A DNA stretch of 64,000 bases from Eretmocerus hayati (Eukaryota; Arthropoda; Insecta; Hymenoptera; Aphelinidae). The notes beneath the pieces were generated by a model. The model had not been told where the DNA came from, did no database searches, and saw nothing but the letters and a program-made list of their open reading frames with translations. The position numbers and the translations under genes were made by a program. Position 1 is the first letter of the stretch; the number at the start of each line of letters is the position of its first letter. Positions 1 to 64,000 of this stretch are shown piece after piece. Location of the stretch: NCBI GenBank assembly GCA_029851415.1, contig CM056742.1:10581736-10645735 (forward strand), given 5' to 3'.

Positions 1-151
1 TTGAGGATAACTTTTTTCACAGTGCGAACATTTGAATGGTCGTTCAATTCCATGAGCATCGCGTAGATGAGCCACCAAACGATTTGTATAGGCGAAACTT
101 TCATCGCACAGCTCACAGACTCGACCAATCATCGCATCAGTTCCATTGCAG
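1..151 (-). CDS. Unit 20 zinc-finger exon, cut by the left edge
   Basis: It starts after ccaacaacag with C plus codons CNGTDAMIGRVCELCDESF and is open for 50 codons to base 1. One full C2H2 finger (CELC...HLRDAH), a linker GIERPFK and the start of a second (CSHCEKSYPQ) are visible. It probably follows the small exon at 859-954. The rest of the unit lies beyond the left edge, so the array does not end inside this window. Confidence 0.75.
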
Positions 152-858
152 CTGTTGTTGGCATTGAAATATTGGAAGATCGCTCACTTGAAAATATCGT
201 AATAAATATCTAATGCAAGCTCCATTCACATGCTCGGGCAGTTCAGATTCACTTTACTGCGATCAGCGTTAGACAGGATTTTAGACAGAATTCGAGATTA
301 GGTATGGAACGTTTGATTTCAAATCAGATTTTACTTTCATCATATTTGCTCAAAACGGCCCATTGCAATAAAATTCTTTTGTGCCACGGCTCGATTTCAT
401 GCAAACAGAAGCCCAGTTTATCACGAAATTTGGTTTTGAATACCAGAAAAATGAGTTGGACTTTCATTTCATAAAGAGATTGACGTTGACCAATATTAAG
501 AAACTAATACTTGAAGTCTCATGGATCATTTGTGACAAACAAAATTTTCACTTGAAGCAGCACATGCACGGTATTATTGTTCACGACATACTTATGAAAT
601 TTAAATGCATTTTTCGTATGTCATCTCAATCTTTCACATTATGAATATACATGCACAAATTGCAAACTGAGAATACTCAATATAAAATTATTTTCGAAAA
701 GACTATTCAAACAAATAATAAATTTAGCATGAAAATAAAATGCTAAAATCCATAGGGAGTCTCGAAATGCAACGATTCTCCAACTACAATAACTACAGAT
801 GTTTCAACTGTAATCAAACATCATTGAAATCAGTCCTAGATACGGATTCATAACTCAC
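152..858. other. Intron between the two unit 20 exons
   Basis: AT-rich sequence with a donor (gtgagt) at the right and an acceptor at the left. The plus strand has an 87-codon open frame at 381-644 with a vaguely finger-like segment (CDKQNFHLKQHMH), which I do not call a gene. Confidence 0.5.
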
Positions 859-954
859 TCTCTGAAAGAATCAATGATCTCTTGTTTGATTTTAACAAGG
901 TCGATATTGTCCAGTGCTGTGAAAGTTTCATCGTGCATGAAATCGCCCCAATTA
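859..954 (-). CDS. Small upstream exon of unit 20 (96 bases)
   Basis: It starts after ttcactttgcag with T plus codons NWGDFMHDETFTALDNIDL and ends SFR plus GA at a gtgagt donor. Both ends are phase 2. It contains LVKIKQEII, a SUMO-type motif as seen at the start of other units. The next exon (151 downwards) begins with one base plus codons and so fits. It has no ATG at a sensible place and no finger. It is accepted on the strong acceptor, strong donor, open frame and matching phases. Confidence 0.68.
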
Positions 955-1285
955 CTGCAAAGTGAAAGTTTTGTTTGTCATACAAAGCTGATTATCGTCA
1001 AATGGTCAACATCGATCATCACAACGTACATCACAATTTCTACTTCAAGTTCCAGCTGCTGACTCGGTACTTATTCTCAATGACGCCGATAAGGAAATGA
1101 AAAATTTGATGAACCCGAAGAGAGATTAGAAGAAGAAGTTTTATTCGGTAGAATGTTCATGTCAGAAAATACAGCAATTCTTATGACAAATAGGAAAACC
1201 TATCAATGTATTAGGACAATACTATAAACATACAAATTCACGGCGATGAAATGTCAAGATCTGTCAAAAAACGCAATAGTCATCA
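955..1285. other. 3' region of unit 19
   Basis: No coding signal. It holds the candidate poly(A) signal of unit 19 and the acceptor tract of the small unit 20 exon. Confidence 0.5.
1140..1145 (-). terminator. Candidate poly(A) signal of unit 19
   Basis: AATAAA on the minus strand, about 140 bases after the unit 19 stop codon and before the small exon of unit 20. This fits a terminal exon. Confidence 0.4.
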
Positions 1286-2240
1286 TCATCGATCGTGTAT
1301 CTTAGCATGCTTTCTCAAAACATTTGCTGCAACAAAAGCTTTCCCACACTTGTCGCATTCAAAATTCTTCTCTCCAGAATGCGCTCTCGTATGATGTACC
1401 AGACTAGTTCTCTGAGCGAAGCTTTTCCCACAAACAGCGCACAAATACGGCCTCTCACCAGTATGTATTCTCAAATGTACTCTCAAATTTTCCCATCTAG
1501 CAAAACTCTTTCCGCAAACATCACAATCAGCAGCGACCCCTACCTCCCCACCACCACCATTTCCATCTTCCCCTTCCTCATCATCATCATCATGCGCGCG
1601 CCGATGCTGTATCAGCGCCCTCCTCGACGAAAGCGCTTTTCCACAAGTTTCACACAACCATTTATCACCAGAATTAGCATGACATCTAGATCTATGCCTA
1701 TCCAAAGCAGCTTGTCTAGAAAAAGAACTAGGACATTGAGGACACTCAATTGGTTTATGGGCAGGCTGATGACAATGTTCCAAATGAGCTTGAAGATTAC
1801 GTTTGTAATTAAAACTTTTAAAACATATGTGGCAACGTTGCAGGTTATCTGGACCTCCAGCATCGTGAAGGGCTCTATGCTCAGCGTATTTGCTACGTTG
1901 CATAAATCCAGCACCGCAGACGTCACATCTGTGTGAATAATTACCAGCATGACGTCGACGATGAACTGTTAAATTAAATTTTTGAGGTGTTGAGTAGTCG
2001 CATAAGTCGCAACGGTAACGACGACTTTCATCGTGTGACAGTAAGTGACGATGTAGATTAAAGGAACTTCGAAATCGACGCTGACATATTTGACAAATAA
2101 ATGGCTGAGCAATATTATGGATGGTAATTTGATGAGCTCCTAGAGCTTTGAGGCTGGTGAAGGGAGTATTGCACTGTGGGCAGCGGTGACGGCCTCGACG
2201 ATGACTTGTGGTGGCGGTGACAGTGGTGGTGGTAGGTGAC
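1286..2240 (-). CDS. Alternative 3' zinc-finger exon, unit 19 (317 aa)
   Basis: It starts after gcgtgttgcag with G plus codons SPTTTTVTATTSHRRG. Ten C2H2 fingers fill almost the whole protein (about 20-316), so it has hardly any spacer. A Gly/Asp/Glu-rich insert (DDDDEEGEDGNGGGG) separates fingers seven and eight. The last three fingers have TGERPY and SGEKNF linkers. It has no PPLP tail and resembles the classical units 1-6 more than its neighbours. The coding GC content is higher than in the flanks. It is inferred to be an alternative end of the ZAD gene. Confidence 0.88.
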
Positions 2241-3564
2241 CTGCAACACGCGAGGCGCGACTGTAGGATCAGCAGTAGATGCTTATTTTGCGAGTGAGGG
2301 TACAAGAGATTTACTACTTGTTTTTGGGAATTGTATTTCTTGTGTGAGATGAGACTTCATTTTTTGTGGACCGTCTGACTAAACGTTGACTCTGCCTACT
2401 CGGGAGCTTGCATAGATTATTCTAGACAGTTATTGTGAATATTCAGCCGCAAGCTGTCTAATCTGATGGAATGGAATCGGTTGCGCTAAATTTCCAACTT
2501 ACGTGCAAAAAATGCCTATTATATCGCGATTGTAAAAATATTTATTCCGCATCAAACGGACCAATGTATTTCAATGTATGGACGTAAAATAACGATATGT
2601 CTGTTCCATGGAAATCTGCTTTAAATTTCAAGTATCTGTAAAACTCCAGAATCAATCCTGAACACTAGCGTTAGCCAACGATAGCTTCTAGAACTTTCCA
2701 AGTTTTACGGGAAAAGACAGACGCAACTGTGTAATCCCGCCTTTGGGTGCTACTGTGGCGATATGCAATATTTCATTGAGCAAAAAGAGCTTTGAGATCA
2801 AAGGAAGAAGTTGAAAACATTCATTAAATCTGTTTAGGAAGATCCACCAACAGAATTCTGATGGTAAAAATCATGAAAACGAGATAAAAACCAAACTAAT
2901 TTCAGAAATACTTTCAGATGGACACAAGGAGAATAAGATTTTCAATGGAGGACATGGTGATATTTTGGGATAATTTTTCTAACGAGTCGTTCTGGCAAAT
3001 AGATATCCAAGACTGAATGTGAAATGTTGAAAGAATGTGATCAAATGAGTGAGAACGCAGTCAAGTACAGTATTACTACATCTTATTTTTATTTATCATG
3101 AAAATAGTTTAATATCAATATATCTCTTAGAAATACAAGATGAAATTTCAAGTTTTCATCAACAATATACCGACACAACTTTGAAAATATTGGAACACTG
3201 GAAAAGTAGAAAAGAAAATCGCCATGTTGAATGGGATCCAATGCTCAATGTTAAGAATATAAACCAAATGATACTTTTATCAATATAATTTCTTAAGGAA
3301 TGATCAGTGAATTACTGATGAACAAAACAATGGGATTAGAAACATACGCGCGCGCAAGTAAAAATATGCTGTAGAAGAATGAAAATACCATCACGCTTGT
3401 GTAGAATGCCGCAGAGCTTAAAATATCTCAATAGATGTTGAATGTACCGATTCAAAAATCTAATCGTCCTCAGAAATTTCAAGTCCAGAAGTTCCTCAAA
3501 ACAGCCTTGGCACACATCCTAGCACCATTTTCCAATTCTTCTTCTGGTAAAAGCTTCATTAATC
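2241..3564. other. Spacer between units 19 and 18
   Basis: Unit 18 3' UTR and intron. The first 60 bases (minus-strand upstream of unit 19) are CpG-rich. A short element at 2416-2455 recurs at 5405-5441. No further exon seen. Confidence 0.5.
3088..3093 (-). terminator. Candidate poly(A) signal of unit 18
   Basis: AATAAA on the minus strand, about 470 bases after the unit 18 stop codon. Confidence 0.35.
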
Positions 3565-4813
3565 TTACTCGAGCACAAGTTTATCGATCTCAAACTTGTC
3601 TTCATCCATTTCACCAACCTTGTTCAGCATCAAGTGCTCGATATCGTGAACCACCTCGATTCCAATGTCTTCTTCCTGTACCCCATCGACCTCCTCAATC
3701 ATTCCAACCTCTTGTTCTTCTTCAACCTCTTGTGGCTCATGTTCCACCACAGTTTCTTCCTCTAGTCCTTCATCCTCCTCTTCATCTCCTTCTTCCTCTT
3801 CACCACCCTCTTCTGTTTTCTGAATTTCTTTTTGTTTCAGCAACATCTCCGAGATCACAGCATCAACGCTAACATGTGGCATTGGTGGTAAAGGTCCAGG
3901 ATGTCTTTTTCTATGCACAATTAATCCTGGCTTCTGTGTAAAAGCTTTACCACAAATATCACACACATATGGTTTGACTCCAGTGTGCGTGAGCATGTGC
4001 TGTTTATGAGTATTCTGCCTCCTAAATCTTTTTCCACAAACTTCACATGTAAAAGGTCTTGTATCAGTATGTATCCTCATATGTTTCTTCAACGCATCAT
4101 TACCACTGAAGGTTTTCCCACATAATTGGCATGCTGGGCTTCTTTTCTTAGCATGTAAAAGTACGTGTTGCTCCAAAGATTCTCTTGTTGCAAGCTTTCT
4201 ATTACACATATTACATGGAAAAGGCCTAGTATTGTGAGAATGAGCCAAATGCTTTTTAAGAGCAAACCTGTTTCGATAGGTTTTTCCACAAGCTTCACAT
4301 ACGACTTCGCTATCCACTTGATTATGTTGAGACTGTACGTGCATGTAGAGGTCACTTTTCATTTTAAATTTTCGCGGGCAAGAGGCGCACTCAAATCTGA
4401 AACCTTCTGTGTGCTTACGAACAAAGTGCTCACGAAGAGATTGACGACATTTGAAATGATGACCACAATCGCTGCAGATATAATACGAATTTACTTGGCA
4501 ATAAGGATGACTATTTTTTGTGTGCTTTCGAAGTTGATGACGAGTGAGAAAACTACGGTCGCAAAGACTGCATGGATTTGCTAAGCGTACAGGAAGCAAA
4601 GGCTTAATTAGACTTTGTGTGCTGATGATTATTGGATCCAAGGGTGGCTGCGGCACTGTTGGTACTGGTGAATTTGGACGAGGTATTGATGTAGATGGTA
4701 ATGGAGCGTACAGCATCTGCGATGAATTAGTAGATTTGTGATGAATGGTGTCGCCCGGAGTTGAATGCTGTGAGCGGGTTGATGGCTTGCGAAAGCTCCG
4801 CATGGCACGTCGT
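3565..4813 (-). CDS. Alternative 3' zinc-finger exon, unit 18 (415 aa)
   Basis: It starts after ttctcattgcag with A plus codons RRAMRSFRKPSTRS. A Ser/Pro-rich lead of about 80 residues is followed by eight C2H2 fingers (about 80-305). They follow the family C-terminal order (FKMKSDLYMHVQSQH, then CGKTYRN..., CNRKLATRESLEQH). The tail is RKRHPGPLPPMPHVSVDAVI. A Glu-rich region of about 60 residues (EEGGEEEEGDEEEDEGLEEE) follows. It is the shortest single-exon member of this family and lacks the N-terminal fingers found in units 13-17. Confidence 0.89.
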
Positions 4814-5746
4814 CTGCAATGAGAAAGATGACCAGCTTTCGTTAGTCTGATACTGGTCTCTTGCAGTTGGATTTGCTGGTATTTTCTTTTATATCACTGT
4901 TGGTGTGTTTATAAGAGCTCAAGAGGTGGCGTGATTAACTTTTTTAAAGAAAAACTCGAGGTTGTATGCTATCAAAATTCATGATGTAAAACGTCAGTTT
5001 TGGGATACCAGCGCTTGACGAATTGTAGCTTAGTTAGAGATTCTTCTCAAACATTGCTCAATCACCGAGTCTTTGCACACTACATTTCGGAAATATAAAA
5101 ATTCGCTGTTACGGGGATATTTCTGGACACGATCAGGACATTTTGTGTTTAGAGCAGCTTGGTTCCACTTCATGAAGAAATTTTGTTGGCGAAAAATTTA
5201 AGCCAACGCAGCTACCACGGCAAACCTCTTTGAATGTCATGACTGATCGATCCAATTACTATTTGTATTTCAGAAATGTTTTCGGATTTTTCAGAAACAT
5301 CTAGTCATTTTATTTCAAACAAGTTCAATTGAAGACTGGTTAGAGAAATAAATTAATATTGAAGGGTGTACGCCAAGTGTTTCCAAGCCACATCCACTGC
5401 CTGAATAATTCTAGCGGTGGAAAAATATTCAGTCGCAAGCTTGAAGTTATACTTGGTCTGATTTGTTGACCAATACTAACTTGTGATCAAACATGACTGG
5501 CTATTAATATTTTTAGGTATGTAGTAGAAAGTATTTTAACTCTATTCACTGCAATGACTAAACAACAAGAAACCATAACTATAGTTGATCCCAGAAGTGA
5601 GGATCAACTTGCGGCACCTCGTCTCACCTCAACTGTCTGACCCAATATTGACTTGTATCACTAGCTCAATCTTATCAACAGTCTTATATCGGTAATAAAA
5701 TTATTTTGACCTTGTAGCGCCGCGTCTGACCATTCGTTGACCCAAA
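4814..5746. other. Spacer between units 18 and 17
   Basis: Unit 17 3' UTR and intron. It holds the second copy of the short repeated element and a cluster of gtctga...ttgac-like motifs at 5455-5745. No exon seen. Confidence 0.5.
5308..5313 (-). terminator. Candidate poly(A) signal of unit 17
   Basis: AATAAA on the minus strand, about 430 bases after the unit 17 stop codon and upstream of the unit 18 acceptor. Confidence 0.33.
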
Positions 5747-8372
5747 CTACTGGTTTTTCTGTGTCGCAATTGTGTCCTCCGGCGAAGGTCTAACTTGTTT
5801 AATAATCTCTTCAATATAAATTCTTGGCAGTGGTGGCAATGGTCCAGGGTGTCTTGTCCTCCTGTGACACAATAATCCACACTTTTGAGTGAATGCAGCT
5901 CCACACATATCACACCTATAGGGTTTCTCTCCCGAGTGAATTAGCAAATGCTGTCTCAAACCACTCGACCACATGAAAGTTTTTGAGCAGATATTACATT
6001 CAAAAGGCTTAGCTCCAGTGTGCACTCTCATATGAGTTGTCAACCTTGACATCTTTGAAAATGTCCTTCCGCACTCTTCGCAGACAACTCCCTGTTTGTT
6101 TTCATGCTGTTTCTGAATGTGTTCATCAAGATTAGCTTGAGTCATGAGACTAGTTCTACATAAATGGCATTTGAACTGAGGTTTAAAATGATAATATCTC
6201 TGGTGAAGATTTAACAGTAATCTGTCTCTACATTGCTTTCCACAAAGATCGCACATGACGGGTTTTGAATTTCCATGCACATGCCTCATGTGATTTGTCA
6301 AATCTGACTCGATTCTGTACTTTTTGTTACAGAGCTCGCAAGGGTACTGTGGTCCTTCCGTATGCTTACGGATCTTGTGAAGCTTAAGCCCAGCTTTCTT
6401 CACCGTGACGTAACTACATTCATCGCAGCTCAAAACCAGCCTACCTTTAGCGTCGATAACCTTACCAGAAGGCTGTTTTTTGACACTTTCACCAGGTAAG
6501 TGAACGCCTTCGATAAGCGTTTTGTGCTTGCGATACATGTGATATATCAGCATAGTTTTGTGCCATGTTGTAAATGTACATTCGTGACAGAAAAATTCAG
6601 ATAGAGGTTGATCAGGTGGCAATTCATGCTGCTTTCTGTGCCAGTTCATCGCATTGAGATTGTGATCCTTGCGATCACACTTGTCACACTCGAATGGTTC
6701 TGTAGGTACCGGTTTACGTTTCAAATGCATAACTGACTGATGCCTAACTAAACCATGAGGATTATCAGCTGTAAAATCACACAAAATACAGTCGTAGCCT
6801 CCTTGTTCATTGGGCGTTGGAAAGTGACAAGCGACATGACGTGACATCTCTTTTCGATCAGTGCCCGTAACGGGGCAGAAATCGCAATCGTAAGAAACTA
6901 CAGGAATTTCATGAATTATAACGCTTAGACCCTCGTGATTTCTAGTTGCATGTTTTTCCAGGCTGTTCATATTGCAACCAACGAAACTGCAGTGGTGACA
7001 GGCCAGGCCAGTATGTGCCCAGGCTTTTGGATTGGTTTTGTCAGCGATTATGCGTTTACTCCTCCCCTTCATACCCTTATGCATTCGATTCACATGCATG
7101 TTGAGATGTGATTTTGAAGCTCCTGCATAAGGGCATTCTTCACATTTGAAATTTTTCACCGGAACTTGGACTTTTTCTACAGGAATTAGTGCTTTGACAT
7201 CTGTAATTGGCTGAGTTTCAGTTTTGGGAATATCCTCTTGAGGAGGTAGTTCTTCGTAGTGATCCCACCAGCCACCGTCATCGGTCTCACTCCTGTCGTG
7301 AGTTTTTACTACTACTGGCTGAAGTACAACTTCGGTCGGTGCAGAAGCTTCTGGTTTGATCATTTCGAGAATTGGAATATCTTCGGATTCAGTGAGTTTC
7401 TCAGCTTTTGGAGTTTTAACGACTTTGAGCTCATTCATCCAGACACTTCTATGCATTCGCTTCAAGTGATCTCTAAAATTGACGCGTTTCGTTGATTGAT
7501 AAGAACCGCATGGACAGATGAAAATGAGGTTTTCACTGGGATTACTGAGTATACCGCGGATGATCTCGACATTTTCCTTGTGAAATTGTGGATCTTCAAG
7601 GTTTATTTTTTTCACCTCATCCTCTTTGGCTGGAACCTTGCGTTTCTTAGATTTATTCTCATTCTTGGCTAGTTCAGATTCATTTAAAGGCTTGGAGACA
7701 TCCACAGCATCCTCTTCGCCGGTCTCATTTTTGTTGGCTGGAACTTTTCGTTTCTTCGATTTCTTCTCATCCTTAATTATTTTTGAGGTATCCAAAGGCT
7801 CAAGGAATGTTTCATTGCCAACGGCTTCATTCTTTTTGCTTGGACCCTTCTTGTTCGTAAGATTTTTCTGATCATTAATTGGCTGTGAATTTTTCAAGAA
7901 TTCGATTGATTTACTACCCTTATGGTTTTGACGAGAATGAACGCTGACAGATGCCGCAACATTCGAGGTAAACGTACAAAAGTCGCAGACAAATTTTCCC
8001 GTACTGACAATCTTGTGGTAGCCATTGTAGTAGATTTTGTCACCGTCGATTACAGATTTTTGTCTAGTAGACGGTACGATTTTTTTGTGCTCCGTGGCAC
8101 AGTGTTCGTCTAGCATCTTTTTTTGTGAAAAGTGAGCCTTGCAAGTTTTGCAAAAGTAGAGCTTTACGATCTTGCAAACGGGCTGCTTGGATTTTCCTCC
8201 TTTTCTACTACTGACGTTGACGACGTTCACGTCAATGAGTGGCTTCAGCTGGTCGTTCGGACGTACTCTGATGCGCATCAGTGCTGGTGAAACGGTGATA
8301 TTGCTTTTCTTTGGAGACTGCTGTGACTGCTTTGCCTGGACACGCTTCTTGCGAATTACTAGGCCACGTTGA
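5747..8372 (-). CDS. Alternative 3' zinc-finger exon, unit 17, duplicate of unit 14 (874 aa)
   Basis: It starts after tttccattgcag with T plus codons QRGLVIRKKRVQAKQSQQS. This adds about 31 residues ahead of the first Met (8276-8278). It has about fifteen good C2H2 fingers and one broken one. The third reads ICPCGSYQ..., where unit 14 has TCPCCPFE: the second zinc Cys is replaced by Gly. A Lys/Glu-rich low-complexity spacer contains a repeat of the form KKRKVPA (twice), which resembles a nuclear localisation signal. The tail is RRTRHPGPLPPLPRIYIEEII. Whole-length similarity to unit 14 shows duplication. It is inferred to be an alternative end of the ZAD gene. Confidence 0.89.
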
Positions 8373-9374
8373 CTGCAATGGAAAATGAGTCCAGTGTTAG
8401 ATTTCGATTTGCTTTCTTGTCAAATTAGTTATAGAATTTAGTTGCATTTATGCGTAGTTAATTGTCTTACTGGATTTTGTGGCACAAGTGTTTGGATCAG
8501 AGTTCCCAAGTCTAGAAATTAAATTTACCAAGAGGTTATGGTCGAGAATTTTCTTTTGTCCAACAAATGGGATGGGTCTGTTGATCATTTGAGAATGAAT
8601 AGGTCATACGCAGATCGTGTTGTTACAGTCATTATGAGAGACTAAGTATGAAAAAGGCACAATTATTTGAAAAATATTTGTATTTTGCATTTAAAATCCG
8701 GACAAATTGATTGAAAAGCGTGTGATGATTGTTATGACATGAACACCAAATAACAAAACGAACCGTTCTTCAATATGATGATGTACTGGACGAGGGGTGT
8801 CATTAAAATGACTTCTTTGATGGACTGAGATGAATTTTAGATTCGATTAGAATAATGCAGTCGCTTATCAATGCAATGGGAATATTGAATGGTTCCCAAA
8901 GGTTACTAACCTACTTTGTTGAAACAAGTGACAATATTTCCGACACCTTTAGAATAATCAATGTCTACGAATGATCCGCCGCCCAAGAAATACTGATTGA
9001 AAAAATTCTTGTGGACCAATAGACGCGACATATTCGAGGAAAAGTAAGTGCAAAACTTGAATCAACATTCAACAAACATCTCATATATTATAAAATCGAT
9101 GTGAACTACAATCCGCATAAGTAAAAAGGAAGAGGAGAATCCATATGTATGTATTTACATCACGCATGTAGCGTCAAGAAGATGAAAAAATCGTTATTCT
9201 TCCAATGAATTGTATCAATTAGAAAGTCAACATAAACTGGTGAATACAAGCAGATAAAAAGTTCGAGTTGAATTTTTCATACTAGTTTTCAGAATAACAT
9301 CGGCAAAGATCGAGAGCCTGAACAGAGTAAATGCCGCACGTATTCCTATCAAATCACAACTTTTCACAATTTGC
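8373..9374. other. Spacer between units 17 and 16
   Basis: AT-rich intron and 3' UTR. I see no exon, repeat or clear signal. Confidence 0.5.
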
Positions 9375-11070
9375 TCAATCATCGACGATTTCATGTGCCT
9401 CTGCAAACACTTTGTCCTCTAAAAACGCTTCTTCGTCATGTCCAGTAGCGCCAATCTCGTACTCCACGACACCTTCGACTTCCTCAAACTCTACATCCTC
9501 TTCTTCCTCCTCGCCATCCTCATCATCATCCGCTTCAAGCAACTCAATCATCTCTACGACTTGTTTTTCATGCATGGCCCTCTCTTCAGAACCATCAGCC
9601 GCCGCTGCCGCTCTCTCTTTTAAAACGCTTTCGGTAAATTCTCGAACAATATCCTCGATTCGCATGACAGGCAAAGGTGGATGTGGCCCTGGATGAGTTT
9701 TCCTATGACAAATCAATCCTGGCTTTTGTGTAAATGATTTTCCACAGATATCACATACAAAAGGTCTTTTTCCGGTGTGTATTAGAATGTGTTGCCTCAA
9801 TTGTGACTTTCTGGCAAAGGCTTTGTTACACATAAAACAGGCGAATGGCCGAGCACCTGAGTGAACCATCATGTGTCGTTTGAAAGAATCTTTTTTTGTG
9901 AAGGTTTTTCCACATTCGGCGCATACAATTTTTTCACGTTTTTCATGTTGCGCCAGCATGTGTTGTTCGAGATTCTCTTGAGTAACCATTCGTCTATGAC
10001 ACACTGGACACTCAAATTCTGGCTTGAAGTGTGCCCATTTCTGATGTACATAGAGAGAGCCACTATTGAGGCATGTTTTTCCACAGACATTGCACTTTAC
10101 TGGCTTTTCCTTGTGATGGAATCTTACATGGTTAGTCAGATCACCCTTGACCTTGAACTTTTTTGGACAAAATGAACATTCATGTTCGTAGCGATCGGTG
10201 TGCTTGCGAACAAAGTGAGCTTGCAGAGAATGCTTGGAACGGCACACAAAACTGCAAACTTCACAAGGAAACTCGCCGGATTGACCATCAGACGCTGATT
10301 GAGGTTTTTGGTGCTGTTTAGGACGTTTGCGAGATCGAGTTTCGTGTTTCCTTTGAAGGTGTGCGGCAAAAGCTTGTTTTTTAGTGCTTCGATAGTCGCA
10401 AACTGAACAGATGTACACACCATCTTCAAGAATGCAAACTTTACGCTTGTGAGTCCAGGCTACGTGCTTGCGAAAAGCTATTCTTGAATCGAACGTTTCG
10501 GAGCACAATTTGCATTTCAGAATTTTTTTACCGGCAAAAGATTCGTCTCCTGATGCGTTAGAATCAGGTTCTTTTGGCTCGTGGTGAACTTGTCCAACGG
10601 TTTCGTTTTCATCGCCTGCTGCATTGAACCCCAGGAAGTCACGAGACTCTTCGTCTGACCCTGTCGATAATTGTCGACTCACCATGTTGAGCTTTCCTAG
10701 CCTGATCGAACCAGATTCAAGCTCGACATGGTAAAGCTCACCAACGGCATCATCTGATTTTTTTGACTGAATCTCAACACCATTAAAGCGTGTCGGACAT
10801 TTGAGTTCTTGTGACATTTCCTCATCGTGGTAATCTGTTAGCTCGTAATCGTCATCTTCATCCAATGTTGAGTCAGGTTGAATATGAAGCTCGTCCCAGT
10901 CATTTAGTTCCGGTATGGCTTCCTCTTTGATTGGTGACTCGTCCTCTGGGACAAAGGCGTAGTAAGGGTGGCCGTCAAACTCAAGGATTTGCCATTTTCT
11001 CATCACAACGGATTCGCGCTCGAAGATGAAGATTCCACGATTGTTTGGGCCTGCAGCTGATGACAATGAC
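9375..11070 (-). CDS. Alternative 3' zinc-finger exon, unit 16 (564 aa)
   Basis: It starts after tgctgtttcag with G plus codons SLSSAAGPNNRG. The first 180 residues are acidic, with PIKEE, a SUMO-type motif. Nine C2H2 fingers (about 185-470) follow the family order, including CPVCHRRMVTQENLEQH. The tail is RKTHPGPHPPLPVMRIEDIV. About 80 residues of Glu/Asp-rich sequence (EDGEEEEEDVEFEEVEGVV) end the protein. It is inferred to be an alternative end of the ZAD gene. Confidence 0.89.
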
Positions 11071-12851
11071 CTGAAACAGCAGCGGCGCGTCGTGTGTTAG
11101 TGTTGAGCCCAGTGCGAAGCCAGTGCATTGCCTCAAATGTTGGCAAAGAGAAGTTCAATTTTATGATCTTCTAGCCACACTTGACTTCAATCTTGATCGT
11201 ATTGAAAATTTAAATACCAATTATGTATATTTCAACTGTATCAGGTCAGTAATGAGTTTCATCAGCTTGCTCAATTCGAAACATGCTTGCGCTTTAAAAC
11301 ACCATTGAATTAGAACTATTGATAAGAACAGTGAATCACTGTCAATTTTCAGCATGAGTGCTGAGAAATAATTAAATGCAGAAGTGTCTTCCTCAACATG
11401 ATATTGGGAGAACAACAGTCAAATTTTGCAGATTTGAATTCTGAAGAAAAATTGAAATCTGTAGATCAGCTGCAGCACGCGGAATCGGTTGGAAGTAAAA
11501 AAAATTGAAATGACACATAAAAGTACGATCACCTTGAATATCCAAAAACTTGAATATGAAATCTTGGTTTTGAGTCAATGGAAAAATACTGTAAGTAGCG
11601 TGGTATCCACAGCAAGTATTTTACCCCAACAACTTTCATAACAGAACTCACAGAAAATACAATACTCACCCAATATCAGGTAAAGTCACAATTAATAGAA
11701 TGACACAAGAGAATACTCAAAATAAGAATAAATATTCCAGATTTATTATACTGTTGGATCAAATCAATTAATTCGTTGCAATATATATTCTACGATTTCT
11801 GTTCGAATACATAAAACGGTGGGCAATGAGCGCTCATAACTCAAAGGCAATACATAGCTTGTACATACATCTGAAGAAATGTCAACTGAGTTCATCACGT
11901 ATACTCAATAATGTAAGTCTTGGGTAAGAAAATATAGTCAACAGCAGAGATATATTGACAGTGCAGATCAGGTAGAATCACTAGAAAGCGTCTAGTAAAA
12001 TCTGAGCAAAATCTACAGGACCTTCTCCAGATAAACATCTGGTCATGATTGAAAATAACCACAAGTGAATAGCTGAGCCGTTATAAAAGACAAAACTCTT
12101 CTTTCACATCTTTTTCAAAACATCATGATGAGTATTTCATCATATCAAAATCAAAGTCGGTATCAAAACGCTAATGTACAGATATCTCTTTAGGTAATCG
12201 GTCGGACCGGAATAAGTACAGAAAATATCGAGAATAGAGAGCATCATTAGAACTAGTAATCAATAATCGATAATAGAGTTAATAGAGACGTATAACACAA
12301 ATTCTTCCAAAATGCGTTGGTGCAGAGTTGCAATTCAACTGAATGTACTTTACAGTCTAAAAAATTCGAGAAAAGCGATTTTAGTCTGTTGATTCTTCAT
12401 TGGCCAACATTGCATTGTATACTATGTGTTTAGATTCATTAATACTTATGTGGTAATAGTAACATCTCCAAAAGAAAACTAGTTCTAGAGTTGGTAAGGT
12501 TTGGAATGCATACTTGTTGATCATAAATATTGTATCGGAAGAAGGCAAACACTTACTTCAAAGTATTAAAATTGGGTCAAGTTGTACACACTAGAACAGG
12601 GACTCTCCATGATTTCATGTCCTATAAAGGATAGCTAAAATTCAGCAATCTCAAAACATTATAAAATCAAGGCAAAATTTGAAAATGACTTATTCCACCT
12701 GGGTGATAATTACAAACTGTTTCAGTGATTGAAACTTCTCAATCAGTAGGCTTATTCTAATTTTTGTACATATGCTGGGAGCATCCAGACACAGGTGAAG
12801 AAACAATACTTCAAAATTTGGGTATCAGTGCAAATTATCGTTCACTTAATA
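11071..12851. other. Spacer between units 16 and 15
   Basis: AT-rich. The 50 bases next to the unit 16 acceptor are CpG-rich (ggcgcgtcgtg). An AATAAA on the minus strand lies at 11742-11747, far from the unit 15 stop. No exon seen. Confidence 0.5.
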
Positions 12852-15264
12852 CTAGAGAGAAATATCATTTATTATCTCTTCGGGGCACTCTTCAATAATT
12901 TCAGATAATTGGAGACTCTCCAGTGGATCATCATGCTGGTCACTTGCATAACTCAGTACATTGAATTCTCCATCCTCAGGATTTTCAGGTATGTGTATAA
13001 CGGGCTCGTCCTGTAATATACTTGGCTCATTTGGCAGACTGGGCCCATCAGATCCAGAAGATTCAGTATTATTTGCACCAAGTGTAACTTCCTTGGCTGG
13101 TCCATCACTAGTACTAGGCCCTTCCTGTGTGACTTTTTTAATAATTTCATTAATAAACACCACCGGTAGTGGATCTTTAGCACCAGGATGACTTTTTCGA
13201 TGTCCAATCAAGCCAGGTTTCTGTGTAAAAGCTTTTCCACAAATATCGCAAACATACGGTTTGACTCCAGAATGCGTAAGCATGTGCTGTCTATAAACTC
13301 CAGCCCTTCCAAAGCTTCTGCCACACACTTTACATTTGAACGGCCTCTCACCAGTGTGTGATCTCACATGCTCTTTCAACTTGTTAATTTGATCAAAGCT
13401 TTTACCGCAATAATGGCAAAGTGGTTTCACTCTGTTGAGATGCTGTCTCTCTATATGTTGATTCAAATTTTCTTGAGTAACCATACGCCTTGCGCAGTGA
13501 GGGCATTTGAATTTAGGTGTGTAGTGCTCATTTTTTCTATGCACATGTAATGCATTTGTATTTCGACAAAGCTTGCCACAAATATCACATACTGAAGCGG
13601 AGTTCATATGTAGAAATTTAATATGAGCGGCGAGGTCAATTTTGGTTTTGTACTTTTTTCCACACATTTCGCACTCATATGTTGGTTCTAGAGTGTGTTT
13701 GCGCTCAATATGAAGCTCAAGTTTGAATATATGTTTTGTAGTAAAATCACAGCCTCCACATTTGAATTCCTCACCTACGGGTGGCTTTATGGGAGGTTTG
13801 CCACGACGTCGTTTCTCTGTTGGATGTTTACGTCTTATATGAGCATTCAGGGTGACTCTTCTTCTAGCTTTGAATTCACACAAATGACATGGGTGAGTTA
13901 GATCTTCGGAGTCGTAGATTGGTTTAAACTTGAGCTCTTGTCTTTTTCGCGCGAGCCACTCAGCATTATGCTCTCGACGGATATGAAATCTCATAGCTCC
14001 TCGTCCTTCAACGACTGTATGACAATATTCGCAAATGTAGTTGTTACGAACTCTTGTTGACGGCGGTATTTGGTTTGCCTCACGATCCCTTTTCTCTTCG
14101 GCACTATCGGTAATAACTGTTTCTGAAAGACTGGAGTCTTCATCGAGCTCAGTTGCATGCAGTGTATCGTTTGATTCAGATACAAGCGTTGAATTTTCAA
14201 TTGCTACCGTCTGATCAAACACAAGCGGCTGGTGTTCTATCTCAAATTCGAGTTCTTGCTGTGGTATCATATCCACCACTTCTAAAATTAATTGTTGTTC
14301 TATTTGAGATTCCTCAGGTATATCACTTGTGGATACGATTTCTTCTTGTGCAAGATCTTCATCGAGAATTTCATCTACTGGAGAAGATGGCCTAACCATC
14401 ATTTCAGACTCAGTCGTTATCAAAGGCTGATTAAAACTAGGCGATTGCTCCAATGACTGATCTTCTCCATCATAATCCTCTGGTACTGGTGATTTTTGCA
14501 AACCATATATGTGAATATAATCGTGATCGCCACATTCTTGAGTTAGTTTGGGCTCCTCTTGTAGGGCAGTTTTTGAGGTTTCTAGTTTTACTTCGTCTGA
14601 TGTCACCTCTTCTTTCATCGAATCTTCTACATGCTCGTCTTCGACCTTTTCAGGATTTTGTGCAGGTTTACTTGGCGAAGGTGGAGGTGAGTGTTCGGGC
14701 GATTGCGAAGATTTTACGGGGTGTAGCTGTATTGTTATCGAGGGTTTCTTAACATTTAGTAATTTTGAAAGGTGATGCTTTAGAGTAATGTGCCGTGTCA
14801 GTGTAGCTCGGTCAAGCGTGACAAAATTGCATACTTTGCAGTCAAACGGTGGTTCGAGATTCGATTTGATTGCGTTGATATGGGGATGCATCGATTCGGT
14901 GTGATGCCGAAGTAAATGCAACTGTGAAAAATATATATTGCAGTGCTTGCACATGTACATGTAGACTGCTGGATTATTCATTGATTCTATAGAAAGATCT
15001 TCTGCAGGAACGTTACAGGTAATACTGCTAGATTCGGACACTTCTTCAGTGAAGCTCGAAGTCGTACCTTCGATCGTAACCTCTTCAAAGTCGCTCGTAT
15101 CAGAAGACTCTGCTTTGATATTCTCAGATGAAATTTTTTCGTTTCTCTCTTCTTCCGTTATTTGACTATCGGACGAATCTACGCGTTTACGTTTACGACG
15201 TTTAGGAGATATTCTGGTACAGCTATCATTGCTCATGCTTTTTTGATCACTGCTGCTACTCCTC
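12852..15264 (-). CDS. Alternative 3' zinc-finger exon, unit 15 (803 aa)
   Basis: It starts after tctctttttcag with G plus codons RSSSSDQKSMSND. Two N-terminal fingers (near residues 100-160) are followed by an acidic, Ser/Glu-rich spacer of about 250 residues with VKLE-type motifs. Nine more C2H2 fingers follow to about residue 700. The C-terminal block follows the family order; its tail is RKSHPGAKDPLPVVFINEII. A further acidic/Ser-rich tail of about 80 residues follows. The frame stays open upstream of the acceptor for about 60 codons; I treat that as chance read-through of the intron because the consensus acceptor and phase fit the position chosen. Confidence 0.88.
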
Positions 15265-16364
15265 CTGAAAAAGAGAGAAGAATTAGCGACGAAAATGCCA
15301 AGGGGATAAAGAATAATACTAAATAGCCTGAGAAAGAGATGACAGTACCTGTGATATTGGAAATCACCCAAGAGATGAATCCTGTGACGTAGAAAGGGTA
15401 GAAATATCGGTGGAGGGATACAAGAACATGCGTTTTGAAAAATACTCACGAGAAAATTTTGAAGACTTCCGTTTATTCAGGGTCAACGACAGCTCAACAA
15501 TTGTTTTTACAACATTCAAGTAGTGTACAAACTGGTAAAATATTTCTCTAATGTCAAATACATGCCCTCCAAGTTACAAAGATGCAAGGTTTACAATGAC
15601 TCTGGGACTGTTGATATTTCCTTATACATGAACTCGATTTAAATAATCGTTTCAATAACTCATGAGCATTACTCGTCCAACATTTGTCATAGCTCTAAAA
15701 TTACATATTAAAGGCAAAGAATTTCGCGACAATCCACGACCTGATTGAATTAGAGTACGGCTGAGTGTTATTTGCAAGTTTCGAAAAATCGAAGAGAAAG
15801 TTGGCGCGAAATTCCTACAGGCTACTCAATCTAAATATTTAAATGTAAAATATTCGTCTCAAATTTCAAACGGGCTACTCAAAACCAACACAACTCGTAC
15901 GAAACTTACAAATGAAATGGTAACCTACATAGAATGAAACTAACGGCGATGATGCAGTTTTTATGCAATTTCAAGAAATAATGAATTTGAGACAAGATCA
16001 AATAATTAAAAATAACTCTCGAAGGACAGCAGGGAAGGACAGATACCATTCTATAACTTCCATCTTGAAAGGTTGTTATGATATCCTGCTAGGAATTCAA
16101 ATTACTAAAAATCTACAGAACAAGATTATAAAATATTTTGACAAATCTCATCGAGATTGAACATATTCTGTTGTCGGATTTGATTCCAGATATCAAATTA
16201 TCGAAAAAGTAAAGAAATACAATATTTGTCAAATTTTACCGAAACAAGAGCTTTTCTTTCTAAAATTGATAGACTTTACCAACTAATCGAAAAAGTAAAA
16301 TAAATAAAATATCTGATGATGGTTCGCAAAAAATAATCTTGATGGTGCTTTGAAGAAAAGCACG
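15265..16364. other. Spacer between units 15 and 14
   Basis: AT-rich. There is an AATAAA on the minus strand at 15472-15477, about 890 bases after the unit 14 stop. No exon seen. Confidence 0.5.
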
Positions 16365-18897
16365 TCAATCTGAGAACTCTCGTTCAAGTTCTTTTCTTTC
16401 AAATTCCTCTTCTTCCTGCAGCAATTCATTGAGAACGTGATCTATTGTCACTCTAGGCAGCGGTGGTAGCGTCCCTGGGTGCATCTTTCTATGGCTGATC
16501 AATCCAGTTTTCTGCACAAAAGATTTTCCACAAATATCGCAAATATAGACTCTCTGACCTGAGTGTATGAGCAAATGTTGCCTCAAGCCATTTCTCCTAC
16601 CAAAAGCTCTCAAACAAATTTTACAAGTGTACGGTTTGAGACCGGTATGCACCCGCATGTGAACCTTGAGCCTTGCTAATTTCTTAAACGTTTTTCCACA
16701 CTCTTCGCAGACTGACTCTTGAGTAGTTTCATGTTGTTTCAAAATGTGCTCATCAAGATTAGCTTGACTAACCATACGTCTATGGCATACAGGGCATTCA
16801 AATTCAGGTTTATAATGTGCAAATTTCTGATGTAAGTATAGAAGATTGCTATTTCTACACTGCTTTCCACAAACGTCACACATTATGGGTTGTTCTTTAT
16901 GCTGAAATCTCATATGATTTGTAAGATCTGCTTTGACCTTGAATTTCTTTCCGCACTGATCGCACTCGAAATTCCACTGATCCGTGTGCTTGCGTATAAC
17001 GTGAACTTTGAGTACATGCTTGTTTTTGGTAATATAATCGCAATAATCGCAGTGCATAACCGGTTCTCCCAATTCATTAAATTCTTCAACTAACTCGCCT
17101 CTCAAATTTACTATTGGACCAGCAGCATATGGACAATCTGGACCTTCAACTAGTTCCTTGTGCTTACGCTTCATATGAGTAACCAGCTGTGATTTGTTCC
17201 AAGTTGAAAAATTACATTCGTTGCATATAAATATGGGAATCTGCTCGCCTTCTGGTAAATCATGTTGCTGCCTATGCCAAGCCATAGCTTGACCATTTAA
17301 ACACTTGTAGTCACACAAGTCGCACTCATAGCATTCGACCATAGTAGGAGCTCTGGGTCTCAAATGTTTAATTGATATATGTCTTTGTAAACCCATACGA
17401 GATGAAGTATCGTAGCTACACATAGTACAAGTGTACATTCCTTCCTCGTTCATTTCATGTTTGTGAGTCTTGAGATGATTCTGCATATCTTTGCGATCAG
17501 AACTCTTAAGCTCGCACATGTCGCAATCAAAAGATATGACAGGAACCTCGGTAATCATAACTTTTAGACCCTCGTGATTGCGTCCAGAATGTCTTTCAAG
17601 ACTATTTATTGTGCACGCAACGAAGGTACAGTAGGCACAGGCATAACCCGTGCAAGCGGCGGCGCTTCGTTCTCGGCGTCGTTTCTGACCGGATTTTGGA
17701 CGTGAACTGTCTGGCGTCTTATTTTTCGGCCGTTGTTGCTTAGGATTGGGTGCCTGTGGCTGCTTTTTCTTTCTTTTAAGATGTTCATTAAACTTTGGCG
17801 TAGGCTCACCAGGATGCATACGACTCATGTGAGAATGAAGGTTACCCTGAACCCATGAGTTGTATGGACACAAAGGACATTCAAGTTTGTTGCGTACAAC
17901 AAGCTGAGTACTGCCATCCTGACCGACAATTATTTCTTCAACAATCTGACCTTCGACAATAGTTGTAGCATCCTCGCCAATCAGCTCCTGAAGTAAAAAA
18001 CTTTGAGCATCAAGGACTTCTTCCTGCTCATTTTCAGCATCTGGTTGTTCCTGCTTCACGACATCATCATTAGGAGTTTCTAGCTCTGATTGGGGTACCC
18101 GAATCAACTTGATGTCGCGTTGAAGCTTGTGAGACAAGCTTTGGATCCAAACATCACGGTGAGCCCGTTTCATATGTGCCCTGTAAGCTGAACATTTTGT
18201 AGTTTCAAAAGGACAACAGGGACAGGTTCGAAGTAGATCATCGCTAGTATCTTCAAGAAATTTTCGAACTATATCACTTTTGTCGTCCTCTTGCTCATCT
18301 GAAGATTTTTCTTGTTCTGAAGCCTGGGCCATGTATTCGACGTCGTCATCATTACCGACCTCGTCGAATAGTAACAACTGCTGCGTGCAATCGTCTGGTG
18401 GCTCATCAGGAATATAAGCCTTCGGTGACGTTCTGTTCTTGATATTTTCAACATGTTTACGCTGTGAATGTGAAGATACGGTAGTCCGGTTAAAAGATTG
18501 GAAGGGACAGTAATTGCAGACATATTTTCCGCTTCCAAGAACTCGATGGTAGCCCATGAAGTATGCACGATCACCGTCGGTAGGGGGAGGACGTTTTGCC
18601 GATTGTTTTATTCTTCTATCAGGATGCATTTGAGCCCTGTGCCGATCTACCATTAGTCTGGTTGGGAAGAATATGTTGCATGGCCTGCACATGTAAAGAA
18701 GACGCTCTCGATGAGCTGGATTTGGTGTTATATCAGTACAACTTCCGTCGAGAGAAACTTCCTCGAATTCCGAAGATTGATCTGTTTCAGGCTTGGCTGG
18801 TGAAGTTTTTGCTACTGGCAATGAGGGCTTCTCCTGCGTCTTTGCTTTTTTTAATTGGATGTTGAGTATCTTCTGTTGACTTGGACGATATGGCAGT
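16365..18897 (-). CDS. Alternative 3' zinc-finger exon, unit 14, 16 fingers (843 aa)
   Basis: It starts after ccaaatttcag with A plus codons LPYRPSQQKILN. It is the unit with most fingers: about sixteen C2H2 between residues 70 and 812. Acidic and Gln-rich spacers separate the early ones (with VVKQE), and a close-packed C-terminal block follows. The layout of the whole protein, including spacers such as YFMGYHRVLGSGKYVC and ITEVPVISFDCDMC, matches unit 17. The two are therefore full-length duplicates. The tail is RKMHPGTLPPLPRVTIDHVL. It is inferred to be an alternative end of the ZAD gene. Confidence 0.9.
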
Positions 18898-19979
18898 CTG
18901 AAATTTGGAAAAATCAGCAATTAGTGTGATTCTAGAATCTTTTGTTGAGATCCTCTGCGTCAGCTCAAAGTATACTTAAAATGCATGTCTGTGTTTCACT
19001 AGCACCACGCTCAGCAAAGCACTTATGCCGTGGAATTTTAAACGCCACTGCGGCTTTCGGCTATATTCACTTTTGTCTATTTTAGCCATGATTGCAGAAT
19101 ATTCAACAAATCAAAGTAATACAAAAGGCACAGTTTTCTGGAGCTGACAAATTTTTTGTATGGCATAGATTAAAGCTAATGGATAACGTTCGAAGGGAAG
19201 ACAATCATTTTAATCAACAGTTGTTTGATTCACTCGTTTATCGAATTTATTACAGCACCAGTCAACAAATTTGGACAATTAGACATACATGGATTGAATA
19301 TAACACTCTGACCCCAGAAAATTTCATCCCACTTCATAGTTTCAAGTAAATCGAAACCAGGAGAAATGTGACCTATTCAAACTTTATGGTATGAACAATT
19401 TGAATTCGACAAAGGGTGCAAAATCCGACTACTATAAATAATCGAATAAAATGATGAGTCATACGGTGGCAGTTTTTTCTTCGGTGACAGATAACTCTAT
19501 ATGAATAATGATATTCATCATTTTCAATTTCAAAAACTTCGGTCTCTAACTTTCACATCAAAATCAAGGAATTATGGTGAAGGATTATTATTTTAAAGAC
19601 TAATCGAACTTTTGAAAACTCTCAGAGAATCAACATCCAACACCATGTTCATTCAAAACTTCGAAAAAGTGAAAATATGATGACACAAGAAGACAATAAC
19701 CTCATGGTCAGAAATGAGAATAATGTACTGATAAATCTAAAAAAAAAAGTATAATATAGGATAAGAATAGAAAAGAATATGATAGATAGTAAGATTCGAG
19801 ACATAATACACATTGACTCAAGCATCAAAAAATAGCATTTGTAGATAAACAAAAAAAGCATTCGTTCGATTTATCAAAGGATTCGCGCACTTGGTTGAGT
19901 ACTCAACAATATTGCTGTAGCAAGTCTCTGGATTGTATCAAAAATACAAAACACTTCTTATTTTTTAATCAGAATCTCT
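18898..19979. other. Spacer between units 14 and 13
   Basis: AT-rich intron and 3' UTR. There is an AATAAA on the minus strand at 19246-19251. No exon seen. Confidence 0.5.
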
Positions 19980-21840
19980 TCACTCTTGATTGGATAGCAT
20001 ATCGCTGACTAAATGCTCGATGCGCACGACGGGCAAAGGTGGATGAGATCCAGGATGACTTTTTCTATGACTTATAAGTCCGGGCTTCTGCGTAAAAGTC
20101 TTTCCACAGATATCACAAACGTAAGGCCTTTGTCCTGAATGTATCAATAGATGCTGTCTCAAAGCAGTCTTTCTTGCAAAAGCTTTACCACAGATCTTGC
20201 AAGCAAAAGGTTTCAATCCTGTATGTACCCTCATGTGAATTTTTAATCTGCTTTGCTTTGGAAAAGTTTTTCCACACTCGTCACAAACGGCATCCTCTCT
20301 TGTCTCGTGCTGTTTTAAAATGTGTTCATCAAGATTTGCTTGACTTACCATACGTCTATGGCATACAGGACACTCAAATTCTGCTTTATAATGAGCAAAT
20401 TTTTGATGTACATAAAGTGAATTACTATTTCCACAAGTTTTACCACATACATCACATATAATTGGTTGCTCTCTGTGTTGAAATCTTATGTGATTGGTAA
20501 GATCACCTTTAATTTTATACTTTTTACCACACTCTTCGCATTCATAATTCCAAGCATCTGTGTGCTTTCTTGTGAAATGAACCTTCATCTCATATCTATT
20601 TTTACTTTGATAATCGCACTGATCACACTGATAAAGATTTGGTTGAAGCTGGGTAAAAGTCGTAGGCTCTCTGTGATTTTTATTTACGTGGATTATGAGG
20701 GCATTTTCTGATTTTGTGGTAAAGCTACACTCTTCGCAGCCAAACAGTGAGGAATGCTCGTCGTTTTCAAATCTAGCTAGTCTGTGCTTACGTTTGTGCG
20801 AGTACATTGTATTTTTGTTAATGGACGTGAAACCGCACTCTTCACACTCGAGCGGTTCTTTATCAATCAGGTCCTTGTGCTTCCTGGCGATGTGATTTTG
20901 TAGACCACCCTGGGTAGTACATTCAAAGGTGCATGCATGACAGGACATCATTTTCGGTTTGGCATCCTCACACTCGTGAAAATCTATATCATCTTGGCTG
21001 TAACCGAGAAAACCGCAATCGCTGCAAATGTAATGAACTTCTTCGTACTCTGTCTCAACCACATTAAAATCATCTTCAAGGAACTCTACAGTATCCTCTT
21101 GTGGCTGCTGTTCGTCTTCCTCTTTCTCTTCATTTCCATTATTTTCATCTTGAAGGTTGTACTCAGCATTTTCATCGCGCTCGATATTTCCAACCACAAC
21201 CATCTCCTCCTCGTTCTTAACTTTTACCTCGTCATCGGCCACCACATCTTGACCTTCTTCCTCGACCTCTTCGAGTTCTTTTTTCAAGGTCACTTCATCT
21301 TTGTCGAGTTTTGGCTTGCAGCCTCCGGGCATATTAAAATGATCAAGCATAAAAGTACGATCTACTGTTCTAAATCCACATTTAGGACATACAAAGGATA
21401 AGACTATGCCAGATTCGTCGTTTGCTTCAGAACCAGGTTTACGACTTTTGACGACAATCATTTGCTGCTTACGTTGCTCGAGTTCTTCTAGAGCTTTCTG
21501 AATCCTCTGCTTTTTGCGTTGAACAAGACCCTTTCTGTAGATTTTTTTTGTCCTTTTCAAAGGATCGTGAGTTGATCGATGAGCTTGTAATCTTTTAACC
21601 GATGGAAAGATCAGTCCGCATTCCTCGCAGACGAAATCGTTGCATGAGAGAGAGATGTTATCTTCAGAACTATCTGGTTGATAATCGGTAATTGGTGCAA
21701 ATCGAGGCTCGCCGTCGACGTACGTCACCTGGTAGAGAGTTTGATACATCGGTTCGGAGCCCTGGTCGAGACCTCTGGCAGTTTGAACAAGAATTTCTTC
21801 GTAACCTTGGGTAACTGCAGTCGGCAAATCGGGAGGACAC
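19980..21840 (-). CDS. Alternative 3' zinc-finger exon, unit 13 (619 aa)
   Basis: It starts after ttctgttcaag with G plus codons CPPDLPTAVTQGYEE. About thirteen fingers lie between residues 70 and 590, two of them C2HC (ending GGC and HEC). A long Glu-rich segment with a VKNE motif separates the first two fingers from the rest. The C-terminal six-finger block and tail RKSHPGSHPPLPVVRIEHLV are very close to unit 14. One finger (CPVCHRRMVSQANLDEH) is the same in both units. The protein ends SNQE. It is inferred to be an alternative end of the ZAD gene. Confidence 0.88.
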
Positions 21841-22957
21841 CTTGAACAGAACGAAAAGCGCGCACATTAGAGCACGAGATGTTTGTGAGCCGTTTGGTAA
21901 TGATGAAAATTGGCTCTCACACTGTGAGACGAGCACAACTTACTTTGGAGTATGACAATATTTCAATTTTTCTCATAAGATCGTTGGAGATAGTTTTTTT
22001 TTTTTACAAATGCAGATGCACTGTTGTAATTAAGTATCAAGTATTGAAGCTGAATAAAAGTATTGCAGACAAGAAACGATTTTAAAACGGTTGACATTCA
22101 CAATCGGCAGCATCAGAATGTACGAGAAAAATTAGTCATAATAAACGTACGTACAGCTTTCTGCTAACAAATCTTATACAAGACTAGATAGAACAAAAAG
22201 GTCATGAGCGAAAAAAAATTCGGAAATGATTGCGCAATTTTACGTACATGGAATTGTCGGGTAATGATATAAGACGATCATGACAATAAACTAGTACTAC
22301 AACAAAATAAGAGATGTAAAGTTTCATCGAGTAAAGATGATGTTAAAATTCATTTCATATTTGGTTCGTAAAACAATGGTTTATGATGCGTTTACAAAAT
22401 GGGTGACAATAATTTGAATCAGTTCTTCAGTTTAATGTAAAATTCAATTTATTCAAAGAGCTAACGGAAATACACGTAAAATACATAACTTGTACGAGAA
22501 GTGAAGTAACAATCTATATTATTATGGTTGATACGATTCAAGTATATCAACAAACTAAATATCATCACAGAACTGATCTAATGTTGAAGACTTATTTCTA
22601 ATGATATATTAGAATCCATTCACGAACGAAAATTATCATTTCTACCACTCAGAAAGAACTGATTAGAATTTACCACTTCCTCAACATCCAGCACATAGCG
22701 TCATCTATTTTCTAATTATTCATTATCAAATAGATACGAAATCACGAGTACTTATTACCAGTCGGTCATTCAACACATTTAAAAGAACGGCAAAAATTGA
22801 ACAACGATTCAATTCAATCCAATTTGTAACTGAGAAAAATTGGAAGATTTTTGTAGAAAAGTCTTTGAGAGATTAGAAAATGTTGCAAAAGCCATCAAGT
22901 TGTCCAAGCACACATTTTGAAATTATCAATCGAAAATTTAATTGTGCTACTAAACAG
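21841..22957. other. Spacer between units 13 and 12
   Basis: AT-rich apart from a short CpG-containing stretch next to the unit 13 acceptor (aagcgcgcac). No exon seen. Confidence 0.5.
22448..22453 (-). terminator. Candidate poly(A) signal of unit 12
   Basis: AATAAA on the minus strand, about 505 bases after the unit 12 stop codon. Confidence 0.33.
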
Positions 22958-24146
22958 TTACGATCTACTATTGGCTTGTGTAAGTCTTTGAACTTCGCTC
23001 TCTATACCGAAAAAATTCGTCAATATTACTGGCGGAGGTGGTTCCTCAGCATCTGGATGTTTTTTCCTCCAATGAAGCATCATCGAAGAACGTTGAGTGA
23101 ACCTTAAACCGCATACGTTACAAAGATAAGGTTTCATTTTAGTGTGGGTCAAGTAGTGAACTCTAAGAGTGGCACTGCAAACGAAAGCTTTACCGCAAAC
23201 TTCACATACGTAATTTTTAATAACATCGTGAACTCGCTTTTTGTGCCTGGTCAAATAGTGTTTCTTTGTAAATGTAAAATCACACTGATCGCAACTATAC
23301 TTGGTTTGATGACGTTTCATGTGATTTTCCAAATTTTCTTTCGTCAGAAGTTTTTGATTGCAAACTGGGCAACGAAATTCATAGGTATTAACGTGATAGA
23401 CTCTGACATGTTTGTTTAGAGAATCTTGAGTGGGATACATTCGTCCGCAAGCATCGCACATATGATCAAGAGTGTTATGAACACCCATGTGACCCTTCAG
23501 ATCTACTTTCATTTTAAAACGCTTTTTACAAATGTCACATTCGAAATCATAAGATCCCGAGTGCCTGCGAATCTGATGTGCTTTTAAATAATGTTTGTTC
23601 TTTGCCCGATATTCGCATTTATCGCAACAGACAAAATAGTCACTACTATTCTCACGATGAGTCGTATTCACGTGTATATTGTACATGTATCTGGATAAAT
23701 AAGACTTGTCACAAAATGGACATTGGTGGAAGACTCTCGGAGCATGATGGATGTTGTAATGTTGTCTGACCCTAAACCTTTGACTAAACTCCTGTTTACA
23801 ATTTTTACAAGCGAATCTACCGTTTGGTAATGTTATGTGTACAATAGGATTCTTTTTACGCTTCTGACGTTTGACAACTACAGGTTTATCTTGAATTTCG
23901 TCGATCTGACATACGGGCTCCATTTTTGGAACAAGCAGAGAAGAGTCAGCAGCTGCTGAAGATTCTTCTGCTGACGAATCTTCTTCAGTCTTGATGATCT
24001 TCCTTTGGGCGATTGTTCTCAAATATTTCCTTGGCAGTGTCAAGACCTCCTGATCGGCAGCATCAGTTTCATTGGACTTAGTCAGTTCCAAAGCTGAGAG
24101 ATACTTTTTGAGATTTTGCTTTTTGTATGGACGTCGAGGTGAGGCC
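22958..24146 (-). CDS. Alternative 3' zinc-finger exon, unit 12 (395 aa)
   Basis: It starts after ttatgttttag with G plus codons ASPRRPYKKQNLKK, a basic start. A SUMO-type IIKTEE motif and a Ser/Glu stretch follow. Nine C2H2 fingers lie between about residues 110 and 370. One (FVCCDKC) has a doubled Cys. The order of the last six fingers matches units 10 and 13-18. The tail is HWRKKHPDAEEPPPPVILTNFF, closest to unit 10. It is inferred to be an alternative end of the ZAD gene. Confidence 0.88.
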
Positions 24147-24746
24147 CTAAAACATAAATAGGTGGTTCCAATATTAATAATTGAAATTTTTTGATCCTCA
24201 CTTGTGTTTAGCAAATGGATATAGAACTATCTATAAGAATTCAAAAGTGTTGGAGCGACATCATATTAGAAAACAAAAGTAGAGAAAGTTGGAATTTATT
24301 GAGTTTTTCCAAGCTGCGAAAGCATCAATAACTGATCAGCTATAACTGGTAGATAAAGGGGACCCTCATTCACCAAAAATCAATTCTCAAGTTTTAAAGA
24401 TAAGAAATTCAGAATTCACTAATATCAATGGGAATCACTTGTGAAAGAAGATCAAGCTGCCTCAAATTGATAAATATCCAAAACAACACAGTCAATTAAT
24501 CATCTTTTGAAGAACAGGAACTGGATGGAGTGGAGAAGAGAAGGACTGGTCAATCTGAAAATGAAGAGAATTGATGTTTCAACTTTCTAGTCTAGTATTT
24601 CCAAGAGCCACAAACATTTGAGAATAATCGCTGTTCAAAATTTCCCTACAGACGGGGTAGAGAGACTAGATATTTATTGAGAGAGGATAGACAATTAACA
24701 GTTCTCTGTAGTTATCTACTATGATCTTATTCTCATTTCAATGATA
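24147..24746. other. Spacer between units 12 and 11
   Basis: AT-rich. It must hold the 3' UTR of unit 11 and the acceptor tract of unit 12. No poly(A) signal or exon that I can support. Confidence 0.5.
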
Positions 24747-25250
24747 CTATTGAGTTACATACATACCAAGAAAAATGAGCCTATCATTTCTGTCAAAGTA
24801 GCTGCTAATCTCAACAGGTGGAGGCGGAGGCGAATTCTTATGTTTATTCTTCCAGTGAGTCATCAGAGCAGAGCGTTGAGAATATTTCAGATCACATTTA
24901 TAACACACATATGGCTTAATGTCGTAATGAGCAAGTACATGAACTCTCATAGTGCTTTGCAGATTGAAGCACCGATCACATTCAGAGCACTGGAAAGGTC
25001 GCTCTCCTCTATGAATTGACTCGTGCCTCTTAAGATGATCTTTGCTAGAAATTCTTTTATTGCATTGAGTGCACAGATATCCATCTCTATCGTTTCCTTC
25101 AGGCATGTATCTGGATTTTGTGATTTTATTTGATTTTTTGAGTGTTTTCAATCTGATACATGAATCATCAAGTTTCTTGTGACTGTCCAGCGACTTTAGA
25201 GACAGAAAATTTTTGTAGCAGTTGTTGCATTGATAACACGTTTTAGCTTT
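24747..25250 (-). CDS. Last exon of unit 11 with four fingers (167 aa)
   Basis: It starts after ttatttctag in phase 0 with KAKTCYQCNNC. The first finger is of C2HC type (CNNC...HKKLDDSC). Three C2H2 fingers follow, and the tail HWKNKHKNSPPPPPVEI matches units 10 and 12. With the finger in the previous exon, unit 11 has five fingers, about half the family norm. This unit looks like a member of the family of units 10-12 that is split by introns and shortened. It is inferred to be an alternative end of the ZAD gene or of a small independent gene. Confidence 0.8.
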   Translation of the reverse strand, partial: KAKTCYQCNNCYKNFLSLKSLDSHKKLDDSCIRLKTLKKSNKITKSRYMPEGNDRDGYLCTQCNKRISSKDHLKRHESIHRGERPFQCSECDRCFNLQSTMRVHVLAHYDIKPYVCYKCDLKYSQRSALMTHWKNKHKNSPPPPPVEISSYFDRNDRLIFLGMYVTQ

Positions 25251-25326
25251 CTAGAAATAATGAATATTTCACCAATTTCACAACAATATTGTTGAAATAT
25301 TGAGCAATGAACTCTCAAAAACTCAC

Positions 25327-25663
25327 CCTCTGAGAATAGTTTTCCTCATGAACACATTTCAGATGTTTGATCAGTGATGCTTTTGATGCAGTGCTGTGAG
25401 TGCATCTGTCGCATGCATACCTAGCTCTTAACTTGGCCAACTTCTTTTTCTTAATTCTAAGTTCAGTCGTCTCATGCATTAGTACATCATTCCTCTCATT
25501 TGGAAATATGACTTTGGCAGCTGATGCAAGTGAAGGAAGGCAGGATGGAGCTTGGGATTGGTTCAGAGGACTTTCAAGACGAGGTTTACTTTTTGCTTCA
25601 ATCTCAACATCTTGTTGAAATATAGGAAAAGGCTTTTCTGTGGATCCAGATATTTCAACTGCC
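25327..25663 (-). CDS. Middle exon of unit 11 with one finger
   Basis: The exon has 337 bases. It starts after gatctttag with G plus codons AVEISGSTEKPFP and ends ...NYSQR at a gtgagt donor in phase 0. The acceptor phase lets it follow either exon 25864-26004 or the shared hub directly. Its only domain is one C2H2 finger (YACDRCTHSTASKASLIKH) near the end; a Lys-rich stretch precedes it. The next exon (25250-24747) continues in phase 0 after an intron of 76 bases. Confidence 0.78.
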
Positions 25664-25863
25664 CTAAAGATCAAGTGGAGACACAAACTTGTCAAATCAA
25701 ATGCAATATCAACCGCTTCAGTGGGTTGATAGTTGTCAAGCATACATAAATCGGTAAAAATTTATGCGGCTTTTAGGAAACTTTGAGGATTGATTGTTAC
25801 TACTAAGTAGAATGTAGCTCCTAATTATAAAAAATGTGATTCTATCCCTAAAGTAAAGAATAC

Positions 25864-26004
25864 CTGACGTTCACGGGTTCACTCTTGACAACTGCAAGAA
25901 ATGTTGGTGTATTGCTCCCAGAGCTTTGAACTCCAATGCGAGCGTCAGCATCCGTCTCTTCAAACGCTACCGGAGAATCGGCTTTTCGTTTTGACATCTC
26001 TCTT
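25864..26004 (-). CDS. Upstream exon of unit 11, symmetric, with an internal ATG
   Basis: The exon has 141 bases. It starts after taatttaattag with A plus codons R-E-M-S-K-R-K-A-D-S-P and ends NV plus AG at a gtatt donor. Both ends are phase 2, so it can be included or skipped without changing frame. It has a VVKSEP SUMO-type motif like the start of unit 10. Two readings are possible. It may be an alternative exon spliced after the shared hub. Or it may be the first exon of a separate transcript starting at the ATG at 25995-25997, which would give a protein without the ZAD. The pyrimidine tract is weak, and CCAAT-type sequences lie about 110-180 bases upstream, so the second reading is plausible. 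Confidence 0.65.
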
Positions 26005-26084
26005 CTAATTAAATTAGTGTAGCACGGAAGCAACGATCTTATTACCTATGAGAATGTGACGATAATAAGCGCAGCGAACTTAGT

Positions 26085-26215
26085 CTATCAACGATGCGGA
26101 AATGTGAAGCGAATAAGACCAATCCGTCAAAAAAATATCGTGGCTAGATTATCACAAGGCCAATCAGATGGACTCAACCGCGAGTCCGCCATTTAAGCTA
26201 TATGAGATTTGTCAA
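26085..26215. promoter_or_regulatory. Possible internal promoter upstream of unit 11
   Basis: This stretch holds two CCAAT-type sequences (gaccaatccg, ggccaatcag) and a ccgccattt sequence resembling a Pho/YY1 site. It is somewhat richer in CpG than the surrounding intron. It lies 80-210 bases upstream of the 5' end of the first unit 11 exon, which has its own ATG. Promoter function is inference; there is no TATA box I can defend. Confidence 0.3.
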
Positions 26216-26834
26216 GTTTCATGAATAGATGGAGGAGAAAAAAATGATGAATCGAATTCATCATCAAGAGAAATTTCATGACACAAGCACACTTGCATTT
26301 GGAAAAATGCATGATATCTCAACATAACCTAAAGGGATAGCAGCGAAAAAGATTCTTATTCAAAAAAGTTAGTGATTGCGAACCTACTTGAGTGACGATC
26401 CGTCTCGTTAAGTTTTCTTCCACCCAGATGTAGCACACAAATTACTCAGACATTAGCAAAAAGAAACTCAAGAATCATCTCCAAGATTTGGCAATGTAAC
26501 AGTTGTAATGTCTATTGGGGTTATATCGATTATAAGTGCAAACATCCACGATTATCAATTGTTTGTGCGCGAAGCATCCAACGGTTTTCGAATGTCGCTA
26601 TTTCAAAGTTGATTCTTAGACGACATGCTCAGTTAGAATATTGATTTCATATGATACTTCTTAAAAATAAGTGATTATCAATCTAAAAGAATGAGAATCC
26701 AGACGATATACATATTTGTGTTGATGCCATCACAATGGATTTGAGATAGAATTCTAACATTTGAGAAAAGACCGACTCGTCTCCTTGATCCCAGAATAGA
26801 CCATTGATCACAAACTCAATTCGTTTATAAAAAA

Positions 26835-26840
26835 TTTATT
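26835..26840 (-). terminator. Candidate poly(A) signal of unit 10
   Basis: AATAAA on the minus strand, about 215 bases after the unit 10 stop codon and ahead of the unit 11 exons. Confidence 0.4.
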
Positions 26841-27055
26841 TAAACAGAATCAGCGATCATAATTCATGTGTGTACAAATAATCTCAATTATACCAATCAA
26901 AATAAAGTAGAATCGATAAAGCTTTAAAAAAGCAAAAATCAACATGAATATGAGTATAGAATGAATGAATAATAATTATTATCATTCCGATTACGACGCT
27001 TATTTATAAATCAACTCGGATTTATCCAATATATTTTCAAATTTCACAAGAGCAC

Positions 27056-28553
27056 TCATTCAGGATTAGCATGAGGCACTTTAGAAGTGGACAGCTGCTC
27101 TTCCATTTCCTTCAAAATACCCGTAAGAACAACCGGTGGCGGTGGCTCAGTTTCTCCAGGATGCTTCCTTCTCCAGTGTATCATCATCGGTGTCCTCTGT
27201 GTAAATCCAGCACCACAAACATTACATTTGTAAGGCTTCAATCCAGCATGTGTTAATGAGTGAACTTTTTGCGTTGCCTGATCAGCAAAAACTTTGTGAC
27301 ACATCGGACACTCATGAGCATTTGCTCTTGTATGAACATTTCTATGTTTTTCTAAACTTACTTTGTTTCCATACTGCGAACCGCAATCGACGCACTCATA
27401 CACCCTATTATGTAATTTCATATGTTTATCAAGTGCTTCTTGAGTACATAGTTTTCTTCTACAAGTTTTACATTGAAAATCATCCGTTATTGTATGATTC
27501 CTTTTATGATTCCTCAAAAGATGTTTACCTTTGAAAATTTTTCCACAAATGTCACAGATGTGTGTTTCATCATTATGAAGTACCTGGTGATCCTTAAGTT
27601 CTCTCTTCATTTTAAATCTCTTACCACATCGATCACAGGTGAATAAATAATCATCAGTGTGAACCCTGTAGATATGAGATTGTATATAAAATTTATGTTT
27701 AGTTCTGTAGTCGCACTGGTCGCAACCATAAGTTGGAGCATCGGGTTTTTGTCTTTCGTGGACTTTTTGATGCTTTCGGAGTATGTAAGCTTGTCTGAAT
27801 GTTTTATCACAATCCGGACACTTGAACAATTTCATCGACTTGTGAACTGTAGATACATGTTTTTTTATGCATTGAAGATTACAGTGAGTGTGATTGCAGA
27901 TTGTGCACTGAAATCGACCGTTCGGAAGTTTGATATAATCTTCACCGACGTCATCACCGGGTACACCCTCCGTCTGATCTGGGGCTTCAATTTCACCTAA
28001 AAGAATGCCTCTTCTACCACGTTTTCGTTTGTATCGCGTTCCAGGTTGTTGTATCACGTTATTGCGTTTCTGTTGAGGTTGAGACGATTGATTCTGAGTT
28101 GAAGACGAAGATGATGATGAAGCTGCTGGAGTGAACGGTTTTGGTAAGAAGATCATAGGTTTGCGTTGATTTGGCCGTGGTAAGAGAAGAATCGGTGGTT
28201 TGACTTGCTGTTGGCCTTGATTTGGTGGGTAGACAAGCATAGGTTGAATCTGAGGACGAGGTAAGATTGGAGGTCTCTTGATGGGAGTTACAGTTTTTGC
28301 TGATTGAAGTAGACGAAGTGGCACTGGAGTCAGAATTGCTGAAGGTGCTTTTGGTGGTGCTCCTGATGTTGATGCCGATGGACGTATAATTGGTCGTAGA
28401 ATCGGTCTTATAATTGGTCGCACTGGTGTTGTCGATGTCTTGGACGTTGATGACTGAGGTAGAATGAAAGATCTTGGTTTTGGCGGAAGCGTGGGCAAAG
28501 GTTCCATCTTTATGCTGATGAAATTTTCTGGATCTTCCGATTTCACTACCAAC
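27056..28553 (-). CDS. Alternative 3' zinc-finger exon, unit 10 (498 aa)
   Basis: It starts after cttatttcag with G plus codons LVVKSEDPENF..., giving two SUMO-type motifs (VVKSE, SIKME). The first 200 residues are Pro-, Gln- and Ser-rich (repeated RPI-R/I units, a serine run). Nine C2H2 fingers follow (about 215-468), without TGEKP linkers for the most part. It ends with the family tail HWRRKHPGETEPPPPVVLTGIL. Units 11 and 12 share this HWR...PPPPV variant, so the three adjacent units look like a local duplication group. It is inferred to be an alternative end of the ZAD gene. Confidence 0.88.
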
Positions 28554-29878
28554 CTGAAATAAGATTCGAGCTCGTTAGATACGACTCAGCTCGTGAAATG
28601 TAACGTCGACTTTTTTGCGGTGCTTTTTCGTCGGAATAAACTTAAATATTGTTTGAAGGATTCGCAGAATTTTTAAGGATTTTGTGTTCGGTTCAATGTG
28701 TAATAAGCGATTTTCTTTTTAAATGTTGGAATCTGACACGTACCATTTGTGATGCAGTATTGGGTCGCAGATTCAATGTAAACCTCATGAATATTCGACA
28801 TTTGCTCTCAGCATCCTCTCAAATTAGAATTTGTCAGGGAGCAAATTAGTCGATAATCAGGATCAGGACGACGCTATAGAGTCTAGCTCTCAAAACCTCA
28901 GCACTCAAGCTATCATAGTTTTTTTACGATAGCTTCATTCATGCTCATTACCTGTTATTTTGCCGACGACCCAGCGATGGATTATTCAAGTTTCATCTTC
29001 AAGCAAATTCATCACAGAAGAACAACAAATTCAATTGAAATTTTCAAATTTTATTCTGAAAGCAGTATTCAACTTGAGAAAAATACGCATAAAATATCAA
29101 CTTTTACGGTGATGTTTCTTTCACTGGTACAATTAGATTTTTTTTCGATTTTTCTACATAATAAACATTTTTAAAACAATCGTATGTGATGCTCATCGCA
29201 TCTAAATCAATCCTTTGTAAGTACGAATCATGTATCATTCCTGAGGAATCTTTTTACAAATACAAACAAAAAAATCTCTTGACAAAATTCAGAGCGCGTA
29301 AGGGTGGATATGATTTTGTCGGAATATAAATAGATATCAATCAGATTTCGTATTAGAAACCACAAGCTGCGCAAAAAATAGTCTCCCTACACTCCAAAAA
29401 GCGTAGAGCACCTAGAACCTGCACCGGCAGTAACAAGCTAAACAAAGATATATCAAAATAACGACTGATTTGAAATGCTTTGGTTGAACTATTTGAATGA
29501 GTCTCCCTAATACTTAAATTAGAGAATTTGAATAAAAGAATTATGGTATGGATTCATCTTTTTCACGATGAATAACCCAAGTAAGTTGCAGAAAACGTGT
29601 AAGTTTAAACAAGTGTCAGGCAAATAACTTGAATTTTATAAATATAATATTACCGATATTATAACAATAGTTCATGGCAAAACCCTGTTATTGTTGACTT
29701 GCAGATTCTACAAGAAAGGCACTGGTGAAATTCGGTAACGAGCTTAAAAAAGTTTCATTGTAAAAAATGGTAAAAGTACAGGATAAAAATCTGAATGTAA
29801 CAGATTGATCGATGACCGATCAAAATATCAAACTGATAACTGGCACTGGTACGAGTAAAGATAAAAATAATGAATATG
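28554..29878. other. Spacer between units 10 and 9
   Basis: AT-rich, with some CpG in the first 60 bases next to the unit 10 acceptor. There is an AATAAA on the minus strand at 29050-29055. No exon seen. Confidence 0.5.
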
Positions 29879-31019
29879 TTACTCTAGAAAAGCGTAAAAA
29901 TACTGTTCAAAGCTATCTCCACATTCGGACTCTAATTTAACGGGTAACAAAGAGTAGTCCAAATCGTCCTCAATTTTAGGTTCTAGCTTTACGTCAAGCC
30001 TGTCAACTTCCTGCATTTCATCCCTTTCTAAAGCCGATGTAGTACTCACAGCATCGTCGAACGGATCATCATTTTCATCATGTTCCAATTTCACATTGTA
30101 CGATGCGACAAGTTTAGCCGGTAATTTATAACTCACGTGAGTCTCCTTATGATTCACAAGACTGAATAAATGCTTGTAAGTAAGCTCACACTCATCACAT
30201 TTGAATGGTGGTTTACATTTTTTGTAATGCTCAGCTAAGTGAGATTTCAAACTGCTGCGCTTTTCCATACTCTTTAGGCAGTGTTTACAGCAAAAATGTG
30301 GATGCTCTTTGACAACATGATTTACCAGAAGCCTGCCTCTAGTAAATTTCATTGGACACTCTGCGCAAGGATACCAAAATGTGTAACCACTTCGCCTACC
30401 AAGTCTTAATCTATCACTTCCCAGTGTAGTTCTGAGATTTTTTCTTCTACTTCCGCCTCTTCTGTAAACTGCATCATTCAAAAGCTCGCGTTTGATTTTC
30501 GTGCGATTGCGAGCAAATGAATTTGTGTTTGCTTCGTTGTTAGTAATAATAGTAGTACTAGTAGTAGGCATCTCACAGAAGAGTAAGGGTAAAGGTGGCT
30601 CAAATTCTCGGGTTACTTTTTTGCAAGATGTGCAGGAGCTGGTTGTTTCAATTGTTGAGCTTTTTTTAAAAAGTTTGTTGGAAGGTTGATTCTCTTTATC
30701 ATCAGAGCATCTGATGAAAAGAGGATCCTTCCTCTTGATAGCACTTTTCTTTCGTTTTATCCCATGAAATGGATTTTTCTTCCTGAAACTGTTTACAGCA
30801 TTGACTTGAACTTCGGTCTGTGGACGAACATAGACCGTAAGGAATTTGGGCTGTAATTGCTGCTGGGCAAAGTGATGCTCGTTGGTAAAGGGTTCGGGCT
30901 TTATCCAATCTCTACATGTGTAAACATTTTCAATTTTGATCTCTTCGCATGAAATCTCCGAATTAATTGTCAGCTCCTGATGCTCGTGATGATGATGTTT
31001 GCCGTCCTCAAGGTGAGAC
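29879..31019 (-). CDS. Alternative 3' zinc-finger exon, unit 9, only three fingers (379 aa)
   Basis: It starts after tgtgttgcag with G plus codons SHLEDGKHHHHEHQE, a His-rich start. The first 200 residues are basic and polar, with SUMO-type motifs EIKIE and WIKPE. Only three C2H2 fingers are visible (about residues 220-310): CAEC, CKHC and CDEC. The C-terminal 70 residues are acidic and again contain VKLEP and VKLES. It lacks the conserved C-terminal finger block of units 7, 10 and 12-18. It is either a shortened unit or one specialised for something other than long-site DNA binding. The open frame and splice phase argue that it is functional. Confidence 0.85.
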
Positions 31020-32088
31020 CTGCAACACATACACGAGGGCGTAGCCGATTAGAGCTCGGCGATCTTCAGTTGTAGACAGCGACGCGGACGTTCCGAGGTT
31101 TATAAAATCACTTACGGTTCAGCAGCCTATAGAAAATTAATAATTTTTTCGATAAAGTGTAAGAGTGTGGAAGGGTGCAGGTATCCAATGAATATCAGTA
31201 ATGACGCCTGACTTCTTCAATTGTAAAAATTGCATTTTATTCAAGTGCAAATTGGTCGCACAATATCACTCAGTTAGTTATTTGCACATCAACAGTCGAT
31301 GCAGAATGCACAAGGTAATTAATAATTATTACAACAGAATAATCACTGAGAATAATTTCATAACGAGTTCACAAAATAATATCAAGATGGTCGTTGAGTA
31401 ACTTGTAGCGAATGAAGCGATGCTAATCAAAAAGATATGAAATTCAACTCACAACAAAGCCTATTATTAATAACAAAACCTATTATCTAAAACAAAAATT
31501 ATTAGTTGATATTGCTCATTCACGAAAAATAGTAAGTGGAAAAATCCAAAATATCAAGATCTAGAGATAAGAAGGGTACGGAAACACCCTGGATATCAGT
31601 TCATTTTCAGTAAAGACAAAAAAGCTATGCCCAAACATATTCAAGAGGATAAAATTCATAATAAAATCCACTTTCAGGAAGAAATTCTAAAAAATTGAAT
31701 AACTAGGACTAAAGTAGTATCTAGTTATACACGAATTTCAATTCATCGGTTCTAAAAAGAGAAGAAATACCTCTAATCACAACAATTATATATAAAGATT
31801 AAATCTCATGCTTAATTCAATTTTAAATTGAAGAAATCCAGATAGTTTAATAGAAAGAAAATAGAATAGAGTGAATACACCCTAAAGAACCCATTAAATT
31901 CCAAATTGGATAAAGAAATGATTCAATTCATCAACATATACACAGAATTAAATGTACAATTCAAGACTCTTTCTTCTGGACTAAGCTCGGCTTTCAAATC
32001 CAGGCCAACATCAAGAACAAAAATAATCAGATCGGACAATCAGGTCCTTGGAACTCCAGTCTTGTAACAAGACAGTCCTCTAATATCT
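31020..32088. other. Spacer between units 9 and 8
   Basis: The first 90 bases (31020-31110) are clearly GC- and CpG-richer than the rest. There is an AATAAA on the minus strand at 31236-31241. No exon seen. Confidence 0.5.
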
Positions 32089-33622
32089 CTACATGAGTAG
32101 CTCGACACCATTCTTGACAAACCTTGCAACGACAGCTTCTGCACTCTTCCTCATCTCATCGGTGTCAAATCTCTGCAAGCTCAACTGTGTTTCACCATGC
32201 TTGGAAGATTTGTGTGCCTTCAGCTGTTTCCAAGTACCAATAGCTCTTCCACATTCATCGCAGCTGTACCTCATCAAGTCATTATGACTCAATATGTGTC
32301 TGTACAGTGACCTCAAACCATTGAAACCTTCAAGGCATAAAGGGCAAGCCAAAAGTGAGAGCATTTTATGAGGTCCTGGAGGCTCAGTTGTACAATTATG
32401 AAATCTTACATGAGCTATACTGGGTAGACTGCCATCACAGTTATCACAGTATAGGTTTTCCTGTAGAAGTTTCAGGCAGTGATCGAATGGCATATCAGAC
32501 TTTCTTGCACACTCTAGACAGACAGGTTTTGGAGGTAAACCTTTTCGATATTGAACAAGTTTGTCCTTGGCATCTGGGCAAAGTCTACAGAATTGCCGCA
32601 TCTGATGGTAAGCCAAATGATGGTCAGCAAATTCTGCAGGCCCTTTGACTTCGTGGGCGCAGTACCTACAGTAGTGCATCAAATTCTTGGCACTGTGCAC
32701 TGCCCTGTGATGTTTTAAAAGATCATCTGGATCAAGGTAAACTACCCCGTTGTCACACACAGCACAAAGAAATTCGCCCTCTTCGACACTTTTGTAGACA
32801 AACTCGGATTCGTCTTCCTTGGAACCAATGATACCATCGACCTCGTCGTCTAGCACCTTCTTTTGGGCAGTTTTAGTAGTAGTGTGATGATGACCTTCTC
32901 GACGACGATGTAGCTCTAAGAGTCTAGTCGATATGAACTTGGCACGGCAGGTTGTGCACGAATAAAGAATATCGTACTCGTATTCGTCATCGGTGACCTC
33001 TGATAAGGAAGACTCCTCGTCTGGTTCGCGTTTTAGACAGTCCAGGTACTGTCTATGCTGTAGAAGCTCACGAGGACATGTAAAATATCTCAGGCAGTCT
33101 CTACAAGGTAGCAGAGGTCTATATTCAAAACGCTCGTCTTTACTGTCATCGTCGTCGACTTGTGATAAATCAGCCTTGGGAGGTTCCAATTCTAAAGGAT
33201 CGGTATCCGGATGATTATTATTTTTCGTTTCTTCAGATTCCTGCTGTTTTTTATGAGTCAGACGACGATGGTAGCTAAGTTGATTGTAAGAGTGAAAGTA
33301 TTTCTTGCAGATTCGGCAATAGGGCGTGTGAAGCTTGCGTCTTTTGAGACGCCTCTTTTTTTGATGAGGCTTGTACGGTACTAGCGATGGTTTTTCTAAA
33401 AGTGGAGGCGTGGGTGGTAGAAATAACTCAAAATCATCCGAATCATCGTTTTCTTCGGCTTCTTGTTTGATCCATACTTGTTCACGTAGTTGGCTTCGCA
33501 GCATGTCGATCTCAAGATTTGTCAGGCGTGTTAAAGATACTCGAGGTTCGAGAAGTGATGATTTTGTTGGCTCCGAGATGAATGTTGGCTCTTCGTCGAT
33601 CGGCTCAAGTTTGATGGTTATT
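32089..33622 (-). CDS. Alternative 3' zinc-finger exon, unit 8, divergent fingers (510 aa)
   Basis: It starts after tgctgttgcag with A plus codons ITIKLEPIDEEP, itself a SUMO-type motif. A second one (WIKQE) follows about 40 residues later. About eight C2H2 or C2HC fingers are spread between residues 100 and 475, with long acidic or Arg-rich spacers instead of the usual short linkers. One segment reads CRLC...(about 18 residues)...CLEC and lacks histidines, like a four-Cys zinc site. There are no TGEKP linkers. The tail ends VVARFVKNGVELLM, an amphipathic helix. It is the least classical of the units; contiguous DNA reading by all fingers is unlikely. Confidence 0.86.
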
Positions 33623-35660
33623 CTGCAACAGCAAGAACACGAGAAGGGCGAGTGTGAGACGAGCTACTGATGGTGAACGACGAGAGAGCGAGCATACACT
33701 GTCCATGAAGAAGATGTGCCTGATTCAGTTGTAGAAGAGAATCGTAGTAGGCTTTGTCTCGTTGTTGGCGTTGCAGTGAGTCGTCGTCGTAGTCAAGAAG
33801 GCTTGTTCGTTGAATGGAAATATCTACATTAGAATAAATTTTTCTTCCTTCCTTTAGATTTTTCAACTAGCGACTGCTAGTAATTTATTGAAAATAAATT
33901 TAAACATGGTACAAAGGTATAAAAATGGTACAAGTATAAAATGCCACCATCGCATTACATGCGTAACGGTAAAATAGACTTATTCACTACTGGCAGTGGT
34001 CGCATACCAAATCTGAGATTAAAAAAAAAAAAAAACTTATCAAATTTGTAAATGGTACGATTTGATTGTAGAACAAATTTCTAGTCGAATTTCTTTTCAA
34101 TTATTTGGCACATACAATTTTTGAATTCAGGTACAATGAGGGCTGGTGATGTCTAATTGAGAAATTGTCTTACGATTCAATTTCATTAATTTCGAATTTC
34201 TTTGTGAATCTGCGACACTGAAATATCCGGTAAAATATACAACAGGTTGTTTGCATTACCAATTGTAATGAACCTAGTAAAAGTTATAGCAAAACAATAG
34301 CGAAAACAAGACATAAAAAACAGGTAAACAAGTAGAAAAATCTCAATGGTATAAATGAGTAAAGAGTTCAAAACTATTTGGATCAAACATAAAATAACTA
34401 GAACAAGAGGTGGGAATAACGTGGTTGAGATGTATAAGCGTTCAAGTAACAAGAATCGATTCGAGTATAAGTAAATGAATAAAGCTTCAAGCAAGAATAA
34501 TATACGAGCTATAATAAGCAAATCATCATCATATGATGCAGTTTTCATACTCATTGAGTATTTTAAATGACTAAGATAATGGTTACTATCTTTAAAAAAA
34601 AAAACTTAAAATTTTGGAACAAATGTATGTAAGTAGCGTTAGTGGGAGTAAATCGAATTTTCATTAGTCTGAGACTGATGACTCTAATGGGAATGATTCT
34701 TTCACGACAAAATTCTGTGCAAAATTTGGAGAGATTTTGTATCAAATCATGACTTTGAAGATGGTTTGGGCTCATTTCCTAGAGCAATGGCAAGATTAGA
34801 GTTTCGCCATATGATGATATCAACAAAAAAACTTATAAACTATTTTGATTGAGTGCTCAAACAATGGTTAAGAACTAATATAAAACGGTTGTGCATCCTT
34901 TGTATCTCATTTCCTGGTAAAAACACTTCATTTCGACCAAAAATTGACCATATTTTGGAGCTTGTGCAACTAATACAAGCCAAGAAACGACTATTTTGGA
35001 GCCAGTTTTTGGTTGAAATGAGCAGGCATTCTTCCTAAGAGGATAATAAGAAGATTATGTCATGGTTATTCATTGTGGTAATGAAATGTTGACCGACGAA
35101 CTAGTCAACTGTAAAAAATCATAAATCAAATGAAAAACTGTCGACATAAAGCATTAAAAAGACCTCAACTTTTACGAAAAAAAGTTGAGCGGCTTTGGAT
35201 AGAAGATTGTAGATAAATAAATTGTCATGGAAAATCGAAATTACATTTTCCTTTCTAAAGAATAGACACGACACAAACGAGTGATTCATATGAGATTAAT
35301 AATATTTCGGAGGGATTTGGTTATAGATAATAAATATATAGAATGCTACAAAATTACATCGATGTCTCGCTTTCATTTCTGAGACTGGAAAAAAAAACGG
35401 TAGATGAGGCACTTGGAATGCAAGTATCAACAAAATATCTTCTTCTCATGAATCATTCAATCAATCGGTGAAGACACCGACAAGACTATCATAAAAAGAC
35501 CCTGTAAAAATTCTTGGCACACTATTCTCGGATAAACGAGTTAGCAACCTTTCGTCGAAATCTAAAATAGAATAAAAAATTCAAAGATAATGCAAAATAT
35601 ATTCGCATGGACGGAGTGCCACATCAAATTTCAAATTTCATAGATCATCAACATCAAATC
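33623..35660. other. Spacer between units 8 and 7
   Basis: The first 200 bases are richer in GC and CpG (gagcgagcat, gtcgtcgtcgtag). A 14-base A run lies near 34021, and the rest is very AT-rich. No exon that I can support. Confidence 0.5.
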
Positions 35661-36975
35661 TCACTCAGCAATACCAAATTCGTAAAGCACCTTTCTCGCA
35701 AGCTCAGCAATATGAACTTGTGGAACCTCTTCACAATTGACTCCAGGATGAGTTTTTCTGTGTCTAACAAGCACCGACCTCTGAGTAAAATCTACACAGC
35801 AAACGTCACACCTATACGGCCTAATTTTAGCATGCATTAAAACATGTTGATAATAATTACTTTTGCTAACAAATGGTTTATCGCAAATTGGACATTTGCT
35901 TCCAGGTCTATGCTTAGCCCTATGATTCATTAATTGACCAGGACCTGGAAAAGTTTCATTGCAAACTTTACAACTATATCTCTGAACGTGTCTCATTAAA
36001 TGATTTTCAAGCTGAGATTCGGATTTGAATTTTTTAAAACATAGCTTACAAGGGAATGATAGTCCACCATTCATTTTTTGCTGATGATGCCATTCATGTG
36101 CTTTTACATTTTTTACACTCTTTCCGCAGTATCTACAAACTCTGTAGCCTACAACATGGACATTATTAATATGTAACAAAAGATCCTGTTTGAGTTTATA
36201 TTTTTTACCACAGTGATCGCAAATCAAATTTGGTTCAAGATCGCTGTGAACACGAACCATATGATACTGTAAAGTTTCCTCACGTTTGTATTTTAAATGA
36301 CAAATTGTACACTCAAAATGAGAATCGGTATTGTGATTTCGTCGATGAGCATCAAGTTTTTCTTGACTAAAATATTGACGACGGCAGAGATCACATTTGA
36401 ATGGTTTTTTATGAGCATTGCGAACGTGTCTTGTCATTTTCTTTGGATCTACAAAATGACGAGAGCAGACTGGGCAAGTGTTTTTTAAGCTGTTAAAATC
36501 AACGACAGAATTATCTAGCCAGCCTGGTTTACTCTTTGTACTATTTGATATTTTGACGTTGGTATTATCGTCATCGTCATCGATGTTTTTGACGGTATCG
36601 TTAGAATTTTCAGCATTGGCCGCATCGATGGCCTTGACGACTTCTTCAGGATCAAAATCGACGGTTTCTACGGTGCTGAGATCGTCGATGGGACTCATAG
36701 ATGTATGTATGGTATCGACGATGCCATTTTCTGTATTGGTGACGTTGATAATATTGTTGAGATCGTCGACGGGACTTATAGATGTATTTATGGTATCGAC
36801 GATGCCGTTTTCTGTATTGGTGACGTTGATGATATTGTTGAGATCGTCGACGGGATTTATAGATGTATTTATGGTATCGACGATGCCATTTTCTGTATTG
36901 GTGACTTTGATGATATTGTATGTGACGGGGGCGGGATCAGACGATGGAAAAGTTTGATGAATGATGAGTAGTAGT
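35661..36975 (-). CDS. Alternative 3' zinc-finger exon, unit 7, with tandem 27-residue repeats (437 aa)
   Basis: It starts after tatttttcag with A plus codons LLLIIHQTFPSSDPAPV. Residues of about 20-100 are three near-identical 27-residue repeats of the form NIINVTNTENGIVDT...DDLN, encoded by an 81-bp tandem repeat. A further acidic stretch (DDDDDNTN) follows. Nine fingers lie between about 170 and 415. One (CRYCGKSVKNVKAHEWHH) is irregular. Finger order and the tail after the last finger (RKTHPG...VPQVHIAEL) match units 10 and 12-18, so it belongs to that family. It is inferred to be an alternative end of the ZAD gene. Confidence 0.88.
36678..36918 (-). repeat. Tandem repeat, 81-bp period, three copies, inside unit 7
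   Basis: The same run beginning gagatcgtcga recurs at 36678, 36759 and 36840, exactly 81 bases apart, with few substitutions. It encodes three 27-residue repeats in the N-terminal part of unit 7. Because the period is a multiple of three, copy number could change without a frameshift. Confidence 0.9.
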
Positions 36976-38449
36976 CTGAAAAATAACACGTGGTGATCTG
37001 GTTACACGAGCCTAAAACTAAAATCTTTTTTTTTCTGTTTTCTATGCCAGGCCATCACAGCAAACTACCCCTTGAACCATGTAAATTTACACTTACTGGA
37101 TTTTCAGTTATGCAGGTAGTAGCTCATAAACTGCGATAATACTCTATATGATGCACATCTAGCTACTCTTTTATCATACAGGTGCGCGCGAAGATATTTT
37201 ATCCTTGTACTTCTAGATCCAAGCCAAATTTTTATTTCATTTGGCTAAGGAGCTAATTTTCGGGATTACTATAATATTTACAATATACAAATGGTTTCAA
37301 TAATTAAAAGCTAGGTGTTAGACAGGTTAACTAGATATAAATATAATTAGAGATTGTTAGATGCAAGCAAGTTAGGCGTCATCACTGACGAGAATCGAAT
37401 CTTTATGAGATATCGAGCTTACTAAGAGCAATATGAAACGAGTCAAATGTAGTCGGTAGTCTGTCGAAGAATTTTTATGATGTGAAAAATTAGTCCACGG
37501 TCTTCAAGAGGGTAGTGGGTAACTCAGAAAGACTAGTGAAAAGACAAACATTTTTTCGACTTGGTATAAAATTCTCAACTTACCTATCGTACACACAACA
37601 CAATAATGAGGAATTTTTACTCAATCGCGTAAGGTGAAAAATCGATATATGAAAATTAATTTAGGAAGAAAGATCTTCGATGATTGTTGGTACATGCATT
37701 TTTCAATAGACAATGCAAATCTAACAAATTACAAAACTTTTTATTGATCTGTAATATACATCGCACGAACAAGTCAATGAAAATTGGCACGACGTACAAA
37801 ATATTCAATTTCATTTCAAAGCAGTCAAAATTTTTAATGAAAAAACGTATCTCCCTGGGATTTAGAAAAAAAATTCATATGAGTTCCTATCACTGACTAT
37901 AATAATTTTAGGTGTCACAGCATTGAGGCGCAATTGATTCAAATAGACTATAATCACAGTATACATTTTGAAAATTTTCATCATTGCGAGCGATTTCTTG
38001 TAATCATTCGTACATACAATTGATCATCATTATTTTAAATTAAAATCGTTCAAATCTTCATCATTATCAATTTGAGTATTTTTGAACCTCGTGTATTGAG
38101 GTCCAGGTCTTATAAACTATTCGACTACCACTTAAAATCAACATTGGAAATTCATTGTGGCGAACTCGCAGCTCTTATCGGACATGTGAGCGACGAATAA
38201 ATAGTTGAACATGGCAACACGGTGAAAAAAAAATCTATAGTTCTCGGGTATTATCAGAAAATAGAGAAACAGGAAGAAGAAATCAGAATCAACAGAATTA
38301 AGTATGATGCGATTATAAAAATAGAAATCTATGATAAAACAAATCAACAATAAAATTGATGAAAACAGCATGTCAGCCGGTGGAAAACTATTTTATGAAG
38401 TCATTTTACGACAAAATTAAATTGATGGTAAAATTCAACCAACGTTGAT
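36976..38449. other. Spacer between units 7 and 6
   Basis: AT-rich intron and 3' UTR. There are AATAAA signals on the minus strand at 37231-37236 and 37739-37744. No exon seen. Confidence 0.5.
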
Positions 38450-40034
38450 TTAATCCGGATTAGTCCCATTCTTCGAAATCTGATTTTTGACACAAGTCTT
38501 CTTTTTCGCATGTTGAGTGAGGCTACCCTGGCAAGTAAATCCTTTATTGCAAATTGTGCAAACATATGGTTTTTCTCCGGTATGATTCCTTCTATGAATT
38601 GTCAAAGTTGTCTTTTGACTAAAAGCTTTCCCACAGATATCGCACTTATAAGGTTTTTCTCCAGTATGTACTCTGACATGTTGAGTCAATAAAGTACTAT
38701 TCGTAAATCCTTTTCCACAATGTTCGCAAACGTAATCCTTTTGTCCAGTATGAATTCTTTTGTGCACTTTTAAATGGTCATTATTTGAAAAAGATTTTCC
38801 ACATATGTCGCATAAATGTTTTTGAGCATCCGGTTCATGCCTTGTCATATGTTTAGCCAAATTCTCCTTATTAGCTAATACTTTTTTGCAAATATGGCAA
38901 ATACGTTTAGAGTATTTCTTATTCTTAGACTTTGGATGTTTCTTCTTCCTGTGAACATTCAGCTGTTGCTTCATATGAAAATTCATCTTGCAAGTCGTGC
39001 ATTGGTATGGTGTTTCACCTGTATGTTGGTTGAAATGATCGGTTAGCTCGGTTTTGGTTTTATAACTTTTATCACACTGGTCGCAGAAAAATCTTTCTGC
39101 TATTGGCTTCTTCTCATCACACTCAAAGGGATGATTTATCTCTACGTGACGTTTCAAGCAAGTCGAAGAAGCGCAATCATAGTCACAAAAATCGCAACTG
39201 TAACTGTACTCCGAAAAATGAGTTCTCTCATGTCGGTTGACGTCTTTTTGGAATTTGAAAACTTTGTGACAGTGTTCGCAACCAAATTCGGGCACTTTTC
39301 CATTGGTGAATTCTTCTTTGATGCTATGAGTTGAATCCCAGTGACTTATAAGTCTCCGCTTGGTTTTGAAGATTTCTCCACAATCGTGGCATATAACACT
39401 ACCAGCTCCAGCATAATGACGTAGATTTATATGATTTTCAAGATCTCTGAAAGATCGAGCATCGTAGTCACAAAATTTACAAGTGTGATTAGAAATATTG
39501 TGATCTTCTACGTGATCCATCAGACTCATTTGATTTTTAAAAATTTTCGGACAGCGCCAGCATCTGAATGATTCATCAAGATTTTTTTCTATCCCATCCT
39601 CACTCAAAAAATTCACAATTTTACAAGACACATTTTTGTGGCTTGTCAGCTCTTGCTTTGTGAAAAATGAATCTCCACAATACTGGCAGACGGATTTCTC
39701 AAAGTCATCAGATGATGCATGCTCTTCCTCTATCTTTACCTCCGGATGCAAATTTTTCATATGATTTTGAAAAATTTCCTCGTCGAAAAATTTTTCACCG
39801 CAAAGGTGGCAAATTTTCAGACTCTCGCATTTGATCATAAATCCTGCAGAAGTAGAGGCAATGGCATCAACAGCAGGTGGCCAATTGTCATCCACATCGA
39901 TGCTGGTATTCAAGGATTCGTCGATGGAAAGCTTTCTTCGCATCTGCGGCAGGTGAACCGATGGCAAAAGGCGGGAAGATCTTGCAGTAGTTGAAGTAGT
40001 AGGAGTTGTAGGAGTTGTAGAAGGGTCAGCAGAC
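38450..40034 (-). CDS. Alternative 3' zinc-finger exon, unit 6, 14 fingers (527 aa)
   Basis: It starts after acgttacag with G plus codons [16 protein letters not shown], a Thr/Pro-rich lead. The segment before the fingers has several SUMO-type motifs (MIKCE, EVKIEEE). Fourteen fingers lie between about residues 75 and 510. The second and last end in Cys rather than His. The C-terminal four use TGQK/TGEKPY linkers. The tail after the last finger is only about 15 residues. This is the longest uninterrupted finger array among the hub-proximal units. It is inferred to be an alternative end of the ZAD gene. Confidence 0.88.
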
Positions 40035-43000
40035 CTGTAACGTAAAGAGGGGGAAAATACACTGAGTTAGCCTCTCTCTCCTTCCGTTGGTTGGGCGATC
40101 TTTTTCTCTGATATACACCGCAAATTACATCTTTCTCTCTCTGCTGACGCTCCAGTTTTTTTTTTATTCTGACTCCTCCCTGTTATATCGAAACAAGTGT
40201 AGTGGGATGGTGGGTAGAAATATAAGGTAGCCGGTAGTCCGAGTTATACAAGGCGCACCTTTTGCTTTGGTCAGTCAGAATCAAGGGGCCTGGCATACTG
40301 GACGGACGTGACTTGTAGGTACGGATATTATAGGGCTCCCCTTTTTCCCGTTTACCGATGACGATCATCATCGAGTACACTGTGTAATACTATTTTGTAA
40401 GCAGCAATTGTGTTGTGAGACGATGGTGAACGGCTTGCAGGAAATATCTTGAGGCTAGCGGTGAGTTTTTTATGATTTTTCTTCGGAGATATCGAGGATA
40501 GTTTTGTTGGTGCGCGGAAACAAAGGAGCGATTTTGTTCTTTATCGATTCAATTCTTGTAAGACGTGCGGTTATTTAATTCTTTTTTTCTCTGAGAATTG
40601 ATACGTGTGAAATTAGATTTTTTAGTCTGAGATAGGATTTGGTGTCTAGAGAATATAACAAAATTCTTGATAAAATTTTAGCTTTTTATTGGTGAACAAA
40701 ATGATATAAAATACAGTGTAAAAAAGAGATCAATGTGCTTAGAAATATAGGTGACTTTCTCAATTCAAAGTATAAATTCACGTCGTCAGAACGATTTCAC
40801 TCCAGTTTTATACTAGGGGACGGAAGTACGAGTACTATATTGTGATGTAAAATTATCCCGAGTTCATCGTATTGTCTATTCAGTGTAAAAGGAAGCTCGT
40901 TTGCAATTACCAGATTCTCGGAAATCAGTAATTAACATCAATGTAAAGTGAAATATAATTCTTACTGGTTTAAAAAGATTACATAAATATCACATGATCA
41001 TCGTTATAAATATTGTTCTGAAATGGAAGAGGCATGATTCGACCACGTAGGAATCTGTTGTGCATGAACAGAGACATTTTCATAATTGTCTTGATTTGAT
41101 CAAAAAGTCAATTTTTAGTCTGTAGAACAGTGTACTATTGAATTGCAAAGTGTCTCACTCTTTCCTCGCTTGGAAAAGTTTCAGCATGAACATTTCCAAA
41201 TATTTTGCGCCCACGTTGTGAGAACGATTTTAATTGGTATAGTGATCATTAGAACTTATTATAAAATGATTATGATTTGAAAGATGACGATAAATGTTAC
41301 AATTCCATCGGAGGAAAACTCTAAAAGCAATCAGTAATAATAAAGTCAAGTCTTTGGAATATAATGCGAATCTTTCTAATCTAAAATATGAATCTCTTTT
41401 TCTAAAATATGACTGAAACACAATTTACAAGTACATGGTTAAGTGTGTGCGTGAAACTTTGAGAATCCGACAGTACACTGTTCCTTGATCGCACAAATGT
41501 TGGAATATTGGATGAAAATTAATCTGAACCATTTTTCAAAAGTGGCTTTAGATATCTGAAGTTTACAAAAATTCTACTTGAATTCAAGTGAAAAAGGCCA
41601 TGGTCTCGATAAAAATATTCTTGTTTTTCAGATTTCAAAGACGGAAGCCGACATCAACGCTGCTGGTGATCACTCAACAAAATATGATCAATAGACCATG
41701 ACAGAATCAAAGAAAAGTGTAAAATGTATCATACTAATATAATGTTCTGTTAACAATATCACAAAAAAAAGTTGTAAATACTAGTCATTTTTATTTGTTC
41801 CTTAACTTTAACAGTAATATTCTAGAACGCAGACCAAAAATTGGTTTGCTGTAATATCATCGGTAATAAAACTGAGTATCAATTGGTGAGTGGATGAGAG
41901 AGCATGAGTGGTTCTTAGATTTTACTTCTTAGGTCTTCGAGCCTCAAAATCCCGAGTATCAGGATCACATTCAATAGTGGATAAGACTTACGTAATGAAA
42001 TGCTGAATTATTGTGATAATTATTCATGGAACTTGAATTATTGATGATCGCCTACAAATATGGAGGAGCTTCATCGTAGGAATAAATTGTTCTTTGGTGC
42101 TGTTCATATTGTATGAAATCCTCAATCTGGGCTTCTTAATAAGTGCAATCAACTGCGATAATAACATGGTATTCAATTGAAAAAATGAGTTTGAAATTTT
42201 GGATTGCAAGGTTTGTACTCATCATTGTGAAGCACAGACAGTTGATATTTCTAAATCGAGTGGTAAATTACTCATCATGGTTCATCAACATTAAAAGTTT
42301 GATGCTAATGTGGGTTTTCAACTAACCAAACAACCATGTTAGTTCCCAGTTCATGTTGAGTATTTTCTTCAATTCTACTCATATTGATTATCATGAAGTT
42401 AATTTTTACACATAAATATAAAACTTCATACTCGAGAACATACAATTATGCAATATCAGTTGAAATGAGTAAAACATTCATCCATTTTAACGGAAACTGT
42501 ATGTAATATTATTTTGTAATAATTCAGGTTCCCTTCTACCTCTCAATGAACAGAGCTTTACAGAGAAATCTAAATTTTACTACGAACTAGAGTATAATAA
42601 TAAACTGATACTCATAAACCTGAGGTGTCAGTCCACATCAAGATTGACAGAATTTATGTAATTTATGTAAGATTATTCCACGATCAATTCCACAGCTCAA
42701 TCCAGATACATATTCAAAATCAAAAGAAAGAAAATTTTTGAACAGCTCTAAATGAATGTTTCGAAGCTCTTCTGATTTGTCAATTGAGAAATATAGAGCT
42801 AGCAAACAATAAGAATTGACATAAAACGTCTTTAGAGGAATACTATTTTGATCAAACTTCAGGCTTTCAAAAAGTCTCAACCATACAGACAAAATGGGTA
42901 AGAACAAGACGACTTTTTAAGCCGATCTGTTGCTTGAAACAGTAAAATGTAACTTCTGAGTTCAAACATTGTTATTAATATTGAGTAAAATGCAGAAAAT

Positions 43001-43446
43001 GACTTAAATAACTTTGGTCAACATTATAGAATCTCATTAGACAGATTTAACCCACCACCTGATAAAATATCAACTACTAGTAAAAAATTGTGCCAAGTTA
43101 CGGGCGGCGCTTTATAAAAGAAGGCGTGAAAATATCCAAGTTGGTAAGTACATTATGAAATTGATTGCCGTAAGAAATGGAGAAGTGAGTAATTGTGGAA
43201 GACTCATTTTGGCATGTACTCAATCAACTGAGAAAAAAATTCAACATCAACTGTGGAAAATCCCATCATTACTCCGACAATCTTAACAGTCAAATGCGTA
43301 AAAAAGTCTGTCAAGCTTGGCAAGATAATCGGCTTCCTTTCTAACTCAACTAAAAATAAGTAAATGCATATAAATCAAGAGCCGCCCGGTAAGTAAGTAG
43401 TGCCGCTTAGGAGATCTAAATAAATGCATGCAGATTAATCAGTCGT
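40035..43446. other. Long spacer between units 6 and 5
   Basis: The part next to unit 6 holds two GAGAG tracts on the minus strand (about 40072-40081 and 40131-40142), which could be GAGA-factor sites. The remaining 3 kb is AT-rich without exons that I can support. Confidence 0.5.
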
Positions 43447-44666
43447 TCAACGGCAATGCCCTGGATCAGGGCATTTGCGTAAAAAATCTCCGAGTGACTC
43501 CGAATCCAAGCTGTGTGAATCAAAGCAATTTTCCAGCCCTTGAGAATCCAGACATTCGTCGATGCTCCTGTCTATACTCTTGTCCATCACCAGCATCATT
43601 TGCCCATTGTTGAAATTATCATCATCCAATCCAAGTTCTTTCGGGCTCAAAGTAAATCTTTTATGAACCTTTGAGTGGGCATTCAACAGAGCTCTTGAAA
43701 CAAAGCTCTTCTCACATTTTTCACATTCATAAGGCCGGTGTCCTGTATGATATCTCTTGTGAATAACCAAAGTCGAGTGTTGATTGAAAGCTTTTCCACA
43801 AATATCGCAGCTGTAGGGTTTTTCTCCAGTATGAATCCTTCGATGAACAACCAAAGTAGTCTTCTTATGAAAAGCTTTTCCACAAACGTCGCAAACAAGC
43901 TCTTTTTCACTAGTATGTAATCTCAAGTGATCCTGTAATGAACTTCTGGATGAAACTTGTTTGTGACAAATGTGACACTCGTGCTTGTTGTCTCCATTGT
44001 GAGCTTTGACATGAGCTACCAAAGAATTTTTGAATGCAAAAGTTTTTCCACAAATTTCACAGTGATGTTTGATTGGTTGATATCCTGGTTCATGGCTCTT
44101 CATATGTCTCTTCAAAGTATGTGCATTTGGCATTTGCTTAGAGCAGATATTACAAACGTGCTCTTGGGCTCCGTGCTTGATATTCATGTGTCCGTGAAGT
44201 TCTGCATTTGTAAAAAATCCTTTTCCACAGACGTTGCAGAATCTTGAATATTTTTCGTAGTGTCTTCTTTGATGAGTTTTCAATTGAGAAGCCTGAACAA
44301 AACCTCGGCCACAGACATCGCAAACATGACTCTTGTCTCGAGAATGAATTCTACGGTGAACAGCTAGAGTATTGCTGCGTTTGAAACATTTCTTGCAGTA
44401 TTCGCATTGATAGGGTCTGGCATCGCTGTGTGATACAAGATGACCATCGTAGAGAATCTTGGTTTTGAAACGTTTGCTACAGTATGGACACTCGTAGTCT
44501 GATGGATCTTTTATTACTGGAAGAATTGTCGTGATCGGCGGTAGTGACTTGAGTTCGTGAAATTCTTGATCTGTTGGTGGTGCTGGCTCCAACTGTTGGT
44601 GGTCTTCCAGAAGATCTGGTGCTTGGAGAATTGGCAATGGAGGCGATGGGTCGGAGAGCTCGCAGC
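43447..44666 (-). CDS. Alternative 3' zinc-finger exon, unit 5 (405 aa in this exon)
   Basis: Unlike the others, this exon starts in phase 1: after cctactacag with GC plus codons CELSDPSPPLP. It therefore cannot follow the shared hub directly and needs the small exon at 45302-45462. A Pro/Leu-rich lead of about 60 residues is followed by ten C2H2 fingers (about 60-345). The last ones are joined by classical TGEKPY and TGHRPY linkers. The tail of about 60 residues is Asp/Ser-rich (DKSIDRSIDECLDSQ...). It is inferred to be a two-exon alternative end of the ZAD gene. Confidence 0.87.
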
Positions 44667-45301
44667 CTGTAGTAGGCGATTTTTTTTTATTGTCATAAAG
44701 TGCGTAAAACACGATTTTTTTCTTTGAAGGAGGCAGAGTTAGGCACAGTGCGTTTTATTTGGTCATTTTCAAGTTTTATTGCTAAGGTTCTCGTGGTTAA
44801 CTTGAATTTAATCATCAGTTTAAATTTTGAGATACTCCTGAGAAAATGATAAAATGAGCGAAGATATATCGAGTTACTTACATAACACGATGTCGAATGG
44901 ACTGATGATATTCGTGAGAAAAGAAATAATGAGAACTTCGAACCCAGCTTGAGTAAAAAAAACTGAACAAGCGGAAATACGAGAATTGAAGTTGAAACAA
45001 TAAACTGAAGCGCCGGTAAAAGGGTACCATTTCGAAATAAGAAGACAGATTCAACGAAAACAATACTTGAAGTGACCATCAAAGGTGCAGGAAGCATTTT
45101 CAGTGCAAATTGCTGCAGTGCGATTCAGCAAGATCTCTTCATCGTTGAGACTTGAAGCTAAAGCGCCAGAATTATCTCAATTTTTGACAGATGTTTTTCC
45201 AATACTTTTCTAAAGACCTTGCTTGAATTGCACAGCATGCAGTATTGAATTGGAAAGAGCAATTCAATAGGTGCGACAAGATAAAAATATAAATGGCTAA
45301 C
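44667..45301. other. Intron within unit 5
   Basis: It is bounded by a gttagc donor and a ctactacag acceptor (minus strand). No feature inside. Confidence 0.6.
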
Positions 45302-45462
45302 CAGAATCGAGGAGTTCTTGGGCCTCGAGGAAGGGCTTCAAAATCGCACTGAATCGATCTAAATGATCAGAGTCCGATTCAGATAATAATTTTTTAGGTG
45401 ACTCTTGTTCGTTAACTTTCATCAATTCCAAATCGAACAAGGTTGGGTCGAAGAATGAAAAT
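45302..45462 (-). CDS. Small upstream exon of unit 5 (53 codons)
   Basis: This exon has 161 bases. It starts after ttaattttcag with A plus codons FSFFDPTLFDLELMKVNEQES, and so is compatible with the shared GG end. It ends DS plus G at a gttagc donor (phase 1). The following exon at 43447-44666 starts with the two bases needed to finish a Gly codon. No start codon is required. It carries no finger; it reads as an acidic/Leu-rich helix (SESDSDHLDRFSAILK...). The gttagc donor is weaker than consensus. I accept the exon because both phases and the open frame agree. Confidence 0.72.
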
Positions 45463-47448
45463 CTGAAAATTAAAAATGAACGAACTAAATAAATACACCG
45501 AAAATTCCTGTGAGCGTCAATTTAAAGAACAGGACAGATTAGAATATATATATTTTATCTCCTTGAAAAAACGCTTCTAATGATCATTTCTTTTCCAAGT
45601 ACTCGTTTGGAAAACGCAAATCATTTCTTTGTGATGGAAGAATTTTCGAATGATCTTCGAAGGAAAATGTATTTTGCATGTACTTGACCATTAAAATTTC
45701 TTCATCAAGTTAGGTTCGTAGCAGTCCATCTCAAAGTCGACCCTAAACAGTCGAGAATTTCAAAGAAATTTAGATAGCATTGCAAGTTTGCAACGCAAAC
45801 GAAAGAGATCTACAAATTGAATTTGACAACACGAAAAAATTAAACAGTTTGTTAGTGAGACAATACACTGAATCAGTTGTTCGTTAATCACATGAAAGGT
45901 AATTTTTCATGTTATGCAAAATAATAACGATGTTATTTTAATCAACATGAAAATTCGCTTGAAACATTTACATGCTCATGATAAGTAAGAATAATTACCA
46001 GTGTTTTGTTGAGGAAATTTTCTTGTTGAATAAATTATTCAATACTGCTTTCCAGCTCTTCGTAAATTTCCCGAATCACTCCAACTTTTGTCGGGGGCAA
46101 AAATTAAACAAGAACGAATTGGAATTGAAAAAGAAAATAATCAGTAGACGTGTTTTTCCAACAAAATCTCGGAAGGTGCACGGTAAATTATGAGTGATAA
46201 TCTAAATAATAATATTGAATCAAGAGTAAGAAAAAAGTCGAATGAACGCAATTTAGTGTATATAGCACCAAAGATTTATATAAGAACGCAAGGACAGGTA
46301 TACATGGCGAGAAAAAGGGATCGAACAGCCACTTCCTGAATACCGCATCCGACAATCGGCTGCGGAAATCGAACGAATGCAGGAAAAAAAAATGACTGGC
46401 TCTGGATCATGGATGCCGCTACCGCCGCGCCGCCGAGACACCTGGCACAATCATATCTTTTCGATGGATCCCGTTTTGATGCCTGCGCATCGCACCTGAC
46501 GCGCGCGCGCGCCTTCACCTGCACCGCCCCAGAATTAAACGTTTTTCGTGGAGTCAGGGTATAAGTATTATGCCAGACAAATAAATTGCTGGCCGGTGGT
46601 TTTGGTCAGGTGTATAGGTACTTATTTGCAGCTGCTGTTGCTGCTTTTGCTGCCACTGCTGATGATCTTGAATTTGGAACAGCTTGATGTATGATGAGCT
46701 GCTTGCACTTGCTAATCGGATGTGGATTACTCTTATTTGGATCTTGCATGTAAGGGATCATGAATGAGATCATGGAAGAAGTATACACTTGCATATTTGT
46801 GTCTGAGGATGAACACATGTCGATATCACTCATTATTAAACAGTTGATGTTTTGAAATTTCAACTCAAAAAATTGGATCAAGTAGAGTGTTGGATCGTTT
46901 GAAAAGGAAATATATCAATCTACCATAAAAGCGCGGTTGATTCGTGTATCAAATTCAGAAAATGGTTGAATCATGAGACCACTGTAATGAAATCAATTTT
47001 CATAGTGCTAGATTATCAATGCGTCCAAAAAATACCTCTCAAAAATCAAAGAAATCTATGCAGTTTCATCAATTTACAAATGATTGAATAAAAATCGAGT
47101 GAGTCATTTATGAATCAGATCATCAAGTTTATTCTCAAACATTACAAGTTCAAAGAGGTATCAAAGAAAAATCCATTTTTACAAACGTATGTAGAATCAT
47201 GTGTCTATATACATCCAACGCAGGCTGCACAAATCCTCAACTATCACATAATGAAATCTTATTCTTGTATTCAAACGTGGTATCAAACAGTGACGAAAAT
47301 AAAAGTATAACCATGTACAATCGCAAATACTCCTACATAATTCAAACCTTTCCTGAAAATTTGTTTGAATTTAGATAAAAATAAAAACACTCCAGGAAAA
47401 GTTTAGCGATGCTGTTACACACCGAAAAAAGCGCTCAAAAACTAGAAT
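45463..47448. other. Spacer between units 5 and 4
   Basis: It holds a GC-rich block at about 46300-46540 including a (GC)n run at 46500-46513, a Gln/Ala-codon-like trinucleotide stretch near 46627-46665, and the unit 4 poly(A) candidate. No exon that I can support. Confidence 0.5.
47128..47133 (-). terminator. Candidate poly(A) signal of unit 4
   Basis: AATAAA on the minus strand, about 315 bases after the unit 4 stop codon. Confidence 0.37.
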
Positions 47449-49132
47449 CTACAATATAGTAACTTTTTCCTCAAAGAACTCCTCCTCCTCCTCCTCGACC
47501 ATCTCTTCACCTTCGGCCATCTCCTCCTCCTCGACGACTTCTTCTTCGACCATTTCTACTTCCTCAAAATTTTTTTCCATATTCTCATCATCAACTTTCT
47601 TGATGGACGATTTCGAATCCTCTAAAGTGACACCGTCATTTTGACTCTCCGCCGATTTTTCGACTTCAGACACACTTTCAACCTGTTGCCGATGAGGCCT
47701 TTTATTTTTACCAACAAACCTCCAAGGATACCTTCTTTCTGCAGGTTCAAGCTCATTTGGATGATGTTTTCTTAAATGCAGGGTCAATGTACCAGTTTGA
47801 GTATAACTTTTACCACACACGTGGCATGTATGCGGTTTTTCACCTGTATGAACCACAATATGTTTTTTCAAATACTTCCTCGCTGCAAATCCTTTACCAC
47901 AATATTCACAAATTTCAGGCCTCTCACCAGAATGTATCCTCATATGTAACTTCATATACCCTTTTCGCATTTTTTTTGAGCAAATATCGCATGTGACCTG
48001 ATCTTCTCCAGTATGTTTAGCCATGTGTTCTCGAAAACAAGCTTTATAAACTGATTCGTAGCCACACTCTTCGCAATGATAAGTTTTTCTACCCTTATTT
48101 TCCACGTGGAAGGATTGAATGTGTTTTTGAAGGTACGATTCGTGACGAAAGCTTCTATCGCATTGATTGCATGGTAAGAGTTTTGTATCCCGTTTGTGAG
48201 CTGCCATATGAACTTTTAGAGATTGCCTTGAGTAGAAGACTTTTCCGCAAGTGGTGCAGGGCTCGTTGAGCTCATCGTGGATTGAAGTTATGTGTTTCCT
48301 AAGTTTGTTGCTCGAATTGAATTTTTCTCCGCAAATCTGACAGACTAATAATTCTCCATGGGCTGCAATCATATGAACTTTGAGGTACTTGTCTTTCTTG
48401 AAAACCTTGTTGCACTGCGTACACGGAGCTATTTGATTTTCACCTTCAAAATGAATCTTCTCTGAGGTTTCGCGTTGTCCATCAGTCTCGTTGGTTTTTT
48501 TCTCTTTTTTGGGATAGATAATTCGAGGTTTGCGAATTTGTTTACAGCTTTCTGGTAACGCATTCATATCGACGAGACCGCAGTTGTTAATGTGACGAAT
48601 GTAATTAGGTTTTGAGGTGAACCTGGCTCTACACATTTTGCATGTGTGAATGGCAATGGGTTCACGAAGAGCTGCTCTGGTACGAGCTATGGATCTTTCA
48701 GTTTTGTGAATTATGAGAGATGAGCTATCAGGGAAGTTTTCATGGCAAGAATCGCACTCGTATGCGATCATGTTGACAGTTGGTGATTCGGTCTCGATCA
48801 CTTCTTCATTTAGTTGATCTTCTCCTTCATCTCTGTGGATAACTTCTTCGTCTCCAGAGTGGAATTCTAATCGGAAATCACCTGTGTTGGTATCTTCTTC
48901 GTCGGATGAAACGATGACGATAGAGTTGTCAGTAGCTCGGTTGATCGAGTTTTCAGGAGGGTGATATATGATCACCTGATGGTTGTTGATGGTTCCGAGT
49001 ATGTTTATTCTTACATCAGAGTTGACGGAAGGAGCGGCGTTGGTGTTGATAATCTGTTTGACGTCTTTCGATAATTTTGGTTTTGGCTTGCGTTGCAGAA
49101 TCGATGGGATCCTCGTCCGCTCTCGCTTGGGC
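47449..49132 (-). CDS. Alternative 3' zinc-finger exon, unit 4, long acidic tail (560 aa)
   Basis: It starts after tcaatttcag with G plus codons PKRERTRIPSIL. A basic, Lys/Pro-rich start is followed by an acidic stretch. About ten fingers lie between residues 125 and 475. The first lacks a clear second His, and the second ends HINNC (C2HC). One finger (CSKKMRKGYMKLH) is shortened by one residue in its helix region. After the last finger (HLRKHHPNELEP...) the protein ends in about 60 residues that are mostly Glu and Val, with repeated EEVE/EMVEEE units. Such acidic tails can act as activation or interaction segments; that is inference. Confidence 0.88.
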
Positions 49133-49736
49133 CTGAAATTGACCAAAAAATTCTTCAATTAGTCGATGAGAGGAGGTCTTTCAGACACTAAGCGAATGCG
49201 GACGGGATGTATCCCTATTCGATTTTCGAGGGCGATTTCAAATTCCTTGATTAGAGACACCGCGACGACATCATCTACTGTTGCGATACACAACTTATGA
49301 ACTATTACATACTCTTTGTTGAATTTTCCAAAAGATACGAAAGAGATGGTGAATATGAAATGATGTTGAAATAAAAGCTGGATGAATTCCAAGGGAAAAA
49401 TTATCTTATATTTTCCATACCTATGAAAATCTTAGTACATGAACCTGTGATCGAGGTAATAATATGTGCTTTGATATGCAAATACAAAATCAACAAAATC
49501 GATTATTGTGAATGAATTTCGAGAACTACATGGTATTGGAATTTGAACATTTCAGGGTATGTCAATATCACTGTCCGTATAAAAAAATTAAGTTGTTGAT
49601 AAAAATTGGTTGAATGATGGCACTACGAAAAGTGAATTCAAATAATTCATCATAACTTACATCGACACTGATTCAATATTGAGCTATAGCAACACTTCGT
49701 TCGGTAAATCTCGACAAATATCAATCTCAACACAAT
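49133..49736. other. Spacer between units 4 and 3
   Basis: Next to the unit 4 acceptor lies a short coding-like minus-strand open frame ending ...RPPLID (49159-49392) that has no donor. The rest is AT-rich. Confidence 0.5.
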
Positions 49737-50991
49737 TCAATTCGTCCCGATAATGAGTTCAGATTCTGCATCATTAACTTGGCGGGTATGAACCATGATA
49801 GGTCCACTGGAAACATCGGCATCAGCATTATTAGTCGCAGAAGTACTTCGATTAACGCGTTGCCTTGTACTACCGCACTTATGCTTCTTCAACCAAACGT
49901 TTTGTGAAAAGCACTTTCCACAAACGTTACACTTGTAAGGTTTCACTTTTGTATGAGTCCTCTGATGAACTACCAAATTTTTCATTTGTCTAAATCCCTT
50001 AGAACAAACATCGCAACTAAACGGCTTTTCATCGCTATGTATCCTTTTGTGTATCTTTAAATAATAATTACTGGCCACTGGTGTTCCGCACTCGTCACAG
50101 ATGACCTTAGCACCAGTGTGAACTTTCATATGAGTTTTTACAGCATTTTTCCAAAAACTGGAGTAATCACACACGTCGCATGTATACTTTTTCTGTCTAC
50201 CCTCTGGTGCATGTATCGTCATGTGAAGCGTCAAACTTCTTTTATCTGCATAACAAGCTTTACAAATATCACATGAAAATGGTTTTGCTCCTGTATGACT
50301 GATACAATGCCTTTCCAAGACAATTTTAGATGCGAATCCTTTGCCGCATTCGTCGCACCGTAGATTAAAATCATCAGCGTGATTTTTCTCATGTTTCTTG
50401 ATGTAATTTCTTGAAAATGTTGTAAAATCGCAGTACTTGCATTTAAATTCACGCCTCTTATGCTTGCTGGCAATATGATTTTCGCAGCCAATTTTCGTTT
50501 TGAATAATTTCTGACAGCTTTTGCATCGATATGCTAGGCGATATTTGCGACTCTGTGGATGCTCAACCTGCATGTGTTTTACGCATTGTCTAACGCTAGG
50601 AAATACGTGGTCACACCTGTTGCACTGATACAGATTTCGAAAAGCGCCGGATTCTAGTTTGACCAAAAGATTTCGAATTGGACCATGATCACGGATGTCA
50701 TTGACGTTCACTTCGTCGTCGTCGTCATCCGCCTCAGATTTCATAGGCTCGTCGGTCTCACTTTGAAATTGCTGATCCTCGCAGTCTGTTCGCATCGAAG
50801 CTACTGAAGCTATTCTAATGCCAGACTCATCGAAGTAATCTTCACCATCACCTGAAACATCTTCGATACTGTGTTCCTCATTTAGATGATGCTTGATCTC
50901 GATATCTTCGGGGCCACCATCGCTGTCTACAGCCTCAGCCTCCTCGTATTTGTCCTTCGTCTCTGGATCATCCACGGCAGCGGAAGATTTT
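49737..50991 (-). CDS. Alternative 3' zinc-finger exon, unit 3 (417 aa)
   Basis: It starts after gtctgtgcag with A plus codons KSSAAVDDPETKDK. The first 115 residues are strongly acidic and include PMKSE and LVKLE, both SUMO-type motifs. Nine fingers follow (about 120-370). The last has the form CxxC...HxxxC. Several fingers have aromatic CDYSSFWK-type centres instead of the standard CGKxF. The tail is short and Ser/Asn-rich (TSATNNADADVSS...). The spacing between fingers is regular. It is inferred to be a DNA-binding alternative end of the ZAD gene. Confidence 0.88.
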
Positions 50992-53486
50992 CTGCACAGA
51001 CAATCAAGCAAAGCTTTTTAGTTTATTCCTGCTTTGAAGTCTTTATAAAAAAAGAAATTTCCTGAGATACTTTCGAGACGAAGACACGAGGAGGCTCAGG
51101 GCTTAGAATCAATTCTCACTTCCTTATTCTTCATGCTTAAATTATACTCGAATCGTATCAACCAATCAACAGTTAGCTAATGCTATTTCGTAGGCAGCAT
51201 GTTCAAAACTAACAGCAACAAGTGTTACCATTCATGAATCAAGATACGAACAATCAATTACTGTAATCAAACACTTTCCAGTTTCGACAAGTGCCATAGT
51301 ACCACATCTGTAAAACAGATTTGATAGATATTAAGTATTTTTTTGAGCTTTTACGAATTAGAAAATGAAAAAATCCGTAAATTAGAATTAAAAAAGAACT
51401 TCCAAGGCATAAATTCTCCCGATGCACATTATTTTCCATCAGTCGATAATACATGATTTTGAAATTATGGTAGAGTGAAGCTATTTAGAGATGGAGATGT
51501 GCATCTATAAGGTCCAAATTCTTTTGCAGTAACAACGGTTGAAAGCTCAGATTCATGCTGCTGAACTTCAATCACCATATAATGGCTGAGCATGCCATAG
51601 ATGCAGTCAGTCCATCAGTGTAATAATGGTCATTGATATGATTCGATTGGGTATGAAAAATAATTGACCTCTACATCCAAACAAGACATGATTTGAATAG
51701 ATACATTCTCAATTGGGGTAAATTCATGCCCAACATATTGGTCATCTAGGTGATAATACAGAAATAAAGGGAGGTTTGATAGTCTTATCAAAAGCAACAG
51801 AACGTGAGTAATTCAGAACGAAGAAAAGTGAGTAACCAGTTTATGCTAAGCTTCCTCAACAAGTTTTATTGAATAAAAAAGTATATCATATACAAAAATT
51901 ATAAGCACGCTAAAATAGCGTGGAAACCAGTTTCAATAATTGTAGGAATGTTCACATGGTGTTTAGATGGGAGATATTCAAATATGTAGTCAACTTCAAA
52001 CAGATCAATCACCCTGAATCAAATAGTAGATTCCCTGCCAATGCATAGAAGGGAAAATTAATTCATAACTGGCCACGTGCTTCTACAAACTAAATCACAA
52101 CAGTGCTTCCTAATTACCAAGATTCACTATTCGGAAGAATAAACTCAGAGTTTGAAGTAAAGATATCAACTGACCTCGACAGAATCATACAAGGGAAAAA
52201 TATTCCAGAAATTGTGGGTACAGGCTCACATTCCTACACTTGTATCAGTATTCACCAACTCTGTTTGCTTGGTCAGACTGCATTAATAAAGATTGAGCAG
52301 AAAAGTCTACTGGTCATACATGAGTGATGCTTCATTTCATAAGATTTCATACAAAAGAATATTGAAATATTGGGAGAAATCGTTAAATATACTAATACAA
52401 ATCTGTGTAGAAATCTTGTTGTTTAGAACAAGCAAAAAACTTTACATGTGGATAATAATAGGGGAACTCTGCTCCCACCAATTGTACATGTGTTATCGTA
52501 TTAGTTAGAGAACACATGCGAGAGCTTTCTTAACAATGATCGGTGTAGATATTTTCTGTTGATACGATTACAAAAAAGAACTTCATACAACGTGAAGTTT
52601 TATTCAAGGTCTGGGAGTTGGAATGTGAATGAGCATGGGTCTACAATTAAAATAGAAAAATGCCACTTGAAAACATGAAATGGATATCAAGACATTGAGA
52701 CAGGGTGTCTGTCACCATCAATTATGACAGCATAGAAAATGGATCATTTGAATGCTGTATATCTCTGACAAGTCACAACGGATGTAGTTACGAAGAATCT
52801 AGGAGGATAACAAATAACCTGTATCTCCTACAGTATTTACAGTTACAAGTCACTAAGGAGAATCAAGGTTCTAAAATATATAACCAATATTCGCATTCTG
52901 TTATTCAGAGATGAATCTCATCTTAGTTCTTGCTAGAATCTAATAATATTATCATAATTGCTGCTCAGTTATCTTCATCCCTATTAATTTCAATCTCCAT
53001 CATAATACATAACAAATGGAGATGATAATTGCACTTGGGTGGGTTTGATAGATATATACTACAAAGTGTAAAATTTTCTGAAAAGTTTGCAATGAAAATG
53101 TCTGGTTCAACTTCAAGATTGCTGTCCGCAACTCATTATTAGAAGTCAATAACACACGAATAAGTGAATGTGACATTGCAGGACGTAGTGAATGGCAACT
53201 TGATATCATGAGTGTGCGATCAAGCATATTTTTATATCACGAAACACAAGTGTATAAAACGCCGAAAATCAGTCTGAAAATCGATTTGTATGTTGGAACT
53301 GTGTGAAAAAGTCACAAATCTTCATTGCACCCCACAATCATCATACCTCTGAATATTAACAACTCAAATCTAATCTACACGTTGGAGTACATAAGGCTCA
53401 TGTTGATAAGGCAATAAAATTTTCATACTGTCTAATATGAATTCTCTTGGACGTCAGAATGATAAATCGCGAAGCTAAATCATAAA
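50992..53486. other. Spacer between units 3 and 2
   Basis: AT-rich, 2.5 kb. I see no exon, repeat or clear signal. Confidence 0.5.
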
Positions 53487-54654
53487 TCAAGTCGGAATAA
53501 GAACGATTCCGCTCGTGGGATTAGGCTCAAGCTCATCAACTTCATCCAACTCTTGTTGATGCTGTCTAAGTACAGCTTCTTCCTGCTCGGGCGATAATAA
53601 TAAATTTCTCTGCTGCAAATGTATCTGGGTCTCATGCTCCAACTGCTGTCTAGCTGTATGCTTTGCATGAGTTCTCATATGCGAATTCAACATAGTCTTT
53701 GAAGCAAAACTTTTTTTACAAGTCTCGCATGGATAAGGCCTATCACCAGTGTGGCTTCTGAGATGAACAACAAGGGTAGTCCTCTGGGTAAAACTTTTTT
53801 CACAATGTGTGCACTTGTGAGGTCTTTCACCCGTATGAGTTCTGCGGTGCACACTAAGGTAATTTTGCGATATGAAGCCTTTGTTACAGACATCGCATAC
53901 ATGGGGCTTCTCCCCTGTATGTTTACGAACGTGAACTTGCAGATACGTCTTGCTCGAAACGCTCTTACCGCATATGTGACAGACAAATTCCATTGGAGGT
54001 AGTCCACCCTTACTATGTGTCCTCATATGAACCAGGAGTACCTGCCTCCTGCAGAAACGTTTGTCGCAAATCTCACATCGATGTTTCTTTTGAGGCGCCA
54101 CGTAGTCTGGCTGATGAAGTTTTGAGTGAAGTCTTAAACCTTGACGGTAACGGAATGTCGCTTGGCATACTCCACATTGGAATGGTTTATCATCATCTTC
54201 GGTATCATTATTAGATATATTTCCATCAAGAATATCTTCTTTGCATTGGTGAAGATTAAGCTCTTCACGATAGGGGCTGGTATAGCCACAATTTTCACAG
54301 GCATAGAGATGAGTTTCGAGGTCTCGCTGTGAGTGTTCAAGAGCTTCGTGCTCACGAAAATCGTCTTCGCCTTCAAAAGTTCTTGAACATATGCCGCAGG
54401 CGAATACAACGACTTGTTGTTGTTCGTCGTGGTCCATTTCTGTGTGAGTTCTGTAGTGAACTTCAAAACTGGACTCGTCGACGAAAGTCTCGTTGCACAG
54501 GCTGCATTGAAGTACAGAGTGTTGGTGTCGGACTAGACCATTTGGTTTGGTCTCAAGGTCGAGAGGATGCTCTTGCTGTTGAAGATGATCCAGTTGATGA
54601 TGCGGTGAAAACATCAGCGGGTCTTCTTCGGAGCCATTTTGTACCACGAGGTAT
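53487..54654 (-). CDS. Alternative 3' zinc-finger exon, unit 2 (388 aa)
   Basis: It starts after tgatttgcag with A plus codons YLVVQNGSEEDP. Nine fingers lie between about residues 48 and 340. The third (CENC...HLHQC type) has Cys in place of the last His. The last four are classical, with TGEKP, TGERP and TGDRP linkers, which is typical of contiguous DNA-groove binding. After the fingers comes a Gln- and Glu-rich helix-forming tail of about 50 residues, ending ...SGIVLIPT. A Gln/Asp-rich segment precedes the fingers. The opening codons resemble those of unit 1 (A then TAC). It is inferred to be an alternative end of the ZAD gene. Confidence 0.88.
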
Positions 54655-57213
54655 CTGCAAATCAAACACACCAAGCTACGTTTAGTCAAGCTCTTCAGAG
54701 GCTTTCGGTTGCTCCACGTTTCTATCTTTCTCTGCTGCTTTTTTTTAAGACGCAATCAATACAATATGTAATCTATTTATTCATTATTCACTTCATCAAA
54801 ATCGAGCTGTGCGCTAAATTCAAACTTTCGTCACTCAACTCTTGTGCGTGCACTCTGATAATATTGTGTCACTGTTGATTGAATCGGTTTGTTTTATGAT
54901 GTGGATATGTGCTGGATTTGATGATATAAATTGATGATAAAAAATCAGAATTAAAAGCTCCCTGGTGCCAAGCGACGATTTTAAAAATCTAATCGATACA
55001 TACAATGCTAGGCTATTTTACTCGACTTAATTTTTTTCCAAGATACATTGCTGCCATAATCAATATACTCAACCCTATACTCGATCCTACGATTGCAATT
55101 TGCGGCTAGTACGGGAATCCAATTAGCTGCTAACAAGGGAATTTAATTTTTTCTACTTTGATCTATGGTGTCAAAATCATAATCAACTTCTTACAATAAG
55201 CTTTCACTCGCACTCCATATTTTTTTCGTTTTTCAACACTACGACTCTAATTCTGACGTCAGTACTTGAACAAATTTGAAGGAAACACGATTCTGAAAGT
55301 CGGGGAACGCAATCCAATTTACGCGGATTGAGAGGCGATATTTTCGAAGTTAAGCGTCGCTTGGTTAGTCGATCATTATATCTCAAGTATTAAAACCAGC
55401 TAGCTATCTGGCATCAACAATTAATGTTGAATTATATAACATTTGAAATGAAAAGACATCGAGGTTAGTACCTACCTGCATTGAAGTGAAATTTGCATAT
55501 TTAGCTTGACTGCTTCTCTGGATCATATAATGCTCTGATGAATCAATAAGCGAATCAGTTGTTCACCAAAACTCAATCAAGAACAATTTTGGAGTAAATA
55601 ATAAGGCTGAATCCATTTTTGGAGTTATAAAACGACAGTGAGATAACAAAAGGTTCAAAAATTGATTCAGGTTGTTCTAGAGAAATAAAAGCACTGAGTC
55701 GCTGGACAAGATTTATATAATCACATGGGATAAAGGAGATTTATAATCGCGGTTCTTCATTACATATAGTTACAGTGCAGATCATCGATTTTTTACGAGT
55801 GGCCGTATAGGAATTGTGATCATCCTAACAGTCAAACATTCTAAATTCGCGAGCAAAACTCTTCATGATATAGTAAGAAATTTCATCAATGCCCCATACT
55901 GTGACGAAAAACAAGGCTATGGACTCCACAAAAATCTCTCGCTAGCTTTGAAACTTGATTGGAAAGTGGGTGAAATGGAGAAGAAAAGGCTATGATAAAT
56001 TCTAACTATGTACAAAGATACATTGCGTCTAGGTGCTTTGTTGACGCATCTTTGATCACAATTGAAAAACCTGTAACTTGTATCAGAGAATCCTTAAAAA
56101 AATTTCCAACTAGTGCACGATAAGTGCTACATTTTCAAGCACATATATCGACATGTCTGATGAGTTACATCACGAGTAACAGATTAATACTACAATTCAA
56201 GACTCTATAACAGCTAACATACGTTGATCGATAGTTGAAAAATTTATAAACCTCGAGTGTTTCATTTTTGTTTCATCTGTCATCTGTTGACTCCCATCAA
56301 AAACTCGTTATTAGAACAACCCATAAATGGTGAAGTGAGCTTAGAAAACTCACGAGTAACCTGGGGTCCCAAATTTCAAGTACAACTCTTACATAACAAC
56401 AAATTGGGCATGTGGCTTTTTTGATCAAAATCTCATTATCAATTCCCTACCAGAGGAACCTCTTTAATCAAAAAGATCCATGGCACTAGTTAAGTTTTCT
56501 TTCAAGGCATCACATCAATCAATAATAGGCAAAAAGGCACGATGAATCATTAACTACACCAAGATATTGGTGGACTGCTGAAGATGCATAGATTTTTTCT
56601 GTATCTAACAAATGGAATTGACAAGACATTACTTTCCGTATTGCATGAGTGACTTGAATCACAAGATGATTCGTAAAGCCCTAACTTGTCAAAATATCAT
56701 GATTTTTTATCAAAAATGACCAGAGAGTCTCGTTCTAATTTCCAAGTCAATACCCATTTAATGATACAAATAAATGCAGTAATTGGATATCACAGTGATT
56801 ACATTTGATAAGTGCTCAAACAACAAATTTGAGCAATCTATTTGACACCACCATATCTTACGCTAATTTTGGTCACATTTCGAACCCCCTTTGGTTCTTT
56901 TGGCTCATCTGATTGATTTTATCCTAGTATTGCACCACATAAATACCAATATATACCACAGTATCAACATCATCTTTATCCAATGTACGTGGATGCTCAG
57001 GTAAATGAAATCCTAATGAAAATCTGTACTAACGGTGAGAAAATATCAATGACAGTCCATGATTTGTGAAAGCTTGTAATTCCACAATTTCCTTCAATGC
57101 GGCCATTGCCCAAAACTCGTTCAAACTGACACGTCTTCATCAAATAAACGCGTCTCTCACGTTAAGAAAACAAAATTCATACGCGAAAAAGGCACGTGAC
57201 CTAGTGAATTGCT
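54655..57213. other. Spacer between units 2 and 1
   Basis: AT-rich. It contains a palindromic TGACGTCA at 55254-55261 whose surroundings resemble those of a second site at 60558-60565. No exon seen. Confidence 0.5.
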
Positions 57214-58372
57214 TCAATGTTTCTTCATGTGATTGAGCATGATTGTCCTTGTAACAAATCCCTTGCCACATAAAGTACACGTGTACGGTCTCTCCCCGGT
57301 ATGATATCTTCGATGAACAGTAAGAGTAGAAGCTTGAGTGAATGATTTTCCGCACATGGCGCAAAGGTAAGGCCTCTCTCCCGTGTGAATTCTTTGATGC
57401 ACGACGTAATACTTTCGATGTGTAAATCCCTTACCACAGACGTCACATATGAGTGGGCGTGATCGGTGTACGGACTTGTGAGAGATGAGAGTTTCGATAG
57501 TGGGAAACTCTTTGGCGCAAGTCTCGCACGTATATGAATTGCTTGCCTTGTTAAACAAGATTTCACTCTTGTCTTTAGCTCCGGATGTGGCTGAACTCGA
57601 TTTGCCGCTACCATCGGATGCTGTGGCTGGCTTGTGGGTTTTGGCATGATGGTTGTACAAGTTACGCGTCTCAAATCTCATATGGCAGTGAGGACAAGAA
57701 TAAGGTTTATCCTGGCCCTCGGCCATTTCATGCATTCGTTTGTGTTTGTCAAGCAGTGTGCGGTATCGAAAGCTTGCTTGGCACTTGTCACAGGAGAAAT
57801 TTTTGGACTGCTGCGGTTGCTGAGGCTGAGGAGGTGGTTGATTGATTAAGCCACCACCACCACTATTACTATTGGATGCTTGATATTGTGAAGTCTCAGG
57901 AGAGAGACTTGGATCTGGTGACGAAACCTGGTGAACTACAATGGAATCTTGAAAATTTGGCGATTGTAGAGATAATTCATCAGACACTTGGATGTGACTT
58001 GAAGCTATAAACGACCTCGAGCACAAGTGGCAGGTAAAACGCATCAGTTGAGCCTCACCAAGCTGCTCGCGATGGCTTACTCGAAGATGATAGGTTAATT
58101 TTGTACCACAGTTTGGACATGAGTGGCTCTCGGTGAAGAGCTGCACGTGGTCCAGGTAACCCTGCTGTTCTAGCTGTTGGTCATGTAAAATTTGGCTGGG
58201 GCTTAACGTAGGGGATGAAAGGGGTATGTGTAAGCCAGCAGAGGCGAGTACGTTGAAATTTTGCTGCTGAAGGAGATTGGGGTAGCCAGAAGCGAAGCTC
58301 AGCTCGTCACTTTCCGCAGTGGGCGAAAGAATTTGACGAAGCATGCCGGAGAGACCACCAAATGACTCGTAT
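57214..58372 (-). CDS. Alternative 3' zinc-finger exon, unit 1 (385 aa)
   Basis: This terminal exon starts after tctttacag with A plus codons YESFGGLSGM..., and so can follow the shared GG end. About the first 190 residues are Gln-, Ser- and Pro-rich, including a short glycine run. They include two imperfect fingers: SCPNC with short His spacing near residue 85, and CHLC near 110 lacking a proper His pair. Six good C2H2 fingers follow (about 195-385), the last three or four joined by TGERPY linkers. The protein ends directly after the last finger (LNHMKKH). It is inferred to bind DNA as one isoform of the ZAD gene. As the unit nearest the hub, it would be the default partner if splice choice favours proximity. 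Confidence 0.88.
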
Positions 58373-61300
58373 CTGTAAAGATCGTCAAAGGGTCCCTAAC
58401 TATTTTTCAATTACTGTGGCATTGGGGAAACAGCCAGGGTGTGCAACAGGTGTGCTAAGTCAGTGAGACTGATCTTGTATATGTGTGATGTACCTTGGAA
58501 GTGACTGTAGAAACATGATGGAATTGGTGAACGGTGCTTGATTATCTATATTTAATAAAGTCGAAAGTTGTGTTGGTCTACTCAGCGTTGTTATGAATGT
58601 GCTGCTGTCTGACATGCAATTGTAATGTTTGCGTGAAACAAGTTGAACAGAATTGTGAAATCACTCATGATTCACACTCTCGATTGCAGGAGTCCTGAAG
58701 AAGGGAAGAAAAACACAAGTGACTCTAATGTAATTGCAACGAGAAAAACTCAATTTACCTTTGAGAATATGAGTAAATACAATCGTAAGAATATTTTCCT
58801 ACAATATATTGAATTTTTTAAAACTGCTGTAAGATGTCAGGTAAATCCAGAAATGTAAAATTGTGTGCTCAACATAACAAAGGGCCTGAGTATGTAGACT
58901 CTGAAATCGAAACTAGGCCTGAGATTCAGGCGTGTCTTCCATAAAACATTAGTAAAAAGAAACAATTATCATTTTAGCTGAGTGCTGTTCCGAGAAGTAT
59001 CAACAAATACTACGTGTGGCAAGGAAAGAGTGGTACTGGCGGTATCACCAATCGTTAATTGAAGAGAAAGCCAAGACACACTTTTGCTATCATTCAAGTG
59101 AATTAGGATGAGTTACAACTCAAATTTGTATCTGGTACCCCATAATCTCAGATAGATTTGACTAGTATTCATAACTGTGACGACATTTTTTAGTAATTTA
59201 ACTGACCCTCAAGCTGTAAATGTAGTATGAGAATTTTTTATGAGAATTCATCAACCCCTATATCTCCTTGAAGGCAGAGTTTTTAACAGCTATAGCTGAT
59301 GCGATTGAAATTATAAACAATTTTAATGAGAGAAGTAGATGATCCGTCATTAGATTCACTCAACTGTAAAAATGATGAAATTCATGACAAGTTCCAAATA
59401 CACTGGACTGTTCAAGATTGTGTAAACTCTCAGAAACAATCTTCTTCCAACATTCAAAATAATTTGGACATGGATCACAGTTGACAATTAGCAATAGGTA
59501 CAGGTACATAATTGCTGGTGAATTTGCTTGGTGCATGGTGCTATAAAATTGCATAGTAATTTCAGTCGTTTAATGATGGAAGTAGAGCACTCCTTTGAAG
59601 GTGTCAAGATAAGGTAGTCTTCATTATTAGTCGGGTGTAAGGATACTGTCAGTTCAGGTCAACAAGAAAACAGGCAACACGCTTAAAAAGGTTCAAGTCA
59701 AGGATTCTCAGACATGGATCAGGGCGTATTGTCGACTACTTATTCTAAAAATCAACAGCAAAGAATCCTCACCTTCATTTTAAAAGAGTAACAGTGAGTA
59801 GGTCCACAACTTGCAACCGCGACTGAGACAGCAGAAGGAAGATGCATCAGCCATGTTGATCTAGCCACCAACCATGTGAAACTTCATTGTAGTCTGCTTT
59901 CCCTGATTGCACTGCACTCGCGATATTCGATCACAGAATTGGAAACTCTCGCGATACACAAAGCATCGGACGCGGAACAATATTCCAACCGATTCCATTC
60001 ATCAAATTAGAACTCACAATAACAGACGGAAAACACGTGTAGTGAGGGTGTGTAGGCTCAACTCAACGCTGTATTGATTGAATCGCGTCAAAATACGCTC
60101 ATAAAACATGAAAATATAATGAAAACCGAGACTTCTGTTGATTAATGCACGGTCAAAATATTGACCAGATAGCCAGAGACTGAATGTTAATAGCAATTGC
60201 TCACAGTCATCACTGGCAAGATTATTGGAATACAAATGATGAGCAAGCTGATGAGGGAGCCATATTGGAAGGTTTAATTACATATATATATAAAGAAGAA
60301 AATACTCGCCTTTGTTAAGTTTGGTAGTAATAGGTACAAGACCAAATATGTTCTTGAGTGATGATCTTCATCAGCAGCTGCCTCTTGCTCAGTTTGCCTC
60401 AAATATGTTGGTATTGTTTCACTTTCGATACCGTTTCAGCAACGGCAACGAACAAATTTTTGAAGCACTTGCTCGTCTCCGAGACAAGTCTTAATCCAAA
60501 GTCTTATCAATTTTTACGCCCGATGCATTTTTGCATAAGAACTATATTAGATAATTCTGACGTCAGAGATATCAAATTTGAATCAGCACGAATTTCAAGA
60601 ACTTAGAAATATCATTATTGTACGGCATTTAGCGATTCCAAAACCGAATAGCCAGCGGACAACTTAATATCAACCTTAACCCGCGCATGGCAGTTCATCA
60701 TAGAATAATAGCAAATGTATCAACCTATCAATCGTCAGTGATGTCTTCTGACCAAATTTGGTCGAGTGCGGCATTAGTGCCCTTACGTAAGCGTGGGAAT
60801 GTTATATCGACAACATGTAGACATGATTTTTACTCTGAACAGAGAGATCCTTAGCGTCAATGAGAGAAATTGCAGAAAAGAATAAAAATGTGATTCCAAA
60901 TAAAACTGAAACTAGTGAATGTCTCTGTTCATGATCAAATGTAGATATCTATTACAGCCAACGTTTCAGTAGACATATCCAATGAGTGACAAAGCAGCTG
61001 ATCTACATCAAAGTCATAAACTTGTACCTAAATATGGATATATCTTCTACTGGAACGTCCACCAACTACGAACTACTTTTTACATACACAAGTAAAATCT
61101 CAGTATCCAGTAATTTGAAACTGTGTATTGAGTAAGGGGAATATTCCTTCGTTCCCAGAAAAACAGCAAAATTCACTCAAGAACAACGTGAGTCAAGAGG
61201 AAAGTCCTTTCCAAATATACACTGAGATTAATTTTTTCAATTCAATTCAAATTACTGGATACACAGAGTCAAAGATGGTTGTGGATTTGATTGTGTACAC

Positions 61301-61631
61301 CTACCTTACCAGCAAAACCGCGATAGCTGTTGAATACCTAGTCCTAAAAAAGTTTCGCAAGTCCAATGACTAGATGAAAGACGAACGATTAAGGGCTTCT
61401 CAACTAATGCTGATAATGAACAGATTGCATGGATGGGAACGTAAGAAATTTAAAATCAGGCACGAGACTTGTGAACTCAGGGGATAATGAATAGTTACTC
61501 TCCAAACGCTAAGTGAACAGAAACGGGGGAAATCGCGGAGATGAAGTTACAATAATGGCAGGGTGAGTGTGTGTGTGGGCCACAACCTTTCATCTTTGAC
61601 TCTCGATCTGTGACGAGAAACTTGAACTTAC
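58373..61631. other. Intron between unit 1 and the shared hub
   Basis: AT-rich, with a somewhat CpG-richer part at about 59810-60000 and a TGACGTCA site at 60558-60565. No exon that I can support. Confidence 0.5.
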
Positions 61632-61632
61632 C
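61627..61632 (-). promoter_or_regulatory. Common 5' splice site (branch-point donor)
   Basis: Read on the minus strand, this is CTGG followed by gtaagttc, a strong donor. It ends the last shared exon after two bases (GG) of a codon. All 20 downstream unit acceptors have the matching phase, from about 3.3 kb to about 61 kb away. In the inferred gene model it must choose one of them, or be joined in trans. Confidence 0.7.
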
Positions 61633-61803
61633 CAGTTTTAGGATCGTTAACTTCGGTAGGCTGCAGGGACATGTTGGAGATATCGGCGATTTTCTGTTGT
61701 AATCCAGAGGGACCAGCTTCATCGCATGGAATTGTAACGAATGATGATTGGTCTAAGACTCTATCGCTCTGGTCTTCTTCATTTTCTTCTTTCACAGGCA
61801 TAC
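61632..61803 (-). CDS. Shared hub exon C: last common exon before the alternative ends
   Basis: The exon has 172 bases. It starts after tgacttcag with GT, which completes a Gly codon from exon B, and continues MPVKEENEEDQ... It ends ...VNDPKT followed by GG at a gtaag donor. It therefore leaves a phase-2 end (two bases of a codon). A VKEE SUMO-type motif is near its start; the rest is a polar linker without a known domain. The first exon of every zinc-finger unit to the left begins with one base plus whole codons, exactly the phase needed to follow this exon. I infer that this donor is the branch point of the gene. RNA data would be needed to prove the joins. Confidence 0.82.
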
Positions 61804-62358
61804 CTGAAGTCACATAAAATATTGGAATTGAGTATGGGATCAAAATTACAAGAATGCATGAAATAAATGAAGCCATTACAATTTGTAATAAGTAAAGGCA
61901 GAATAAATTTTTGACAAACGCTCTTATAAATTGTACCAAGGAACTTTGTCGAGCTTGGCATGGTGTAAAGGAAGGAGAGTTAGATAGACCGACTGAAATC
62001 GGCTGGAAAAGTGATGCACGGTGTACTAGGACGCAGCACTTGCACGAGAAAAATGTATGAGTATCGTATCTCACATTCAAATTTCAACGCCATAAATCGG
62101 GTGATGAGAACTCAGCTCACTCCAAGTCGTATCGATATCGATCTTAGTACTTCCTCCCTAGATCACCTCGCGCATGTGAAGAATGACTCACTCACTGCTA
62201 AGCCGAGCCTGTCTAGGCACGTGTTTACAAATATGAAACCGGAAACCTCAAATCCTAGGACTATATAGAGCCAAGCGCGGAAAACTAGATGGGCTCGCTG
62301 AGGTGCAATAAAAGCGTTCAATAAAAGCGTTTAAAAAGCTATGAACAGGAATCCTTAC
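61804..62358. other. Intron between shared exons B and C
   Basis: Donor gtaagg at the right, acceptor tgacttcag at the left. No feature inside. Confidence 0.65.
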
Positions 62359-62659
62359 CTTCGTTGTCACATCCATCATCATCGTCGTCGTCGTCGTCAT
62401 CTTCTACTTCGTCTGCTAAGTGGCTGACTGAGGTTTGACTTTGGTCATTTGCTGATGCGCTCGAACTGGCAACAGCTTGTACTGTAACGGTACCAGAGGT
62501 ATCCATTGGAACTGAGGCAAATTGTTGTTCACCATCAACAGGCATTGTAATGATAGTCATATTCTCAATCATTCCCATGTCCACACTGTTTTGACCTCCA
62601 ACTTGTACGACTCTACCCTCTAATCTACTATCACTAGCTTGTTCCTGCTTCATCACATT
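62359..62659 (-). CDS. Shared hub exon B: acidic linker with poly-Asp run
   Basis: The exon has 301 bases. It starts after caattttcag in phase 0 (N-V-M-K-Q-E...) and ends at a gtaagg donor in phase 1 (...D-N-E-G). It encodes a low-complexity linker rich in Ser, Thr, Val and Gln, and then a run of nine Asp made from repeated GAC/GAT codons around 62372-62400. No domain is recognisable. A VMKQE sequence at the start fits the SUMO acceptor pattern (large hydrophobic, Lys, any, Glu). The linker probably acts as a flexible spacer between the dimerising ZAD and the DNA-binding fingers. The Asp repeat is a likely length polymorphism. Its status as coding rests on matched splice phases on both sides and an uninterrupted frame. 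Confidence 0.82.
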
Positions 62660-62806
62660 CTGAAAATTGAAAATAAAGGTTACGACCATAAATATCACGT
62701 CTTGGCAATGTAAATTGAGCAGAAGTGATTTTGAATACCAATTGCAATATGCTAGGGGCTTCATTAGGAAACAAAGAAGATTTATGAGTTTGGTAATGTA
62801 ACTTAC

Positions 62807-62974
62807 TGAGACGAGGACTTCTGGAACTCCATCCTCTAGGCCACCAACTTCGCCAAGCCATTGTAACAACTGTTTTTCAGCATTAGCTGTTGTGTTCCAG
62901 AACTGATAAAATAACTCTACTTTGTACAGGCAGTCGTCACATATTTTTTTGGGTAATTTGTCATCTCTCGAAAC
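62807..62974 (-). CDS. Shared hub exon A: second half of ZAD zinc-binding domain
   Basis: This exon has 56 codons and is open throughout. It starts after a good 3' splice site (tgttccag) and ends at a gtaagt donor, both in phase 0. It begins VSRDDKLPKKICDDC. The CxxC pair, followed by a helix (LYKVELFYQFW...AEKQLLQWL), is the C-terminal half of a ZAD, the insect zinc-finger-associated domain that binds zinc through two CxxC pairs and forms dimers. The first CxxC pair must lie on an earlier exon, which I could not find with confidence before position 64000. The next exon (62359-62659) continues in phase 0. Known for the family: ZAD proteins are nuclear and usually have C2H2 fingers at the other end. 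Here the fingers come from alternative exons to the left. The ZAD call rests on the motif by eye, not on a profile search. Confidence 0.85.
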
Positions 62975-64000
62975 CTGGAACATTCCAATGATTCGGAACA
63001 TTATAAACTTGAAATTCGTGGAATACTGGGTAAAAAAATCAATGTTTTTTCTAGTTTCCACCAGCATTGTCGATTTCTATCGCCTACGGAGTCGTATATA
63101 TTATACAGTTACTACATACGAGCCCTACCTAAAATAAATGACTCACCTGAAATGACTCAAGAATTTGGAATATTTGAAACGACTCATTTGAAATGAGTAA
63201 TTTGAAAAATTTGATTGCTGGAATTTTCTTCAAGTTTTCCTAACGAGTCATTCATTTTAGCTAGCGAGATAGGACTTATATAACCAAACACCCAGTATCC
63301 TGCAAAATTAATGGATAATGGATAGTTTCAGAAAATCAGCAGTATCTCCAATGCGCTCTGTCGTATGGAAATTTTGAAAGAAGCAATCTGAAGATCACAA
63401 AGAAACCTAAAGCTTGATGCACCTCAAACATTTATACGCATCTTTGACGTGGTCGTAAGCGACGTTGGAAATTGAAAAAAATTACTCGCCAATCAATCAC
63501 CTGTAGCGTTGACGGAAGTTACTTACTTGCTTACGGGATATCGTAGCTCGTCAAAAAATGTACAAGTATGCACTCTAAAAGAATTTTTCCACGACCCTTT
63601 CCATAACAATCAAACACGGAATGTTCAGTGTTCCCACAAAGTTCCCCGAAAGTTGCATCTGCAACCATGCAATGTTTCGAAGTAAGTCGGAAATCCCGTG
63701 TTAGAAACATTGGTGCAATGAGAAAATTTCTACCGGATGCATGTTGGCCCTCAAGGTTTCTCGAACGATTCTGGACGATTTCGATTATAAATAAATGAAT
63801 AGATTGTTTTGAAAATTAATCTTAAGTAGCTCTGTTCGACCACAATCTGATGGTTGCGCGGAAAAAACGTCCCGGAAACCATTGTGGAACAGAAAAACGG
63901 TGAAAACGTCCAGAAAAATTCTGGAAACGATGAGGCTATATGAGCATCTGACAGTTTTACGTTGCACAAACGTTTTAGAAACGGGATTCCCGACAGATTC
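62975..64000. other. Sequence upstream of shared exon A
   Basis: AT-rich, with short inverted ctcattt/aaatgag motifs at 63130-63200. The exon with the first half of the ZAD is not recognisable here and is probably beyond the right edge. Confidence 0.45.

Follow-up and report, generated by a model that had tools for sequence, protein, structure and literature searches.

One ZAD head and 24 zinc-finger ends: a candidate lola-like gene in Eretmocerus hayati

The 64,000-nucleotide stretch of Eretmocerus hayati DNA analysed here (the window), together with its flanks, very likely carries a single lola-like gene, in which one ZAD head is followed by 24 alternative finger tails that would serve as alternative last exons in cis. 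In the proposed scheme, four constant exons would encode the ZAD, a zinc-coordinated dimerisation domain, and an acidic linker, 260 residues in all, and splicing would run from the phase-2 donor of hub exon C, the final constant exon, to any one of 24 acceptors downstream. Behind each acceptor would lie a unit having a C2H2 array and a stop of its own, and the choice among units would be one of alternative last exons, each with a separate 3' end. The product would be up to 24 transcription factors with a common dimerisation head and differing DNA-binding tails. An arrangement of the lola/mod(mdg4) type with a ZAD in the place of BTB had been suggested by the initial annotation, and it is supported by the phase, the strand, the single zf-AD, the open frames and the chance-level number of candidate first exons. 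The exon anatomy, phase, strand, intact frames and diverged contact residues are read from the sequence.

Within the window, the zinc-finger regular expression (regex) matched 177 times on the minus strand versus once on the plus strand. The window contains all or part of 20 finger units, the first (u01) starting at 58372 and the last (u20) at 954. Each is on the minus strand, which bears out the 20 units previously placed downstream of the hub on the hub strand. Beyond window base 1, u20 extends to -1334 and four extra units (u21-u24) follow, and the whole array consists of 24 units with 248 regex fingers, all on the minus strand, over about 89 kb from the start codon to the last stop. The earlier range of 3-16 fingers per unit was replaced by 3 to 18 once u21-u24 were included, and the unit length is 280-953 residues. 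Every unit (24/24) has its own stop. The frame from acceptor to stop is open as a single exon in 21/24 units, and multi-exon models are proposed for the other three, u05, u11 and u20 (Table 1). At the internal junction of u11, the donor (6.6) and the acceptor (3.6) are both of phase 0 and the joined frame is open, and the second acceptor of u20 is weak (-2.7). The plus strand within the locus holds no finger array, only single regex matches, and just one of its 23 ORFs of at least 100 aa between -21000 and 61632 lies outside the units. Four minus-strand ORFs in the inter-unit gaps gave no Pfam match.

Table 1. Hub exons and finger units in window coordinates (negative positions lie beyond window base 1)
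Feature	Position	Strand	Fingers	Remarks
Exon 1, ZAD first half	68338..68198 (C2:10649933-10650073)	-		upstream of window; joined frame with exon A
Hub exon A, ZAD second half	62807..62974	-		phase 0 to 0; acceptor 1.7, donor 1.5 (both low); zf-AD profile positions 35-73, 31.1 bits (genome search)
Hub exon B, acidic linker	62359..62659	-		phase 0 to 1; acceptor 4.8, donor 6.8; best codon score in proposed frame
Hub exon C, last common exon	61632..61803	-		phase 1 to 2; acceptor 3.5, donor 5.2, ACTGG|GTAAGT
u01	57214..58372	-	6	acceptor 58372, matching phase
u02	53487..54654	-	8	
u03	49737..50991	-	8	
u04	47449..49132	-	8	
u05	43447..45462	-	10	two exons proposed, 45462..45302 + 44666..43447; first-exon donor 1.2
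u06	38450..40034	-	14	matching acceptor tops within 150 nt; over longer range 39843 (phase 2) 6.3 vs matching 4.7
u07	35661..36975	-	8	
u08	32089..33622	-	6	regex fingers, weak in Pfam
u09	29879..31019	-	3	regex fingers, weak in Pfam
u10	27056..28553	-	9	
u11	24747..25663	-	5	exons 25663..25327 + 25250..24747; matching acceptor 25663, score 1.7
u12	22958..24146	-	9	
u13	19980..21840	-	12	matching acceptor second, 2.7 vs 3.1
u14	16365..18897	-	16	
u15	12852..15264	-	11	top three acceptors 15264, 15327, 15381, all matching phase
u16	9375..11070	-	9	matching acceptor tops within 150 nt; over longer range 10945 (phase 2) 4.1 vs matching 1.5
u17	5747..8372	-	15	
u18	3565..4813	-	8	
u19	1286..2240	-	10	no Met before first finger
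u20	1..954 in window	-	7	three exons proposed, 954..859, 151..-203, -858..-1334
u21	-4542..-6978	-		beyond window
u22	-8529..-11388	-		beyond window
u23	-13221..-15564	-		beyond window; no Met before first finger
u24	-18436..-20764	-		beyond window; no Met before first finger

The three phase-matched hub exons ending in a phase-2 donor were confirmed, with positions, donors and phases as first described. The ZAD half recognised among them turned out to be the second half (exon A), and the first half was located in exon 1, upstream of the window. When the two exons were joined, a full-length zf-AD was obtained (54.4 bits, cut-off 28, profile 1-73 of 75), and residues 11-86 of the joined hub aligned to the solved chain 7pok_A (E 0.0006). 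At E 0.001, Pfam gave no match to the hub other than zf-AD, and no BTB was detected in the shared exons. The locus has the N-terminal zf-AD of the ZAD-ZNF transcription factors, with the C2H2 arrays of the 24 units placed C-terminal to it. Genome-wide, 21 zf-AD matches were obtained, and the one within the locus is that of the hub. Over 17.7 kb, two other ZAD loci each showed a single finger array, whereas an equal span here has four units. No relatives of the hub were found among prokaryotic genome contigs.

The acceptors at the starts of the finger ORFs agree in phase with the hub donor. The top-scoring acceptor near the ORF start had the hub-matching phase in 21/25 finger ORFs, as compared with 77/241 interior windows and 45/156 control ORFs (binomial P 1.2e-7 and 1.6e-8). 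A strong acceptor (at least 2.4) was on top at 21/25 ORF starts versus 46/241 interior windows and 47/156 control ORFs (Fisher P 1e-10 and 4e-7). Strong interior sites themselves favour the matching phase above a third (21/46), and against this stricter baseline 21/25 gives P 9e-5. The scan covered ORFs with at least three regex fingers, leaving outside it the fingerless first exon of u20 and the first exon of u11, whose best acceptor has the matching phase. The claim that all unit acceptors match in phase stands for the chosen sites; it does not stand for the top sites of u05, u06, u13 and u16, which are of another phase over the longer range. The finger ORF of u05 is itself without a matching acceptor, and its proposed first exon is not independent evidence, because the search that found it required the hub phase. 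The open frame of a unit begins, in the median, 32 nt before its acceptor (u05 left out). Constant 5' exons followed by 3' acceptors of a shared phase, the feature of hub genes of the lola/mod(mdg4) type, are found here; by best score u13 is an exception, over the longer range u06 and u16 are as well, and u05 depends on the phase-constrained search.

It is very improbable, in our judgement, that the locus consists of separate zinc-finger genes in tandem, which have lost or never possessed a ZAD, next to a single ZAD gene whose transcripts include only u01 or a small number of units. In favour of this view, neighbouring units are similar to one another, as is expected of tandem duplicates, Drosophila ZAD genes form clusters (PMC7655104), and some Met precedes the first finger in most units. 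With regard to the last point, the proposal that nearly every unit lacks a convincing start codon held for 3/24 units (u19, u23 and u24), which have no Met ahead of the first finger, and not for the others, in which a Met is present, though often only after tens of residues; the finger exon of u05 is also without it. A start at an internal Met would leave untranslated the open frame between it and the acceptor. The stretch from the acceptor to the first Met showed a weak coding signal, with the in-frame score best in 8/15 units scored (units with at least 15 codons before the first Met; u05, u11 and u20 left out). In the 23 inter-unit gaps, the scan looked for one-exon coding starts, namely an ATG exon ending in a phase-2 donor; 5' ends that are untranslated or divided over two exons would escape it. 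Such an exon (donor at least 3, length at least 30) occurred in 4/23 gaps against a Markov mean of 2.65, which is the chance level, and laxer settings gave 6/23, 7/23 and 12/23 against 4.2, 7.15 and 10.7 expected by chance. Independent genes with coding first exons of their own were rejected on this ground. The three shortest gaps are only 331, 600 and 604 nt, and the 331-nt gap, together with the phase agreement and the three units without a Met before the fingers, also argues against such genes. Moreover, the D. melanogaster clusters consist of ZAD-ZNF genes (PMC7655104), whereas this locus has one zf-AD match only.

The units have diverged widely, with a best-hit identity of 23-51% between them. 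In the six long units (15-18 fingers), the mean pairwise identity was 0.34 at the contact positions versus 0.51 at the other helix positions, and the DNA-contact residues are the most variable positions. Since 21/24 units retain an unbroken single-exon frame in spite of this divergence, these frames have been preserved over a long period. The same unbroken frames speak against the view that many units are decayed remnants and a minority is in use, which we consider improbable, although the fingers of u08 and u09 were weak among the 9/24 units on which Pfam was run (u01 and eight more), and u20 is divided into several exons, with one internal acceptor scoring low.

Sequence signals for the choice among the shared head's 24 tails were also searched for. 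AATAAA was not enriched after the unit stops (13/24 versus a shuffle mean of 11.2; opposite strand, 17), and poly(A) signals were dropped as support. Mutually exclusive exons of the Dscam type are characterised by docking and selector sequences that pair. Here, the longest exact complement between the hub intron and the unit flanks averaged 8.3 versus 8.5 in random windows, and no k-mers or motifs were shared upstream of the unit acceptors above random. In this test, which was one of short exact matches with u05 taken at 44666, the complementarity was no better than in random windows, and Dscam-type pairing was rejected. The hub intron has one more GGTAAG, at 61310.

The same products would arise by trans-splicing, if units or blocks of units had their own promoters and were joined to the hub transcript, as in Drosophila mod(mdg4), which makes over 30 isoforms in this way (PMC12692577). 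The length of the locus and, perhaps, the additional GGTAAG may be counted on its side. On the other hand, the acceptor exons of mod(mdg4) are distributed over the two strands (PMC12692577; PMC4667647), whereas those of the present locus lie on the hub strand only; because every unit is on that strand, trans-splicing is not required. Homologues of mod(mdg4) in one beetle, one bee and one ant are cis-spliced (PMC4667647). We regard trans-splicing as unlikely, and the tails are probably joined to the head by cis-splicing to alternative last exons.

If all 24 arrays carry an identical ZAD, as proposed, every isoform could pair with every other. Twenty-four ends would give up to 300 pair types, in place of the 210 calculated earlier for 20 ends. 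Isoforms with the common ZAD would then pair freely, which would connect different DNA sites or enlarge the range of targets. That the gene is a combinatorial DNA-bridging system, with up to 300 pairings between DNA sites, is a tentative extension that we hold to be possible but rather doubtful. If it is true, the choice of the last exon in each cell would set which DNA sites come together, with pairings that are impossible for separate ZAD genes having private homodimer interfaces.

No gene with a ZAD hub and many finger ends was among the literature matches listed (open-licence papers, without automatic annotations), which does not prove its absence, and loci of this kind could be broken up or overlooked by standard annotation. 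Among the nearest known systems is lola of Drosophila and Hymenoptera, with its constant 5' exons and one branching hub exon before many 3' coding ends. The head of lola is BTB, that of this locus a ZAD. As in lola, duplication seems to have involved only the fingers, with a single head retained ahead of them. The common 5' exons of lola branch from one hub exon to over 180 alternative 3' coding ends in Nasonia and 58 annotated ones in Apis, and these ends are 500-900 bp long (PMC5000498), as compared with 280-953 residues and 3-18 fingers here. In the Nasonia gene set, fruitless with 17 isoforms ranks second after lola (PMC5000498), and therefore its isoform ranking reports no 24-ended ZAD gene, which counts against the proposed design. 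Also similar is mod(mdg4), in which shared 5' exons are combined with alternative 3' exons into over 30 isoforms (PMC12692577); it differs in its BTB head, its mostly FLYWCH tails, its use of both strands and trans-splicing (PMC4667647; PMC12692577), while the present locus has a ZAD head, C2H2 tails and a single strand. The cucoid gene of culicine mosquitoes is a ZAD-ZNF gene whose isoforms differ at the 3' end, but its three transcript isoforms differ in that the shorter ones are missing some of the same five fingers, and interchangeable finger arrays are not part of that description (PMC9810180). The ZAD-ZNF genes (Pita, ZIPIC, Zw5, M1BP, Nicknack and others), of which D. melanogaster has 91, with 37 in 13 clusters (PMC7655104), share the N-terminal ZAD, the linker and the C-terminal C2H2 array. 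The ZADs of Pita, ZIPIC and Zw5 form homodimers only (PMC5509000). As a rule these genes have one finger array each, whereas here one ZAD would serve 24; the pairing partner and the DNA target, which normally evolve together, would be separated by the one-head design, and free pairing among the isoforms of one gene is predicted.

The initial annotation had given the hub, the shared minus-strand 5' part of this gene, three exons with one half of a ZAD. Exons A, B and C with their phase-2 end were borne out, and the start lies further upstream, in exon 1. When the four exons were joined, they encoded 260 residues matching positions 1-73 of the 75 in the zf-AD profile with 54.4 bits (cut-off, 28 bits). 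One solved chain matched the hub, 7pok_A (LD15650p; E 0.0006), which we take to be a ZAD. Presence of a ZAD indicates an arthropod, and most likely an insect. The donors of exons 1, A, B and C scored 6.2, 1.5, 6.8 and 5.2, and the acceptors of exons A, B and C scored 1.7, 4.8 and 3.5, the weak sites being both of exon A. An in-frame TAA lies immediately past the hub donor (61632..61628, GGG TAA), and therefore intron retention would yield a ZAD-only protein, of which the gene might make use. An ion-channel exon (Ion_trans_2, 55.6 bits; L002:8360-8734, minus) shares the strand of exon 1 and lies about 14 kb 5' of it.

Features of the locus and its flanks (negative positions and those above 64000 lie outside the window)
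Feature	Position	Strand	Remarks
Hub exon 1	68338..68198	minus	upstream of window; ATG start, phase-0 donor AAG/GTGAGA; ZAD first half
Hub exon A	62974..62807	minus	phase 0-0; ZAD second half only
Hub exon B	62659..62359	minus	phase 0-1
Hub exon C	61803..61632	minus	phase 1-2
Adjacent long ORFs, 491, 1834 and 559 aa	-58737 to about -50200	plus	outside window
975-aa ORF	105484	minus	outside window
Tandem array, repeated peptide-like	139136-140838	readable on both strands	outside window

In the window, which spans C2:10581736-10645735, C2H2 matches numbered 177 on the minus strand and one on the plus strand. The array extends below base 1 with the remainder of u20 and four large units, its last base being -20764, and in the 80 kb flanks examined on each side no minus-strand finger match was found between -20764 and -80000. 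Altogether there are 24 zinc-finger units (u01-u24) with 248 regex fingers, from 3 (u09) to 18 (u22) per unit; the many-ended array thus stands, with the earlier counts of about 20 ends and 3-16 fingers revised. A single-exon open frame runs from acceptor to stop in 21 of the 24. Of the other three, u11 and u20 were counted after joining of proposed exons, and the count for u05 covers the finger exon, to which a proposed first exon is added. A Pfam domain search covered nine of the 24 units, with u08 and u09 weak. The three long flanking ORFs presumably represent an LTR retroelement, and the 975-aa ORF presumably a LINE reverse transcriptase.

Acceptor phase was analysed in 25 minus-strand ORFs with at least three fingers, taking the best-scoring AG of any phase no more than 150 nt from the in-frame stop that precedes the ORF, with generic splice-site weights rather than weights trained on the E. 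hayati genome. The best acceptor was in the phase compatible with the hub donor in 21 of 25, versus 77 of 241 windows inside unit ORFs and 45 of 156 non-finger ORFs in the same scan (binomial P 1.2e-7 and 1.6e-8, respectively). Under a stricter baseline, confined to windows or ORFs whose best site scored at least 2.4, 19 of 21 unit ORFs matched, versus 21 of 46 interior windows (Fisher P 5e-4) and 8 of 47 control ORFs (1e-8); 21/25 tested at the rate 21/46 gave P 9e-5. Such a site was present at 21 of 25 unit starts, versus 46 of 241 interior windows (P 1e-10) and 47 of 156 control ORFs (P 4e-7). With the search extended as far as the first finger, the best acceptor matched in 16 of the 21 ORFs in the window and failed to match in u05, u06, u13, u16 and the second exon of u11. 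Four ORFs among the 25, one of them a match, were later read as internal exons (u05 exon 2, u11 exon 2, u20 exons 2 and 3), and their post hoc exclusion gave 20 of 21 (P 1.8e-9), leaving u13, with a matching site of 2.7 versus 3.1 in another phase. The matching phase, initially assigned to all unit acceptors, is commoner than expected by chance among the best sites, with u13 among the exceptions. Three good acceptors of u15 (15264, 15327 and 15381), all in matching phase, may provide variant starts.

Separate genes with their own coding first exons were sought in the 23 gaps between the stop of one unit and the acceptor of the next, which measure 331 to 3412 nt (u05 taken from its finger exon). 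An ATG exon with a phase-2 donor occurred in 4 of 23 gaps versus a Markov mean of 2.65, and in 2 on the opposite strand; laxer settings gave 6, 7 and 12 versus 4.2, 7.15 and 10.7. Candidates were at chance level at all settings, and this explanation was rejected for coding ATG first exons, the scope of the scan, outside which untranslated first exons fall. The stricter threshold would lose some real sites, because a donor of the hub itself, one out of four, has a score of 1.5. Nearly every unit had been said to lack a convincing start codon of its own; this is partly borne out, as three units (u19, u23 and u24) contain no Met ahead of their first finger. The open frame of a unit begins upstream of its acceptor, at a median distance of 32 nt, as expected if coding starts at the acceptor. 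In the stretch from acceptor to Met, the in-frame codon score was best in 8 of 15 units and, in 11 of 15, higher than in the intron ahead of the acceptor, lending weak support to coding from the acceptor.

Most likely, transcription would start at or 5' of exon 1 and pass through the whole array, the donor at 61632 would be spliced to one unit acceptor, and the selected unit would contribute the stop and 3' end. Trans-splicing of units to the hub transcript is possible, but it is not required, since units and hub share a strand. Neither poly(A) signal enrichment after units nor pairing elements between the hub intron and unit flanks were found.

Each unit is 23-51% identical to its best match (local alignments). 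Supported tree groups unite units that lie close together, u01 and u02 in one group and u21-u24 in another, in a tree with 15 of 21 inner branches open and u01-u02 a meeting of long branches. This grouping and the level of identity fit old tandem duplication. Six long units (u14, u17 and u21-u24; 15-18 fingers) were aligned over the 16 fingers of u14; mean pairwise identity was 0.34 at DNA-contact positions (-1, 2, 3, 6), 0.51 at helix positions 1, 4 and 5, and 0.53 in the hairpin part. From the low contact-position identity, the binding specificities have probably diverged.

A zf-AD search of the genome (692 Mb, 17 contigs) gave 21 matches, one at the present locus. Four of the other 20 were viewed: three had a single array of fingers in intervals of 6.0-7.7 kb, and the fourth had none in 6 kb. 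Such short intervals alone are a weak control, because at the present locus only u01 sits that near exon A. Two of these loci, extended to 17.7 kb, a length that would span u01-u04 here, still had a single array each. BTB domains are abundant in this genome, with at least 151 matches (150 of 293 candidates scored), many in tandem clusters (e.g., C2:177.06-177.16 Mb).

The head of lola is a BTB domain. Because the hub has no BTB match, lola by descent was ruled out. Among the literature matches listed, none described a gene with a ZAD head and many finger ends. In Nasonia, lola has more than 180 alternates off one hub exon and fruitless is second with 17 isoforms (PMC5000498), and therefore no gene of this kind is reported there; a counterpart may be absent, unexpressed or split. 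D. melanogaster ZAD-ZNF clusters are interpreted as whole-gene duplications (PMC7655104), three ZADs studied form homodimers only (PMC5509000), and cucoid is expressed as three isoforms, with some of its five fingers missing from the shorter ones (PMC9810180). The gene mod(mdg4) produces more than 30 isoforms through trans-splicing (PMC12692577; PMC4667647), and its head is BTB, whereas that of the present hub is ZAD. By its domain the present gene belongs to the ZAD-ZNF family, and from its sequence we infer that it operates like lola.
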